Assembly: GCF_032854445.1 (NCBI RefSeq)
Contig: NC_088295.1
Span: 72,818,028 to 72,882,027 of the forward strand
Source: Liolophura sinensis
Taxonomy: Eukaryota > Mollusca > Polyplacophora > Chitonida > Chitonidae
Direction of reading: 5' to 3'
Length of the DNA: 64,000 bases
The position numbers and the translations under genes were made by a program. The notes under the pieces are model-generated. The model had not been told where the DNA came from. It saw only the letters and a program-made list of their open reading frames with translations, and ran no database searches. Positions 1 through 64,000 of this stretch are shown one piece after another. How positions within the stretch are numbered: position 1 is the stretch's first letter; each line of letters starts with the position of its first letter.

Positions 1-569
1 TTAGCGATGATTTCATCAGTCATCATGCATGTAGAATAGAAAGAACAATTTGCCCAGGCAGTCAAGTGAGAAAAATTAATTCTAAAGGCTCTAGTCAAGG
101 CTTGTGGCTATCATGAGGCAATTGCTTCGTTGTCCATGTTTTCTGCCTGTCCATTCAGATACAATCCAGATTTTGGATTCACCTGATGCATCGTGTGTGC
201 ACACTGAGATTTTGAAGAGAGAAAAGTCAAGACTTTATCAGGTTTTCTGCAAATAACTAGTCTGAAATTGATTGAAACTTGTAGGAGTGATCTAAAAGAC
301 CCATTTCTTCTCAGTGCACACCAGAAATTTGCACGTGCCGCTTTTGGAGTTGATTTAACGGCTAACTTTGTTCCGCAAATTGCCTTGCGGAACGGACCTA
401 CCGCGTTTTTGAACTCGGCGATGAAACATTGAGGCAGTTAAATAACAGAATTGTTGAAAATAAATCTAGACTTCAAATTCAACTAGTTTAAATTTTCGTG
501 CAGGGTAGAACTCTAAAGTGGAGTGTTGGAACCAATTGTTCAATATGTCTGATCTGTTATGTGTTTCAG
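1..569 (+). other. DARS1: Probable DARS1 intron, no exon recognised
   Basis: The first recognisable DARS1 exon begins at 570 after a TTTCAG acceptor and starts about 140 residues into the protein family, so the gene must continue to the left. I searched this stretch for the preceding anticodon-binding-domain exon and did not find a convincing one. It is read as intron. Confidence 0.55.
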
Positions 570-3500
570 ACATGGGTGGTGAGTCAGGCATGTCCGCGAT
601 TACCTTTACTTATTGAGGATGCATCACGACCAGACACTGATGATGTAAGTCGGGTCTCTTTTCTCCTGGCATTTTTTTTAGCCCGTTAGCTGATATCTTA
701 AAATATAGTTTTTCTTTATTATACATGCATATATATTTATACAATTTTCTAGATTATATATTATAAATATATTGCGAATTTCGACTGACATTAGTGTTAT
801 TTTAGCTGGTTTTAAACATGTGTCTATTTTTTTTTTATTTTAGATGTTCTTATTATCATATTAAAAAACCATTCATTGGCTCATACTTTAGACTGATTTT
901 TTTCACAATATGGCCGAAATACTGCCACTGTGACATTAAGCCATAATCATTCATAATCCACAACCAAAAAACATTGGAGTTACACGTATACAATATGCGG
1001 GACTGTGAATCCGTTCAGTTCTGGAAAGGAGTATGTAATTTTATAATAGCTTGTTATAAAAACAAGTATGGTATCAATCTCCTTCCAGGAATTGGCCAAA
1101 GTGAATCAGGACACACGATTGGACAACCGAGTACTGGACCTGAGGACAACAACTAACCAGGCTATTTACCGATTAGAGGCGGGCGTCTGTAGGCTCTTCA
1201 GAGAGTTCCTCACATCACAAGGATTTGTTGAAATTCACACACCTAAAATTATCTCAGGTAAGTGCATTACATCACTGAAAGATTGAACATTTGTAGCCAG
1301 TGTGTGGGACAATCTGTTGATCTTGGTGCAACAATATTGCTTGTAATATGGTCAAATGCATTTCCTTGATTGACATTTCATCAAAGTTGCCAGATATATT
1401 GGATGTGGGGGCCTCCATGGCTGAAGGGATTAGCACGCCACCACAGCGAAATGACCCATGGGCCTCTCACCAATGTGGTCGCTGTGAGTTCAAGTCCAGC
1501 TCGTGCTGGCTTCCTCTCAGGTCATACGTGGGAAGGTCTGGAAGCAACCTGTGGATGGTCATGCGTTTCTTCCAGGCTCTGCCTGATTTCCTCCCACCAT
1601 GATGCTGGCAGCTGTCATATAAGTGAAATATTCTTGAGTACAACGTAAAACACCTATCAAAGAAATAAATAAATATACTGGCAGTGCCCAGAGAACCCTG
1701 TGAAGCCAGATATATTGGCTATGCCCAAAGAACCTTGGGAAGCCATATATATATAGTGGCTATGCCCAAAGAACCTTGGAAAGACAGATATATTGGCCAT
1801 GCACAAAGAACCTTGTGAAGCCAGATTGCCCATTTAACCTTCTATTGCAGCCAGACGTTATCATAATTTATGATTGTTTCAAGTGAGATCATATTTAATA
1901 CCTTGAAGATGAAAGATGTAGGTATTTATTATTAGAGCAATATTAATGTCATACTAGTATTATTAATTATGTTGTGTATATGTTTTTAGCTGCATCGGAA
2001 GGAGGGGCCAATGTGTTTGAAGTGAGTTATTTCAAAGGCAGTGCGTACTTAGCTCAATCTCCTCAGCTGTACAAGCAGATGGCTATCTGTGCTGACTTTG
2101 ACAGGGTCTTCACAGTGGGTGGAGGTGAGTTCTCAACCAGACATGGCCATAAAATTTTGTCAAAAAATTTTATGTTATGAATATGATAGATATTTTTATC
2201 GCTTGATAGATAAAAACTTTTGTCAAAAAATTTTATGTTATGAATATGATAGATTTTACTTTCTTAGATGTCCTTATATACCTGCACATACGTCTTTAAA
2301 GGCAGTGAACTATTTTCCATTAGCAAACATTCCAGCAGTTTCTTGCCCTGTTTCCGAATGCAAGCATGCTTCAGTAAGTTTGTCATTTGTTTTTATGCAG
2401 TGATACATACACACATGCACAATTCACCTTAAACATTAAGTCACTATACATGCATCTAGTTACTTGTGTACATGCCCGCTCTCCCTCTCTTAGTTTTCAG
2501 GGCAGAAGACTCCAATACTCATCGTCACTTGACAGAATTTGTGGGGCTGGATTTAGAAATGGCTTTCCGGTGGCATTACCACGAGGTGGTGGACCTTATC
2601 GGGGATATGTTCGTCAACATTTTTAAGGGACTACGTGACCAGTAAGCGTACTTTCCATGTTTCTAATCCGTAGGTTGTACTGACTGTTCTGTCAATCTCA
2701 CTGCCTTGGAATACAGGCCCCAAATTCATGTAGAACTGAAGCCAGCTTTGTGATTTTATTGCAGGCCATTTTCTGTATAATTCAATTTTCTTTGTGTTCA
2801 AGCGATAACAAGCTTTCCGATTGGTAAATTTTTTGCATTCATACCTCGATGAACCTAAGAAATATTTATGCACAGCGGTTTTAGTATCAACTGCTTCACG
2901 GATTCATACAGTTTGCACAACGGTTTTAGTATGAACCGCTTCACGGATTCATACAGTTTGCACCGCAGTTTTTTTGTTCATACCTATTGAACTGAAAAAC
3001 AGTAACAGTCAATCCTTAAATATTTCTTGCAAAAAGTTGGATGATTTTTGTGTAATACTATTACTATCTCCATCCCCATCTAACAGACAGCAACTGTATC
3101 TCTATCATGCAAGTTGACTGTGGACTGTAAAGTGTTGTTTTTTGGATGTTTCAGATTTTCAGAAGAGATTGAAACGGTAGGCAGACAGTACCCTTCTCTT
3201 CCTTTCAAGTTTTTGGAACCAAGGTGAGAACTAGTCTGCAGATTTCTAGGGCTTGTTGAACAGGTTGAAAAGCCTGGAATTTGAAAATGACTTTCAGTAT
3301 TCAGCTGGTCGTCTGGCCTAAGAAGTGCTCTTCCGCACAAAAAATGAATAATGGAGGGTCAAAACATCGCCTGAGTACGGTTGTCAAGCATTTACAGCAG
3401 TTTAGCTTGCCACTATTTTCGACGCTTTTGTGTTTGTCGAAACGAAAGCTTATAAGCATTATGCTGAGCAGCTCAAAAAGGGCAAAAAAAAAACAGCCCA

Positions 3501-6057
3501 TGTCAACGCAGCCTCAGCTAAAAGTTGCCACTCCACTACATTTCTCGGGATAAGTTCTCCGGTGGCATCTTCTTTAACAACAACAACATTATCTCTAGCC
3601 GATCGTTCTGACTCGATTACAAAATCCGACTATCATTCAGCGGTAGAAACTTGGATTGAGGAAATTGGCAGCCAGCCTGATGTGGCAACATCAATTGTAC
3701 AGAACCCCAGAACTTATGAATGCTGTGTCATGGCAAAATCATTTCTGGCAATGCAGAAGCGTTGGCAGTCAAGGGCCTGCGGCCCCCAAACCCCCATTTG
3801 TTTCGTTCTCATCCAGTGGTGACCTACTGGGAGAGGGGTAGAAATAAAGTGCCTTGGAAATCTATCTCCAGTGCATTAAGTGTGACGTTGACCACCGTTC
3901 ACTCACCTTTAATGGCTTGACCCCAGGGGCTAAAGCTAAACACCCCGTGGAGCCATGGAATAGTGTTCCAGTTCTCTAAAAGGCCTATCGTAAAATCTAG
4001 GCTACAGTGTTGTATTTTTTCTTTATTGAGTGTAACTGTTCTCGTCGGTGTAAAGCTGAGATAATGCTCATGTGAAGTAATACACCAATCAGTCAGTCTA
4101 AGGCCAAAGTAGGTTGAGGAGGGTTTCAGTCTTTGTTTTTTCTGTCTGCCCCAGAATCATGTCTGTTTCTTGCGTCACACTGCAGGCCTGACAGTTAGGC
4201 ACAACAACGCGAGTCATAGCACACACTTGTATCCTTGCAAGGTTTCATTCTTTGAAATAGTAATTGGAAAGAAGGAAAGCAGAGCACGATGGTGTTTATA
4301 AGAAAGGCAGTGAGGCGCAGTTTTATAAGGGCAGGGCGCTGTGCTCCTCCAAAAACGCCTAGCGAGGGATCTGATATATGGTGAATTATGTGTGTTGTTT
4401 TTGATCACACAACAGAATTTAGTTTTAGAATTTGTGAATCATGTGTATATGACATACTGGTATTGTATTTCAGTATATAATTAGTGCTTTGATTTTTAAT
4501 TTGGAAATTCGACACCACATGTATTGTGACTGAGGCTTTCTGTCCACACATTATTTTTGCAATTTCAGCTTACGTCTGGAGTTTCCAGAGGCTGTCAAAA
4601 TGTTACGTGAGAATGGCGTAGAGATAGGGGATGAAGATGACCTCAGCACACCAGCAGAGAAGTTCCTTGGAAAACTAGTCAAAGCGAAGGTAAATATATA
4701 CCTGTCTCTTCTCTTAGTACCAAAGTCTTTGTGACCAGTTTAAAATACTTATTTTATCCACAAATGTTTGAATACATAACTTGTGCTCAGTAGAAATTTC
4801 CGTTATATACATGTATCTGATTGTCTTAACTGACTTCCTTGCGATGCATTCAAAGATTTAAAATACTAGTAACACAGTTTACAACTTCCTTTTCAGTACG
4901 ACACTGATTTTTATATCCTGGACAAGTACCCTTTAGCTGTCCGACCGTTCTACACCATGCCTGATGCCAATAACCCAGTAAGTGTTTATCCTAATATTAT
5001 AGCTTCATATTCAGGTGCCGTGAGGTATCCTCTTGTAAACTAAACTTTAAATTTTGATACTGTACATCAGGTCACTTTGTTCATGTGTTTCCTACACATA
5101 GGCTCTGACCTTCATGTAGAATTTACTACCACCACTGCATGCCATTCAACATTGATTCTGTACAACCCAAGCCTTTAGGGAATTGATCAAAAGTCAGAAC
5201 ATTTGAAATGAACTACTGAGTGTGCGCGGGCAAAGGACTTTTTAAATTGTCTTGGAGGTTGAACCAATGTGTAAAGTCCAGAAGAATCAGGAGGCTGATT
5301 CAACAAAGCCATTCTTGACTTGTGTAGAAACTTAAAACCACAATACACTATGCAGTGTATGGCCACGTAGTTTCTCATTTTGATATATATCCATGTTAAC
5401 ACAACACTGGTTAAGTGTTCCCAATTTAAACCCTGTGGTCTAAAAACAAAAATTTAATAACATTTTCACACTTACATGGAACTGGAGTGTACTTGGCCAG
5501 TTCAATGGTCCTGCTTTTTGAGCACTGCCTTAAGTTAAAGTGCTTGGTGTATTAATTAATTTAAGTAATTAAATATTCTGCAATTAAGGTTTACTTAAAA
5601 AGAGAATTTTTTTTTTTTTTTTTACACTTGACATATACTAAATTGTAAATCTGATACAAATGTTCGGATGCTGCTGGACCATTAAAGGAAAAGATAACTC
5701 AAGACCAAATGTACATACATAATGTTAATAAAGTACCCCACAGGAAGTATGCCAAGCATAACTCTGTACTTTTGTGGTTTTGCTCAGCCAAGATATCACA
5801 GTTCAAAGTAAGCCAAATTCACATTGCAAGAACTGAAAGCTCCACACATGAGTTATTTCTATAAGCCAAGAACATTGCTGTTTTTTTCACCTGTTTTGTC
5901 TTTTAACATCTTTTGATCCTGGTCCTAACCTGCTGAATCCCATGGTCTCATAATTCCTGATTAAAAGTTGATTTGTACAGTTACTAAGCAAGTCATAAAA
6001 AAAATGTTCCTAGGCATTTAGATCTGTTTCCACCTCTCTACACACACACACACACAC

Positions 6058-6134
<77 letters not shown>

Positions 6135-7270
6135 TATACATATATATATGTATCAGGATATTATCATTTGCTGTCTTTTAAAAACTTATAACTCTTATAA
6201 CCAATAATGTGTACAGGAGATGTACTACATGTATTTGGGCTTCAGTTAATGTTTTTACTTGATCTAACTCTTTCGTCAACAGAAATACAGCAATTCCTAT
6301 GACATGTTCATGAGAGGGGAAGAAATTCTCTCTGGAGCACAGAGGGTACATGACGCTGAGTTTTTATCCAAAAGGGCATCGGAAATGGGTGTGGGTAAGT
6401 AGCACTGGATTGATGTTGTAATGGGAACCAGAAATGGTTGTGGGTAAGTAGCACTGGGTTGATGTTGTAATGGGAACCAGAAATGGGTGTGGGTAAGTAG
6501 CACTGGGTTGATGTTGTAATGGGAACCAGAAATGGGTGAAGTATTTCATGGAATATCCCATACTTTTCTTGAACATTTTAGTATAGTGGGAACCTGACAT
6601 GCATGGAGGCAGAAATCAGACCTTCAAGTTTCCTCACTGACACAAAATGTTGCTTTCCAAGTCCTGTAGACCTCAGCTGGTAACTTGAAGATAAGATATT
6701 GCGAATTTCTGTTGATTGATCTTCAGATCTTATGCAGAGTATTGCAACATTATGTGAAGATAGGATGTGACTGTACATTAATGTTATACCATCTTCAGTG
6801 CAGAGCTAGTAATCTTCTGTTTTGTTTATACATTTCTATGTGAAGACATTTTTTATATCTTCTTCTTGGTTTCAGACCTGGAAAAGATCAAGTCCTACAT
6901 CGACTCTTTCAAGTTTGGGTCGCCTCCTCATGCTGGTGGGGGAATAGGTAAGTTTGGAATTGGTGTCGTGCACAAACTTTCTAAATAATGAAAAACATAA
7001 TTTACTTAAACAGCTATTGCAACGTGTTTCATTAGTTGTGAATACATATGTATTATGAATTACTGTTTTACTTGGGGTTTTCCTTGCTAACTGTTACATA
7101 CATTGTGTAAGTCTTCTGAGCTAAAACTGTGCAGGTGATTTTATAAGACTTTATATGGCTTTTTTGTTTGTGTTTTAGGGTGTGAGCGAGTGACCATGCT
7201 GTATTTGGGACTGGACAATATCAGGAAGGCCTCCATGTTTCCACGAGACCCCAAGCGCCTTACCCCATGA
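570..7270 (+). CDS. DARS1: Cytosolic aspartate--tRNA ligase, C-terminal 357 residues (10 exons)
   Basis: Class IIb synthetase that charges tRNA-Asp with aspartate in the cytosol. Exons: 570-644, 1089-1257, 1990-2124, 2494-2641, 3155-3223, 4569-4689, 4897-4977, 6283-6394, 6876-6947 and 7179-7270. All have GT..AG ends, the phases join exactly, and together they make 1074 nt ending in TGA. Visible landmarks in order: [11 protein letters not shown] at the start of the catalytic domain; [26 protein letters not shown]; motif 2 ([15 protein letters not shown]); [21 protein letters not shown]; the [11 protein letters not shown] loop; motif 3 (GIGCERVTM); and the terminal PRDPKRLTP. This matches animal cytosolic AspRS (about 500 residues) throughout, not the mitochondrial enzyme. 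The N-terminal tRNA-binding domain is outside the window. One oddity: the residue before VFRAED is Gly, where relatives I recall have Pro. The intron after the eighth listed exon starts with a triplicated donor. Confidence 0.96.
1406..1674 (+). mobile_element. tRNA-derived SINE (family A), DARS1 intron
   Basis: About 270 bp running from a tRNA-like head to a tail ending AAATAAATAAAT. A box-B-like GAGTTCAAGTCC lies in the head, and the tail carries the family-conserved block around TGAAATATTCTTGAGTA. The A-box-like part is degenerate here. The same head and tail recur at 22401, 25836 and 54017 (reverse). Confidence 0.85.
1674..1823 (+). repeat. Tandem repeat, about 37 bp x 4, DARS1 intron
   Basis: Four imperfect copies of a unit containing TATATTGGC and CCCAAAGAACCTTG lie directly after the SINE tail. 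The copies differ by a few substitutions and one AT expansion. Confidence 0.8.
2156..2254 (+). repeat. Direct duplication, 62 bp apart, DARS1 intron
   Basis: A 37-base segment, TTTTGTCAAAAAATTTTATG plus the following ATATGATAGAT stretch, occurs at about 2156 and again at about 2218. It is an intronic tandem duplication. A similar two-copy 45-bp repeat (CGGTTTTAGTAT...CGGATTCATACAG) lies at 2870-2960. Confidence 0.75.
2870..2960 (+). repeat. Tandem duplication, 45 bp x 2, DARS1 intron
   Basis: Two copies of a unit starting GCACA(G/A)CGGTTTTAGTAT and ending CATACAGTTT lie head to tail at 2870 and 2915, with about three differences between them. Confidence 0.75.
3430..3822 (+). other. Unassigned 130-codon open frame inside a DARS1 intron
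   Basis: An open frame of 130 codons with a Lys-rich start and a Ser/Thr-rich middle sits in the 1.3-kb intron between the DARS1 exons ending at 3223 and starting at 4569. I recognise no domain. The G/C-rich CCTGCGGCCCCCAAACCCCC near its end looks like repeat DNA, so this may be part of an old transposon rather than a gene. It may also be chance. Confidence 0.2.
6041..6150 (+). repeat. (CA)n/(TA)n microsatellite
   Basis: A CA run is followed by more than 60 bases of perfect TA and then mixed CA/TA, within the DARS1 intron upstream of the exon at 6283. Confidence 0.95.
6381..6539 (+). repeat. 49-bp tandem repeat that carries a DARS1 splice donor in each copy
   Basis: The end of the coding exon 6283-6394 and the first part of its intron are repeated. 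The donor GTAAGTAG occurs at 6395, 6444 and 6493, exactly 49 bp apart, each preceded by (T)GTGG. A fourth, partial copy loses the donor (GAAATGGGTGAAG). Only use of the first donor keeps the reading frame: 49 and 98 are not multiples of three. Confidence 0.92.
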
Positions 7271-7800
7271 GGACGCAGTGCCCATTTCCCTGCATGACAC
7301 CCAGAAGAGGCACTTCAACTTTTGCAGTATAAGGGCAAAACTCAGCATTCAATGTTAGACTTTTGAAGTCGAGCTTCCGCGTGAAGCAGATCCTGTTTGG
7401 TAGTATTGGATATCTGGAAAGTATATTGTATAATTGAAAAAAATCCATGTATAAAAACTTTGAGTCTAGAAAGATTTTTATAAGTGACTGAATTATGAAA
7501 TGTATATCATGGTATGCTGTTCATGGTTCACTGCCTTGGATGATCTACTTGATGATTTCCTCTTCGTGGACAAGCTTCGTTTGCTGTGATAATATTCACT
7601 TCATGGGGCAATGATATTGAACTGAATTTAAGACTGGAAGATAATTGTTAACATTATTTATAAGAAAGTGTTTACCACCTCTGTTTTGCATACTTATCAA
7701 TCAGACTTCATGTGTTTTGAGGTCGCTGTCTCGATTGTACTGGTCATAGCAGTATGTGTATTTTGATAAATAAAAATACAGTTTTACCATTGCATATTTT
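7271..7800 (+). other. DARS1: DARS1 3'UTR and poly(A) signal
   Basis: After the TGA at 7268-7270 there is no further coding match. The first strong AATAAA is at 7769-7774, within TAAATAAAAATA, and is the likely poly(A) signal. A second AATAAA lies about 50 bp further on. Confidence 0.65.
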
Positions 7801-8008
7801 CATGTTATTGTTTCACTAAATAAATGCTGAATACAATTGTTCTGTAGGGAACTTCATAAATATTTCTTCATAAATTATCTTCTTTCTTTTAGTTTTTATT
7901 GAATGTTTACAAGATCATTTTTCCCCAGAAATGGTGAGTTCTGCACAGATTTGAAGTGGAGACATGTCATCAGCCTATTCAAAGTGATGGGCTAAGTAAT
8001 CATGTTTG

Positions 8009-8133
8009 ACAGCAACCTGCGGATGGTTGTGGGCTTCCCCTGGGCTCTGCCATGATTCCTCACACCATAATGCTGGTTGCTGTGGTGTAACTGAAATATT
8101 CTTGAGTAGGGCGTAAAACAGGTAAATAAATAA
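8009..8133 (+). mobile_element. 5'-truncated SINE family A fragment
   Basis: It starts inside the element at CAGCAACCTGCGGATGG and runs through the conserved tail (TGAAATATTCTTGAGTA) to GGTAAATAAATAAG. The tRNA-like head is missing. Confidence 0.8.
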
Positions 8134-9120
8134 GTACTGGAGAAGCTGCTATTAGGATACTTCAACTGGATTTAATTATCATGGTGTTTTCGTGTGATGT
8201 TTGAGTTGAGCAGCATTGTAAACTTGCTGGAATTGCTGGTGTTATATTGCTACAAGTACATATGATCCTGAAATGATCCGAAATAATGTTGCCAGTCACG
8301 AACGTATACCTATGTAAGTGAAAAATTCTTCTGTATGGTGTCAACAACAAATAAATAGAATGATAAAGGTGAAAACCTGGTCACACCGTTGTTCGTGGAA
8401 CCATTTACATCGTGTGATCTTTATTTGGCTCTAAGACACATCCTTCCGGACCGTCTGTGTTCAGCGGTGTCCACTGCCTGAATGAATGGATAATGATAGC
8501 TTAACCCCATTTCGGCAGTACATGAATTGCCCTCGACCAGATGGGCTCCCAACTCCAGCTGGGTTCACGTTAATCTTTCCAATGAGGTTACAGGTTCAAA
8601 TGCAGCTCTCGCAGGTTCAATTGCGAGTACTACTCTGGAAATTCGGCAGGTGTCTGGTTGACATCGGTCATTTCGACGCCCCCACCCCCGTCATCATGCA
8701 CACACGTACCTGATAGACCTATCCGTCGAATGACGGTAGGCCTACGTGGCGTCGGCCAATCTGCACACAGTGCGTAGATTTTCTCCTGGGCTGTGCGTCA
8801 TTTTTATGTATTTTTAAGTACATGTATCACGTGTGGTTATGTCTTATGTCTGTATAGGGCAGTGGAAAAGACCTGTGTTAATGCATTGGTGTGCTAGAGA
8901 CATAGTTTGATTAGGTCGGCACCATTTGGTTTGCAAAACATATATTATATGAACGTGTAAGTACCAATTAGTATATTTTATAAAGATACTTTAGTATCGG
9001 TATAAGCGCAAATTGTTCTGCTATATACCAATAAACGCCAATATTATAATTTTCATATCTGATTGATATTTAAAGTCCTGATTAAGAATTCTGTAGTTAA
9101 CAGGCATATAATACGTGTAT
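8134..9120. other. Intergenic spacer, nothing recognised
   Basis: Spacer between DARS1 and SENP1. The short open frames have no family resemblance and no splice-consistent neighbours. Confidence 0.5.
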
Positions 9121-9260
9121 GTGTACGACGTAGCACATATAGGTTGGTGTGTACGACATAGCGCATTTAGGTTCGTGTGTACGACATAGCACATATAGGT
9201 TTGTGTGTACAACATAGCACATATAGATTGGTGTGTACGACATAGCACATATAGGTCTAT
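9121..9260 (+). repeat. 28-bp minisatellite, 5 copies
   Basis: Five near-identical units of GTGTACGACATAGCACATAT plus AGGTTGGT, differing by single bases. Because the array happens to be free of stops on the reverse strand, it creates a spurious 140-codon frame (9021-9443). Confidence 0.88.
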
Positions 9261-9778
9261 TTTAGGACCATTTACTGATATATAAAATGGATACGAAAGC
9301 GCCAATGTTAGTGACTGAGCATACAAGCGCCAGCTGCATTGAGCACAACAACTGGTCTTGGTAAGTTGGTGTGCTGTTAAAGATATGGGTACTAAAGTCG
9401 TGAAACAGTTATTGTTATTGTATGCATGCGCATGTATACGCATGCTCTATTAGTATAGAATTAGTGTGGGTGGGTAAGGGTACGAGTACAGACGTACTGT
9501 AATTCTTCCTAACTTTGGGACAGATATTAGTAGTATTGAAAGTAGAATATTACATTTCTTTACCAGCCTTTTGGTCAAATAAATATATGAGTATGTTGTT
9601 CATTAGATTGTGTAAACATGTGAGAAAATTTTTTTACATATATATTAGCTAAAATGAGCAGACCAGGTGTCCCAAATTTCACAAGAAAAAGGGTAGTTTA
9701 TTTATAGTCTGTAAGTAGCGTCAGTCAGAGGAAGAGACACCCAATCTTAAAATTGTTTCATTCCAACGTGGAAGATAG

Positions 9779-9880
9779 TGGGTTTTCCTCGTATTCTGTC
9801 CGATTTTCTCCCATCATGTATTACTGGCTGTCGTCGTATATAAGTGAAATATCTTGAATTAATAAATCAATTAATCAACA
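9779..9880 (+). mobile_element. Degenerate SINE family A tail
   Basis: Recognisable by TTTTCTCCCATCATG, CTGTCGTCGTATATAAGTG and AATATCTTGA followed by AATAAATCAATTAATC. It is diverged and lacks the head. Confidence 0.6.
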
Positions 9881-10175
9881 ATAACTGTTAACTGTGTATA
9901 TAGATACCGCTGCCGCTCATGCAAGCAACAAAATGATACAACAAAATAGTCTAAAACATGTGTAAAATTGATAAAAAGAGGCAGTTACCTTCATATAAAG
10001 TGAATTCGATAGAATCCAGTGATACAAGTATCATAGCCAATATACATGGAGATCTATTGTTTCTTGAAAAACATTGGATTTTACTCACTAGTATATGTAC
10101 ATTTGTTGAGCGAACAATAGGTGGATAGAATCATGGAAGTAGATTATTCAGGTACCTTCGTGATAGAATTCACTT

Positions 10176-10475
10176 TGATAAAAAATTTTCAGTCATATGA
10201 CGACGAAGGAATCCTTAGAGTGCATGTAATGTGCTTCCTTGTTGCAGGACGGATTTCTACCGCTAGTGCTGCTTCACTGAGACGCCTTACCGAATGCAAG
10301 TAAACGCCCCCGCCCGAGCAATTATACTGATACGGATCAACCAGTCCTTGCACTATCCCCTTAATGCTGAAGGCCAAGCGAGGAAATTACAACTTCCTCT
10401 TTTTAAAGTCTTATGTGTGACTCGACCGAGGATTGACCCTGGATCTACCGCTCCCGAAGCGGACGCTGAGGTTCG
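10176..10475 (-). mobile_element. Second SINE family (family B), reverse orientation
   Basis: Read on the minus strand it contains a GGTCGAGTCAC box-B-like segment, then GGGGCGTTTACTTGC, CAGCACTAG, CATGCACTCTAAGGA, CCTTCGTCGTCATATGACTG and an A-rich end. The GGACTCCTTC..CATATGACT tail is shared with the copies at 17576 and 19331. It differs from family A. Confidence 0.65.
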
Positions 10476-11675
10476 AAAAGGTGATACATAAACAAAGTTA
10501 ATGTCCATTATACCACACTGAGTTATGTGCATGCAGTGCAAGATCCAAAAAATTTGAAGTGTAACTGGCCGCAGATATCAGTTAACTCTAGGTTACAGCA
10601 CGGCGTACATGCATGTGTCGTAAGTAACTCATATATATAGCCTGTGTATGCATTCAAAGACGAAACAGTGAAGCTTATGTATGTAATCATATGTCTCCGC
10701 AAATGCTTATGAACTTTTTTTATGAAGTCCCCATAATTAAGTTAAATCTAACATGGTCCACATTTTCCACCACTATACCACGGCGGTCTACCTACATGTA
10801 GACGTATGTTGTACATGTTCGTAAGTTCATATTGAGATACACAGACTGTAAAATGCATGCACCATAACAACAAAATTTCTTCTGATGAACTTAGGTTTGC
10901 CTGTGATGTAACATATTTATATACATGAATATGCCATTAGATGTACATAGCACGTGTGGCGTATGTGCAAAATTTTACAATTCAAAACTTGACAGCAATG
11001 TACGTATGTCCCATGCGTGGGGATAAAATGCCTTGATCTAGTGGAAATATATGGTATAAAGAAAAGATTAAAGAATACACCCCAAAAGCGCTTGTTGTAT
11101 CCCCAGTACAAACTTAAAGAGGATGTGCAGGAGATTTTTGGCCAAAAAAACAAAACAAAACAAAAAACAACATATTCGCTTATTAAATCAAATGTTTTGT
11201 ATTTACCAAGAATATCTCAAATTATAGCCTTTCTAGGTCTAAATATCTGATTCATACATCTGAACAATAAGCCCTGTATATAATCTTAAAATAATTCTAA
11301 AATTATATTGTGCGACTCGCTTTATAAATTTTAGAAGCTTTATTACAAATGTTGAATGGTAATTGGAGCATAGATGGGACTGATAATTTGTAAAAGATAA
11401 TCAGGCTCTACTTCGGCTATTCTAAAATAATAGCAAAATTTCGACTGGATTTGCACTGCTCTATCTTTTTTCAAAAATCGCTGGTTTACAGACTCTTTAA
11501 TGTATACGTCAGGTATACGTCAGATCGAGTTTATTCGGACTCGATCGAGATCAGTGTCTGCTGTCATGTGTTTTTCACACGCCATCTAATTTACACCAGG
11601 CAAAGGGTTAAACAGCAAAGCGGTACTGTTTCCAAATATGAGCCAATGAAAACAAGAGTTCGTTGCACACCTCAA
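10476..11675. other. Intergenic spacer, nothing recognised
   Basis: AT-rich sequence with several short open frames that resemble nothing. There are no splice-consistent exons. Confidence 0.5.
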
Positions 11676-11960
11676 GCTGACGGCCAAGTCACTTTCGTCA
11701 TGCTTTCAGGGAAGATAGCATCGGGACAAATTGGCCTGGTGATCGTAGCAATGTCCTGGCGTAGCAAATTATGGGGCTCTGTCGTTGAGCGAGAAAATAG
11801 GAAAAGGTATTGTACTAGCTGACGGCCAAGTCACTTTCGTCATGCTTTCAGGGAAGATAGCATCGAGACAAATTGGCCTGGTGATCGTAGCAATGTCCTG
11901 GCGTAGCAAATTATGGGGCTCTGTCGTTGAGCGAGAAAATAGGAAAAGGTATTGTACTAG
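11676..11960 (+). repeat. 142-bp tandem duplication upstream of SENP1
   Basis: GCTGACGGCCAAGTCACTTT at 11676 recurs at 11818, and the two 142-bp units are almost identical (for example CGGGACA against CGAGACA). The array ends about 225 bp before the SENP1 start codon, so it may lie in or next to the promoter. Confidence 0.9.
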
Positions 11961-12184
11961 TCTATCCAAAAGACTTTCAACAGGTGGTACGAAATCGGTA
12001 AATAAAACGAGTAAATCCAATCACTAAACAACAACTGACAGAATCTATGGAGGTTTTATACAGGGTTATCTCCCTTATAACTGAGCTTTTCTCTTTCCGT
12101 TTTGGCGTGAAGAGAGATTGAATTTGATGTAGTCTTATTAACAATTGATCGTATTAGTTTTGTTTCGTGTTCTGGAGTCTGGAA
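11961..12184 (+). promoter_or_regulatory. Probable SENP1 promoter and 5'UTR
   Basis: Placed only by position: it separates the 142-bp repeat from the ATG at 12185. No TATA box is evident. The sequence includes pyrimidine-rich stretches such as CTTTTCTCTTTCCG. Confidence 0.4.
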
Positions 12185-15100
12185 ATGTTTTCTGCGCTTA
12201 CTAACTCCATAAGGAAATTCGTGTTTGGAACGTATGAAAACCAGGGAACCGTTTCTCGGAAACGACCGAGAGATGAGAATGAAGACCAGGAGTAAGTATT
12301 GACAACAACAACAACAACAACATCATCAACAGAAGCATGTGATTTTTAAACCTCTTCTTTCCTAGTTCGGTGTCTTAGACACTGAAAACCCATCAAAGAA
12401 ACACGATTGTGCCTTGAATGAACAAGCAGACCACCTACTTAGAAATTAAACGGGACAGGGTGCAAAAGTTACATTCTGAAAAAAGGGACAGGTTGCCAAT
12501 TTGCTCTGCAGTTCAGTTAGCATTGTGAAAAAGGGGCAGGGTACACATTTTAGGTTCAAGGTGCAGCACCTTCTTAAAGAAGAACCTAGCTGGGGTTGGA
12601 TAAGTGTAGATATGCTAAGGCTTAGGTTAGTTAAGTTAAATGTTTAGGTCTGACTTTCTGAATTTCTATTGCCTACTTAAATGCTCAATTTTTGAATTAT
12701 AAAGGAAGCTCTGTAATGGGCCTTGTGGAAGAAGCTGGCCCTCAAATCCACCCTGAAACTGCAGAATGTAATTTTCTCGCATGAAGGTCACCTTTTTTAG
12801 CACTCCTACAGGTTTAAATCTATTTACAACTTATAATGTTCTAGAAATATTACTTTTCTCCACTCTAAATCAGTGGCATGGCAGAAATACTATTATCTGA
12901 TAGACCCATTGTCAAATAAATATACTACAGCATTCTGAGTTCATGCAGATGGACATCATAAGCATATCCACTTTGTGGATCCTTGTGTAACATTGATGGA
13001 GGAATTATTTATAAAGTAGTTTTCTTTGGCCTGAGCTCCATGTTGTCTTATGACTGAAAAATTGCTAACTGCAATGAACAACCCAAGCATACATAGGCAT
13101 ACATTCTTCGGCCTGAAAATCACCTGAATTGCCCCCTGCCCTTGGATGATAAGGCCACTGCATCAAGTGATAAGATAAAATATCAGGTTACCATGATGAG
13201 GAACTTGTAAAATTCCTTTTCGCCTGTATCAAAGCGGTCCAAAGTTTGAACTCTATGTTCTTTACTTTATTACATCACAATTACTGGAGAACGTGTGCGC
13301 ATAAAACATATATTAGGTAAAAACACACTACAAGGTTACAGAAGAAAATGATGCATTCTTCTGTCACTTGGACCGTCTGTGTAGCTTGTCCTTGAGTCTC
13401 CCATTTTATTTGAATTTCAGCTGACAGGAAAAAAATTCTCCAAAGAAATCAGGCTATTATAAGAAGCCTAAAACCACAGGCCCTTGTATCAAATTAGTAG
13501 ATTGCTCGTGCTTGTAACATACCCTAAGCCTTATAAAAGTGTGGAAACACCGGCCCACCTATCTATGCTGAATGGACTCCAAATCATGCATTCTGTTGCA
13601 TCTTCTCCATAGATGCTATCCAACTCATTCTGCCATTTACATGCTCAATCCAGCACCTGATTTTCCCATAGAAGACACATTTCGGCCTGACATGGGTGTT
13701 GGATCATTTCTCGTACAAATCACAGCGGTTACTATCCCATAATGCTACAACAATCTGTTGTGTTTAGAGATGGTGACCTGTGGATAAAAAGGTCAGTAGG
13801 GTCATGTATGCAGCTGTTAAGCTAAAAAGGTGCATACTTATTATGCAGAAGGTAGTATTGCATTCCACACATCAGTTGGAAAAATATTTTGTTAAATCAG
13901 TCTTACCAAAATTCTTTTTCAGAGAGCAGTTTGAAGATTCTTATTTATCAAGCACTCCGAAGAAGCTAAGGACACAGGGTCAGTATTTTAGTGATACATG
14001 TATGTACACTTTAAAAGACATTCATTGGTTTAATCTTAAAATAAATTTTTCATGTAAAAACATACTTGTTTACTTGTGAACTTACACTTATTGTACTTAT
14101 TTAGTTGATTTAGATTGTGTAACTTGTCTGTTTAACAGTAAATAGGGTGACAGATATGTCTTTCTTGTTTAATCTATGGCACTTCTCTTTTTTTTTCTTA
14201 AGTATAGTATCTTCAGCCAAAGGTATAGACATGTATAGGACTTTCGACTTTCAGAACTACATGTTTATATAAATGTATGTTAAATGGTTGTAAGTAAATA
14301 AGAGATTGCATGAAGTCAAATTGAAATTCTGAAAGGTTACATTTCTGTATGGAGCATTGCTATGTCACACTAATTGTTTTCTTGTCTTTGTAGAATCTAA
14401 CCATTGGCATATACGTGGAATGCCTTCTGTGCTGAAAGAAAAAATGGACAAGCTTATTCATTCACAAAAACAGAGAAAATCTGTACCAGTTAGTGAGCTT
14501 TGCACTTCCCAGGACAAGTATAATTTGCCTGGCCAAAGAGGGAACCCTGACGATGTAAAGGTAGGCTGGTGCCAGGAATGGCAGATCAGGTATTTAGGGC
14601 TTTTGGCCCTGGGATTACAAAGTGATCTTAGACTTAAACCAAGTTTCATTCTTTGATTTTGATATGTTATTTTCTGAAATTCTAGTTGAAATTTGTTTTA
14701 CTATAACTGTGCCAGAATTTACTTTGTCATTCAGTATATAAAGAACTTGTTACATAACAGTTTTAAAGTGGTATGAATTTTTGACTTAAGTCTAAAATCG
14801 CTTTTTGTGATCCTGGACCTGGTCTCGTGATTTATCCTGCAGAAATTCTTGTACATCCATTAGTCCAAACTTCTACAGGACGGTCTAGATAGAATGGTCC
14901 TGTAGACAACCACCCTTCACACCACCTTCAAAGTAATTTGTTGATACAGAGGTTTATTCTGTAGACACATTCTCTGACATACATTACCATTATATGCAGG
15001 GGCTTTGAGGACATCATATTTTCTGTCACCAAATATCAAAACCTGCTTCCACCCACCTCCATGCATGTAATCAGCAAGCTAGCAAGCATGATTAAAATTT

Positions 15101-18100
15101 TTATAGCTGTTACTTACAGTAGTAAATAAAATTTTTGCTTTCTTGCTGCATGAATGTACATTGGTATGTGGTGTAAAATTAAAATGCTGTTTCAAAAAGG
15201 CACACGAATTGAGGTATTATTTGCATACAGTGGGACCTTTAACATTGGCCAAGTTTGCTTCACTTGTCATGTTATTGTTTATAGGGCCTGGCTCGACCTC
15301 CCATCCATGACTTGGCTAACATCCAGTGTCCTTCTCCCAATGGCTCCTCAGGTATGTGAACACAATACTGCGAAACGCATGGTGATAGCTGAGTGGCTGG
15401 AGTGTACCTGTATGTCTTGTTAGCAGCAGGCTTGTGTTCAATCCCAAATAAGGTCAGAGTGTAAGACATATTACATGTTTTATTAATGCCTCACTTGCTA
15501 CTCACCATTGGAAAACAGCAGCCAAATAAGAAAGTAAATGTTCATGGTGTTATTAGATAAGGATGTATCATGTTAAGGGCTACCTTTCTGATTGTAGTCC
15601 ATTTAAGTAAACAGTTGTATAGTTCAGCCGTTCATTGAAATTAGTAAATGAATATAGTATTAAAGTACAAAGCTTAACAAGTTTGGAGTAACATTAGTGT
15701 ATGGAGTTCTTGAGTGCTGCTTATGCCTGCTCTGTATTAACAATGACATCACCATCCTGAATGTGTCTCTGTTGTAGATCTATTGGGTTTAGAAGTGGAG
15801 AGGGACATATCGGATGGAATGTCCAGGACCAAGTTGACCAATGGTCACTCCGAGATGCACCACCCTCAGAGTAAGAGGAAATATAACAGAAGACTTGATT
15901 GTCTCTGCCTTTAAAACACATACTAATTGATATTTTGATCATAAACTCAATGATTTAAAGTTCAGCGTAAGGAAGTACTTTTTTTTAGATTCAGTGCCAT
16001 ACCAGTTTACATTGTTGTTTTTTTGCGGAATAAATCTTTTTCAATGTTGAAGGAAGGTATAAAAATAAAACTGAAAATCATCTGATTTGGGTAAAATGTG
16101 GACCCATACTAGCAGTTGTTCCTGTTGAAGATATATTTACATTAAATATGAAAGCCTTGAAAGTGAGAAAATTGTCAAGATGAACAAAATAGAAAAGTGG
16201 ATTTTCAGCTTATTGTTATTGCATGTTTGGAATTTTTGGTGTCAGCTGGCTCATAAAATACAAAATAAAATTGGTGCCAACTGACCTTCTTTTGTTGTCA
16301 GGATGAAAAAAAAAAACCAGAGGTAAATGTCACACTTTAGCCAGTAAAAGCTCATCTCCCATTGACATCTATGTTTTAATTTCAGTGGTTAATTCCAGAG
16401 CATCAAAATGGCAGACTCCCTCCTATGAAAGGTTTGTTAAAATATATTAGAAACTCTTGCAATAAGTGAGCACATATTTGTGTTTGCTGAGAAAGAAATA
16501 TTTAAGGTAATACTACAGTGTTGGCTGTAGTATTAATGATTATTGAGATCACTGTACAAGGAATCCTCATTGGATTGATGCTGTAATACTACAAGATGGT
16601 TTGTTGCTTACACATAGAAACTGCTGAATGTTGTCCATGTTGCTGATCATAAAGTTTTCTGGTTATAATTCTAGAAAGTGGCATTAACCAACAATCAAAC
16701 AGATGATTGTAGATGTGTGAGCCAGTACAGAATTTTTGGTGTTTTTCGGGGTACTCTAATTTCTCAACTTTTTTCATATAACTCTCAGTGCAATTTATGC
16801 TCAGTTATAATTAGGTTTTGGAGACAAAACTAATTAGTGGGACTGATTTGTTTCTGGGCTTCACAAAAAAAGTAAAATTTTATCAATCTACACAGAATAA
16901 TGCCTTCAAAATATGCTTGAATAAACACCTTGAAAATATGCGAAAGGTTAAAGAAATACAGTAGTTGGGGAGCGATGATTCAGACTATTTCTGATGAAAT
17001 GTGCAGCTTGATTGCTGTAGATTTCTCCAAGTTGTGTGGTTTAGCTTCTAATAGACACCGTACTGAGTATCTGGACTTAAGTTACCAGCATAACTAGTTT
17101 CTCAGTGTTGACATGTCTTGGTGTTTCAGACTGGAGAAGAAATCGTGCCCATTCAGCCTGTACACCAGCAGAAGTGATCAGTACTTACCTCTGTATGACA
17201 AAACCTTCAAGACTCCAAAGAACAGTTCCTTCACAGACAATGGCTTTAAGGCATGCTCCGTCACCCAGGTAACCTTACCTACTAAGTACATTAGGCGTTC
17301 AATCAGTTAAATTTTTTGTAAATACCTTTTGATTTTGAGCACAAGCAAATTTTGGAACGTATCAGTGCTATTTGAGGATTATGGAGGATACGTGATAGTA
17401 TCTTTTAATCATGTTGAAAGTAACACCTTAGCTACTAGTGGAGGTGAAAAAGCAGTTTTCAACTTCAATAATATCTGAAACAACTGTTATTTTACTTTTG
17501 TTGCCCACTGACTATTCAAGCTTGTTGAAGTTTGTTTATTTCAAAATTTAACTGAAAGTGGGAAGGGAAAACCAGACATGGCTTAGCGGGCAGTTCTAAG
17601 ATTTCCTATCCGCTCTGCAACATTGAGGCACATTGCGCCTACATGCACTCTAAGGACTCCTTCATCATCATATGACTTAAAAATTGTTAAGTACGACTTT
17701 AAACCCTATGCACTGACTCACTCCAAGGTTTCCAACCAAGGTACTGGTTCAATTCCGGCCTTGGTGCAGAAATTTTTTGAACACCACTTGCCTTCCACGA
17801 ATATGACGTGAAAGTCTGTACGTCATATTTTGGGAAGCTTATTCAAAACTTGCCAAAACTTGCTGATATAGCTTGTCAACTCTGATTTTCTCTGCCCAGA
17901 AAACTGACTGCCATCTTACAGGATAAAGTTTGAGTGTGGCCTTCACAACAGCTCAGTATCAAATAAATATAGAGAAATCCGTTGGTTTGGACATATTTCA
18001 GAAGAAGCAGCTTGAGGACAGGGAGAAGTACAGGCAGCTGTTACGTCAGTTTAGTCACACTGACCTGGGTAGAATCCTGGACCGATCCACATCCACACCA

Positions 18101-21100
18101 CGTCACAAGTCTCCTGTCACACCAAGCTCCCCAGCAAGGCTCCAGAAACAGACAAAAACAAGGTACACAAATCTCACAAGAAACGATTCCTCCTTGCAGA
18201 GGTAATAAGGATGATATTTTATTCATATCTAATAACATTCCTAGGAATAGTATAATCTGAGTGGCTGAAAAAAGAATCAGATTTGTAAATTAGATTTTCA
18301 GACAAGGTATTTCTGGCTTCTAAAACTCCTGTCTTTATATTGAAATAAAGACATAAACGACTTAAAATAACCGTTCAGTAAATAAATGTTAGATGTGATA
18401 TTTTTGTAGTATGTATTGAAGAAATGAGGACATTGTGTGCTCTTGTGTGTTGCAGAGAAGTTCCTGTGATAACCCTGGACAGCTCTGTTAGCGAGACCTC
18501 CGCCCTCAACAAGTCAACTCTTCGCCAGTAAGTCAAGTATATGTACACTATTATACAAGTAATTATGAGTATATGCCTGCAATGTGTATTTGTACGTACT
18601 GGACGGGAGTACAGGTAGTAAAGGACCCAATGAAGAGTAATTACCCTGGATTTGTTGAAGTGAGAATCTTATATGAGTGCTTTCCTGAATGTTTAGCAAA
18701 TATTTAGCGTACCAGTACATTCCTGAAATTTGTAATTACCTCATATGAATGTTTACTTGACATTTGTACCTGTTGTCATGAGGTGTCAATCTGTATCTAA
18801 AACTTGCCAAACTGGAGTAAAAGGTTTGTTTGATACTTTAATTTGAAAGCTGTAACAAATTTTGTTTGCAGTCTATATTTTTTCCTGTTTGTTATAATTA
18901 AGTAACACTGTGGTTTGACTTTCTTCCTGTGGGGGTCAAGAACAGGCATGAGGCTTCTTTAGGTGTCTTGATTTATGTAAAAATTCAGTTTGTACATTTT
19001 CTGTTTTTCAGGTCTGAGCTGTTTACCACACCCACCGTGTTACGTGACAAGCCCCCAGCCTTCAAAGATTCTCCATACTTCATAGAAGATTGGGCAAAAG
19101 ATTTGTAAGTACATGAAAATCAAATCTGAAATCTCAGATCATACTCTGAAATGGAATGTCTAATTAAAATATCAAAACTCCCCTGAATATGTGCTTCAGT
19201 TAGTATCCAAATGTTTAAGTTATTCTAGAGCGTCCATCTCAAATCTGGGTTGGGTCATACCAAACTCTTTAAAAATGATACTTTTGAGTAACACTGAAAG
19301 GTTAGAACAAGGAAACAGGACTGTTTGGCCCAGTGTCAGTGTCGTGGCTAAGAGGGGTGTCGTGTCTTGTGTCTTCGCCATGATACTTCAGTGGCGGCAG
19401 CAGCACTTTGGCAGCATAGCATTGCCCTACCACACGAACACACGACTTAGGTACTCACACCTAATGACTCCTCTTTGTCATATGACTGAAAAACTGTCAA
19501 GTGTGACATTAAACCCCAAGCATTCATTCATTCATTCATTCATTATAAGTTATTCTTTCTGTACCTCAATACGCATTTCAGTTATTGAAATTAATTCAGT
19601 TCAAATTTTGTGTAGTTGAAGTCATGCATACATTCATTGAAAGTCTTCCTTTCAGCCACCCTATATGTTCACTAGATGTGTTCTTGACTGTATGTTGTTT
19701 CAGAAGGGAGAAATTTTCCCAGGCAGCAAGAGCAAGGGAAAGGAAAATAGCCTTAGAGAGACAAAAAATTGATGAGCTTGAAGAGAAGGTAGAGGAATCT
19801 CTCCTAATTAATAATGAGAAGTATGAATAAGTTAAAATATTAAATGACTCCACTGAAAAAGTTTTCACTGAATTTTTCATATTTCTGGATAAATAGTTTT
19901 TATTATTTTAGGACTATTTATGTGGCTTGGTTTACAAACTTTTTACAATGGGGAAATTGGTATTCACAGATGGCTGGAAGATTGAAAGTATGATTTGTGT
20001 CACTCTATGCCTGTCGCTTTGAACATCCCATCAGGCAGAGAATAAATATTTTTGCCACTGTCATGAGCTTCAGTTTTTAAGAATGTTAATCTCTTCCACC
20101 TGTTTGCCAGGATTACAATAATTGAATAATGTATTTTTTGTTTGTAGAGATTAGAAAAAGAAAAACAAAGGCAAGCAAGAGTAAGTATGAGTTGGACAGT
20201 TATTGATGATGTTTTTTGGAAAAAAGTTTGAACTTGAAAACATTCTTACTAAAAATGCCTCATTCTGTTTAAGTTTATTGCACGATCTTAAAACAAGTTG
20301 GGGGTAAATATGCAGGAGCGAAATCCTCTGATTGCATCACTGGCATACAATTGTGTGCAGTGTCTAAGGAGAATTCAGACCTAATAATTCATTAGTACTG
20401 ATCACAATACTGAAATCTAAGATATGTTTTGTTTTGTAAAATGCAGGGCTGTTTTTTTTTTCTTCATTCATTAATTAAAAATTAATGTTTATTAGATTCA
20501 CAATGAATTGAAAAACTGTTCAATGTTTTATCTGTGTTTGTGTTTTTAGATAGAACAGCGATTACACGAGGCCAGACGGGAACGAGCTGTGATAGAAGAA
20601 GATGAGTACAACGAAGGATCTACACAGGCTGATGAGTTCCCAGGTACACATTCCATTTCATACTTTTCCACCAATTATTTTCCCAGTAACCACTGTCCAG
20701 GGAGAAAATAGAATACATGGATATTGTATATTAATCACAAATTGCAGTAACCTCAATTGTATACTGTTTTTATAATTATGGTACAGTGCAGTATGTTTTC
20801 AGTTATTCAGAAATATAATTCTTGTTTGGTAAGGTAAAGTAATGTTTTGTTGTTTTGTTTGATTTCAAGATGTTGAATAAGGCTTTGCAATCTTATCTGT
20901 GTGTAATTAATTCTTTCTTTCTCCTGAAGAGCTCACCAGTGATATGGAGGAAGAAATCGATTGGGCACTGGTTCCAAACCCTGGTGAAGAGGTCCTAACA
21001 GAACATTTCAAGATACAAATAAAACGGCGGGACATGAATACCTTGGCTGGCCTGAACTGGTTAAATGATGAGGTATTATATGAATGACTGTGAACATTGC

Positions 21101-24100
21101 TTGAAAGCAGGGCAACAAAGAAAACATGTTGTTACTTTTCTTTTTTTTTCCTGTAAACAATGTATTTACTAATCACAATAGCTCTTAATATATATTAATA
21201 CACATTTTTGCTTTGAAATTCGCTTTACAAGAATTTGGGCAATAGCCAAATGAAGACTTAAGAGGTATGCAACCAACCAGCAACATCCTCAATATTTTGG
21301 GTGTTTTAAAGACAATGTTTTTTCTTTTCTAATTTAGATTTGATAAATCTCACTTGTTCGATGGAACATAGCATCAGACATTTTATCTTTGAATACCGCA
21401 TATTGCTTGATAGTCTGTGGTTACCACAAGTTGTGTATGGTATGGCTTTTCATTTACACTTTGTCAGGAATTCTGAAATATTTGGGCATTATATGCTGTG
21501 ATACTGTTGTTCCATGCATTTTCCCCTGCACAATAATAATGATCATAGCTAACCATTGTTGTACTTCTATCTTCTTTTAAAATTCCTTTTTAGTTTCCTC
21601 AGTGTTACATAAGCTTCAAGCTACAATTTACAGGAATTCTTAATTCTGTATAGACTTGATTATATAATGATTTCAAGGAGTTGCTGACTTATTGTGAACT
21701 TTAAATCAGGATAGTTGTATTCACCCCCAGATCTGCATGGTTTCTTCCACTTATAGAAAATATGATAACATAATGACACTAAAATGTAGCACTCTGGACT
21801 GCTCATGTAGCTCCTTTCAGGGTTCCATGAATTGTCAGCAATGAAAATGCGAGTTCCTGACTGGATTTAGTGGCACTGTGACACAAAAAATTATCTTTTT
21901 GATTTCAGATAATAAACTTCTACATGAATTTATTGATGGAGCGAGGTGGTAAGGATGATTTTAGCAAAGTCTACGCATTCAACACATTTTTCTACCCGAA
22001 GATGCTGAGCTCTGGGTACAGCTCTATACGTCGCTGGACTAGGAGGACTGACATATTCGAAAACGACTACTTGTTGATACCCATTCATCTTGGAATGCAC
22101 TGGTGTTTAGCGGTGAGTGACCAAAATAGGCTGATTATGTCTATATGTCTTGGCAATAGTTGATGGGTTGTGTCAAGGTTTTAATCACAAGTCACAAAGC
22201 CACAGATAATTAAAAATTGCACTGGTGGTGTTCTTGCAAGTAGCTTGGAAGATTTTTTACTTTATTTCATAGTTTTTATTATGAAAATAAACAAAAACGT
22301 GATATGAATTTGTAGAAAGTTCTGTCATGAAACACATATGAAACCTATATCTTAAAAGAAAAGAACGCATTTACACAAACTATATCTTAAAAGGAAAAGC
22401 GGGGGCCTCTGTGGCTGAGTTGGTTAGCGTGCCAGCGCAGGGTAATGACCTAGGAGCCTCTCGCCAATGCCGTCGCTGTGAGTTCAAGTCTAGCTCATGC
22501 TGGCTTCCTCTCTGGCTTTATGTAGGAAGGTCTGCCAGCAGCGTGCTGATGGTCATGGGTTTCCCATGGGCTCTGCTCGGTTTCCTCCCACCATAATACT
22601 GGCCGCCGTCGTATAGGTGAAAAATTCTTGAGTATGGCGTGAAACACCAATCAAAATAAATAAAAGGAAAAGCTATACAAACTGTGTGGAATTCAATTTT
22701 TTGACATTTTTAAAGTTTTCATTAGATAGAAAAACCATATTAAACATTGTCATTTTCAACAAAATCCACAGATTCGAGGCACATTGAAAGTCCCGCCATA
22801 TTTTAGGCCAATGAAAAGCCTTTTTTCCACCTCTTGAATATTCATTGTCAAGGTGCTTAAGGTTTTACTCTAACCATGTGATTAACATGGATTTCTAGTC
22901 AGCTGAAAGCGTATGTATATGGTGATAATCGTGGATTTTAATGTCTGTGAAAGCCAACTCAAATAAGAAAGAGTTTGAAATGTACTAGAGGGCCACATTC
23001 ATGCATACATGCGTAACCATTGTCTGCCAAAATGTGTCTGGAATGCCATGACCTGAAGAGCTACTAGGCAAAACCAAGCACGATGACATGTAGTCTGTTC
23101 AAATGGAGGCATAAAGGAGGCTTCCAAGCCTTCGATGTTTAACTAAAATACTCAAATGACAAGTGCTGCTGACAGAAAATTTAGATATTTTATTTAACCT
23201 TAAGTATAACTCTTTCATTTAAGGTATAGGTTGTATAAATGTTTTTTTTTTAACTTTTAATGAGTGGCTTGAAATATTACAATTTACATGCAGTAGGATC
23301 ATAATTTTCAGTGACAGTGCTCAGGATACGGAAATGAACCCAAAAACCGTTTGGCTAGGTGTTCAGATACTGCTGCACAATAAATGTGTCTTTTTGGGGT
23401 CCGTCCATACAACTGGAAAAATGTAGAAGGTGACGTTAAAAGCCGCTGTGGTACAAGTGAAAAATTATTGAGTGTGGCGTAAAAAAATATCCTGTGACAA
23501 GGGTAAACCTGTGTCTGTTTCAGACGGTAGATTTCACAAAGAAAGAAATAAACTATTATGACTCGATGGGTGGGAGAAATCCTCAGTGCTTAAACACCAT
23601 CAGGTGAGTTGAGAATTTCATCAGCTACTTTATTCTGCTTTATCATATTCATAGAGTTTTCAGAAGTTTCCTGCATTTCCTGCACTGAGAAAGCATGTAA
23701 TGAATTCACCTCTTGCTGGCATAGCAGTGGGTTTTATTAGTAACCTGTAGTGTACATCGTGAAAACACACTCAAAGAAGCCGTTGAGAGGTACACATGTA
23801 TACTTGTGTTGAATTTTTGGAAATTTGTACATTCCCCGAAAATGTCATAGGCTATTCCATGATAATGAAATATTTTCATTGGTGTAACTACCCCAATTGT
23901 GTGTGTAAATAACAATATCAGATATTGTAAATCATGTATGGAGGATTGGGCATGCAGTGCGCAATTGTTTTCTTATATTTTGAGCCAGTTTTGATTTTTC
24001 TGCATTAATAATCTGAACTTTTGTCAATGACTTAACAAATGTAATATTTTTCTTTGCCAGACAATATTTGTGTGATGAAAGCTTAGATAAAAGAAAAACA

Positions 24101-26859
24101 GAATTTGATTTGACTGGATGGACATGTCAAGAAGTGAAGGTGGGTCATTATTGCAACATTTATAGTTGCTGTTTTTCACCTTAGTGTGCAAAAAAGCACT
24201 GTCAGAAGCTTAAGTGAAACACTTTTTCTGATAGAAAAAATAATTGAACTAAACCAAAAACTTAAATAGCTCTATAAGGTGGATGAAGTATCATGTGCCA
24301 CTTGCAAAAATGGTAAAACTTTGGTGAAACACAGTACCTGCTGAGCCAGAGTAATAATTTATATTTTCAATAAATTTATCGTGTTGATGTGTTGATGTGA
24401 AAATGTCAAAGATACATGTAGCTGAATTTTGTGTGGATTGTAAGTGGAAATTTATGTTGGTAAATCAGTCTGTCTGCCTGAAAATCTGCTGTTAACTGGG
24501 TATTGCAATAAGTATTAGCACTGTGGGTGTTACAGTAAGTATTACCACAGTGGGTGTCTACAGTAAGTATTAGCACCACGAGTGTTACAGTAAGAATTAG
24601 CACCGTGGGTGTTACAGTAAGTATTAGCACCACAGGTGTTGCAGTAAGTATTAGCACCGTGGGTGTTACAGTAAGTATTAGCACCGCAGGTGTTACAGTA
24701 AGTATTAGCACCGTGGGTGTTACAGTAAGTATTAGCACCGCGGGTGTTACAGTAAGTATTAGCACCGTGGTTGTTACAGTACAATAAAGATGGAGTCTGA
24801 TGCAGTTTCTGATGGTTATTCTGAGAATGAGAAGCATGTTGGCTCTCAAACTAATCTACAGACACGATGTCACAATATATTGTACACACCCTCTCTATTG
24901 AAATAAGCTGCATCATTATGATTGAAGAGTGCTACAGGTGAGCCCATGAATTGGTGATGTCATGTCTGATAGTGAAGGGAAAGAACAGATCACATATTAA
25001 AAGTGACAGTTCACTGAGGTATAGGTCCAAAGTCACCTAACTGTTTATTTCTTGTATCTTGATTGAAGAATAAATGCCAGTCAAAAAATTCAAAATTATT
25101 GTTCCCTTTATTCTGATCAGGGGATTCCAGAACAGCTGAATGGCAGTGACTGTGGAATGTTTGCCTGTAAATATGCAGAGTACATCACCAGGGGATCAGA
25201 AATCACATTTACTCAGGTGAGGATACCATGTCCTAAAGTACAGTGAATCACTTGTAATTCTATGCAATGGTTCACTGATTAATCTCAGTAATTACTGAGT
25301 TAATTTTATGCAATGAACAAATCACATATAATACCATGTAGTTTTTCACCAAGCAATAGGCTTGCTCTATATTACCTCCCTTGTTTGCAGGTATGAAGTG
25401 ATGAGAGATTATTGTAGGAGGCTTGGAACAATAAGTAGGATCTTTGAAAACGCATGTTGAAAGTAGATTATTTTCTGGCCAACAGAAAGTGAAAATGCAT
25501 GATATAAACCGTTGTGAGTCGTAGTTTAACTCCGAAACCACAGTCCCACCTAACCACAGCTTACCCCTAGAAACGCACTTTTTAAACATGAGAATGACCT
25601 CAAGGAAGGTAATTCGATGTGGCTCTATTACCTTTCTGTACTACAGTCTACAACAGTAGTGTGACAATATGCCGTGAGATTTAGTATAAGTGTTTTATAT
25701 GTTGATATTTAGTCTGTCATAAGGCTAGTGGACTGTAAATCACATTCACAGTGGACAGCGGGTGGAACAAGTTGAACAGGACATATAGTTTCCAGTACTA
25801 ATAACATGAACAACGACCAACTTTAAAACATTTTGAGGGAGCCTCAGTGGTTCAGTTGGTTAGCACACTAGCGCAGCATAGTGACCCAGAAGCCTCTCAT
25901 CAATGAGGTTGCTGTGAGTTCAAGTCCAGCTCACGCTGGCTTCCTCTCCGGCAGCAAGTGGGAAGGTCTTGCAGCAACCTGCGGATGGTCATGGGTTTCC
26001 CATGGGCTCTGCCCGGTTTCCTCCCACCATAATGCTGAACGCCATCATATAAGTGAAATATTTTTGAGTTCGGCATGAAACACCAATCAAGTAAATAAAT
26101 TAAACAGTTTGAAATTAGATCATTTGGAACTGTAGGGAAACAAGAATTAAAGTCTTCCTCATCAAGTCTGATATGGTTGTTTTTTTACCAATAATACCTT
26201 TGAATTTGGTATGTCGTTAATTTTTTCTTGAATTGTTGCTCTTTTTTTATTGCCATTGTATTGTTCTGTCTGAAATAGATTTGTAAACTCTTTCAGTGTG
26301 TGTTTGGCATTGTTGTGCTCCATTAATGAATGAAAAGCAAATTGACAGATAGCATCTATAAAGGGAAGCAAGTCGTGTCACTCACAAGACAGCAGTGCCC
26401 ACTACCGACAATACCACCTATAATCATTCATAACCACTTGTATTTGTATTAAAATTACAGGCATTATTAATCATGAATGTAAAGGGCTTTGGGACCAGTT
26501 TCACAAAACTTAAGTTTAGTACATTTGCCCAGGTTGCTTCATTATTGTTTTGTCGGTAATTCTTCATGGAGTGTTACTGGAAAGTTTCAAACAATGCATA
26601 AATGTCGTACTATATTGCTTAAATAAAAAATCTTATGAAGTGTCATGAAACTGGGCCCTGACACAAAACTTGCTTCCTTCGTAGAAGGCAGACGAACCCC
26701 ATTGCAGACCACCGGTTGTTACGGTACAAGAGATCTTTTACCCCATCTCCTTGTAATGGCAAAGTATGATTGATTTCTATTTCATATTTGCTTCAGGAAC
26801 ACATGCCTTACTTCCGCCGCAGGATGGTGTATGAAATTCTGAAGAACAAACTGCTTTGA
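12185..26859 (+). CDS. SENP1: SENP1/SENP2-type SUMO-specific protease, 625 aa, 19 exons
   Basis: Nuclear ULP1-family cysteine protease (C48) that matures SUMO and removes it from targets. Exons: 12185-12291, 13923-13978, 14394-14560, 15285-15351, 15778-15870, 16386-16431, 17130-17268, 18002-18162, 18456-18527, 19012-19104, 19704-19788, 20148-20180, 20550-20643, 20930-21072, 21909-22112, 23524-23603, 24061-24139, 25121-25216, 26797-26859. The phases join throughout (1878 nt). N-terminal features: a basic RKRPRDE patch (possible NLS), a DREKYRQLL segment like one in SENP1, a hydrophobic VPVITLDS stretch (candidate SUMO-interacting motif) and an Arg/Glu-rich coiled coil. The protease domain begins near residue 405: LNWLNDEIINFYMN, then His516 (GMHWCLA), Asp533 (YYDSMGG), Gln578 and Cys584 (NGSDCGMF), with PYFRRRM near the end. 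Length is close to human SENP1 (about 644). SENP1 versus SENP2 orthology is not resolved. The eighth exon start (18002) was chosen because upstream acceptors give stops. Confidence 0.94.
13040..13098 (+). mobile_element. Possible family B SINE tail remnant
   Basis: GTCTTATGACTGAAAAATTG followed by CTAACTGC..AACCCAAGCAT resembles the family B tail at 19331-19543. It is short and diverged, in the first SENP1 intron. Confidence 0.35.
17576..17725 (+). mobile_element. SINE family B fragment, SENP1 intron
   Basis: Contains CATGCACTCTAAGGACTCCT, then CATATGACTTAAAAATTGTT, ACGACTTTAAACCC and GCACTGACTCACTC, the same tail order as in the copy at 19331. The head is incomplete. Confidence 0.6.
19331..19543 (+). 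mobile_element. SINE family B copy ending in (CATT)n
   Basis: About 210 bp ending TCATATGACTGAAAAACTGT, GTGTGACATTAAACCCCAAG and five CATT units. It lies in a SENP1 intron and produces a spurious 142-codon frame. Confidence 0.65.
22401..22661 (+). mobile_element. Full-length SINE family A with perfect target-site duplication
   Basis: The head has a clear A box (TGGCTGAGTTGG) and a B box (GAGTTCAAGTC); the tail ends AATAAATAAA. The 12-bp AAAAGGAAAAGC flanks it at 22389-22400 and 22662-22673, a perfect target-site duplication. It is therefore the product of target-primed retrotransposition and one of the younger copies here. It lies in the SENP1 intron between the exons ending at 22112 and starting at 23524. 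Confidence 0.93.
23400..23495 (+). mobile_element. Degenerate SINE family A tail
   Basis: GCCGCTGTGGTACAAGTGAA followed by AAATTATTGAGTGTGGCGTA matches the tail block with several changes. There is no head. Confidence 0.5.
24508..24783 (+). repeat. 27-bp minisatellite, about 10 copies, SENP1 intron
   Basis: The unit is GTATTAGCACCGTGGGTGTT plus ACAGTAA. Because 27 is divisible by three and the unit lacks stops, it is open on both strands (repeating TVSISTVGV on plus, and NTYCNTHGA and a Val/Leu/Ile/Thr-rich frame on minus). These frames have no splice or start context and are repeat artefacts. Each unit also contains CAGTAAGTA, a near-consensus splice donor. Confidence 0.92.
25836..26101 (+). 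mobile_element. Full-length SINE family A, SENP1 intron
   Basis: The head (GTGGTTCAGTTGG, GAGTTCAAGTCC) and the tail (GTGAAATATTTTTGAGTTCG, AAGTAAATAAAT) are both present. The flanks TTAAAACATTTTGA and TTAAACAGTTTGAA look like an imperfect target-site duplication. It lies between the catalytic-Cys exon and the last exon of SENP1. Confidence 0.9.
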
Positions 26860-29100
26860 TGGTGTGTAGTTACGACTTTGTGACATAGGGTCAGAACCAT
26901 GTCGTCTAGGAACCATGAGCAAAACTTTCCATTGACACTTTGTTTGGTTCTGCATACAAACTCATCCAGGTAGTCTTCACAGTGGGGAATGCAGTCTGTA
27001 AGCACTCCCTGAGTGAGAAAGAACATCTCATGTTCTGACATAATGGCAAGCTACCGTAAGGACAGTTTAACACCTTGTTGTACTACAGAGCTCGCTGGTT
27101 TGAAGTTCTGTCTGTGAGCTGTTGTTGACCTAGAGTTGACCTTGTGTTGAACTTGTCCGCAGCCTATTCCAAGTTCCTGGTGCTATTTAATGGTGGTGGC
27201 TGGATCAAGAGCTCAGGTAAATCTTGGAAGTGCTAGACGTGCCTACTTGAAACAGATTTTAAATGAAACTCGTTCTAAGTCAAACATCATGTGGAATATG
27301 GGCAATAGGGTATGCCTGGGCAACTCATTTCACCGGAAAGACAACAGCATTTGAGATATGGACATTTAGGTTTGCATGGGCAAAGTCCATGGTCTACTGA
27401 TTTGACCTAAAAGACAACAGCATTGAGAGACGGACATTATTTTTCTGATTTCATCTGAAAGACAACAGCATAGTGGATATTGATTTACTTCACTAGAGCA
27501 GGATCCATTATTTTATTGTTGGTTGCCTGGGTGTTTGTAAGATGTGGCCTGGCGAGATTTACTCATCCTGCCGTTGTCGTGTGCTGTTCTGATGAACAGT
27601 GAAGCTAGTGATCGACACTCTTCCATGGATGTTCAACAGCCATATCTGTTCAAGCCGTGCAATGATATATATATCAAAGTGCCTGTAAGAGATACACCAC
27701 ATTCGACTCAGGCATCGAGTGAGAGAAAAAAAAAGAACAGAGAAATTATTTAAATGAATGAAATAAGAACGTAAATACTACCAGTGAAACATTTATGAGT
27801 AAACATGTATTATTTGTTATCTTCGTCCTCAATAGTCGTGTATTTTTTTTGTCATTTTTTTCATTTGTCATCGGATTGCATCGCTGGCTCTTCAGTTATC
27901 CTAGTCTGTACGTTGGATCATTCTCCACAAGGAAAAAAAAACAGACACCACTGAATATTGTGCCCTGCTTTGGTCTTGAACTTGTATCCTCTGCCATGTC
28001 CCATACTACACGGGGAAAAAATTCAGGGTTTCATCCTTATGAAAAAAGGTAGCTGTATTCCCCTTTCTGGAGGGAAGAAACCATTACATCCTTTTTGTTT
28101 GGCTGATTACATTTCCCAATCGAGGGGCAATTATTCCCTATCATCTCTACAAAGACTGTAAACCTTGAGTAACTTACAGTAACTTTGGAAATGCCCCCAG
28201 ATCATTTGACATGAACTATTTATTATGTTTTATCATTATTATATTTTCATTATCTCATTTTTTCTCGTTATTTCCCCGCATTGAGTGAATTACTTAAAGT
28301 GGATGAAGGAGGGTCTTCTGCAATTCCATCCAACTGCATCATTCCATAGTTATCTTCAACATCTGCTGATCACTGACATCTGCTGATCATTGATCAGTTT
28401 TCATATCACCGTTCCAAAAAACAAACAAACAAAAAATGTCGAAAGAAACACAAATAGAAGAAAAGCTGCTCTCTCCTCCAGCACTGGCATCCTGTTGGAG
28501 AGGCAAGCGTGAAACAGGATCTGACATCGCTGCACGAATATCAAGTTTGTAAAACTAAAATTCTGGAGTCATATTCAGTCTTAAACCAGACCTGTACCAC
28601 GACCCAGAAGTGTTCAAATAACAGTTGAATAGTTCATAGGTAGCATGTGAACAATTATTTCCTACCTATTTTGTGTAGCTGGTCAGAATCTCAAAGTATA
28701 TAAGGTGGAAAGTTTTTTAATATTTGTCTAGAAAAATAGTTCATGAATTCTAGAGAAGGGAATAGTTGATACTTATACTGGTTCAAACACCTTATGTCAG
28801 GGAATTTTATATTTAGTTTCGTTTAATTTCTTTTAAAATCTTCCGTTGGGAAATTACTTTTGTACAAGTCATCAAGCACAGCAGGTTATAATTCTTTGCA
28901 GTCTCCTTCATTATAGTAATTTTAAGATAATTTATATCTGATCATTGTATGATTGTGCCCTCGCATAAGCAGACGTAGTGTTCTAGATATTTACGATGGA
29001 CCAGACCGTCTAATACTTGCGAATGTTGTCACTGTATGCTGTACATATATATATGGTTGGTAAGTTCTATTGCAAATCCTAATAAATGACTTTATAATAT
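26860..29100 (+). other. SENP1: Long SENP1 3'UTR (probable)
   Basis: No coding match follows the TGA at 26857-26859. AATAAA at 29081-29086, in an AT-rich context, is a plausible poly(A) signal and would give a 2.2-kb 3'UTR. Nearer signals cannot be excluded, so the end is uncertain. Confidence 0.45.
27328..27490 (+). repeat. Degenerate repeat, three copies, probable SENP1 3'UTR
   Basis: The phrase AAAGACAACAGCAT with a following (T)GAGATATGGACATT-like segment occurs three times at intervals of about 50-70 bp, with divergence. Confidence 0.6.
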
Positions 29101-30639
29101 TGGTCAAGTTTGTTTTCCGTATTTCTTACGTAACTACTTGTATATTTCTGTTAAATGATTGCTTTACATGATAAATGTTTGGTTTAGAAACTGGCTAGTG
29201 ACAACACGTTACTTTACTGACATGTTTATGCCATGCATATATGTCGCATATGCTTTCAAACACATTTGGAAAACTGTTCTCAATTTTAGAACGCGTAATA
29301 CTCATCCACTGGTCGAGATTCACTCTTCAGCTTTGTTCACACCTTTCGTTTCTATTGCCGTGTTACATATCGTGTTCCGTTGGGTAATTTGAAATGCCCG
29401 AGGATGACTTCGACGGAAGTAGAATTAAAATTAAGCCAATTTCTGTGGCCTCCCTGCTGCTACATGGTTGAGTTTTATAATGAGATTATACCCTTTCATA
29501 ACAACCCATGGGTCTAATTCGGCCAAGTAAATAGTATTGACAGAAGTAAAGAAATGTAGATATTTTTTTAGTTTGCAAATGTTATAGGTCTTTGTCATAA
29601 ATTGTCCATGCATGGTGTCCATGCAGAGAACTTTATCGTTTATACAAGAAATTCAGTGTAAGACATTTTGCAAAAATAGTTTTGTTGATGCAAATCTTGC
29701 AAGGCACAAAACCAGTGGAACAACATTAGAAAGATCATTTTCATTATTCCATATTCGTTTATGTCTGGCGATTTCGGTCGAATTTCAGGTTCCAAGTTTA
29801 AAGAAAAAGCTTTGCTCTTTCCAGGCGCTATAGCTTTTTCAACCTTGCCAACAAGTGATTGACAGAATAGCATGCAAAGTATGATAGTAGATCTTTATGT
29901 AAAGGAATTCAAGCCCTAGGGCATTAGTAGACAGGTTTTGGGCAGTCGAAGTTTTGAGTGTCGCCTTTTACCATGATTCGCTTCAAACAAGACCGTCAGG
30001 AAGTATTGTTGGGCTACTTTATTTGGTAAATTTGTGTCATAAATATGTGAGTGTGGCCGCACTTCACCTTCGTGTATTTCTGAAACTGACCCCAGTATAA
30101 AATTACTATGCACCGCATGAGTTAAACATTTCCGAACATCTTCATCACGCATGCCTTTCCGCGATTTCTCTTCTCACCCTTTTCACGACCGACATGACGT
30201 AGATGTACAGGTCTCCCATTTTTAAACTACAGTCTTCTGAATTGTTATGCTACAAATATAGTTCTTGGGATTACCAAAACTCTTATATACTGCTGGAAGT
30301 GATAATTAAGATTGCTGAATTCGAAATTCCATGATATGATGTGTTCTTGGAACTGAATTCTGTTCAAATGTAAAACTACCAGAGCCAGTTAAACCGTTTT
30401 GGTATCTGCAATTAAATGCAATGCTTGCTTTACTGATTAATCTACAGTCTTTTTGTGAAAGTCTTAAACAGAATTTGAGCTCAAGTATTCTGATAGCTAA
30501 CGCGATTCAAAGAAATGACGGAACCATTGAAATTGTCGATTGTGATGACTAAGCCATTGGAGTAGTCGTGTAGTACAGATCCAGCCTACTGCTGTTTGAC
30601 TGATTATTTCTCCTCGATTAGGTTTATCACAGTATCATG
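29101..30639. other. Spacer between SENP1 and the gene cluster
   Basis: No exon, repeat family or RNA gene recognised. Open frames are under 80 codons and resemble nothing. Confidence 0.5.
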
Positions 30640-30835
30640 GCTGTGAAACAGCGTGGGGCCAAGCTGTAATCAGTACGATACTGCTGTGCATGAGCTCCCC
30701 CTACTGGCCAATGTCCGGACGAACACGTCCACAGAGAGGTCAGCAGGTGACCATCTTCAACACCGACACTAACACTGACCACGTGACTCAACACTTCATA
30801 TCTACCTTGCAGGTGAAAAGTACAATACCTGTAAC
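30640..30835 (+). promoter_or_regulatory. Distal conserved module A (unit 1)
   Basis: Contains GCGTGGGGCCAAGCTGTAAT, then CAGTACGAT, an E-box in GACCACGTGACTCAAC, and AGGTGAAAAGTACAATACCT. The same order recurs at 34945 (+), 41240-41090 (-) and 45150-44965 (-), each time upstream of a duplicated promoter block. It lies 1.65 kb before the 32487 start. The role is inferred: it could be an upstream promoter, an enhancer or a 5' non-coding exon. Confidence 0.55.
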
Positions 30836-32117
30836 AAATCTCCTATAATAAGTCGGACAAGAACTGGGATAGAGCCGTGATAATCTTTTCAGATTAAATA
30901 CTCATTATATCGTCACCTTGGACCATATACTTCATTGTTTTGTAAAGACTCGCATTGGGTCTATAGTAATAGTGTGAGAAATCACACAAGCGATTGCTAA
31001 GTACATCAACACGGGGGTCTCGCGAATGAGTGTTCCCGTGCAAACACTGGCATATAAAGTCAGCCGGTTTGCTGGTCTTGATAAGAGATCGGATGGATCT
31101 CAGTGAAGATCGAAGGCCAACGAGACCTAAAGCGATATCTTCATCTTTTCTTCAAGTGTATACACAAACCACGAGATCTCCACCAGTGTTTCTACTGTCT
31201 CACGAGGTGAACGTGATTATATAAGGTGGTGTTGAGATAAAGAATCCCAGAGAGCTTGCAGTAAGTACTTATCATTTCAGAATTTTGTAGTGCTATTTTC
31301 TTTTTTCAAATTAATATTGTCACTAATAATTCGCGAAAAGTCATTGTTGCCGTTAGGTTTGCAGTTCTCTGTAAATATGTCACATTTCAGACGTGTTGAC
31401 TAATGACAAAGATGGGAGAAGCATTTGGCTTTCTAAGAGGGATATTTTAGGAAAGGGATGCCAGCAGCAGTACAATTGGGATAAAATAAAAATACATACA
31501 ATATATTCAAAATTAAAGAACTTCATATATCAAAATATATTTGTAAATGGAGGTGTATGCGCTATTAGTCTTCAGATTTGAAGCACAAATATACATATGA
31601 AGTAAAACATCGTTTATATGTTGTGTGGTGGGGCCTATAACTGACTGATTGAGTTTCGGATGTTCCAATCCAGTTCCAGTCTTGTTCCAGCTGGTTCAAT
31701 CCCGTGTTTTCCCACTCATAAAGCCTGCCGTCTTATCTATTCGTGAACTATTGTGCAGCATGGTGTAAATCCCAAATCAAAGTTATACATAACTATTTCA
31801 TTTGAGATCATATATGCCTACCGTTAATAGTTTTGACTTATGGTGCAGCTGAGATGTGACCAAATCGCTCATGTACTGGCTGACATCTCGTATACATAGG
31901 CCAAGCCAATGAAATCATAATTGCTGATAACGCCGTATCCGAATTCTGAGAGCCACTAACATGCAGGTACGAAACGAAAGTGTCAAATTGATATGAAAAA
32001 ACGTACAAAGCTTACAGGCAGGGTTATTGTTTAACCCAGTTTCTACGAATCGTAAGTTTACTTAAGTGGTAAAGCACAAAGTTTGGCCTGTCACAATTTT
32101 CGCTGATCTGTGGAACT
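30836..32117 (+). other. Upstream region of the first cluster gene, no gene recognised
   Basis: Lies between the distal module and the promoter block of unit 1. I see no coding exon and no repeat that I can name. Confidence 0.45.
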
Positions 32118-32486
32118 GTGTGTGTAAACATGTAATTACATTGCGATAAACGTCACGCGGCAGGAAGTGGCCACAAGTGACAGGTATTGTCCTTCGCTCA
32201 GTACCGATAAGTAACAGATCGAACAGATTATGTAAGCTATTTACTGTTGTATCAGAACGCCAGGTAGTAAAAGGAAGGTCCGGCTTGATGTAATCTAGGT
32301 TAACTCGACCTCTCCCACACAATGGTTCAGTGGGCTGAGAGTCGCGTGTCAGGCCCTACCCACGGGTTTTAGCCCGGCCCTAATATCTACACGTAAATAC
32401 GGGGAGGGACAAGTTCACAAACCTTCCTCGCTCTGCTTGTGAACAGAAGTTTACTTTCTCTTCTTGACAGTTAGACAGCACCGACC
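32118..32486 (+). promoter_or_regulatory. Proximal promoter block, unit 1
   Basis: About 330 bp shared, with high identity, with blocks at 35395 (+), 40170-39925 (-) and 43655-43292 (-). Ordered sites: GGAAGT (ETS-like, 32163), CAAGTG (E-box-like, 32174) and GATAAG (GATA-like, 32206), then TACTGTTGTATCAGAACGCC and AGTCGCGTGTCAGG. No TATA box is obvious. Just before the ATG is a pyrimidine tract ending GACAG, which could be a 3' splice site of a leader intron. Transcription-factor names are motif resemblance only. Confidence 0.6.
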
Positions 32487-33518
32487 ATGATCCGGTGGTT
32501 ACGGAAACGATGTGGACGATCTAAAGGCCGGAGAAGACGTTCAGACCAAATCTCTGAGGTGGGTCAGGAAAAACTGGATCACATCTATGAGGAAATACCG
32601 GACGTTATTCCTGAAGGTTGTAGGAAGATGAGCACCAGCAACAGGAAGACGCCATCCTTCACTAATCTTGGTCACGTTTCCAGAGTCCCACTGGCAGAGC
32701 CCTGTGGTCAGGCAGGAGAGTATGTCCCCAGCAGAGAGGCGTGTGTCCCGTACATGGTGGTGTCTGTAACCGATGCCACGTCGTGGAGGACAAATTCTAC
32801 AGTAGACAATGTCGCCACCATACCGTCATCCGAGGATGATCTGTGTGCTATTCATCAGCGAGAGAAAACTGTGTACCCCAGGGACAAACCTAGACTAAAT
32901 TGCTGTGATGCAAATCCAAGACTTCAAAGCAGAACGCACATACCTTCTCCAGAGAATAGTGATTCCTTCACAGCCATCGACGGTTCTAGAGTGAGAAATG
33001 TTCTGACTTGGAAGAAAAGTTTCATCACGACAGAAAACGGGACGCCTAGAACAGACGCTACCTCTTGTACAACAGAGGAACATCTTGACATTTCCACCGC
33101 CACTGTTTCTGGCATATTATATGTTAATGATTACTCGTCAGAGGAGTCCTCGAATACGTCCTGCAGAGCTGTATGTGTGCCACGAGACAACAGTATTAAT
33201 ACATCAGATGAAGGTCTCGATGTTTCCTTCACGAGTATATCTAGTTTGTGGTCAGTTGGTTTAGGATCAGATACCGATGGAGACGTAGACTTGGCAGATC
33301 AGCAGGACACGGGGTCTGACACAACGATCTCTGATCCTCATACCTTACCTCAGCTGGCCTCGTCAGAAAGAGTTTGTAATGTAAAACCAAATGTCAGAAT
33401 GTGTGGACAGGTTAAAAATATACCGGTGTCTTGCAAGATGAACTACTTTCCACGGAACAGACTTTTAAATGATCTAATTCAGATGAATTTCCAAAGACAA
33501 ATGTCTTCTCTTGTCTGA
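32487..33518 (+). CDS. Unrecognised YEEI-motif protein, paralogue 1 (343 aa)
   Basis: I do not recognise this family. It is a single open frame starting MIRWLRKRCG, with a strongly basic residue 1-20 region (RSKGRRRR). Next come LDHIYEEIPDVIP (Tyr34), a mid-region YPRDKPRLNCC, a Ser/Asp-rich DEGLDVSFTSISSL, and a conserved basic/aliphatic end, RNRLLNDLIQMN, followed by FQRQM. There is no signal peptide or membrane segment. Y-E-E-I is the classical optimal Src-family SH2 ligand when phosphorylated, and the basic N-terminus could bind acidic membrane or nucleic acid; both are inference. It has a conserved promoter block upstream and AATAAA at 33588. Paralogues lie at 42272, 45614 and 49323. The coding region lacks introns; an intron in the leader is possible. 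Confidence 0.85.
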   Translation: MIRWLRKRCGRSKGRRRRSDQISEVGQEKLDHIYEEIPDVIPEGCRKMSTSNRKTPSFTNLGHVSRVPLAEPCGQAGEYVPSREACVPYMVVSVTDATSWRTNSTVDNVATIPSSEDDLCAIHQREKTVYPRDKPRLNCCDANPRLQSRTHIPSPENSDSFTAIDGSRVRNVLTWKKSFITTENGTPRTDATSCTTEEHLDISTATVSGILYVNDYSSEESSNTSCRAVCVPRDNSINTSDEGLDVSFTSISSLWSVGLGSDTDGDVDLADQQDTGSDTTISDPHTLPQLASSERVCNVKPNVRMCGQVKNIPVSCKMNYFPRNRLLNDLIQMNFQRQMSSLV

Positions 33519-33587
33519 GAAGAATGATATTATTTTGTGTGTGGATAGTGTATTATAGTGCTAAATTTCATTTATATCATACCAGTA

Positions 33588-33593
33588 AATAAA
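33588..33593 (+). terminator. Poly(A) signal of paralogue 1
   Basis: AATAAA 70 bp after the stop, in a 3' flank (AGTGCTAAAT.TCATTT... TAAATAAAA) that is conserved with the flank of paralogue 2. Confidence 0.7.
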
Positions 33594-33752
33594 AGGGCAT
33601 AGCAGTTATCTTTGCATCATGTTCGCTTTAATACGCTTCTCCGATCTTTTGTCGTAAAATGTCACTAGTTAAATCAGGCGTCGAGATCGTTTAGCATGTG
33701 GCATTAATAGATAACCATTCATTCCTGCGTGTAGTTTCAGTAAAATGGAGTT

Positions 33753-34048
33753 TGCGGTCGCTGTGAGTTCAAGTCCAGCTCATGCTGGCTTCCTCTTCGG
33801 CCGTAAGTGTGAAGGCCTGGGATTGACCTGCGGATGGTCGTGGGTTTCCCTCGGGGAAATGAACGGTTTCTATGTGCTTGAAGTATCACATTAAGCACAA
33901 ATAACTGTCATTTTCATGTTAGTAATACAGATTTGTCCTGCTAAACACTACACCTGGTTTCCTCCCACCATAATGCTGGCTGCAGTCGTATAAATGAAAT
34001 ATTCTTGAGTACGGTGTACCAAAACACCAATCAAATAAATAGATAAAA
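33753..34048 (+). mobile_element. Composite SINE: family A interrupted by a 96-bp segment
   Basis: The SINE head (GGTCGCTGTGAGTTCAAGTC) runs to CCCTCGGGG, is then replaced by 33857-33952 (ATCACATTAAGCACAAATAA, CATGTTAGTAATACAGATTT), and resumes at GGTTTCCTCCCACC to the AATAAATAG tail. The same inserted segment joined to the same tail position is found at 43710-43905. Confidence 0.8.
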
Positions 34049-34165
34049 AGGTGTTTGATTGGGAATGAATGAATAATTGGACTTTAATGTGTCAGTCCTT
34101 CGATCCAGGCTGAAGACACACTTGCCGACTAAAAATATTCGGGTCACTTGGTGGACACTATCAAA

Positions 34166-34544
34166 CGCATTAAGGGTTATAATTACAATACGCTGATATC
34201 TGTTCGTAGTTACGCATTAAGGGTTATAATTACAATAGGATGATATCTGTTCGTAGTTACGCATTAATGGTTATTATTACAATACGCTGATATCTGTTCG
34301 TAGTTACGCATTAAGGGTTATAATTACAATAGGGTGATATCTGTTCGTAGTTACGCATTAAGGGTTATTATTACAATACGCTGATATCTGTTCGTAGTTA
34401 CGCATTAAGGGTTATAATTACAATAGGGTGATATCTGTTCGTAGTTACGCATTAAGGGTTATAATAATTACAATACGCTGATACCTGTTCGTACTTACGC
34501 ATTAATGGTTATGATTACAACACGCTGATATCTGTTCGTAGTAA
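34166..34544 (+). repeat. 47-bp minisatellite, 8 copies, with dimeric pattern
   Basis: Unit: CGCATTAAGGGTTATAATTA, CAATACGCTGATATCTGTTC, GTAGTTA. Copies 1-6 alternate between a CGCTG form and a GG(A/G)TG form, indicating expansion partly as a 94-bp dimer. Copy 7 carries a 3-bp insertion. Confidence 0.93.
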
Positions 34545-34944
34545 CAGAATTTTTTCTAACAAGCAGTGGTGGCGATATTAATTATTACCATCATACAGAT
34601 TCCTGGTAGACGTCTTCTACTTTATATATGACTGAGTATAGACTTTAGTATAATGCGATTAGATTGGGTACTTCCTGACAGCGCCAAACTAATCGCGGGA
34701 TTATGACATTAAATCAAACTTATGTATACTGTAAGCAGAGGAAGTCCCGTGGGAAAAAATGAACATTTTTTCCTAGCGTACACTCTATGACGTGTGTCTG
34801 GACCTGTGAAGCCCTTGTATATGCGTATGTATTTTAAATATTTACATATACAAAATATAATATTTTGAATGATATGTTTTGATTCTGTGGACGCAATAGT
34901 CACTGTTGAACCCCATGTCTGGTGGTATGTGTGAGATTTGTCAG

Positions 34945-35085
34945 CGTGGGGCTAAGCGGTGGTCAGTATAGATAACAATCTAACCGGGCCTTGCTGAGGT
35001 CACCAGGTGTGGATTTCAGCATCATTGCTAACTCTCCTTTAACCCAAACCACTTGAATTACAGGTGAAAAATAACAATACCTACA
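34945..35085 (+). promoter_or_regulatory. Distal conserved module B (unit 2)
   Basis: TTTGTCAGCGTGGGGCTAAG, CGGTGGTCAGTATAGAT and, at the end, AGGTGAAAAATAACAATACC. This is the same order as module A but only about 0.45 kb from its promoter block. A (GA)n run follows at 35104-35122. Confidence 0.55.
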
Positions 35086-35394
35086 TTAAGTCTTTAAAGC
35101 TGAAGAGAGAGAGAGAGAGAGGGAGGAATAACTCCAAGCTGAGATAGGGTGTGCAGATCCTGCCTTATTTAAGAACACGTTATATAATTTGAATTGTTTA
35201 GAATCACAGTTATAGAGCTATGTGGTGCGTTAGCGGGGCGTGTTGTGTTCCCAAGCAGAAGAACGGGTTTGAGACTTCTTTTCTTTGCACTGTACAGCAA
35301 AGAGGTAAAACTGACAAGCAAATTATGGTTATTTGTGTATAATGTAGTACTTGAACCACATTGATGTGTTACAGAACAATGTTTCAGCTGTCAA

Positions 35395-35745
35395 ATTTTG
35401 CACAATCCTATGTTCGTTGTGTGTAAACATGTAATTGCATTACGATAAACGTGACACGGCAAGGAAGTGGCCACAAGTGACAGGTATTGTCCCTCACTCA
35501 GTACCGATAAGTAACAGGTCGGACAGATCATGTAAGCTATTTACTGTTGTATCAGAACACCAGGTGGTAAAAAGGAAAATCGACTCATTGTAATCTACAT
35601 TAACTTACCTCTCCCACGCATTAATGGTTTAAAGAGGCGAGAGTCGCGTGTCAGCTCCTATACCGACCTGGGGAATTATCCGACCTGATCAAATCTCTTA
35701 GAGGTTTAGGGGAGGGGCAAACGTAACAAATGCCCCAACCCTGCT
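35395..35745 (+). promoter_or_regulatory. Orphan promoter block, unit 2 (no gene attached)
   Basis: Near-copy of the 32118 block, with GGAAGT at 35463 and GATAAG at 35506 (43 bp apart, as in unit 1) and GAGTCGCGTGTCAG. After it the similarity ends and no MIRW reading frame follows. Upstream homology with the inverted unit 3 extends back to about 35235 (AAGCAGAAGAAC..GGTTTGAGA). Confidence 0.7.
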
Positions 35746-38700
35746 TAAAACGTCATAAGCATGTTCTTATATTTATTACAGGAGTCTCAGATCTTTCGTG
35801 TAAATGAGTTAAAAGATAAGACAAGAAATAGTTTAACATTATAGTTATTTCGGAAGAGAAGCAACAGCAGAAGCAGACCTAAACGACCTCAAACAAAGCA
35901 CGTGGTATGGTAAGGTGGGGGGATCGGGCCCAGCGCACGAAACAGTGCAACCCAAGAAGCGAAACTAACTATTGCTGTGATTGACAGCTGCTCACACACT
36001 CGTATGGCTGCTTTCTTTTTGAGTTCTGCTTTCTGCGTTCTGCTGTTTTTTCCTGTTATGTGGCAAGTATGCGACTTATAAAGATCCAAACATACACTGA
36101 AGCAATGTATAGGTTATAAAATGGAAAAATCGTAGCCTGTTTCAATCACACTGAAATGTCTTTTTCCTTTTTGCATTAGACACTGTGGAGTGGGGAAAAT
36201 CACGACACCACACATGTACCTTTCTGAAAAATTCTTGAACGTGCACCAATCAATTGAATACATACATTTATACAACAAATGTTCAGCCTTATAGTTCCGC
36301 TACGCATAACGTGCACTCAACCAGGATTCACTTGAATATTGTTACCACAGGTTACGTAATACCATAACTGAACAATTTAACATAATTTAACAATTATCCA
36401 TTCTAATTCATAATAACACTTATTTAATGCAAGACAGCCCATATCTTTGCTCACACGAAAATATGTTGCGAAAGAAAAAAAAAGAACCACAAAGATTTGA
36501 AATCTTCCTAGAGGTGCAACCTATTTTCCATGATGACTGCCTTAGTCTCTGTACTACGAAGGATACCTGACAGACAGTGGCACAAATACGGATTTCAAAC
36601 TTGCCAAAATATAAAAACTGATCACAATATAAAGTTTATTTTTTACATATGAAGACAAAGGTCAACCAAAAAGAAACCTTGATAACACGTAGAAATATAC
36701 ACATGAAAGCTTTCGTAAATATATTTTTCTGGTTAACGTGGATCTTCTTACTGTAAATTAAAGACAGTTCCTCGTTTGAGAGAAAAATTGGCTTTTATGA
36801 TCGAGAGTGCATTTTCGGTGGGTTATTACAAACCAACCATCTCTTTTATGGCCATATAACTTTTAAGGGTGATTAGACAAAGTTTTATCATTCTAACCTG
36901 GAAATTTACAGAATTGTGATGGGATTTTGAAATTTGCACTATCTAATCATACCTCTCTTTATTGTCACCAGTTAATACTCATATTAGCTAGGTTCGTAAT
37001 GGGTATTAAAGGTTCACTGAGGACATACCGTCGGCTGAGTGATCATATACGCTATAAACAACACAGGGTCGCCCTTGGAAACAATTCACTTTGGCACAGG
37101 GAATGAGTGGACGTATAATATGATTATAACAGTCACTTCTGGTGAAAGAAAAGTTAAACCAGACCGACAGATTATGTTATTATGGAGCTGACGAGGATAA
37201 TAAGAAATTCGATTTTAACTTCGTGAGAAAACTTCTTATACAACACCATTACTGTGTGTATAGGCCTGTGTCCTTAAGAGGTAAACTGGGGTCTCGGTAG
37301 CTTCTAAATGGTTTAAGTTTTAGCTCAATGCGACTGTCAAGTCTTTGGCCAATGAAGTCGCTTGTTCGAATTCAATTCTCGCTGTTTCCGCTACTGCTTA
37401 AGGTCAAGAAAATCGATTTGACCCTGGGATTCCCGCTTCCTCCACCCATGGAACGGATCGCACCCCTCGTCTCTTATATGTGGAACATTTCTGTTCCCCC
37501 TAACAACCAGACAACATTGTCACGTAACCGGGCGGAGAAACAGTTTAAAGATAACAAAACTTATTGACAATTTCAGACTTATGACGAAAATTGTTTAATC
37601 CACTGTTCACTGTCATTTGCCGTCAAGAGGCACTAATACAGTTATCAATGAATGGCAAATTAAAACCAGATGAAAGAATTTTACATTGCCCAAGACCGTT
37701 ATTCAGATAGGACAAATTTGCACATTGAAGCGAAATCAATGAATTTCACATTTCCCAAAGCACATATATAGATATGACTGAACTGCCAGTTAAAGTCATG
37801 TAGATCGAAGACTTTCACCATTCCAATCGTAATGACTACTGTATAGTAGTTTGTTGGTGTTTTCCCACGCACCCTAAGCTCGCTGTTATAATATCTAAGA
37901 TTTTATATCATAATCCTCCAGGATTTGTATTTGTTTATGTTGGCATAATCCGGAAGTGCTTATTCCAATCATGTTATGTGGCGGTCACATGCGCGGGGGT
38001 GGATATCTTAATGGGTGATCCGATAACAAACCATACCGCATGCTGCATGGGAAAATGTATAATCCTGGATGAAAAACGTCATATCGTTGTTAGTTGACCT
38101 GAAACTATCCCGAGACCCTAAGGCGATAGACCAAGCCTCACACAGGATAGTATTTTTACTACTACGGATTTATTGCAGTTGTTTTAATGTTCCAATTTTA
38201 TCTGTATTAAAGTATTTCCCTAATGAGGACTTAGTACACTGTCGTCTATTAACAGGGAAATAATAACCTTCAGTGTACATGCATCTTATATTCATTATTA
38301 AAGTGAAGGAACGCTAAAAAATGAAGTAACGTTCATTAGATTGACAGCTGACACTGTGCGTAAAAATACTTAATTCATTTATTTTTTTTAGATTTTTGAA
38401 AAGAGAGTTACATAAATCAAATTTTTGAAATACATGGTGGGCTTCAGGAACATATAGCTGCTGTTTAGGTGCTCTGACGTCACAAGAGGTTTTTACTCCT
38501 CTAAAAAAACTTCTTTTAATGGTGGAACAACTCTTATTACTAATTTGTAAAAGATAACCGAAGTAATGTTCTAATAAAATTCTTGTATGGGCGATATTAT
38601 ATACTTTGAGTGGGAAAAGTATATAAAATAGGAGTAAACATATTTTTAGAGGCAGTTTTCAATTGATTTTGTCATATTATACTCAATTCATTTTATGCGC

Positions 38701-38904
38701 TTTTTTTTCATTAAACAGGGTAAGAATATTATGATGTCATTGTTGAAAATAATGAGGATTCGTGGAGGTCTTGTCAATAACAAATGTCTATCCTAATGCA
38801 CATCCAACTTAATAGGGTGACTTTTCCCGCTCATGGAGAATCGGGTACAAGCTGAATTGACCGCTGTTCACTTTATGAATATAAAGTTACCAGTTTTACC
38901 ACAA
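35746..38904. other. Centre of the inverted array, no gene recognised
   Basis: The symmetry axis of the + + - - array falls near 37.8 kb. I found only a short degenerate SINE tail around 36220-36270 and possible family B-like sequence near 37360-37440. No exons or RNA genes. Confidence 0.45.
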
Positions 38905-39058
38905 AACGCCATGGTCTGCCAAAAGCCTGTGGATGGTCGAGGGTTCCCCCCGGGCTCTGCACGGCTTCCTCCTAACACAATGTTGGCCACCGTAGTATAA
39001 GTGAAATATTGTTGAGTACGGCGAAAAACACCAATCAAATAAATAAATAAATAAATAA
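38905..39058 (+). mobile_element. 5'-truncated SINE family A
   Basis: From GGTCTGCCAAAAGCCTGTGG through GTGAAATATTGTTGAGTACG to a tail of five AAAT units. The head is absent. Confidence 0.85.
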
Positions 39059-39196
39059 CGTCGTTGCAAAGGCAAGGATAAACAATAGACTAGACAAGGT
39101 CGGAAAAGTTTGGAATACGTGTACCTAAACTGATGGACATCCAAATAGCATCCAAATAGTTGGGGTATTAGAATGACAAAATAGACCAGTTCAGGA

Positions 39197-39260
39197 CACA
39201 CATCTGTCTTTGGAAATCGATCTGAATTAAGTCATTTTACAGTCTGTTCCGTTGTAAGTA
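39197..39260 (-). pseudogene. C-terminal remnant of a YEEI-family gene, with stop
   Basis: On the minus strand this reads Y-L-Q-R-N-R-L-stop-N-D-L-I-Q-I-D-F-Q-R-Q-M, the family C-terminus with TAA (complement of 39237-39239) where intact copies have Leu. It lies about 665 bp downstream of the minus-strand promoter block at 39925-40170, where an intact unit would place the gene end after about 1 kb. I could not recognise the body of the gene between them, so it is deleted or diverged. Confidence 0.8.
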
Positions 39261-39924
39261 TTCCGTACGACACTCAACGCTTGATGAAGAGATTGCATCA
39301 GGTAAGTGATGTAAGGGTAGTATTAAAGCCTTTACTTGAATGCTGTGTTTCACCTGTTACGTGTGACCATTTGCCAGATATGGCAATATCTGTCTCGTCG
39401 CTGCTCTGATTTTATTGTCTATGATGTATGTCTGTAATTATAATATATCCCAGAATTTGTTCATTCGCATAGGGAGAATTGGTTGTATATCCAGTCACTG
39501 TCTTCTACAGCTGTCCTCGGGTCACCAGATGCTATGGTGGAGAAAACACAGATATAACAGATATAACTCTGAAATGTAGTAAGTGCCCGCATTTGTAAAT
39601 GATATATGCGTGACTGTACCATTGGAATACATCTGTTCTAAAGAGACTTTTTTTGTCTAGTACCATTTACAGCTATCAATGAAAAATTCTCTGGTGCTTT
39701 AAGCTTGGTTAGCGATCGTAGACTAGTATATACTCAGTTTGTTTTTGTTGTTTATACATAACTTCAGATCGCCAGCTTAACCACCGAATCCTGCTCTGTA
39801 CTAGCAATCAAGAAGAGAAAGTAGATGTCAGTTCGCAAGCAGTGCGGAGTACTTTTATATATTCTGCCCGTGCCTGTGAAGATTTGAGTGTGCTGACGGT
39901 ATGTAACTAATAAATACTTCTGGG

Positions 39925-40170
39925 TGCGGGCTGACACGCGACTCTCGGTGCATTCAACCATTGTTTGGGAGAGGTCAAGTTAATGTAGATTGCATCGAGC
40001 CGACCCTCCTTTCTACTACCTGGTGTTCTGGTACAAGAGTAAATAGCTTACATAATCTGTCCTGTCTGTTACTTATCGGTACTGAGTAAGGGACAATGCC
40101 TGTCACTTGTGGCCACTTCCTGGCCGTGTGACATTTATCGCAGTGTAATTATATGTTTACATACAGTGAA
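39925..40170 (-). promoter_or_regulatory. Orphan promoter block, unit 3
   Basis: Reverse-complement copy of the family block: ACTTCC at 40115 and CTTATC at 40072 again 43 bp apart, CACTTGTGGCCAC between them, and CTGACACGCGACTC at its gene-proximal end. Homology with unit 2 continues outward to about 40320. It drives no intact frame; the C-terminal remnant at 39197 is what is left. Confidence 0.7.
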
Positions 40171-40320
40171 GACATTTGTGTCAAATACGACAACAGAAAC
40201 AAATGCGGTTCAAGTACTACATTATACACAAAAACCATAATTTACATGTCAATTTTATGTATTTGCTGTAAAGAGTTCTCAAACCAGTTCTTCTGCTTCG
40301 GTACACAACGAACCATATAA

Positions 40321-41089
40321 GTTTATTAAGTGATGGTGGAAAACTGTCGGTCAACTGTAATCTTCACGGTAACACCATTAATGTGAGAAATGTTCAGGTG
40401 CAGTTTATTTTAGAAAAATATATCGAGGATTTAATCTTAAGATTTAAAGCCTGTTTCAACTTTAACGCACGGTTTGCATGAATAAAAAAGGCCCCTCTTA
40501 CGTTCTCAGATATTAATTCCGACTGTTGATAATATTGTATACAGTTTAACTGATGATGCCTAGAACTGTATTCTCATCTCAACCCAACCAAGCTTGACCA
40601 ACCAAGTGTCTCCGCCCATGCAGCAGTGTCTGTGAGAGGCATCGCGTGTGTTACCATCTGTGGGAGGCATCGCGTGTGTTGCCATCCGACAGCTGACAGT
40701 TAATAATTAATGACGATTGCAAAATGGCCTGTATTTTATTATATCATTATTTTGTCTATATTTTTGTGCCTTTTCTTTTCCATTGCACAGGTGGTTCGCG
40801 AAAGTGATCGGGGACACGCTTTAGACGTCACAATACTTGCCTAGCTAACTAAGGGGTCGGTCATGGGTCATTGTGCAGCCATGTCCTGAGCTACATGTAT
40901 ATGTAATTATCTTAAAGTTATCTTAAAATTATCTAAATCAGTACAGATTGTCATATATACGTGTAGCTCAAATTCAGTTCTCGCTTGTCGGTATTGGGAG
41001 ATTATTACAAGTATTGCAGTTTTTCAGTTATGTACTTCTGTGAAAAGTGTAGCGTCACGTGGTTTACGACAAATCACGTGATTATGCTT
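40321..41089. other. Intra-cluster spacer
   Basis: Contains a short direct repeat (GAGGCATCGCGTGTGTT, twice, at about 40637-40680). Nothing else recognised. Confidence 0.45.
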
Positions 41090-41240
41090 AGCACCATAGG
41101 TAATAGCCATAAAACCCACACCAGCTGACCTAAATTGGCCGTGGTCTGTTGTTCGGACACTGACCATGCACCGCTTAGCCACACGCTGACAAACCTCAGT
41201 GGCGCCACCGGATATGTGGTTCAGTATTCACTATCTACTG
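41090..41240 (-). promoter_or_regulatory. Distal conserved module C (unit 3)
   Basis: On the minus strand: TTTGTCAGCGTGTGGCTAAG, CGGTGCATGGTCAGTGTC. Same order as module B. The terminal AGGTGAAAA element is not clear here. Confidence 0.5.
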
Positions 41241-41544
41241 CGTTCATCTAATCGAAACTTACCATTCATGATATCATATATTACAAGTCCCTTGTATGTA
41301 CCAACTACGAACATGAAAATAATGGCGTCACAGAGCGAGAACTCGTACACGAGAGTGGGATGTGCCTGAAGGTACTTATTTGTCTTTCAGTTGCCATTAC
41401 CCACGAGGTGCGGGCCCAACCATGTTAGAACGTTTCCCAGTTCTCACTGTTGGTGAAGCCTTGGTGACAATAACCGGTGGACGAAGCTCGTGTGGCCGTT
41501 TGCACAGTCTACCGTTCGTGAAAGACCACTTGTTTTCTAATAAG

Positions 41545-41660
41545 GTATACACTAATAGTTTTTAGTTTTCCCCACATGCTCATATGTCCTCCTCACATAA
41601 AATTGGCCGCCATCATATAAGTGAAACATTTTCGAGCATAGCGTTAAGCCACAACCAGCG
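41545..41660 (+). mobile_element. Degenerate SINE family A tail
   Basis: GGCCGCCATCATATAAGTGA, AACATTTTCGAGCATAGCGT and AGATAAAT resemble the tail with several changes. Confidence 0.5.
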
Positions 41661-42197
41661 AGATAAATCGTACATGAAAGCCTTACTCCTTACATCTGTA
41701 AACGATTTCATATTTCCCACGGTACTTCTCTCTCCTTAGAGTGCACGTACAAAATCGTCAAACTTTCCTGTTGTATTTATGATTAAATATCATAATCCTT
41801 CATGATGCGGTTAGTTTGGCGCTACCTATGTAAGTACTTATTCTAATCACATTCCACTAAAGTCTATAGTCCGTCACATAATGTAGAAACATTTTACTGG
41901 GAATCTTACATGCCCGCTGCGGCCTGCTGGTGGATTCCCTTTCTATATATGGACAGACATCGTTCTTATGCTCCCTATACTGATTTTGAAAATGTCTCCA
42001 AAGTGAACTGAATATCTCATAACCATCACCTAGTCCTTTTCACGTGGATTTATGGACTGAAATTTTTTTGGTTTTATTGACGCTATATGGAGAACAAACC
42101 GTCCTTGTATGGACAACGTCGTTATGAGAGCTCGTTACAAGAAATAATAAAAGACGCTTAAACCAAGAAGACAACGAACATGCAACTATTTCTGGTT

Positions 42198-42203
42198 TTT
42201 ATT
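42198..42203 (-). terminator. Poly(A) signal of paralogue 2
   Basis: TTTATT on plus (AATAAA on minus), about 70 bp after the stop of the 42272-43291 gene. The flanking sequence is alignable with that after paralogue 1. Confidence 0.7.
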
Positions 42204-42271
42204 CAAGGGTATGAAACAAATGAGATTTAGCACTGTATGTGTCAATGACCAAGATGATGCCATGTTGATGA

Positions 42272-43291
42272 TCAGACAAGAGAAGACATTTGTCTTTGGA
42301 AATTCATCTGAATTAGATCATTTAAAAGTCTGTTTCGTGGAAAGTAGTTCGTCCGGCCAGACACCGGTATATTTCTAATTTGTTCACACATTCTCACATC
42401 TGGTTTTGCACCACTAAACCTTTCAGGCGAGGTTCTGAAATTTTCAGAGATCCTTCTATCAGACGACGAGTCCTGTTGATCTGTCAAAGCAAGGTCTCCG
42501 TCTGTATCTGATCCTAAACCATCAGACGACAAACTGGATACACTCGTGAAAGAAACATCGAGACCTTCATCTGATGTATAAATACTGCTGTCTCTTGTCC
42601 AACATTCAGCTCTGCAGGACGTACTCAGGGACTCCTCAGACGTGTAACCATTATCATATAATCTATCAGATACAGTCGTGGTAGAAATCCCAAGATGTTC
42701 CTCTGTTGTATTAGCGTTAGCATCTGTTTTGAACATAACGTTCTCTATCTTGACCAACCTCTCCTCCGAAGTCAGAAGACTTCTCTCCACAGAACCATCT
42801 GTGGCTGTGAGGGAACTGCTACACTCTGAAGATGATATATCCGTTTTGTTTCGACATCTCGGAATTGCGTCACAACAATTTAGTCTAGGTTTATCCCTGA
42901 GGTACACAGTTTTGTCTGGCTGATTATTGGCACACAAATCCTCCCCGGATGACAGTGTGGTGACGACATTATCTACTGTAGAATTTGTCTCCCACGATCT
43001 GGTATCGGTTACAGACACCACCATGTACGGGACACACGCCTCTCCGTAGGGGACATACTCTCCTGCCTGACCACAGGGCTCTGCCAGGGGGACTCTGGAA
43101 ACGTGACCAAGATTAGTGAAGGATGGCGTCCTCCTGTTGCTGGTGCTCATCTTCCTACAACCTTCAGGAATAACGTCAGGTATTTCCTCATAGATGTGAT
43201 CCAGTTTGTTCTCACCCACCTCAGAGATTTGGTCTGAACGTCTTCTCCGGCCTTTAGATTGTCCACATCGTTTCCGTAACCACCGGATCAT
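42272..43291 (-). CDS. Unrecognised YEEI-motif protein, paralogue 2 (339 aa)
   Basis: Inverted partner of the 32487 gene. The first ~80 residues differ from paralogue 1 at only a few positions and the last 25 are identical (from NYFPRNRLLNDLIQ on), while the middle third differs heavily with small in-frame gaps. It keeps the basic N-terminus, HIYEEIPDVIP (Tyr34), RDKPRLNCCDA and DEGLDVSFTSVSSLSS. The single open frame argues against decay. The promoter block at 43292-43655 and the distal module at 44965-45150 sit at spacings like those of paralogue 1, so the whole unit was duplicated. Function unknown. Confidence 0.85.
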   Translation of the reverse strand: MIRWLRKRCGQSKGRRRRSDQISEVGENKLDHIYEEIPDVIPEGCRKMSTSNRRTPSFTNLGHVSRVPLAEPCGQAGEYVPYGEACVPYMVVSVTDTRSWETNSTVDNVVTTLSSGEDLCANNQPDKTVYLRDKPRLNCCDAIPRCRNKTDISSSECSSSLTATDGSVERSLLTSEERLVKIENVMFKTDANANTTEEHLGISTTTVSDRLYDNGYTSEESLSTSCRAECWTRDSSIYTSDEGLDVSFTSVSSLSSDGLGSDTDGDLALTDQQDSSSDRRISENFRTSPERFSGAKPDVRMCEQIRNIPVSGRTNYFPRNRLLNDLIQMNFQRQMSSLV

Positions 43292-43655
43292 GGTCGGTGC
43301 TGTCTAACTGTCAAGGAGAGAAAAGTAAACGTCTGTTCACAAGCAGAGAGAGAGAGGCTTGTGAACTTGTCCCGCCTGGTGTTTCCCTGTAGAGCTTAGG
43401 GCCGGGCTAAAACCCGTGGGTAGGGGCTGACACGCGACTCACGGTCCACTGAACCATTGTGTGGGAGAGGTCAAGTTAATGTAGATTACATCAAGCCGAA
43501 CCTTCCTTTTACTACCTGGCGTTCTGATACAACAGTAAATAGTTTACATAATCTGCCCAATCTGTTACTTACTGGTACTGAGTGAGAGACAATATCTGTC
43601 ACTTGTGGTCACTTCCTGGCCTGTGACGTTTATCGCAATGTAATTATATGTGGAC
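43292..43655 (-). promoter_or_regulatory. Proximal promoter block, unit 4
   Basis: Reverse copy of the family block: ACTTCC at 43611 is kept, but the GATA-like site 43 bp away is altered (CCAGTAAG on minus instead of CCGATAAG). The pyrimidine tract ending TTGACAG lies just before the ATG, as in unit 1. Confidence 0.6.
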
Positions 43656-43709
43656 ACGAGATTGTGTATACTTGGACAAGTGAAACATACTTCTCAAGCA
43701 CATAAATAT

Positions 43710-43905
43710 ACGGTTTGTATGTACTTGAAGTTTCACATTAAGCACAAATAACTGTCATTTTCATGTTAGTAATACAGATTTGTCTTGCTAAACACTTCAC
43801 CCGGTTTCCTCCCACCATAATGCTGGCCGCCGTCGTATAAGTGAAATATTCTTGAGTACGGTGTAAAACACCAATCAAATAAAAAAATAAAAAAATAAAC
43901 ACTAC
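43710..43905 (+). mobile_element. Composite SINE, 5'-truncated (extra segment plus family A tail)
   Basis: 43710-43800 matches 33857-33952 and is joined to GGTTTCCTCCCACC at the same SINE position. It continues to GTGAAATATTCTTGAGTACG and an A-rich tail. It is in plus orientation although the surrounding unit is inverted, so it was inserted independently of the inverted duplication. Confidence 0.8.
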
Positions 43906-44964
43906 ACGGAAACAAATGGAGGTCTTTGTTGTATGAGTGAATACACTGAGGTTGATTATTTATTATTGTTGTTGATAAAACATCTCCGAATACCTTTCCT
44001 GTAGACTAATTTGTATGAAAGGAAAGACAGGCAAGCAAAGTGTAACTCAGCACTATAGGGCTTTTCTTTCCCTGGTAAGCTTCAACAGCTGAGTGTTAAA
44101 GATTACAAAATAGTGAGTGAAACGAGAGCAGAGAAGACTGTATCCAGCCACTTGTCATGTTACCTCAGTTACAATTTATTCCAACTGTTCATGAATATAC
44201 TTGAAAGCAGCAAGACACTCCCTAGAAATGTTAAGTAAAATTGTAGGTAAAAAAATGAAGAGATGAAAGTTGAAAATTATTTGATCTCTGACGAAGACAT
44301 GGCCTTGAATGGCAAAAATCCTGCTGGCTGACGTAACAACAGCTGGCTATAAATAAATAATGATTATTTAATGGATAGGATTTATGCCACCTCTACCCGG
44401 CGATTCATTCTATATGTGGAACAGCGAACAATATTTTCCCAATGGCGCAACAGTAAAAGTGCCTAGCATGAGCGCCAGTCCTTATCTCCAGGCGAGCAAA
44501 ACGATGTACAAGACAAATTGTCATAGTAGGTTGAGCACAAGGCATATTTATCGTTCTTGGAACACTGTATTTCGAGAGGAGCTTGTTAGGTTGTGCTTTT
44601 TCCCAAAGCGTCCAAGATGTAATTTGGTCTTAAGAGTTAATAATGATGAACATTTTAACTGACGTATGTTACTTACAATGTCAACTAGGACATCCACTCC
44701 TGTTCTACTTTCTCTCTCTTCAACATTCACCTCGTTTAGACGTGTATATGTCTAGATGAGATCTGTATCGTCTCTCCCAATTCATATTTTGGCTAGACTT
44801 TAAATACCCACGTCTTGTATGGTGTTTGGAACAATCGCACAGCCTGATTAGCTGACTGTGCTGATCACCTGTGGTGTCACCGTGTAAAGAGCTGGATATC
44901 TCCTGAGGTAAAGATAGTGAGGCTTATCACAATTCTGGTTTATTTTCATATGGCTGAAGAAACT
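43906..44964. other. Intra-cluster spacer, nothing recognised
   Basis: A 92-codon plus-strand frame at 44384-44662 has no recognisable domain or family resemblance and is probably chance. Confidence 0.4.
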
Positions 44965-45150
44965 TGTATTAGGTATTGTAATTTTCACCTGGTGGACTGG
45001 GAAAGTGTTTAGTCACGTTAAATCGATACCTGCTGACATGGTCAGATCTTCCGAACACTGAGTAGTGGCCACAGTGAGAGCACCAACAGAATCATACTGA
45101 TTACCGCTTAGTCTCACGCTGGTACAGGACAGAGATACCCTCAAACATGG
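44965..45150 (-). promoter_or_regulatory. Distal conserved module D (unit 4)
   Basis: On minus: CAGCGTGAGACTAAGCGGTA, ATCAGTATGAT, CATGTCAGCAGGT and AGGTGAAAATTACAATACCT. It lies about 1.7 kb upstream of the 43291 start, mirroring module A at 1.65 kb from paralogue 1. Confidence 0.55.
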
Positions 45151-45613
45151 GGTTCAACACTTCTCGATGATGTCACAGATTTTAGGCGTTATATATCTGA
45201 TGTTGTTGAAGTACAAGCGAAACTGTTTGGATGATGATACCCTTAAACATGGGGCTCAACGCTTTTCTAAGGTATCTCTAAGGGATTTTAAACGTTATAT
45301 ATCTGATGTTAGTGAATTACAAGAGAAACTGTGTGGATGAGGATCGGCCGTGCCGACTCTCGTCAAATGAGCCCTAAAAACAAATTCTCAGAAATACAGA
45401 AAGCTAATGCGTAACAAACACTTATATCACACCCTAGAAAACAACCATTAGTATTAGAAGGAATTCCTGGAAAATTATGGAACAAAACAGATCTGAATTT
45501 CAATGAAACATATATTTTCAAAGATGTCATCTGTACAATATATAAATCGGAATTTCTTTATACAAATTTTACGCGTAACAAATAATTCAGATTTAATGGT
45601 ATGTGATCATGCA
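45151..45613. other. Spacer downstream of paralogue 3, with a short direct duplication
   Basis: Two diverged copies of GATACCCTCAAACATGGGG...TTTTAAACGTTATATATCTG occur at about 45137-45210 and 45236-45310. No gene recognised. Confidence 0.5.
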
Positions 45614-46381
45614 CTAATACACGACCAGCATTTGTCTATCATTATTTAGTCGGATAATGTCAGATAACATTCTATTTTTAGATCTGTAAACCTCCGCCCC
45701 GTTTTGAGATTTGTCCGGTCTGTAGATGGCTGTGATGTCTTTTCTATTCTGAGACATTTTAGTTTTTGACGAGATCTCGATACTTGGTGGAATCGCCGGT
45801 TTATAGCCATATAGCTTGGACCGTTTGTGCCTGGAGGAATTATGGATGGACTTTTGGCGATTGATCGTTGTAGAGTTTCTCACTGATGTCGTAACTTGAC
45901 TGTCCTCGTCTCTGAAAGCCAAATTTCGACATGCGTGTCGGAAGTTGTGAAGGTTTTGTAGCTCTTTGTGTGATGGTATGTGAGTGGGCAGCTCTGCCAT
46001 GTCCACATATTCCTCACTGGACAGAAAATCCCCCGAGTCCTTTAACTTCACGTTGTAAGTCACCGTCACATAGCGGTTTTGAATTCTGTCACAAAGATGA
46101 TTGGGGTGTCTGGCTGGTCTCCCCTCGTGCCCTAAGGCTGAATGATCTTGATGGTAAGTTGCTGATAGTGTGCCTACGCAAAAATCTGTGCTCTGGTGTA
46201 AGCGTGATACGTCTATCCCTGTCTTGGTGACCAAATCTGTTTGTGGTCTTGGACCCCTTTCTGTAGGTATGAGGTCGGGAATCTCCTCGTAGATGTGACT
46301 CTCTGAGTCTGTACACGTCACCTCATTATCCTCGTGTCTTCGTCGGCGGCCTGTCAGACGTTTACGGAACCACCGTATCAT
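45614..46381 (-). CDS. Unrecognised YEEI-motif protein, paralogue 3 (255 aa)
   Basis: A diverged family member: MIRWFRKRLT, a GRRRRHE patch, SHIYEEIPDLIP (Tyr31) and an ending SKNRMLSDIIRLN. The frame is open for 35 codons further upstream, but those codons overlap a TATA-like box (46468-46475), and all relatives start at MIRW, so 46381 is the chosen start. Mid-protein it carries KDSGDFLSSEEYVDMAEL. DSG-x3-S resembles a beta-TrCP phosphodegron and Y-V-D-M a PI3-kinase p85 SH2 ligand; both are motif resemblance. Function unknown. Confidence 0.8.
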   Translation of the reverse strand: MIRWFRKRLTGRRRRHEDNEVTCTDSESHIYEEIPDLIPTERGPRPQTDLVTKTGIDVSRLHQSTDFCVGTLSATYHQDHSALGHEGRPARHPNHLCDRIQNRYVTVTYNVKLKDSGDFLSSEEYVDMAELPTHIPSHKELQNLHNFRHACRNLAFRDEDSQVTTSVRNSTTINRQKSIHNSSRHKRSKLYGYKPAIPPSIEISSKTKMSQNRKDITAIYRPDKSQNGAEVYRSKNRMLSDIIRLNNDRQMLVVY

Positions 46382-46467
46382 GTTTTCAGACGAGTGAAAT
46401 CCACCTGTAGATGTTGCTTGTCCGGCGGTCTGCATTGGGTGTGTATAGTTCTGAATCAACGGTGCTG

Positions 46468-46475
46468 TATTTAAA
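46468..46475 (-). promoter_or_regulatory. TATA-like box of paralogue 3
   Basis: TTTAAATA on the minus strand, about 90 bp upstream of the MIRW start codon and inside the upward extension of the frame, which supports the downstream start. Confidence 0.5.
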
Positions 46476-46489
46476 GGGATACTCATCAG

Positions 46490-49125
46490 CCCGATCTTTT
46501 AATTAGTGACACGTTTGACAGTGATAAAAGAATGCATTTCTTAAACAAACAATTCTACATTTAATCTGCATAGAAGACATAACGGTAAATCCCTGCCAAT
46601 ATAACTGTCAACCGTTATAGTGCTAAGCTAACTGGCGACACGTGACTGCGAGACTTTGTGTTGGCGGGAGTAACGCTCCGTTTAGTCACGTGGCAAGTTG
46701 ATCATGTCATTTGTTAGGCGGTTGACCTCATGAAAAGTGCTCTCTGTAATTAACGTCATATCCAGACTTAACTGAAAAATACTCTCAAGTACTGTAGAAT
46801 GTGTTGTTGTAAGTAATCTATCTAAATGGGAGTATTCCTTGCACATCTAATGTGACAGACAATTTAAAATTCAGTTTGCCATGGAAGGTATATCATAAAG
46901 GCTCTGTGGCCTCTTGAGCAGTCGGTCTGACGTTCATTATCTTCGACCAATATGGTGTTCATATCTGTACGTCTCGTGTGAGAAAGTTCGTCAGTAACTT
47001 GTCAGATGCGGGTGGTTTATCATAGTGGTTTCCGCCACTTATAAACTGAGCACTATCATATAGGTCATCAATTTTTTTTGGTATAGTGTTATAAACCAAG
47101 CAGATAAGTACATCAAACAAACCTCTGGTTCCATGCTTTATAATTACACACAGTCCCTTTTATATCCAGCGCGTCGATACACAGGTGTAAGCGACTTTTC
47201 CGGATAATATGGCATTTGCACACTAAAAAACATTCCCTGTGTATTTTAGCTTCGAAACAGAGTACCTTAAACTTCGTATCTGTACAAATCAAATTTGAAA
47301 CTTTGCACTTGTTCTACATGCATGTTGAACCAATTTATGCACTAATAAGTATTCTAATTTAGATGTCTTTCAACAATTCTTGAATTTCCATAATAAAGGC
47401 TTTTCTGGACAGTATGAAATCATTCCAACGAGAAGGCGTAACTTGCTTAGCCCATAATTATGAACATGTGTCTGTCAAATAAATTAAGTTTTTCACTTTT
47501 ATATTAAGTCTAATCACAGACTTCTCAAATTAGGCATTGGTGAGAATTGCTAATACGGGTTGTACATTTCTCTGTACAACAAGTTGAATTAAATCAAACC
47601 TACAATGTTCACAAGTTCGGAGAATGTAGTTAGATTCTTTGTTAATTGTTGGTCCAGTTTAGTAAATGGCGATGGGAATCTCACATAATCACCACATATC
47701 TGGATTTGACACCTTTGCCTTGAGAGGCTGATTACATTAAAACAGCATGTTAATGGTTAACTAAGGAACTCAAAAGGTGTAGTATTAGTTAAGGCGTCCC
47801 GACCACTTGTAACACAACGGGTATCCTCGTAAACCCATAGGACCACGTGATACAACGTGTGGTGAGAGCCCCGTGGCTACACACGTGTGGTGCTTGATAT
47901 CCTGTTCCTTGTTAAACACGAAATATTCTTAAAAGCAGGTTTTGGTGAACATCCACAACATTTCGTCGTCTAGGTAAAGCGTTACCAGACAACTCATTTT
48001 TTGAACAAGTGTCGATAATATGTCCAGGTCTGGTTCTGGGTTGTCGATGGTGTCGTTCTGGTCGTAAAGCCGTGATCAAGTCTTAGGCATATGTACACTG
48101 GTAATGACAATGCCAGGTGTTTGGGTTTCAGACTCAACCACTGTCCAGATCCTCGAGCAATTAATCTGGCGATTTTTTCATGAATCATACTGAATTCAAC
48201 TAAATTCTCAACATTTATAGACGTTTGGTCTTATATGTATCATTCTTGTGATAGACAAAATATTTTATGTCAGCTAGACATCAAACAGGGCTGATATTTT
48301 CGGAGCTTCGATCTCTTTACATGCTCGTCGATTTAGCTTTTGTCTTCTCCTCGCCGTTCACATTCTGATGTGGTCACTCATATTAGAGTACAACTAAAAC
48401 ACAACCAAAACAAGAGACTCAAAGTTACCAATCTGCAAAATATATGGCACTAATGACAAGTGCTAGAAAATCCTATCTGCGATTTTTGATCATTGCTGAT
48501 ATTATATCCTGGAGGAATATCGGGCGTACACTCTGGTGACGTATACCACATGATAATTTCTTTGACGAACATTCAAACTTCCCAAAGGGCAATGTTACAT
48601 TAGGCGTCGTAATGTGTGTTTGCTGCCACTAGGGCTTCCCCACACAGGTTAGCACACACCGACCACGGCTTAGTTCATGGATTATGAAACCCGATGGTGG
48701 GGGCGTGGGTGGGTGGCACGGGTTTGTTAGCTTATCTTACAATCGAGAGATTCACCAGGTGGCGGAGATTTAACAGGTAAACATCAAGACTTAAGTTTAA
48801 CTAAATAGCTTCGAACATGGCACATACTCTGATAACATGAAGGTTACACCAAACCCCGTATCAGTCTTGTCACAGGGTAGTTATCTGCCATAATATGTAT
48901 ACCATTATGTATTCAAGCACCATGGCAGAGAACAAACCGTCAGGTAAACACGATTTTCGGCCAGTCTACTCAACTCTCCTGCGACTAATTTCTATTTTAA
49001 CACTGTAAAATGTGAAAGAAAATTCTACAACGTCAAGTGCACAGATCACCACAACAATAAGTATCCAGGATAATTACAGAACGAAGATAAAGAACTGGTT
49101 ACATCTATAAGCTTTTTCATACAGA
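46490..49125. other. Intra-cluster spacer, no gene recognised
   Basis: Two CACGTG E-boxes flank a GC-richer patch at about 46640-46700 (GACACGTGACTGC..TTTAGTCACGTGGC). They could be regulatory for paralogue 3. No exon, SINE or RNA gene otherwise. Confidence 0.4.
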
Positions 49126-49129
49126 AAAT

Positions 49130-49135
49130 TTTATT
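49130..49135 (-). terminator. Poly(A) signal of paralogue 4
   Basis: TTTATT on plus (AATAAA on minus), about 190 bp after the stop of the 49323-50201 gene. Confidence 0.5.
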
Positions 49136-49322
49136 TTTCGGATTTAAAAGATGACAGTGTATCCGTAAAAATATGGCCACTTAAAACAGCACTAAAATTT
49201 ACTCTCTGAGCACAGTTACATATTATGACATAGAACATGCAGATTTCATCAAATAACGTCTCTGTTTAAATATGAAATCCACCACAACGTTTGATGTGTA
49301 AAGAGAATATACATGGAAACCA

Positions 49323-50201
49323 TTAAAATGCCAGCATTCGTCTATCATAGTTGCCTCGAATCAAATCGTCCAACAGCCTGTTTCTTGAGCTGATCAGGCG
49401 AGGGTGCGAGCCAGTAACACGGCGTCTGTTTCTGTCAACTACTGAATGTTTTTCTTTTGGCACCAAACCCCGCGATGCTACGGGCAAGGATTTGTGTATT
49501 ACGACCTTTTCACATCTCACGCCTGATACACAAATGTCATCTGAGTACACATCTGATACATAAACGTCGGATTCACAGACGGACGACAAACTAGACACTG
49601 ATGTGAGAGACATCCCGTCGTCCATGTCTGGTTGTTTTGTGCATTGAGTGATGTGTATCGTGGGCCTAATCGTTAGTTGTGTATTGTCATACACGGATGA
49701 GTCGACATCTTCGTGAGAATGGTAACAGGACGCTCTCACACAACTGAGTTTGTCCCGTGGACAATACGAATACACAGTTTCTCCAGAATACGTGGTTTCC
49801 TCCGCATACCCGGTTTCCTCCTCGCCTGCAGACATAACCGTTTCTCCGGCAAAACCGTCTGAAAGTCGTCCTAGTTTGTTCAGCTCTTCGGCCGAATCCA
49901 AGCAAGACGTCGGCGTTTCATAAGAGCACAAGCTTTCTGATAGCGAAGCCACGGAGTAGGGTTCACCGCTTTCTAACATGGAGTCTTCTGCGTCCATTGA
50001 TACACCCGATGTACCCACCAAAAAGAAGGACGGCATGCTGTCACTACGTATCCCTCTCCAGCCTGTAGGGATAACATCGGGAATTTCCTCGTATGTGTGG
50101 TCGAGGAAATCAGTTCGAGATTCGTTGGGAGAATTCGACTCGATGCCGTCTGGCTTCGGTTTACGGGAACGTCTTGTGTGCTTTTTGAGCCAACGAATCA
50201 T
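49323..50201 (-). CDS. Unrecognised YEEI-motif protein, paralogue 4 (292 aa)
   Basis: Family member with MIRWLKKHTR, a basic RRSRKPKP stretch, LDHTYEEIPDVIP (Tyr37), a CPRDKLSC segment matching RDKPRLNCC of paralogue 1, DDGMSLTSVSSLSS, and an end SSRNRLLDDLIRGN. Between these lies an acidic Glu/Thr/Tyr-rich tract (ETVMSAGEEETGYAEETTYS). The open frame extends 34 codons upstream to 50303, but a TATA box at 50321-50330 would place the transcript start about there, and relatives begin at MIRW. A pyrimidine tract ending TTACAG lies 6 bases before the ATG, so a short leader intron is possible. Confidence 0.82.
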   Translation of the reverse strand: MIRWLKKHTRRSRKPKPDGIESNSPNESRTDFLDHTYEEIPDVIPTGWRGIRSDSMPSFFLVGTSGVSMDAEDSMLESGEPYSVASLSESLCSYETPTSCLDSAEELNKLGRLSDGFAGETVMSAGEEETGYAEETTYSGETVYSYCPRDKLSCVRASCYHSHEDVDSSVYDNTQLTIRPTIHITQCTKQPDMDDGMSLTSVSSLSSVCESDVYVSDVYSDDICVSGVRCEKVVIHKSLPVASRGLVPKEKHSVVDRNRRRVTGSHPRLISSRNRLLDDLIRGNYDRRMLAF

Positions 50202-50320
50202 CTTGACTGTAACAGAAGAGAATTGGTATGAGAGGGATCTAGAGGACTGTGTGCTCGTCGACATGACTGTCACTGATCTAAATGACGAGGAGAATGTGAA
50301 CACAGACTTTCATACATTTC

Positions 50321-50349
50321 CTCTATATACCCTGCCTGGGCCACTTATC
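50321..50349 (-). promoter_or_regulatory. TATA box and GATA-like site of paralogue 4
   Basis: GTATATAGAG on minus (50321-50330), with GATAAG (complement of 50344-50349) directly upstream in the context AGATAAGTGGCC. GATAAGT is also a conserved element of the promoter blocks of units 1-3. Confidence 0.6.
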
Positions 50350-50864
50350 TCTGACATGTATTTCCTTCTTGAAAGAAAGAAAAATATTGATTTTTATCCT
50401 TCACTGATTTGACGTGCATGTCACTAGCAGGCCATTAAGGATATAGACGATCTGTAATGGGATATAGACACTGAATGGCACTAATCTCCACTTATGGAAC
50501 GGAAGTCTTTAACAATTTGGATTTTGTTTTAAAAATTCAGCCAGATCTATGCAAGTATATGGTCACTGCGGGAGATCAGCGCCCTTCCCTGGAGAGCCAA
50601 TCAGCCAAGGCTCAGTCGTTAATCTATGGTTCACCTGTTCGGTACCGTCGAGACAAGCAATTATCATCAGCGGCTAGCAAGTATATACGAGATAATGGAG
50701 CAGCCTTAGAAACTGATCTACAGATATGTCCTTAATCCTTCATGTTAACAGTATATACGACTAAAACCTGTGGAAAAGTAGACGGATAAAGACTGATTGT
50801 CGTACAAGCATTTCATACCACTGAGAAAATTTGAAACGTCATTTAAACGCCTATGGTTCACCTG

Positions 50865-50955
50865 GTCTCCTCACCCCAAAATGCAGGTGGCCGTCGTAAG
50901 TGTCAAATATTCTTGAGTACGACGTAAAACAGACATCAAATGCACAAATAAATTA
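50865..50955 (+). mobile_element. SINE family A tail fragment
   Basis: GGTGGCCGTCGTAAGTGTCA, AATATTCTTGAGTACGACGT and AAATAAATTAAA match the tail. The head is missing. Confidence 0.7.
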
Positions 50956-50959
50956 AACA

Positions 50960-53900
50960 CCCATAACTGCAAACTGCATAGCATGTTATGTCAATGAAGA
51001 TATTTTAGTCATTTATTTCTTTTCCTACGTGATGGAACTAGGGTATAGTTTACGGCATATATGTTGATAAACGATTTTCACAATTTAAGGTAAGAGTAAA
51101 CTAATCTTCATTTTCTGATCGAGCATTGAAAACTCTATCGAAATGTGTTACCTATTTCTTTTTTTTATATACGTGTAAATAAATACTGGAAAAGGATTGA
51201 ACTGGGCTACATTTACGGTGTTAGGGTCGATGCTGTGACAAACTCTTTTGACCTCAAATTCAGTTAGACAAAACTTTGAACGTTTCAGGCATGTTATGTA
51301 AAGACAGATCTATTCCAAATAAAATACTCCCTTTGGCCCCACATTGGGAATACTTCAGTCATGTCGTAGGGTATGGAAGAGTATAACTAAATCCGGAAAA
51401 TATAATCACTAAAAATACTCACCTATGCTAATATATCTATAGACAGTTAACAGCCGACAGTTGCCCAGGCGTATACGAATTTTTGACAGCAGACGTTGCA
51501 ATGACCAGCCGATGACAGTCGAGGCGCCAGAGACTTAACAAATGTGAGGTAGGGTCGTGTCCTAGTCAATTTAAACCTTTGACTTACGGGGATGTGGAAT
51601 TGACACAACCAATGACAAACCATATGCTTAGTTACTGGATTATCCTCTTGTGGGTCGCCCCTGGGGGCGATTGCACCCACTCAACACCCTACCCACGGCT
51701 CTGTGTGTTGTCTCCATACATTTGCTCTGCCCCGGGGCTCGGGCACATAAAGGATGGTTAAGAAAACACGAAAGATGCCCTGTGAGGAATCAACTGATAG
51801 TGTGGCCTCAGAAAACAACACTCTAGTCCCCTTACAATACACTTCCGGGAAAGGAGATCAGGATGGATGTGGTTGAAACCCTGGATACTCAGCTGAAATA
51901 TCTCAGAGCATTCTAATCGGAGGTGTCAACTGGAGCACAAAGAGGCGCATATAGAAACTAGTGTTAGTAATGTGTATTCAGATAACCGGTATATTACGTC
52001 ATGTGTAGCGGTCAACTTGGCATATCCACAAAAACAAAGCCCTTCCATTTTACATGTACATTGGGAAACACTAGTTTAGGACTGGGAAATTGAATGAGAA
52101 TGACTTGCAAATTGAAATCAGAATTACAGATGCGGAGAAAGAAAAAGGGACACAAAAAGGGAATTTTTTTTGTTGTTCATCACGTCACACGCGAACTATG
52201 TTTTGGTTTTCATATCACATAAAAATATTCGATTGAGAAAGCATTTCCATTGACGACATTCGTTGAAAATTATTAAAACAAGAGAAGTTTGCATCACGTC
52301 GTATGTAAACTCGAAATGAGCGAGTGGCAGTTTTTTGGTTTCCATATGCCATTTAGTCAGAAAGATCCACCGAGAAGACATCCCCTTTAACAGATTTAAA
52401 ACCTTGCAGGAATAACTTTGCGACGAGTAAATGTTTTACAAAGGAGAGAAAGAAAGATGGGCTGCATCTGAATGGCTCAAATCAAATGCTCTTTTAGTTA
52501 AACAAACAGTGATTATTTAAGATTAAGTGTGGCTTTATGAGTCTGTGTATTTTTCGCGGCTTTTTAAAGCTCATTACGTATACACTGGTAACAATCATCA
52601 CCTTTAAATGTGTGTAAAATAGATGAACAATTTTCAAGGTAATCAACCACGTCCGTGTTTAGCTAACACTCTATGAGAGAAAACGTTAAAGTAAACAATA
52701 CAGCAAACAGCTTTTAGTGTGATGGTTAGTGTGAATTTAAATGTTTGCTCTCACGCTCTCGCCCACACCTGGGAGGATTACCCTTAATTACAGGTATGGT
52801 CTGTCTTTCTTAAGGTAATAGACCCCCCTGAGAGATACTTGACTCATGGTATTCAACGTTTGTTATTATTCTGGATCACAAGACTTTGAAAACAGCACAT
52901 AGTGCTAAAATATCGATTTAAGTGACAGTGTGCTCATAACAGTTGAATTAAATGTGAAGTTGTAAAGGAGATAGAAGCCCTAATCAAAGTGTTCAGGACT
53001 TGGCACCGTTTTAAATTGGACAAATATTTACGATTTATTTATACGTCATACCGTCATTGTTCTATAGAGGCCATCGTTGGATTCTTTAATACATCAACGT
53101 CTTTGTCTCTTTTCTTAACTATATGTGAGAAGATTGTGTACAGGTAGATTTACGAAGACAAATTCGAAACTGAATAAAAACACTAACCCTTATAATTCAA
53201 CTAGCTGAATATTTAACACAAAGCAATAATATTTATAGTTAAATCCTGAATCAAAATTACATTGTATAATGTTAATTCGCATGGATATAATCGATAATTT
53301 CTGAACCAAAATCGATTAAAGAGTATTAATGTCCTACAGAATATGGTCCCCGCGGTCGGTCTGCAATGACACTAAAAGCGTTTTGTTCCGCTTAAAGGCA
53401 AATGTATCCTGTATTTCACGTTTGTATTGGAGCCAACTCATCTCCTCCTTTATCCTGAAAGAAGGACGATCTTTTCCTTTGTTCGATGTTATGTTGACAC
53501 TGACAGCCTGATCTTGTCCCGATGACATCGGAAACCCTCGGGCGTTTCTTCCATGGATTAACCTCAATATAGCACATGGTCATATGTAGGCGGTCAGCTT
53601 ATGTCACTGCGGGTATATGTCTAATGGGATGAACTCTTACTTTGTATAGTCCAGTAAAATTTATGTGACCTTTGACCACATGTTAATAAGTTTAAAATAA
53701 AAAGCGACAAAAGGCAACTATTGGGCGTATATAGGTACCTCTGTCCGTATATCATTGTCACAGCATGCACATACAAAAACGATTTCTTAACAGAAAACTA
53801 TTAGGAAATAGAAAACTCTGTTAGAAAAAGGAAGCGATTAACAGAATCAGAAATTCGCGAACCTCTGGCAAGTATAGCTGACGAACTTTCCCACATATAA

Positions 53901-54016
53901 TTGTATATGATGTACAGATGACGTAAACTATATTTATTGGTGAAGTGTAATTTCTAATGAATAATTACCTGTACATGTTTGGCGATTAAACCAACACCTA
54001 CTGATATCCTAGGGAT
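50960..54016. other. Spacer, no gene recognised
   Basis: CCCTACCCACGGCTCTGT near 51690 faintly recalls the CCCTACCCACGGG phrase in the unit 1 promoter block, but too little matches to call another copy. Otherwise AT-rich sequence with short chance frames. Confidence 0.45.
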
Positions 54017-54263
54017 TTATTTATTTATTTATTTGATTGATGTTTTAAGCCATACTCAAGAATATTTCACTTATACGACGGCGGACAGCATTATGGTGAG
54101 GGAAACCGGGCAGCCCCGCCACCTGCTGGCAGACCTTCCCTCGTACGGCCGGAGAGGAAGCCACCATGAGCTGTACTCGAACTCACAGCAACTGCATTGA
54201 TGAGAGGCTCCAGGGTCGTTACACTGCGCTAGCGCGCTAACCAATTGAGTCACGGAGGCCTCC
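54017..54263 (-). mobile_element. Full-length SINE family A, reverse
   Basis: On plus it starts with the complemented tail (TTATTTATTTATTTGATTGA, CTCAAGAATATTTCACTTAT) and ends with the complemented A box (CCAATTGAGTCACGGAGGCC). The B box complement is at GAACTCACAGC. Confidence 0.92.
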
Positions 54264-56478
54264 TTCTATGGAATGAGACAAACATTCTAACACTTGGCCA
54301 TGCAGGGCCAGGTTCCCTCAAAGTAATGATGTACATCAGTAATATATCCAGTAATAGTAAAAATTAAGAACATTATTCCTTTCAAACTTCAAAGCACAGC
54401 CTTGGTTAAACAATAACACACACTGATAGTTATCAGCATGCACTATAACGCCACCAGAACAACATATTATTGGTTAGAATATGAAACAGTCAAGTTCATC
54501 ATATATAATTTCGTTTGTGTATAAACACACTTGAACAAATCTATAATATATCATTTGGAGCAGTATAGATGCGCTACAAAATTCAAATTACGTTGTCCCT
54601 TTTAAACCTTACTCGACAAAAATGCTCATTTCCACTGATACAGACTTAATTTCTAGCAGTTTACTATACATTCAGATCTCACATTTAAAATGTTATTCTT
54701 TGAGTACATGTATATATTCAAATATGCTTACAAGTTACGTTACCTCACCTTCAGAAGAATTCAGATTGGAAAAAAATGACTCATTGGCCTAAACATCTGA
54801 CCCATACATTAGGAGCCTGCATATATACGTCTCCATAATGTTTGGAAAGATATATTTTGTTCTCCCATTATATCAAATGGTGCCTTGAATACAGGTCACA
54901 AAGAAATTTATGAACGGAAAGAGAAACATAGACTTCAGTAATGTTTGTTTATGTTTTATGTAGGAGGTGTATACCATGACTCATTGACTAATTCTGCTTT
55001 ACCTACGTACGTGTATTGTACAAAACTGATGTAACATTACCATATTTATCACTGGCAATGGATATGAATTAACCTATTAGTTTTAGGCCTGACTTTTTTC
55101 TCATGCAGATAGAAGATTCATTTATAAAGCATGCTGTGTTCGTTACCCGATTATCGGTGAGTGAGAATTATCCCAACGGATTAGCTCCAAAAGAACAACA
55201 ATCTGGAGTGTGATACTCTCCCGCCGACATAACCGCGGCATGATATTTCCTGCAGAAGAGACAGGCACTTGATAATGCCTGTGGGAAAAATATGTAGCAT
55301 TGTTTTGATTCCTATTACAGTGGAGTTACATTTCATTTGAAGACCCATCACTGCTCAATGCCATACGTAAGAATTTGTCACTTTGACGCGACGGGCATCG
55401 TCCTCTCTTTATTATCACCAAGGCCCCACGAAGCAGTGAGATAGCATCTCGAATTCCGTATCGGTGGAAACGCAAGTGCATACACTGCAAATAGTAACAG
55501 CGAATGACAGGTATTTATAAAAACACATCCATCAATGTGCATACGCCTTGCTTTTATTTGAACGCTGACATCTCGCCCACAAACGCGCTAAGTGTATATG
55601 GTGGGACTATACAAGCATACGTTGTTGTTAGAACAGAGGCTGGCATCCTTTTTATAACATTGACGTTTTCAGTAAATCATTTACGTCTTCTCCAAAACAT
55701 TGGTGTTTAATAGAAAACATGTGACATGTCTTCTAAAATAATCAGATGGCCGTTTTTATTTTAACATGTATATCAGTTTTTGTTGTGTAACAGTTACAAG
55801 AGACATGCCCGCTCCTCGGTGTTCGAGAATTAACCAGAGATTAAGTCCTGAAGATCAATAATCCGGACAACGGTACTTCTCCCGCGTCGTCTTCATTCCA
55901 GAAGAATGAAGCACTTGATAATGCCGGTGGGAAGCCCAGAACTTTATCCGGTTGTGGAAGATGCGTGCATATAAAACCATTTGTTAACTTCTGTAATACT
56001 AGCCAATTTGTTACTTTATACTAAACCTTGTGTAAGTTCGTCCAGCCCTACTGTATGTGCTATTATGCCCATCTCACACAACCTTTGGTATGAAGTCAAG
56101 AAAAACGGTTGTATATCGTCACCGTTTGAAAAGCATGTTTTTCATAGCTTTAAGACGATGCCCAAATATTGAAGACTGATTTCCAGTAACTTATTTTCAT
56201 ATTGGATGATTATGAGGTACGGTGTTACGTCTACACCGCATGACAGTCGTAAGCCACAATCCCCACACGGCATAATACACTGACATGGACTCAAAAGACC
56301 AGGTCTTTCCGGTGTTGAGGAACCAGGGACTTAACTTACCGAGTTGCACAAGCATAATCTATCATGCACATATCTGGTCAATTCTTCTGCCTGCTTCGTC
56401 TGTGTTTTACCTCAAACTGGCAACAATGCTGCTCGTCAGGACTGGATACTACACCAGCATTGTGTTCAAACAGTCAGC
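54264..56478. other. Spacer, nothing recognised
   Basis: AT-rich DNA without recognisable exons, RNA genes or named repeats. Two loosely similar segments (GATAATGCC(T/G)GTGGGAA in both) occur near 55270 and 55916 and may be an old duplication. Confidence 0.45.
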
Positions 56479-56650
56479 ATAAACCAGGCAGAGCCCGGAG
56501 AAACTCACAACCATCTGCAGGTTGTCGCCAGACTTTTCCAGGTACACCTGGAGAGGAAGTCAGTATGAGCTGGACTTGAATTCACAGCGACCGCATTAGT
56601 GGGAGGCTCCCGGGTCATTGTGCCCTGCTGGCGTGCTAGCCCCTCGGCCA
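56479..56650 (-). mobile_element. SINE family A head, 3'-truncated, reverse
   Basis: Complement of the family body and head: AGGCAGAGCCCGGAGAAAC, GAGAGGAAGTCAGTATGAGC, TTGAATTCACAGCGACCGC and GGGAGGCTCCCGGGTCATTG. The tail is missing on the low-coordinate side. Confidence 0.8.
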
Positions 56651-56958
56651 CACATTCGGGAGATTCTGCCAGGTATGCTCACGAACATTTTCACATTTGA
56701 CACACAGACCTTACATAGAGACTTCACCTAAGAACAACTGGGTGAGGGAATCGAAGTTCCATGTCCAAAAAACCAGGATTGAGCCTGGACCTTGCGTGTG
56801 TGCAGTTTGGAATCATACATCTTATTGTAAAGAAGATTACTGGACTATTTATTTGCTGGATGTGCAACACAAAAATGTTAATGAAAAGTTCAGCGAATGC
56901 GACATATATAAAAGTCACATCAAGAAACAACAAAATGTTGATGTTATGATAAAATGAT

Positions 56959-56964
56959 TTTATT
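56959..56964 (-). terminator. U2AF1: U2AF1 poly(A) signal
   Basis: TTTATT on plus (AATAAA on minus), about 410 bp after the U2AF1 stop, giving a short 3'UTR of 56.94-57.37 kb. Confidence 0.6.
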
Positions 56965-57373
56965 CAGAGACCAATACTATCAAAATATTAATGATAAGTC
57001 TATTTAATAACATCTCTACTCTGAGTGGCGGGTTCACTTAAAATGGCCCCAAAGACATGTAATAACAGAATCAAATTGAAGTCAACCACATACTGATCAA
57101 GGCAACATGTAATTTTAAGGATAAGTTTATTAACTTAGGTTAACAAAGTCTTAAAATATGGATACCAAGTGTGATCTCTGAAACCAACATTTTTCTTTTA
57201 ATAAAACAGCAGACATTTTGCAGAGATTAAGTGAAATTTCTGCAGGAAGAGGTTCATCTAATTTCATCTGAACAAATTTTAGACATACTAATGATACAAG
57301 GAAGAAAATCCCTCAGAAAATGATGTGTGAATGAAAACAATGAGAAGAGAAGAATAATTCCAGTCGGTTTCCT

Positions 57374-60300
57374 CTAAAACCTGCCCGATCTGCTCTCCCT
57401 CTCACGCGAGCGTGATCTGCGCCGGTCACGTCCTTGACGTTCTCGGCTCCTGGACCTCTTGCGTGGGCGTTCACGACTCCTGCTGCGGCTTCGGCGGGAT
57501 CCTACAGGGGACTTGGAGCGAGATCTGAGGACAAGAAAATACAAATTAGGAATTTCCCTAATTTCAAAATGCAGTTAATAATGCGGCATCTTGTTTACAA
57601 ATAACAAACATTGTTCACTTTTACCAAAGTAAAAATTCACAAAAGCTGGAACATCTCTCGTATTGGGTTTCATCTCAGCTTGCACTGAGGCCCTTGTTAA
57701 GAGAATACCCCATGCTAAAAGACAGAAGGCTCATATTAAAAGACACAAGAAATTTAACCAACAGAGAGAATAAATGACAGAGCTACACAAATGTGGCTCA
57801 AAACTTATGAAAATGTGCCTATTTTGTTGTTTTTTTTTATTACTCCATATTCAAGAACATTTCACTTTGTACTCGATAATCAGGTTTATGAGGAAAAAAC
57901 ACAACAGACACCAGAGAAAATCACATCACCAGGTATACCTGGCACATCTCAGCAAACAAACCACCAACAGCTAGTCTGTTCATTAAAAAAAATATGGGTA
58001 ATTTGATGTAATAAAATCAGTACGAACCTTCTTCCTCCCCCTCCTCCTCCCCTCTTCCTGGTACGACCATACAGTTCACGCCTCAGCTCACGCGATATCG
58101 GCTTCAAGTGCATGAAGTTACAGAAACCACCTCTGGTACACTCTCTACAACCAGACATTGTCAGCATTTGACATTTTTGAGTATTCAAGATATTCCTATG
58201 TTTCCCAACACAAAAATCTACATCATATGGTGCCAAGGTATACTACATGCTTGTGTTCAACGTTGATGATCAGCCAAGGTTCAGAGAATTCTTCATTACC
58301 TCCCCTAACATGTACCTCCAGCACAGGTGTAGTCTCTACAAACCTTGACGGTCTGGCATTACCAGATGACTAGTAAGTCTGGTAGTGGGACCCGTTACAC
58401 ACAGCAGTTCAAAACGTAAGCAAATTCTGACTGGCTGATTATATGCCACATGACAGTAGGTTACAGTGGATAGCTGATCTGAATTCACAGACCCCATGCT
58501 TATGCTGTTATCTATGGAAATTATTGACTCTTCCATTTCACGACTGACCAATGAATGCCAGGCATTGTGAGACAAAACAAGGTTGGCCTAGAGAAAAAAT
58601 ATTATAAGAATCCCCCCAAATTGTGAAGATGTACAGGCAGATGGATGCCAATGGAACAAACCAGAGCTTTTGAAGTGGATAAATGGACTACGGAAAGTTA
58701 AGGAGACACGTGGCATGGACAAACAAGCCATTTTACATATGAAAATGTAACTTGATTTGGCAAGTAAACTTCAATTTAAGGGAGAGATTCCTTGATTTAT
58801 TTGCTGCTTCAAGAAAAGTATACGTAAATCCATTAAAAAAAAAGCGCTACTTTTGTTACTCAGAAGAATAGTATGTCCTACAGGATTTGCCACTGGTCTA
58901 CCTTACCCCATCTCATACTGCCTGCAGCAAGCTTCTCTGAAGTCTGTGACAGGAGACAGCTCCGCGTGGATTGGGCGCCCGTTGAACCAGCGATTGTTCA
59001 GGTCATTCACAGCCTTCTCTGCGTCCTCTTCATAACGGAACTGTAGCAAGAGAGAGGAAATGCAGCTTAGTAACATTCAATTGTTATAATTAGCTGACAC
59101 CTACACTGTATGTAAAACTTATCTCAAATACTGGACCACCTGTTAATGGTTCAGAGGGTATTTTAAGTCACAGGGTATTTATTCTACCAAGTATTTATTC
59201 TAGTTGCGGGCCGTGTGCAAATGTACATATTGAACAGAGAGGAGATCGAATGTGTCACGCAAAACACCCGCCGGTACATTTACCTCCCCAAGCAATATGA
59301 TTTCAGGCTGTTTACGTCTACAAATAGACCAACTTGAGTTTGTTTACTTGTTAGATTTGCTTTCATGATTTATATAAAAGTGAACTATCTGAATTTCCTT
59401 TGGATATAAAACTATTATTTCGCACAGTTTATAGATATTGCTCCTCTTTTAAAATTTTTGATAGTTTACACCCAGACGCTATGACGTGGAAAAAGAAGCA
59501 TTTATTTCAATCTGAGCTCAGCGGTATGACGTGATATTACATGTGCAGAAAACTTTTACATTCCTACGTCACGCAACAATGAGACATGACTTCATACATA
59601 AGCAGCTTTGAAATACCTAGGTCAACTGCAATGGCCTAAGTTGTTGATTGGTCTAAAATGTGCGACCTCTGTGGAGGGAGGGCAAAAAGAACGGCAACCC
59701 CTGCAATGTCAAATCCCTCGAATGTGCAGCACATTTGAGGGATTTGACGAGTTCCGAAAAAAGGTCCAGCGGTATCTGGTTACACAACAAACACCGCTAT
59801 GACAGTGTTAAATCCTTACACCTTTACTTAAGACACATCTTTATTCTAATACAACAAAGAGGCAAACAAACTGGTTCTACAACCAATACTGATGTCTTAT
59901 TTCAGCTCTACATTCTAAGACATGAAATTAGAAGGCTATGGTTTTACATGGATTAACATGTATACATTCCAGTTGACCCAAACATCAGATGTATACCAGA
60001 AAACAGTAACAGGCATTCCATATACTCACTCTGACGTAGACGTTTCCAACTAAATGGTCCCCTAGGTTGTCACAGATATTCATCTCCTCAATCTCTCCAT
60101 ACTGAAACATTATGTGCATAAACATTACAAAAAAACATCAAAAAGTTTCATCGTTATTCAAGGGCATCAGTAACTATCAGTAACAACAGGTTATCTGAGC
60201 AGATTGTTTAAGATTTAAGATGTATATGGCCGTAGCGGATCTTACAAAAATTTATGTTACATGTTTGCTTTTTGTAATCCTGAAGTGAATGTTTTTGTTT

Positions 60301-62356
60301 AGCTACTGAATAAATCTTTATAAAACCTCATTACATCATTAATGTAATCATTAATGCTAAGAACTATTAAAAATACTGTGCTACATATTGTTGCTAAGAC
60401 ACTATTTATGGTCACAAAAAGGAAAGCGAAAAGAGATTATGCCTGATAAGTGATAACTTCCAACCACCAATAAACACCAATATGCCAAGAAACAAACAAT
60501 TTGTCTTGTTTCACTCACTCACACATTTCACAGCCATTTAACAGGAAGTCACAAAGATCTGATAAAATTTAAAAAAGGAAGAAACATCTCTGAGTTCCGG
60601 AAGAATGTTATAATAACATCATCCTTCATGAGATCTCTTGAGCATCATTTCTTTCTAATATTAAATTCACTCTGGTCTACTACTGTACATGAAGGCATCT
60701 TCTCTTAAGTGACATTCCACGGGACGTAATCGTAATGTAGGGGAATGCCCTTCATCAAGCCAGGACTAAAATTAAAATTTGCACAAGTATTGTTCTCCAC
60801 AATGAAATTATCATTAAGTATGGAGGAAAACTTGGATAGAAGTTTTCTCTCAGTTACACTTGCATATGGACTACCACACAGTTTACTTTCTTTAGCAGCT
60901 TGGACATCACATTAGAAATAAACAAACCACATGTATAATAATTGGAACATGAACAGCAGACGGGTGGTTATGAATGTAGCCAACATTTTTCACGGACAGC
61001 TCATTCCTCACTACAACTGATCATTCAAATTCTCAATCTGACTTAAGATACATATTTCTTGCTCTATAAATGCTCTTGGCATTTCCAGTTGACTCATAAA
61101 AGAAAATGTCCATATCCCAATGATGCTACAGCATGCTCATAACCCTACCTGTACTTTTCTTTCTTTAAAATGTGAATAAATATATCTGTACTTTTCTGTG
61201 AATGTGTGTTTACAGTAGTTAGGAACAATACTATGCAGTATCAACTGAAAATACCCTCTAATATCTGGATACAGGCAATATGCTAGTAATGATTTACACT
61301 GAAAACATGCTCATCAACACTGACATACTTGTGGGGTCAAGTTACCATCAGGGTGCACCAGTATGCTATCATATAAGTCTCAGACCTTGCAGTCTGATCA
61401 GTCACAGGGGAAGAGCGCTAATGGGCACATGGGACTTACAATGTTAGGATTAATGGTCAAGCACAAATGGGTTAATGTGAGTCTCATGCTGCCAGTCAGA
61501 GTGTAGCATAACAGTATCACGATGACCACACATCTACTGGTGACCTGTTGTTGGTCATGTGAGTGTTAGCACAGAAATTGTCTAGCTGAAGAAAACAACT
61601 TGGTAATGAACAGTGAACTGGCCCAAGTAGCTGTAGCCTACCTTTTCCATCTCAACATAAACTTCCTCAAAGAAGTCATCATAGTGCTGCTGCAGTTCAA
61701 GGTCATCCATTTGGACTACAAAGTGAATATATATGAAAACCCTAATTACACAGGGGACAGAACTCAGTCAAAGGGGGAGGTAACTCTGGCTAACAGTTCT
61801 TGGATACCTGCTTTTGTCCTGGCTGACTACAAACAAAACATAACAACATCTCCCGGTTGCACAGTGGAAAAAGGAAAAACAAAGATGAAATGTTAGGGAA
61901 TATGTCATCCACTCCCGCACTACACACAATGGGTGTGTGAAGACATATCAACAATGAATGCCAATGCTAGGGGATTGGGGTTTGCCAACAAGTCTTCAGA
62001 AACAATCTGGCATACTATGAATCATAAGCCGAAGTTTCACACTCTGTTGAAGACTTTATGACATTGCACCTGGATACAAAGAGGCTGACAAAACATACAG
62101 GGGTTAATACACGCATTTATACATGATCCTTCCAGTTACCAGTGACCACTAGAGATTCAGCAGTGTAGCAAAGCAGATTCTTATAATTTGTAATTTAGCA
62201 AACCATGTACATTTTTTGCTTGTTCAAACCCCGTATGTTTGCCTGGTTGATAGAGCTGAAAAGAAACATGATTAATTACCTTGTCCTCTAATTCACAAAA
62301 TACTTCTTCGAAAAAATCATCAAAATCTTGTTGAGCTTCGACCTCATCCATAGATA
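57374..62356 (-). CDS. U2AF1: Splicing factor U2AF 35 kDa subunit, C-terminal part
   Basis: Reads the AG at 3' splice sites as partner of U2AF65. Exons in transcript order: alternative 62280-62356 or 61642-61715, then 60031-60101, 58907-59040, 58028-58144 and 57374-57524 with TAG. They encode helix A of the UHM (FFEEV...), YGEIEEMNICDNLGDHLVGN, FRYEEDAEKAVNDLNNRWFN, HAELSPVTDFREACCRQYEM, the second CCCH zinc finger (ECTRGGFCNFMH), LKPISRELRRELYG, a short Gly run, and an RS tail ending SRSGRF. The Gln of CCRQYE, equivalent to human Gln157, is kept. The first zinc finger and upstream exons lie beyond the window or were not found. The Gly run comes before the RS region, whereas the human one is inside it. 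My base count for 60031-60101 is 71, but conserved frame needs 72 (see rejected items). Confidence 0.95.
57822..57960 (-). mobile_element. Degenerate SINE family A tail, U2AF1 intron, reverse
   Basis: TACTCCATATTCAAGAACAT followed by TTCACTTTGTACTCGATAAT resembles the complemented tail. It is diverged. Confidence 0.5.
61642..61715 (-). other. U2AF1: U2AF1 alternative exon P (proximal), 74 nt
   Basis: Encodes (V)QMDDLELQQHYDDFFEEV, then YVEMEK, the start of the UHM and its helix A. Acceptor TTTGTAG, donor GTAGGC. It enters in phase 1 (TC completes a codon) and leaves in phase 0. It is homologous to the exon at 62280-62356. Its polypyrimidine tract is weaker, being interrupted by purines. Confidence 0.88.
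62280..62356 (-). other. U2AF1: U2AF1 alternative exon D (distal), 77 nt
   Basis: Encodes SMDEVEAQQDFDDFFEEV, then FCELEDK. Acceptor GTTTTCTTCCAG (strong), donor GTAATT. It enters in phase 1 and leaves in phase 0, like exon P, and aligns with the same human residues (about 68-92). Confidence 0.88.
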
Positions 62357-64000
62357 CTGGAAGAAAACACCTTTGTGGTAAATAAGCCTTGAGAGTTTGT
62401 TTAAATGAAGAGTGTCTAAATACCAATGTAAGTGACTTCATTCAACAGATTTGTTTGTTACACAAGAAAAAACAGAAGTATTAAGAGTATTTTTCATCAT
62501 ATAAGATATTTCTACTTCAGTCTAGTTTTTCTAGTTTTTTTGCCTATGCTGAATCTCACCCAAGCAGGGAATATGTGGTACATTGGTGTCAGCATTAAAT
62601 GTATACTACAATTCCTTGAGAACCACAAATAACATCCTTGATTTGTGTCCTGGGACTGCGGTACACAATTTGGATGCTGATTTACTTAACAATATGTAAA
62701 AAAAGTTCCACAACAGGTTCTCTTACTAGCTACGTCTTAATAGTGGAGACATTTTACTTCACTAAACACAGAGCACAAATTTTGAAATCACAACATAGAA
62801 GCACATTTTATCAATAAATTTGTCAACGTTACGTTTGTAGCTAGCAGACAATGAATGTTCATTTATTTCCCACTGCAGATAATCACAATTAACTGAATTT
62901 TAATTTTATCTTAGAAAATAACAACAATGATACTAGAAGTTCTTTCTGGCCTTCTTACTAATCATACATGATTTAGTTTTTCATTGCAAATGACTAGATA
63001 TAAAGGACAGTAACTATTAACATCTATGTGTGTGCTCAGAAATGACAGTGCGTGTAGACTGTAAGTGAAGGGTGTTTGGTGTAGCTGACAAATCTTAAAA
63101 TGAGCAATGAAAAATATAGACATATGTAGATACATATACAGGTGAAAATTACAATCATTCTTTCTGACTTGTAATCCACCAAACTTTCAAGACAAAACAA
63201 AGCTTTGGTTTTTGTATTAAAGGTAATTTGGTCCGAAATTTTTTTTGATACGAAAACATTTTTTCTTTCATGTCTAGTTAGCAGCAAGCCATAACAACTT
63301 ATTGTTTTGTTCATTTCCACTGGTATCTGAGCAGAGACTGACAAAGCTTTCTTTCTGACGTGGATAAAGTCATACACATCTACAACAAAATAAAAGAAAT
63401 CAAATTAAAACAGACCACTGAAGACCATGAAAATCCAATTAGCAGGCTCAAACAGACAACAGGAAGGAAAAATGACGATGGAAAAATAGTAAAAACAATG
63501 CCAACCCTGGGGAAACAAAATTTGCATCAGCTCAAAATAAAAATATACAAGAAGATATAAAAGCAGGTGCTACAAAGAATAAAAATCACAATGCAGTGAT
63601 GTGCAACCAGGAAAAAAACTGACACCAAAAATACCACGAATACCCCATATTTACCACATAACAAGTCATACACAGATCAAAGGTGAATTTATATAAACAT
63701 TTAGAGAAAAACAGCATAACATGTGAATGAGAAGAACAGTCTTATTACACATGACTTACAAACTCTAGTAGAACACGACCAATCATTTACACATTATTTC
63801 AGCAAAGAATATTAGATTTTCTGACATTTTCACTAAATATGTTTAATATTGTAGCATCATCATAGTAGTGGTAGAGTAGTGAGGAAGAATACATTACAGT
63901 TTAATGTACTTTAACGTATTAAATACTCAAGCACAAAAAATATACTTACTTCGTGTGTAGAGAATAATTTCATGTGGTTGTTAATCAGGATTTCTTCCAA
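62357..64000 (-). other. U2AF1 intron; a possible exon end at the window edge
   Basis: No U2AF1 exon with first-zinc-finger residues was found. At 63950-64000 the minus strand reads an open frame LEEILINNHMKLFSTHE ending at a good donor (GAA|GTAAGTATA at 63949). This may be an exon of unknown origin or chance. Confidence 0.35.

Follow-up and report, generated by a model that had tools for sequence, protein, structure and literature searches.

In a 64,000-nucleotide stretch of DNA from the chiton Liolophura sinensis (the window), we flagged four genes, c1 to c4, seemingly unannotated in the genome. Judging by their sequences, they belong to an undescribed protein family, found so far in chitons only. 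We suggest that its members are disordered proteins on which Src-family SH2 domains dock and that the cluster keeps just the SH2 half, a reading to which we give a probability of about 50%. If right, an animal lineage would own a growing repertoire of textbook ligands for Src SH2 domains, evolution would split sharply between frozen docking motifs and free linkers, and the family would be a clean natural case in which to ask what minimum of a signalling scaffold has to be retained. A testable function is also proposed for the 'uncharacterized' gene LOC135461439.

All four genes contain three blocks: MIRW followed by basic residues, H-x-YEEIPD, and an N-R-[LM]-L-x-D-[LI]-I tail. The genes and their blocks are as follows:

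32487..33518, + strand: c1, intact single-exon CDS of 343 aa, with an in-frame stop between splice acceptor and ATG
32580..32612, + strand: H-I-Y-E-E-I-P-D-V-I-P in c1
33456..33515, + strand: conserved C-terminal tail of c1, modelled as a helix at pLDDT about 60
42272..43291, - strand: c2, intact single-exon CDS of 339 aa, 73% identity to c1
43166..43198, - strand: H-I-Y-E-E-I-P-D-V-I-P in c2
42275..42334, - strand: conserved C-terminal tail of c2
45614..46381, - strand: c3, intact CDS of 255 aa from MIRW (in-frame upstream ATGs at 46435 and 46486 would give 273 and 290 aa); 59% identical to its relative P0004
46265..46297, - strand: H-I-Y-E-E-I-P-D-L-I-P in c3
45617..45676, - strand: conserved C-terminal tail of c3
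49323..50201, - strand: c4, intact CDS of 292 aa from MIRW (an in-frame ATG at 50264 would give 313 aa); 74% identical to its relative P0003
50067..50099, - strand: H-T-Y-E-E-I-P-D-V-I-P in c4
49326..49382, - strand: conserved C-terminal tail of c4, modelled as a helix at pLDDT about 60

The stop-to-stop frames of c1, c2, c3 and c4 (347, 343, 294 and 328 aa) are each longer than anything in 40 windows simulated under Markov-1, where the longest frame per window measured 128-237 aa. A first-pass annotation of this DNA had listed four intact paralogues with three shared blocks, at 32487-33518 (+), 42272-43291, 45614-46486 and 49323-50264 (-), and we confirmed both the genes and the blocks. Its starts at 46486 and 50264 are uncertain, with the MIRW methionine lying at 46381 in c3 and at 50201 in c4, the latter 5 nt downstream of a good splice acceptor. 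The N-terminal extensions upstream of MIRW are partly kept in the relatives (16/21 residues in P0003; 9/17 aligned, of 35, in P0004), and so may be coding. The centres are fast changing, as described there, but Ser/Thr-rich rather than plainly low-complexity. Of the window's remaining ORFs, the ten longest gave two sub-threshold Pfam matches and nothing more.

For the three blocks, pS was 0.79-1.05 and pN 0.15-0.18 (c1 or c2 against c3 or c4; c3 against c4). In the YEEI block of c1 and c3, this amounts to 6 synonymous changes over 6.7 sites and 1 non-synonymous change over 26.3 sites. Synonymous sites in the blocks are thus near saturation while the residues hold, which shows that the genes encode proteins under purifying selection. 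Between the blocks, the frames of c3 and c4 remain open across 196 and 228 codons (chance 2e-6 and 2e-7). For the closest pair, c1 and c2, dS was 0.025-0.07 at the ends against 0.34 in the centre, and part of their likeness may be recent. Gene conversion of the ends, suggested by dS, was not retained because the fourfold-site contrast (3/52 at the ends against 10/62 in the centre, p = 0.14) was not significant (p 0.12-0.14).

The family is locally duplicated, as first described, but not confined to the window. Across the whole genome, we found five H-x-YEEIPD coding stretches, every one in the family, and none in a reversed control. The fifth is c7, 100% identical to LOC135461439 of Liolophura sinensis; a sixth intact member, c8, has a variant motif and lies 3.3 kb from it, both at C1:43.41 Mb. 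LOC135461439 differs from the cluster genes of its own family in its greater length (417 aa), in a central part matching that of c8 (GSDV..YE..LSK.EQLR..E.E), in carrying SH3 ligands, and in being one of a dispersed pair. Protein profile searches added four further relatives: P0002 is related to c7, P0003 to c4 and P0004 to c3, and P0005 seemingly has no one-to-one partner in the window. The resulting 10-sequence set comprises the six intact genes (c1-c4, c7, c8) and P0002-P0005; we refer to c7, P0002 and c8 as dispersed-type and to c1-c4 and P0003-P0005 as cluster-type.

Within this set, an MxRW-basic block at the N-terminus is followed by H-x-YEEI within about 50 residues in 10/10 sequences, and the N-x-x-L-x-D-[LI]-I-x-x-N tail stands at the C-terminus in 10/10 by alignment. 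With its own group left out, the N-terminal/YEEI profile recovered each of c1, c3, c4, c7 and c8 (E 5e-13 to 3e-5, with no outsider better than 0.11), on an alignment that had been built with all rows. The tail profile, tested on the same footing, recovered c3 (E 3e-5), c4 (1e-6), c1 (0.006) and, weakly, c7 (0.03); the c8 tail was not recovered by the profile without c8 (E = 10).

At the protein level, several features named by the first-pass annotation were borne out: the basic N-terminus (MxRWxRKR-like), the conserved YEEI and the absence of a matching named family. No family sequence scanned matched Pfam, SH3, PTB and PDZ domains included, no PDB sequence matched beyond chance, and five exact family peptide strings were not found in the literature searched. 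AlphaFold2 gave no confident fold from alignments of just four sequences (mean pLDDT 35 for c1 and 37 for c4), and we consider the members likely to be intrinsically disordered. Of the proposed helix-like tail, a short predicted helix remains, at a weak pLDDT of about 60 in both models. Hydrophobic moments of tail and N-terminus did not stand out from those of their shuffles, the c4 N-terminus excepted (0.031), and an amphipathic helix was rejected for both parts. We likewise rejected a tail-profile match to Exportin-1 (E 0.19 over a 12-residue stretch, independent E 2.2) and the single PDB match of the N-block profile (E = 7). As for features of LAT/PAG-type proteins and of N-myristoylation, there was no transmembrane helix in 10/10 sequences (highest 19-residue hydropathy mean 1.07) and Gly2 in 0/10; P0003 and P0004 were checked for Gly2 with their extensions and have I and F at position 2 of their MxRW starts.

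The YEEI core is unchanged in 10/10 sequences, against 0.00 expected per shuffled protein. Candidate SH3 ligands of both classes (I and II) occur in 3/3 dispersed-type and 0/7 cluster-type sequences. Where present, they are expected by chance 0.09-0.35 times per protein and class; for c8, which is basic and Pro-rich, the figure is 0.3 per class. They start 31-34 residues after the tyrosine in c7 and 77-80 in c8, at positions that do not align. The two dispersed relatives carry these SH3 ligands as well as YEEI, which lends indirect backing to the earlier idea of a small adaptor.

The shared layout runs from a basic N-terminus through one H-x-YEEI and a long linker under little constraint to a short tail at the C-terminus. 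From it we infer a way of working that comprises phosphorylation, SH2 and SH3 binding, and tether and competitor roles. The basic end would anchor the protein to an acidic surface, either of the plasma membrane or in the nucleus, and a tyrosine kinase would phosphorylate YEEI. A Src-family kinase could then dock there through its SH2 domain, as the motif predicts for family members; the tail would recruit a second partner, and the linker would serve as a tether. With both ligands, c7 and c8 could engage both domains, thereby opening the kinase and scaffolding it, and the clustered copies, having the SH2 half alone, could act as SH2-only docks or competitors. Several observations weigh against this reading: conservation that extends past the YEEI core, the unaligned SH3 ligands of c7 and c8 and their chance expectation in c8, the unremarkable hydrophobic moment of the tail, the c8 tail that its profile did not recover, and the seeming lack of annotation of c1-c4. 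We regard as rather doubtful the fuller picture of a chiton SH2+SH3 Src scaffold pair with local, fast-evolving SH2-only paralogues competing for the same kinase. As part of the competitor reading, it is similarly doubtful that the copies are home-made, genome-encoded Src SH2 competitors, like viral YEEI proteins in working though unrelated to them. The family tree is unrooted and does not set the order of the SH2-only and SH2+SH3 types.

Three known systems invite comparison. Mint1 has PTB and PDZ domains, middle T antigen is a viral oncoprotein, and CAS-type proteins are Src-binding dockers with SH2 and SH3 ligands. Genes c7 and c8 resemble the CAS type in combining YEEI with PxxPxR ligands; however, the family has no SH3 domain by Pfam, and its cluster members lack the SH3 ligand. 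Middle T shares the YEEI core, but the family has no Pfam match of any kind and a cellular gene structure with a probable 5' intron. The N-terminal region of Mint1/X11alpha resembles the family at the motif, where an H sits at -2 and a D at +5 of its YEEI; members scanned have no Pfam domain. The Mint1 stretch EHVYEEIGD (Y202) was shown to be phosphorylated by c-Src and to recruit it (PMC4982022). In hamster polyomavirus middle T (Y324), pYEEI binds the SH2 domains of Src, Fyn and Lck, with a Src SH2 affinity of about 0.5 uM for a middle-T pYEEI fusion (PMC3858276).

Another use of the motif by the same family is unlikely: YEEI might act unphosphorylated as a Y-x-x-Phi sorting signal or an LC3-interacting (LIR) core, or the basic end might be an NLS serving a nuclear role. 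YEEI formally fits Y-x-x-Phi and [WFY]-x-x-[LIV], N-termini such as RKRLTGRRRR resemble nuclear signals, and conservation goes beyond the YEEI core, to P-D in 9/10 sequences. However, these two tyrosine patterns are about as frequent as in shuffles, higher in some proteins and lower in others, and a sorting signal would lack its transmembrane cargo segment. To our knowledge, sorting and LIR uses do not require the exact E-E-I, and its invariance in 10/10 goes beyond their needs.

That this is an immune or stress family, inducible and caught in an arms race, with the cluster copies serving as decoys to sequester a kinase used or attacked by parasites, appears distinctly unlikely. Local duplication, two broken copies, fast centres, the seemingly unpartnered P0005 and the missing SH3 ligand of cluster-type sequences would suit it. 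Yet the presumed working parts are the most conserved ones, and the fast centre of c1/c2 has a dN/dS of 0.68, not above 1. NF-kB, IRF and heat-shock consensus sites were found in 0/10 upstream stretches scanned and STAT-like sites in 2/10; the 'inducible', 'stress-response' and 'arms-race' labels of the first-pass annotation found no support.

It is quite improbable that the cluster consists of relaxed, mostly silent duplicates in decay, the dispersed pair alone being functional. Genes c1-c4 were absent from the results of profile searches built with them, though c7 was returned, and c1, c3 and c4 also from those of a second one; the cluster genes therefore seem unannotated as database proteins, perhaps owing to low expression in the tissues behind the annotation. 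Two of the six cluster units are broken, and c1/c2 centre substitutions are flat over codon positions (42/54/44). Against decay, purifying selection on the blocks is strong in comparisons with c3 and c4, relatives keep the tail (19/19 residues for c4, 17/19 aligned for c3), and neutral change would have left the c1/c2 centre stop-free with a chance of about 0.02.

The broken copies already suspected were located, and the upstream regions contain further shared parts:

35418..35660, + strand: c6, leader-only remnant
39192..40165, - strand: c5, broken copy that retains the leader, lacks an ATG where the start should be and has a stop inside the tail
30644..30916, + strand: distal upstream block of c1; c2 counterpart at 45126-44876 (-), weaker matches for c5 at 41063-40930 (-) and for c6 at 34996-35093 (+)
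31053..31266, + strand: possible first exon of c1, with TATAAA at 31053 and a GTAAGT donor at 31261
32119..32358, + strand: leader block of c1; also c2 at 43417-43657 (-), c5 at 39921-40165 (-), and c6
32449..32470, + strand: splice acceptor of c1, whose end lies 16 nt upstream of the ATG; 0.3% of the 7371 AGs scored are as good

Viral or transposon-borne genes are scarcely credible: the several short copies with repeated leader blocks would fit, but no confirmed relatives were found in viral, bacterial or archaeal contigs or, with c1 as query, in phages, the shared upstream blocks and coding parts resemble segmental duplication, and acceptor placement is common to cluster and dispersed genes.

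The family genes have a single coding exon, and a splice acceptor lies just 5' of the start in 5/6 intact genes: c1, c2 and c4, scored against all AGs, and, by visual inspection, c7 (28 nt) and c8 (38 nt). That of c2 is the same as in c1 (16 nt before the ATG), those of c4 and the broken c5 are similar (1.0% each), and c3 has no strong acceptor before its start. A 5' intron, and with it a cellular gene structure, is probable; the possible c1 first exon did not match its c2 counterpart above shuffles (43 against a largest of 68).

The distal block scored above the largest of 40 shuffles for c2 (90 against 49.5), c5 (58 against 41) and c6 (53 against 37), not above shuffles (40 each) before c3, before c4 and in two control stretches, and not above chance upstream of c7. 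The leader block was not above chance before c3, c4 and the dispersed c7: before c3 the top score merely equals the largest shuffle, and before c4 the sole strong match (score 94) falls, by coordinates, in a SINE-like repeat. A leader RNA structure was set aside with a covariation term of only -0.88 (4 sequences), and an Rfam scan gave no match at gathering scores. A CACGTGACT(M)AAC element before c1, c2, c3 and c5 had 5 window hits, a number reached in 13/100 shuffles, and was attributed to chance. Among 19 transcription factor motifs scanned, ETS and FOX each matched 4/4 leaders, nothing being decisive. CACGTG is in excess before c3 (3 sites), with one site each before c1 and c5, in a table that counts palindromes twice.

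The four open reading frames that the first-pass annotation assigned to an unrecognised clustered family are all present in the window, and we refer to these intact genes as c1 to c4:

32487-33518, plus strand, c1
42272-43291, minus strand, c2
45614-46381, minus strand, c3
49323-50201, minus strand, c4

From stop to stop they span 294 to 347 aa. This is beyond chance, since the longest frame in each of 40 simulated windows reached 128 to 237 aa. Alignment recovered the three blocks that had been proposed as common to all four: M-I-R-W followed by basic residues, H-x-Y-E-E-I-P-D-x-I-P, and the tail N-R-[LM]-L-x-D-[LI]-I-x-x-N-x-x-R-x-M. The genes c1 and c2 form a recent inverted pair, 73% identical; c3 and c4 (21% and 30% identical to c1) are older.

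At the codon level, c1 to c4 are proteins. Over the three blocks, pS was 0.79 (c1/c3), 1.05 (c1/c4), and 0.85 (c3/c4), and pN was 0.15, 0.16, and 0.18, respectively. Within the YEEI block of c1/c3, synonymous changes numbered 6 for 6.7 sites and non-synonymous changes 1 for 26.3. Moreover, the frame between blocks stays open for 196 codons in c3 and 228 in c4 (probability by chance, given the composition of the window, 2e-6 and 2e-7, respectively). Between c1 and c2, the centre is under almost no constraint: dN/dS was 0.68 and substitutions were spread flatly over codon positions (42/54/44), yet it held zero stops and a single 12-base indel (probability of remaining stop-free under neutral change, 0.017 from 4000 trials). 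Thus, this centre must stay open while residue identity matters little.

The window lies at 72.82-72.88 Mb of contig C1, in a 609 Mb assembly. The species name on the published assembly (PMC11068029) was corrected to L. sinensis (PMC12441733), which is a chiton. For this genome, the same paper (PMC11068029) names five RNA-seq libraries, made from digestive gland, foot, gill, gonad, and heart. In the whole genome, the H-x-Y-E-E-I-P-D coding pattern occurred five times, in c1 to c4 and at C1:43408935, and its reversed control had 0 occurrences. The fifth locus, c7, matched 'uncharacterized protein LOC135461439 [Liolophura sinensis]' at 100% identity in a protein search. It is a single-exon ORF of 417 aa carrying MLRWFKKR, HIYEEIPD, and NRLLSDLIMKNN. 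A sixth intact member is encoded on the other strand, separated from c7 by 3.3 kb:

C1:43413322-43414599, minus strand, c8, 425 aa

It carries MFRWIRNR, NHIYEEIEEP, PVKPPR, and NKTLRDLIRDN, and its middle matches that of c7 (E = 2e-7). The pattern missed c8 because E-E replaces P-D there, and therefore other variant members may exist too. When c8 was left out of the profile, its N-terminal block was still found (E = 2.3e-5); its tail alone was not. The profile found no further members within 40 kb of each end of the window, nor in the ~45-55 kb that flank c7/c8 on each side.

In a large protein database, relatives of both the dispersed and the clustered genes were found: P0002 (83% to c7), P0003 (74% to c4), P0004 (59% to c3), and P0005 (52% to c3). 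All are under one source label and are taken to be from other chitons. Neither the profile with all four clustered genes nor the second one with c1, c3, and c4 returned c1 to c4 from this database, and judging by that absence they seem to lack annotation. The c1-c4 search did not return P0003 to P0005, and the c1/c3/c4 search did not return P0001 or P0002. Because each search missed known relatives, these searches are too insensitive to call the family missing outside chitons. An unrooted tree separated the clustered from the dispersed type by a single branch supported at 99/99, to be read with a long-branch warning.

Besides the intact genes, the cluster contains a broken copy and a remnant, and some copies share a leader of ~240 bp at their 5' side (77-87% identical, depending on pair and length):

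39192-40165, minus strand, c5, broken copy with leader, no ATG at the start position, and a stop within the tail
35418-35660, plus strand, c6, nothing but the leader
32119-32358, leader of c1
35418-35660, leader of c6
39921-40165, leader of c5
43417-43657, leader of c2

Leader identity was 85% over 245 columns for c1/c6, 87% over 236 for c2/c5, and 77% over a longer 393 for c1/c5; c1/c2 differed by 40 changes in 366 sites. Upstream of c3, c4, or c7, no match to it rose above chance. Even c5, with its broken coding part, and c6, with none left, retain the leader, which may be an independent regulatory element. There is also a distal block (30644-30916), matched 5' of c2 and, more weakly, 5' of c5 and c6.

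Regarding gene structure, we infer that the coding sequence occupies one exon and follows a non-coding exon. Upstream of the MIRW codon, there is a good splice acceptor at a distance of 16 nt in both c1 and c2 and of 5 nt in c4, and acceptors judged by eye lie 28 nt (c7) and 38 nt (c8) 5' of the start; c3 has no strong one. An in-frame stop stands just 5' of the ATG in c1, c2, c7, and c8. For c1, TATAAA at 31053 and GTAAGT at 31261 would fit a non-coding exon, and the likeness of this candidate to the c2 counterpart was not above shuffles. Upstream in-frame ATGs are possible starts for c3 and c4, because relatives share part of the extension.

At the protein level, Pfam gave no family for any member scanned, and a PDB sequence search gave no match beyond chance. 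AlphaFold2, run on 4-sequence alignments, returned a mean pLDDT of 35 for c1 and 37 for c4; these shallow alignments are weak evidence that the proteins may be disordered. The tail, described earlier as helix-like, was indeed predicted as the only long helix, at a low confidence (pLDDT ~60), and c1 also had a 4-residue helix at 2-5. The basic N-terminus was borne out by a net charge of +1 to +8 over the first 25 residues. Neither a transmembrane stretch nor Gly2 was present in the family sequences examined. YEEI was kept in 10/10 sequences, with P-D next in nine of the ten. SH3 ligand motifs of both classes occurred in the dispersed type only (c7, P0002, and c8), within GPELPPR and HPVKPPR, and in 0/7 cluster-type sequences. 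The distance from the Tyr to their start is 31-34 residues in c7 and 77-80 in c8, and they may therefore not descend from one ancestral site.

The most plausible reading of the sequence features is that the family consists of docking proteins, which would be disordered and combine a basic end and one YEEI site with a free linker and another short helix. YEEI is a much-studied ligand of Src-family SH2 domains, and a middle-T phosphopeptide fusion containing it bound Src SH2 at ~0.5 uM (PMC3858276). In the cellular adaptor Mint1, c-Src phosphorylates the segment EHVYEEIGD and is recruited by it (PMC4982022). The EHIYEEIPD of c7 is strikingly close to it. With YEEI plus SH3 ligands, c7 and c8 could hold a kinase by two hands; the cluster copies, with YEEI and no SH3 ligand, would have one hand only. 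A role of the cluster copies as competitors is guesswork, and improbable. Neither the scan of upstream stretches nor dN/dS in the c1/c2 centre lent support to the immune or stress-response role suggested by the first-pass annotation.

A second tyrosine motif, YVDM, which we take to be of the p85 SH2 type, is common to c3 (residues 125-128 from MIRW; 45998-46009, minus strand) and P0005, and its position reads HVDM in P0004. The chance expectation of Y-x-x-M is 0.25-0.41 per protein.

Finally, the window contains a repeat that we label SINE-like, with the tail ATAAATAAATAAA, and several tandem repeats:

1404-1673, SINE-like
8003-8143, SINE-like
22398-22667, SINE-like
25834-26103, SINE-like
33753-34049, SINE-like
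38913-39053, SINE-like
43704-43893, SINE-like
50857-50952, SINE-like
54015-54264, SINE-like
56499-56644, SINE-like
34118-34590, tandem, unit of ~47 bases
24497-24855, tandem, unit of ~27 bases
9111-9256, tandem, unit of ~28 bases
6344-6538, tandem, unit of ~49 bases
11675-11958, tandem duplication of a 142-bp unit, 99% identity

The SINE-like repeat was also seen near c7 and, by eye, just 5' of the c8 start.
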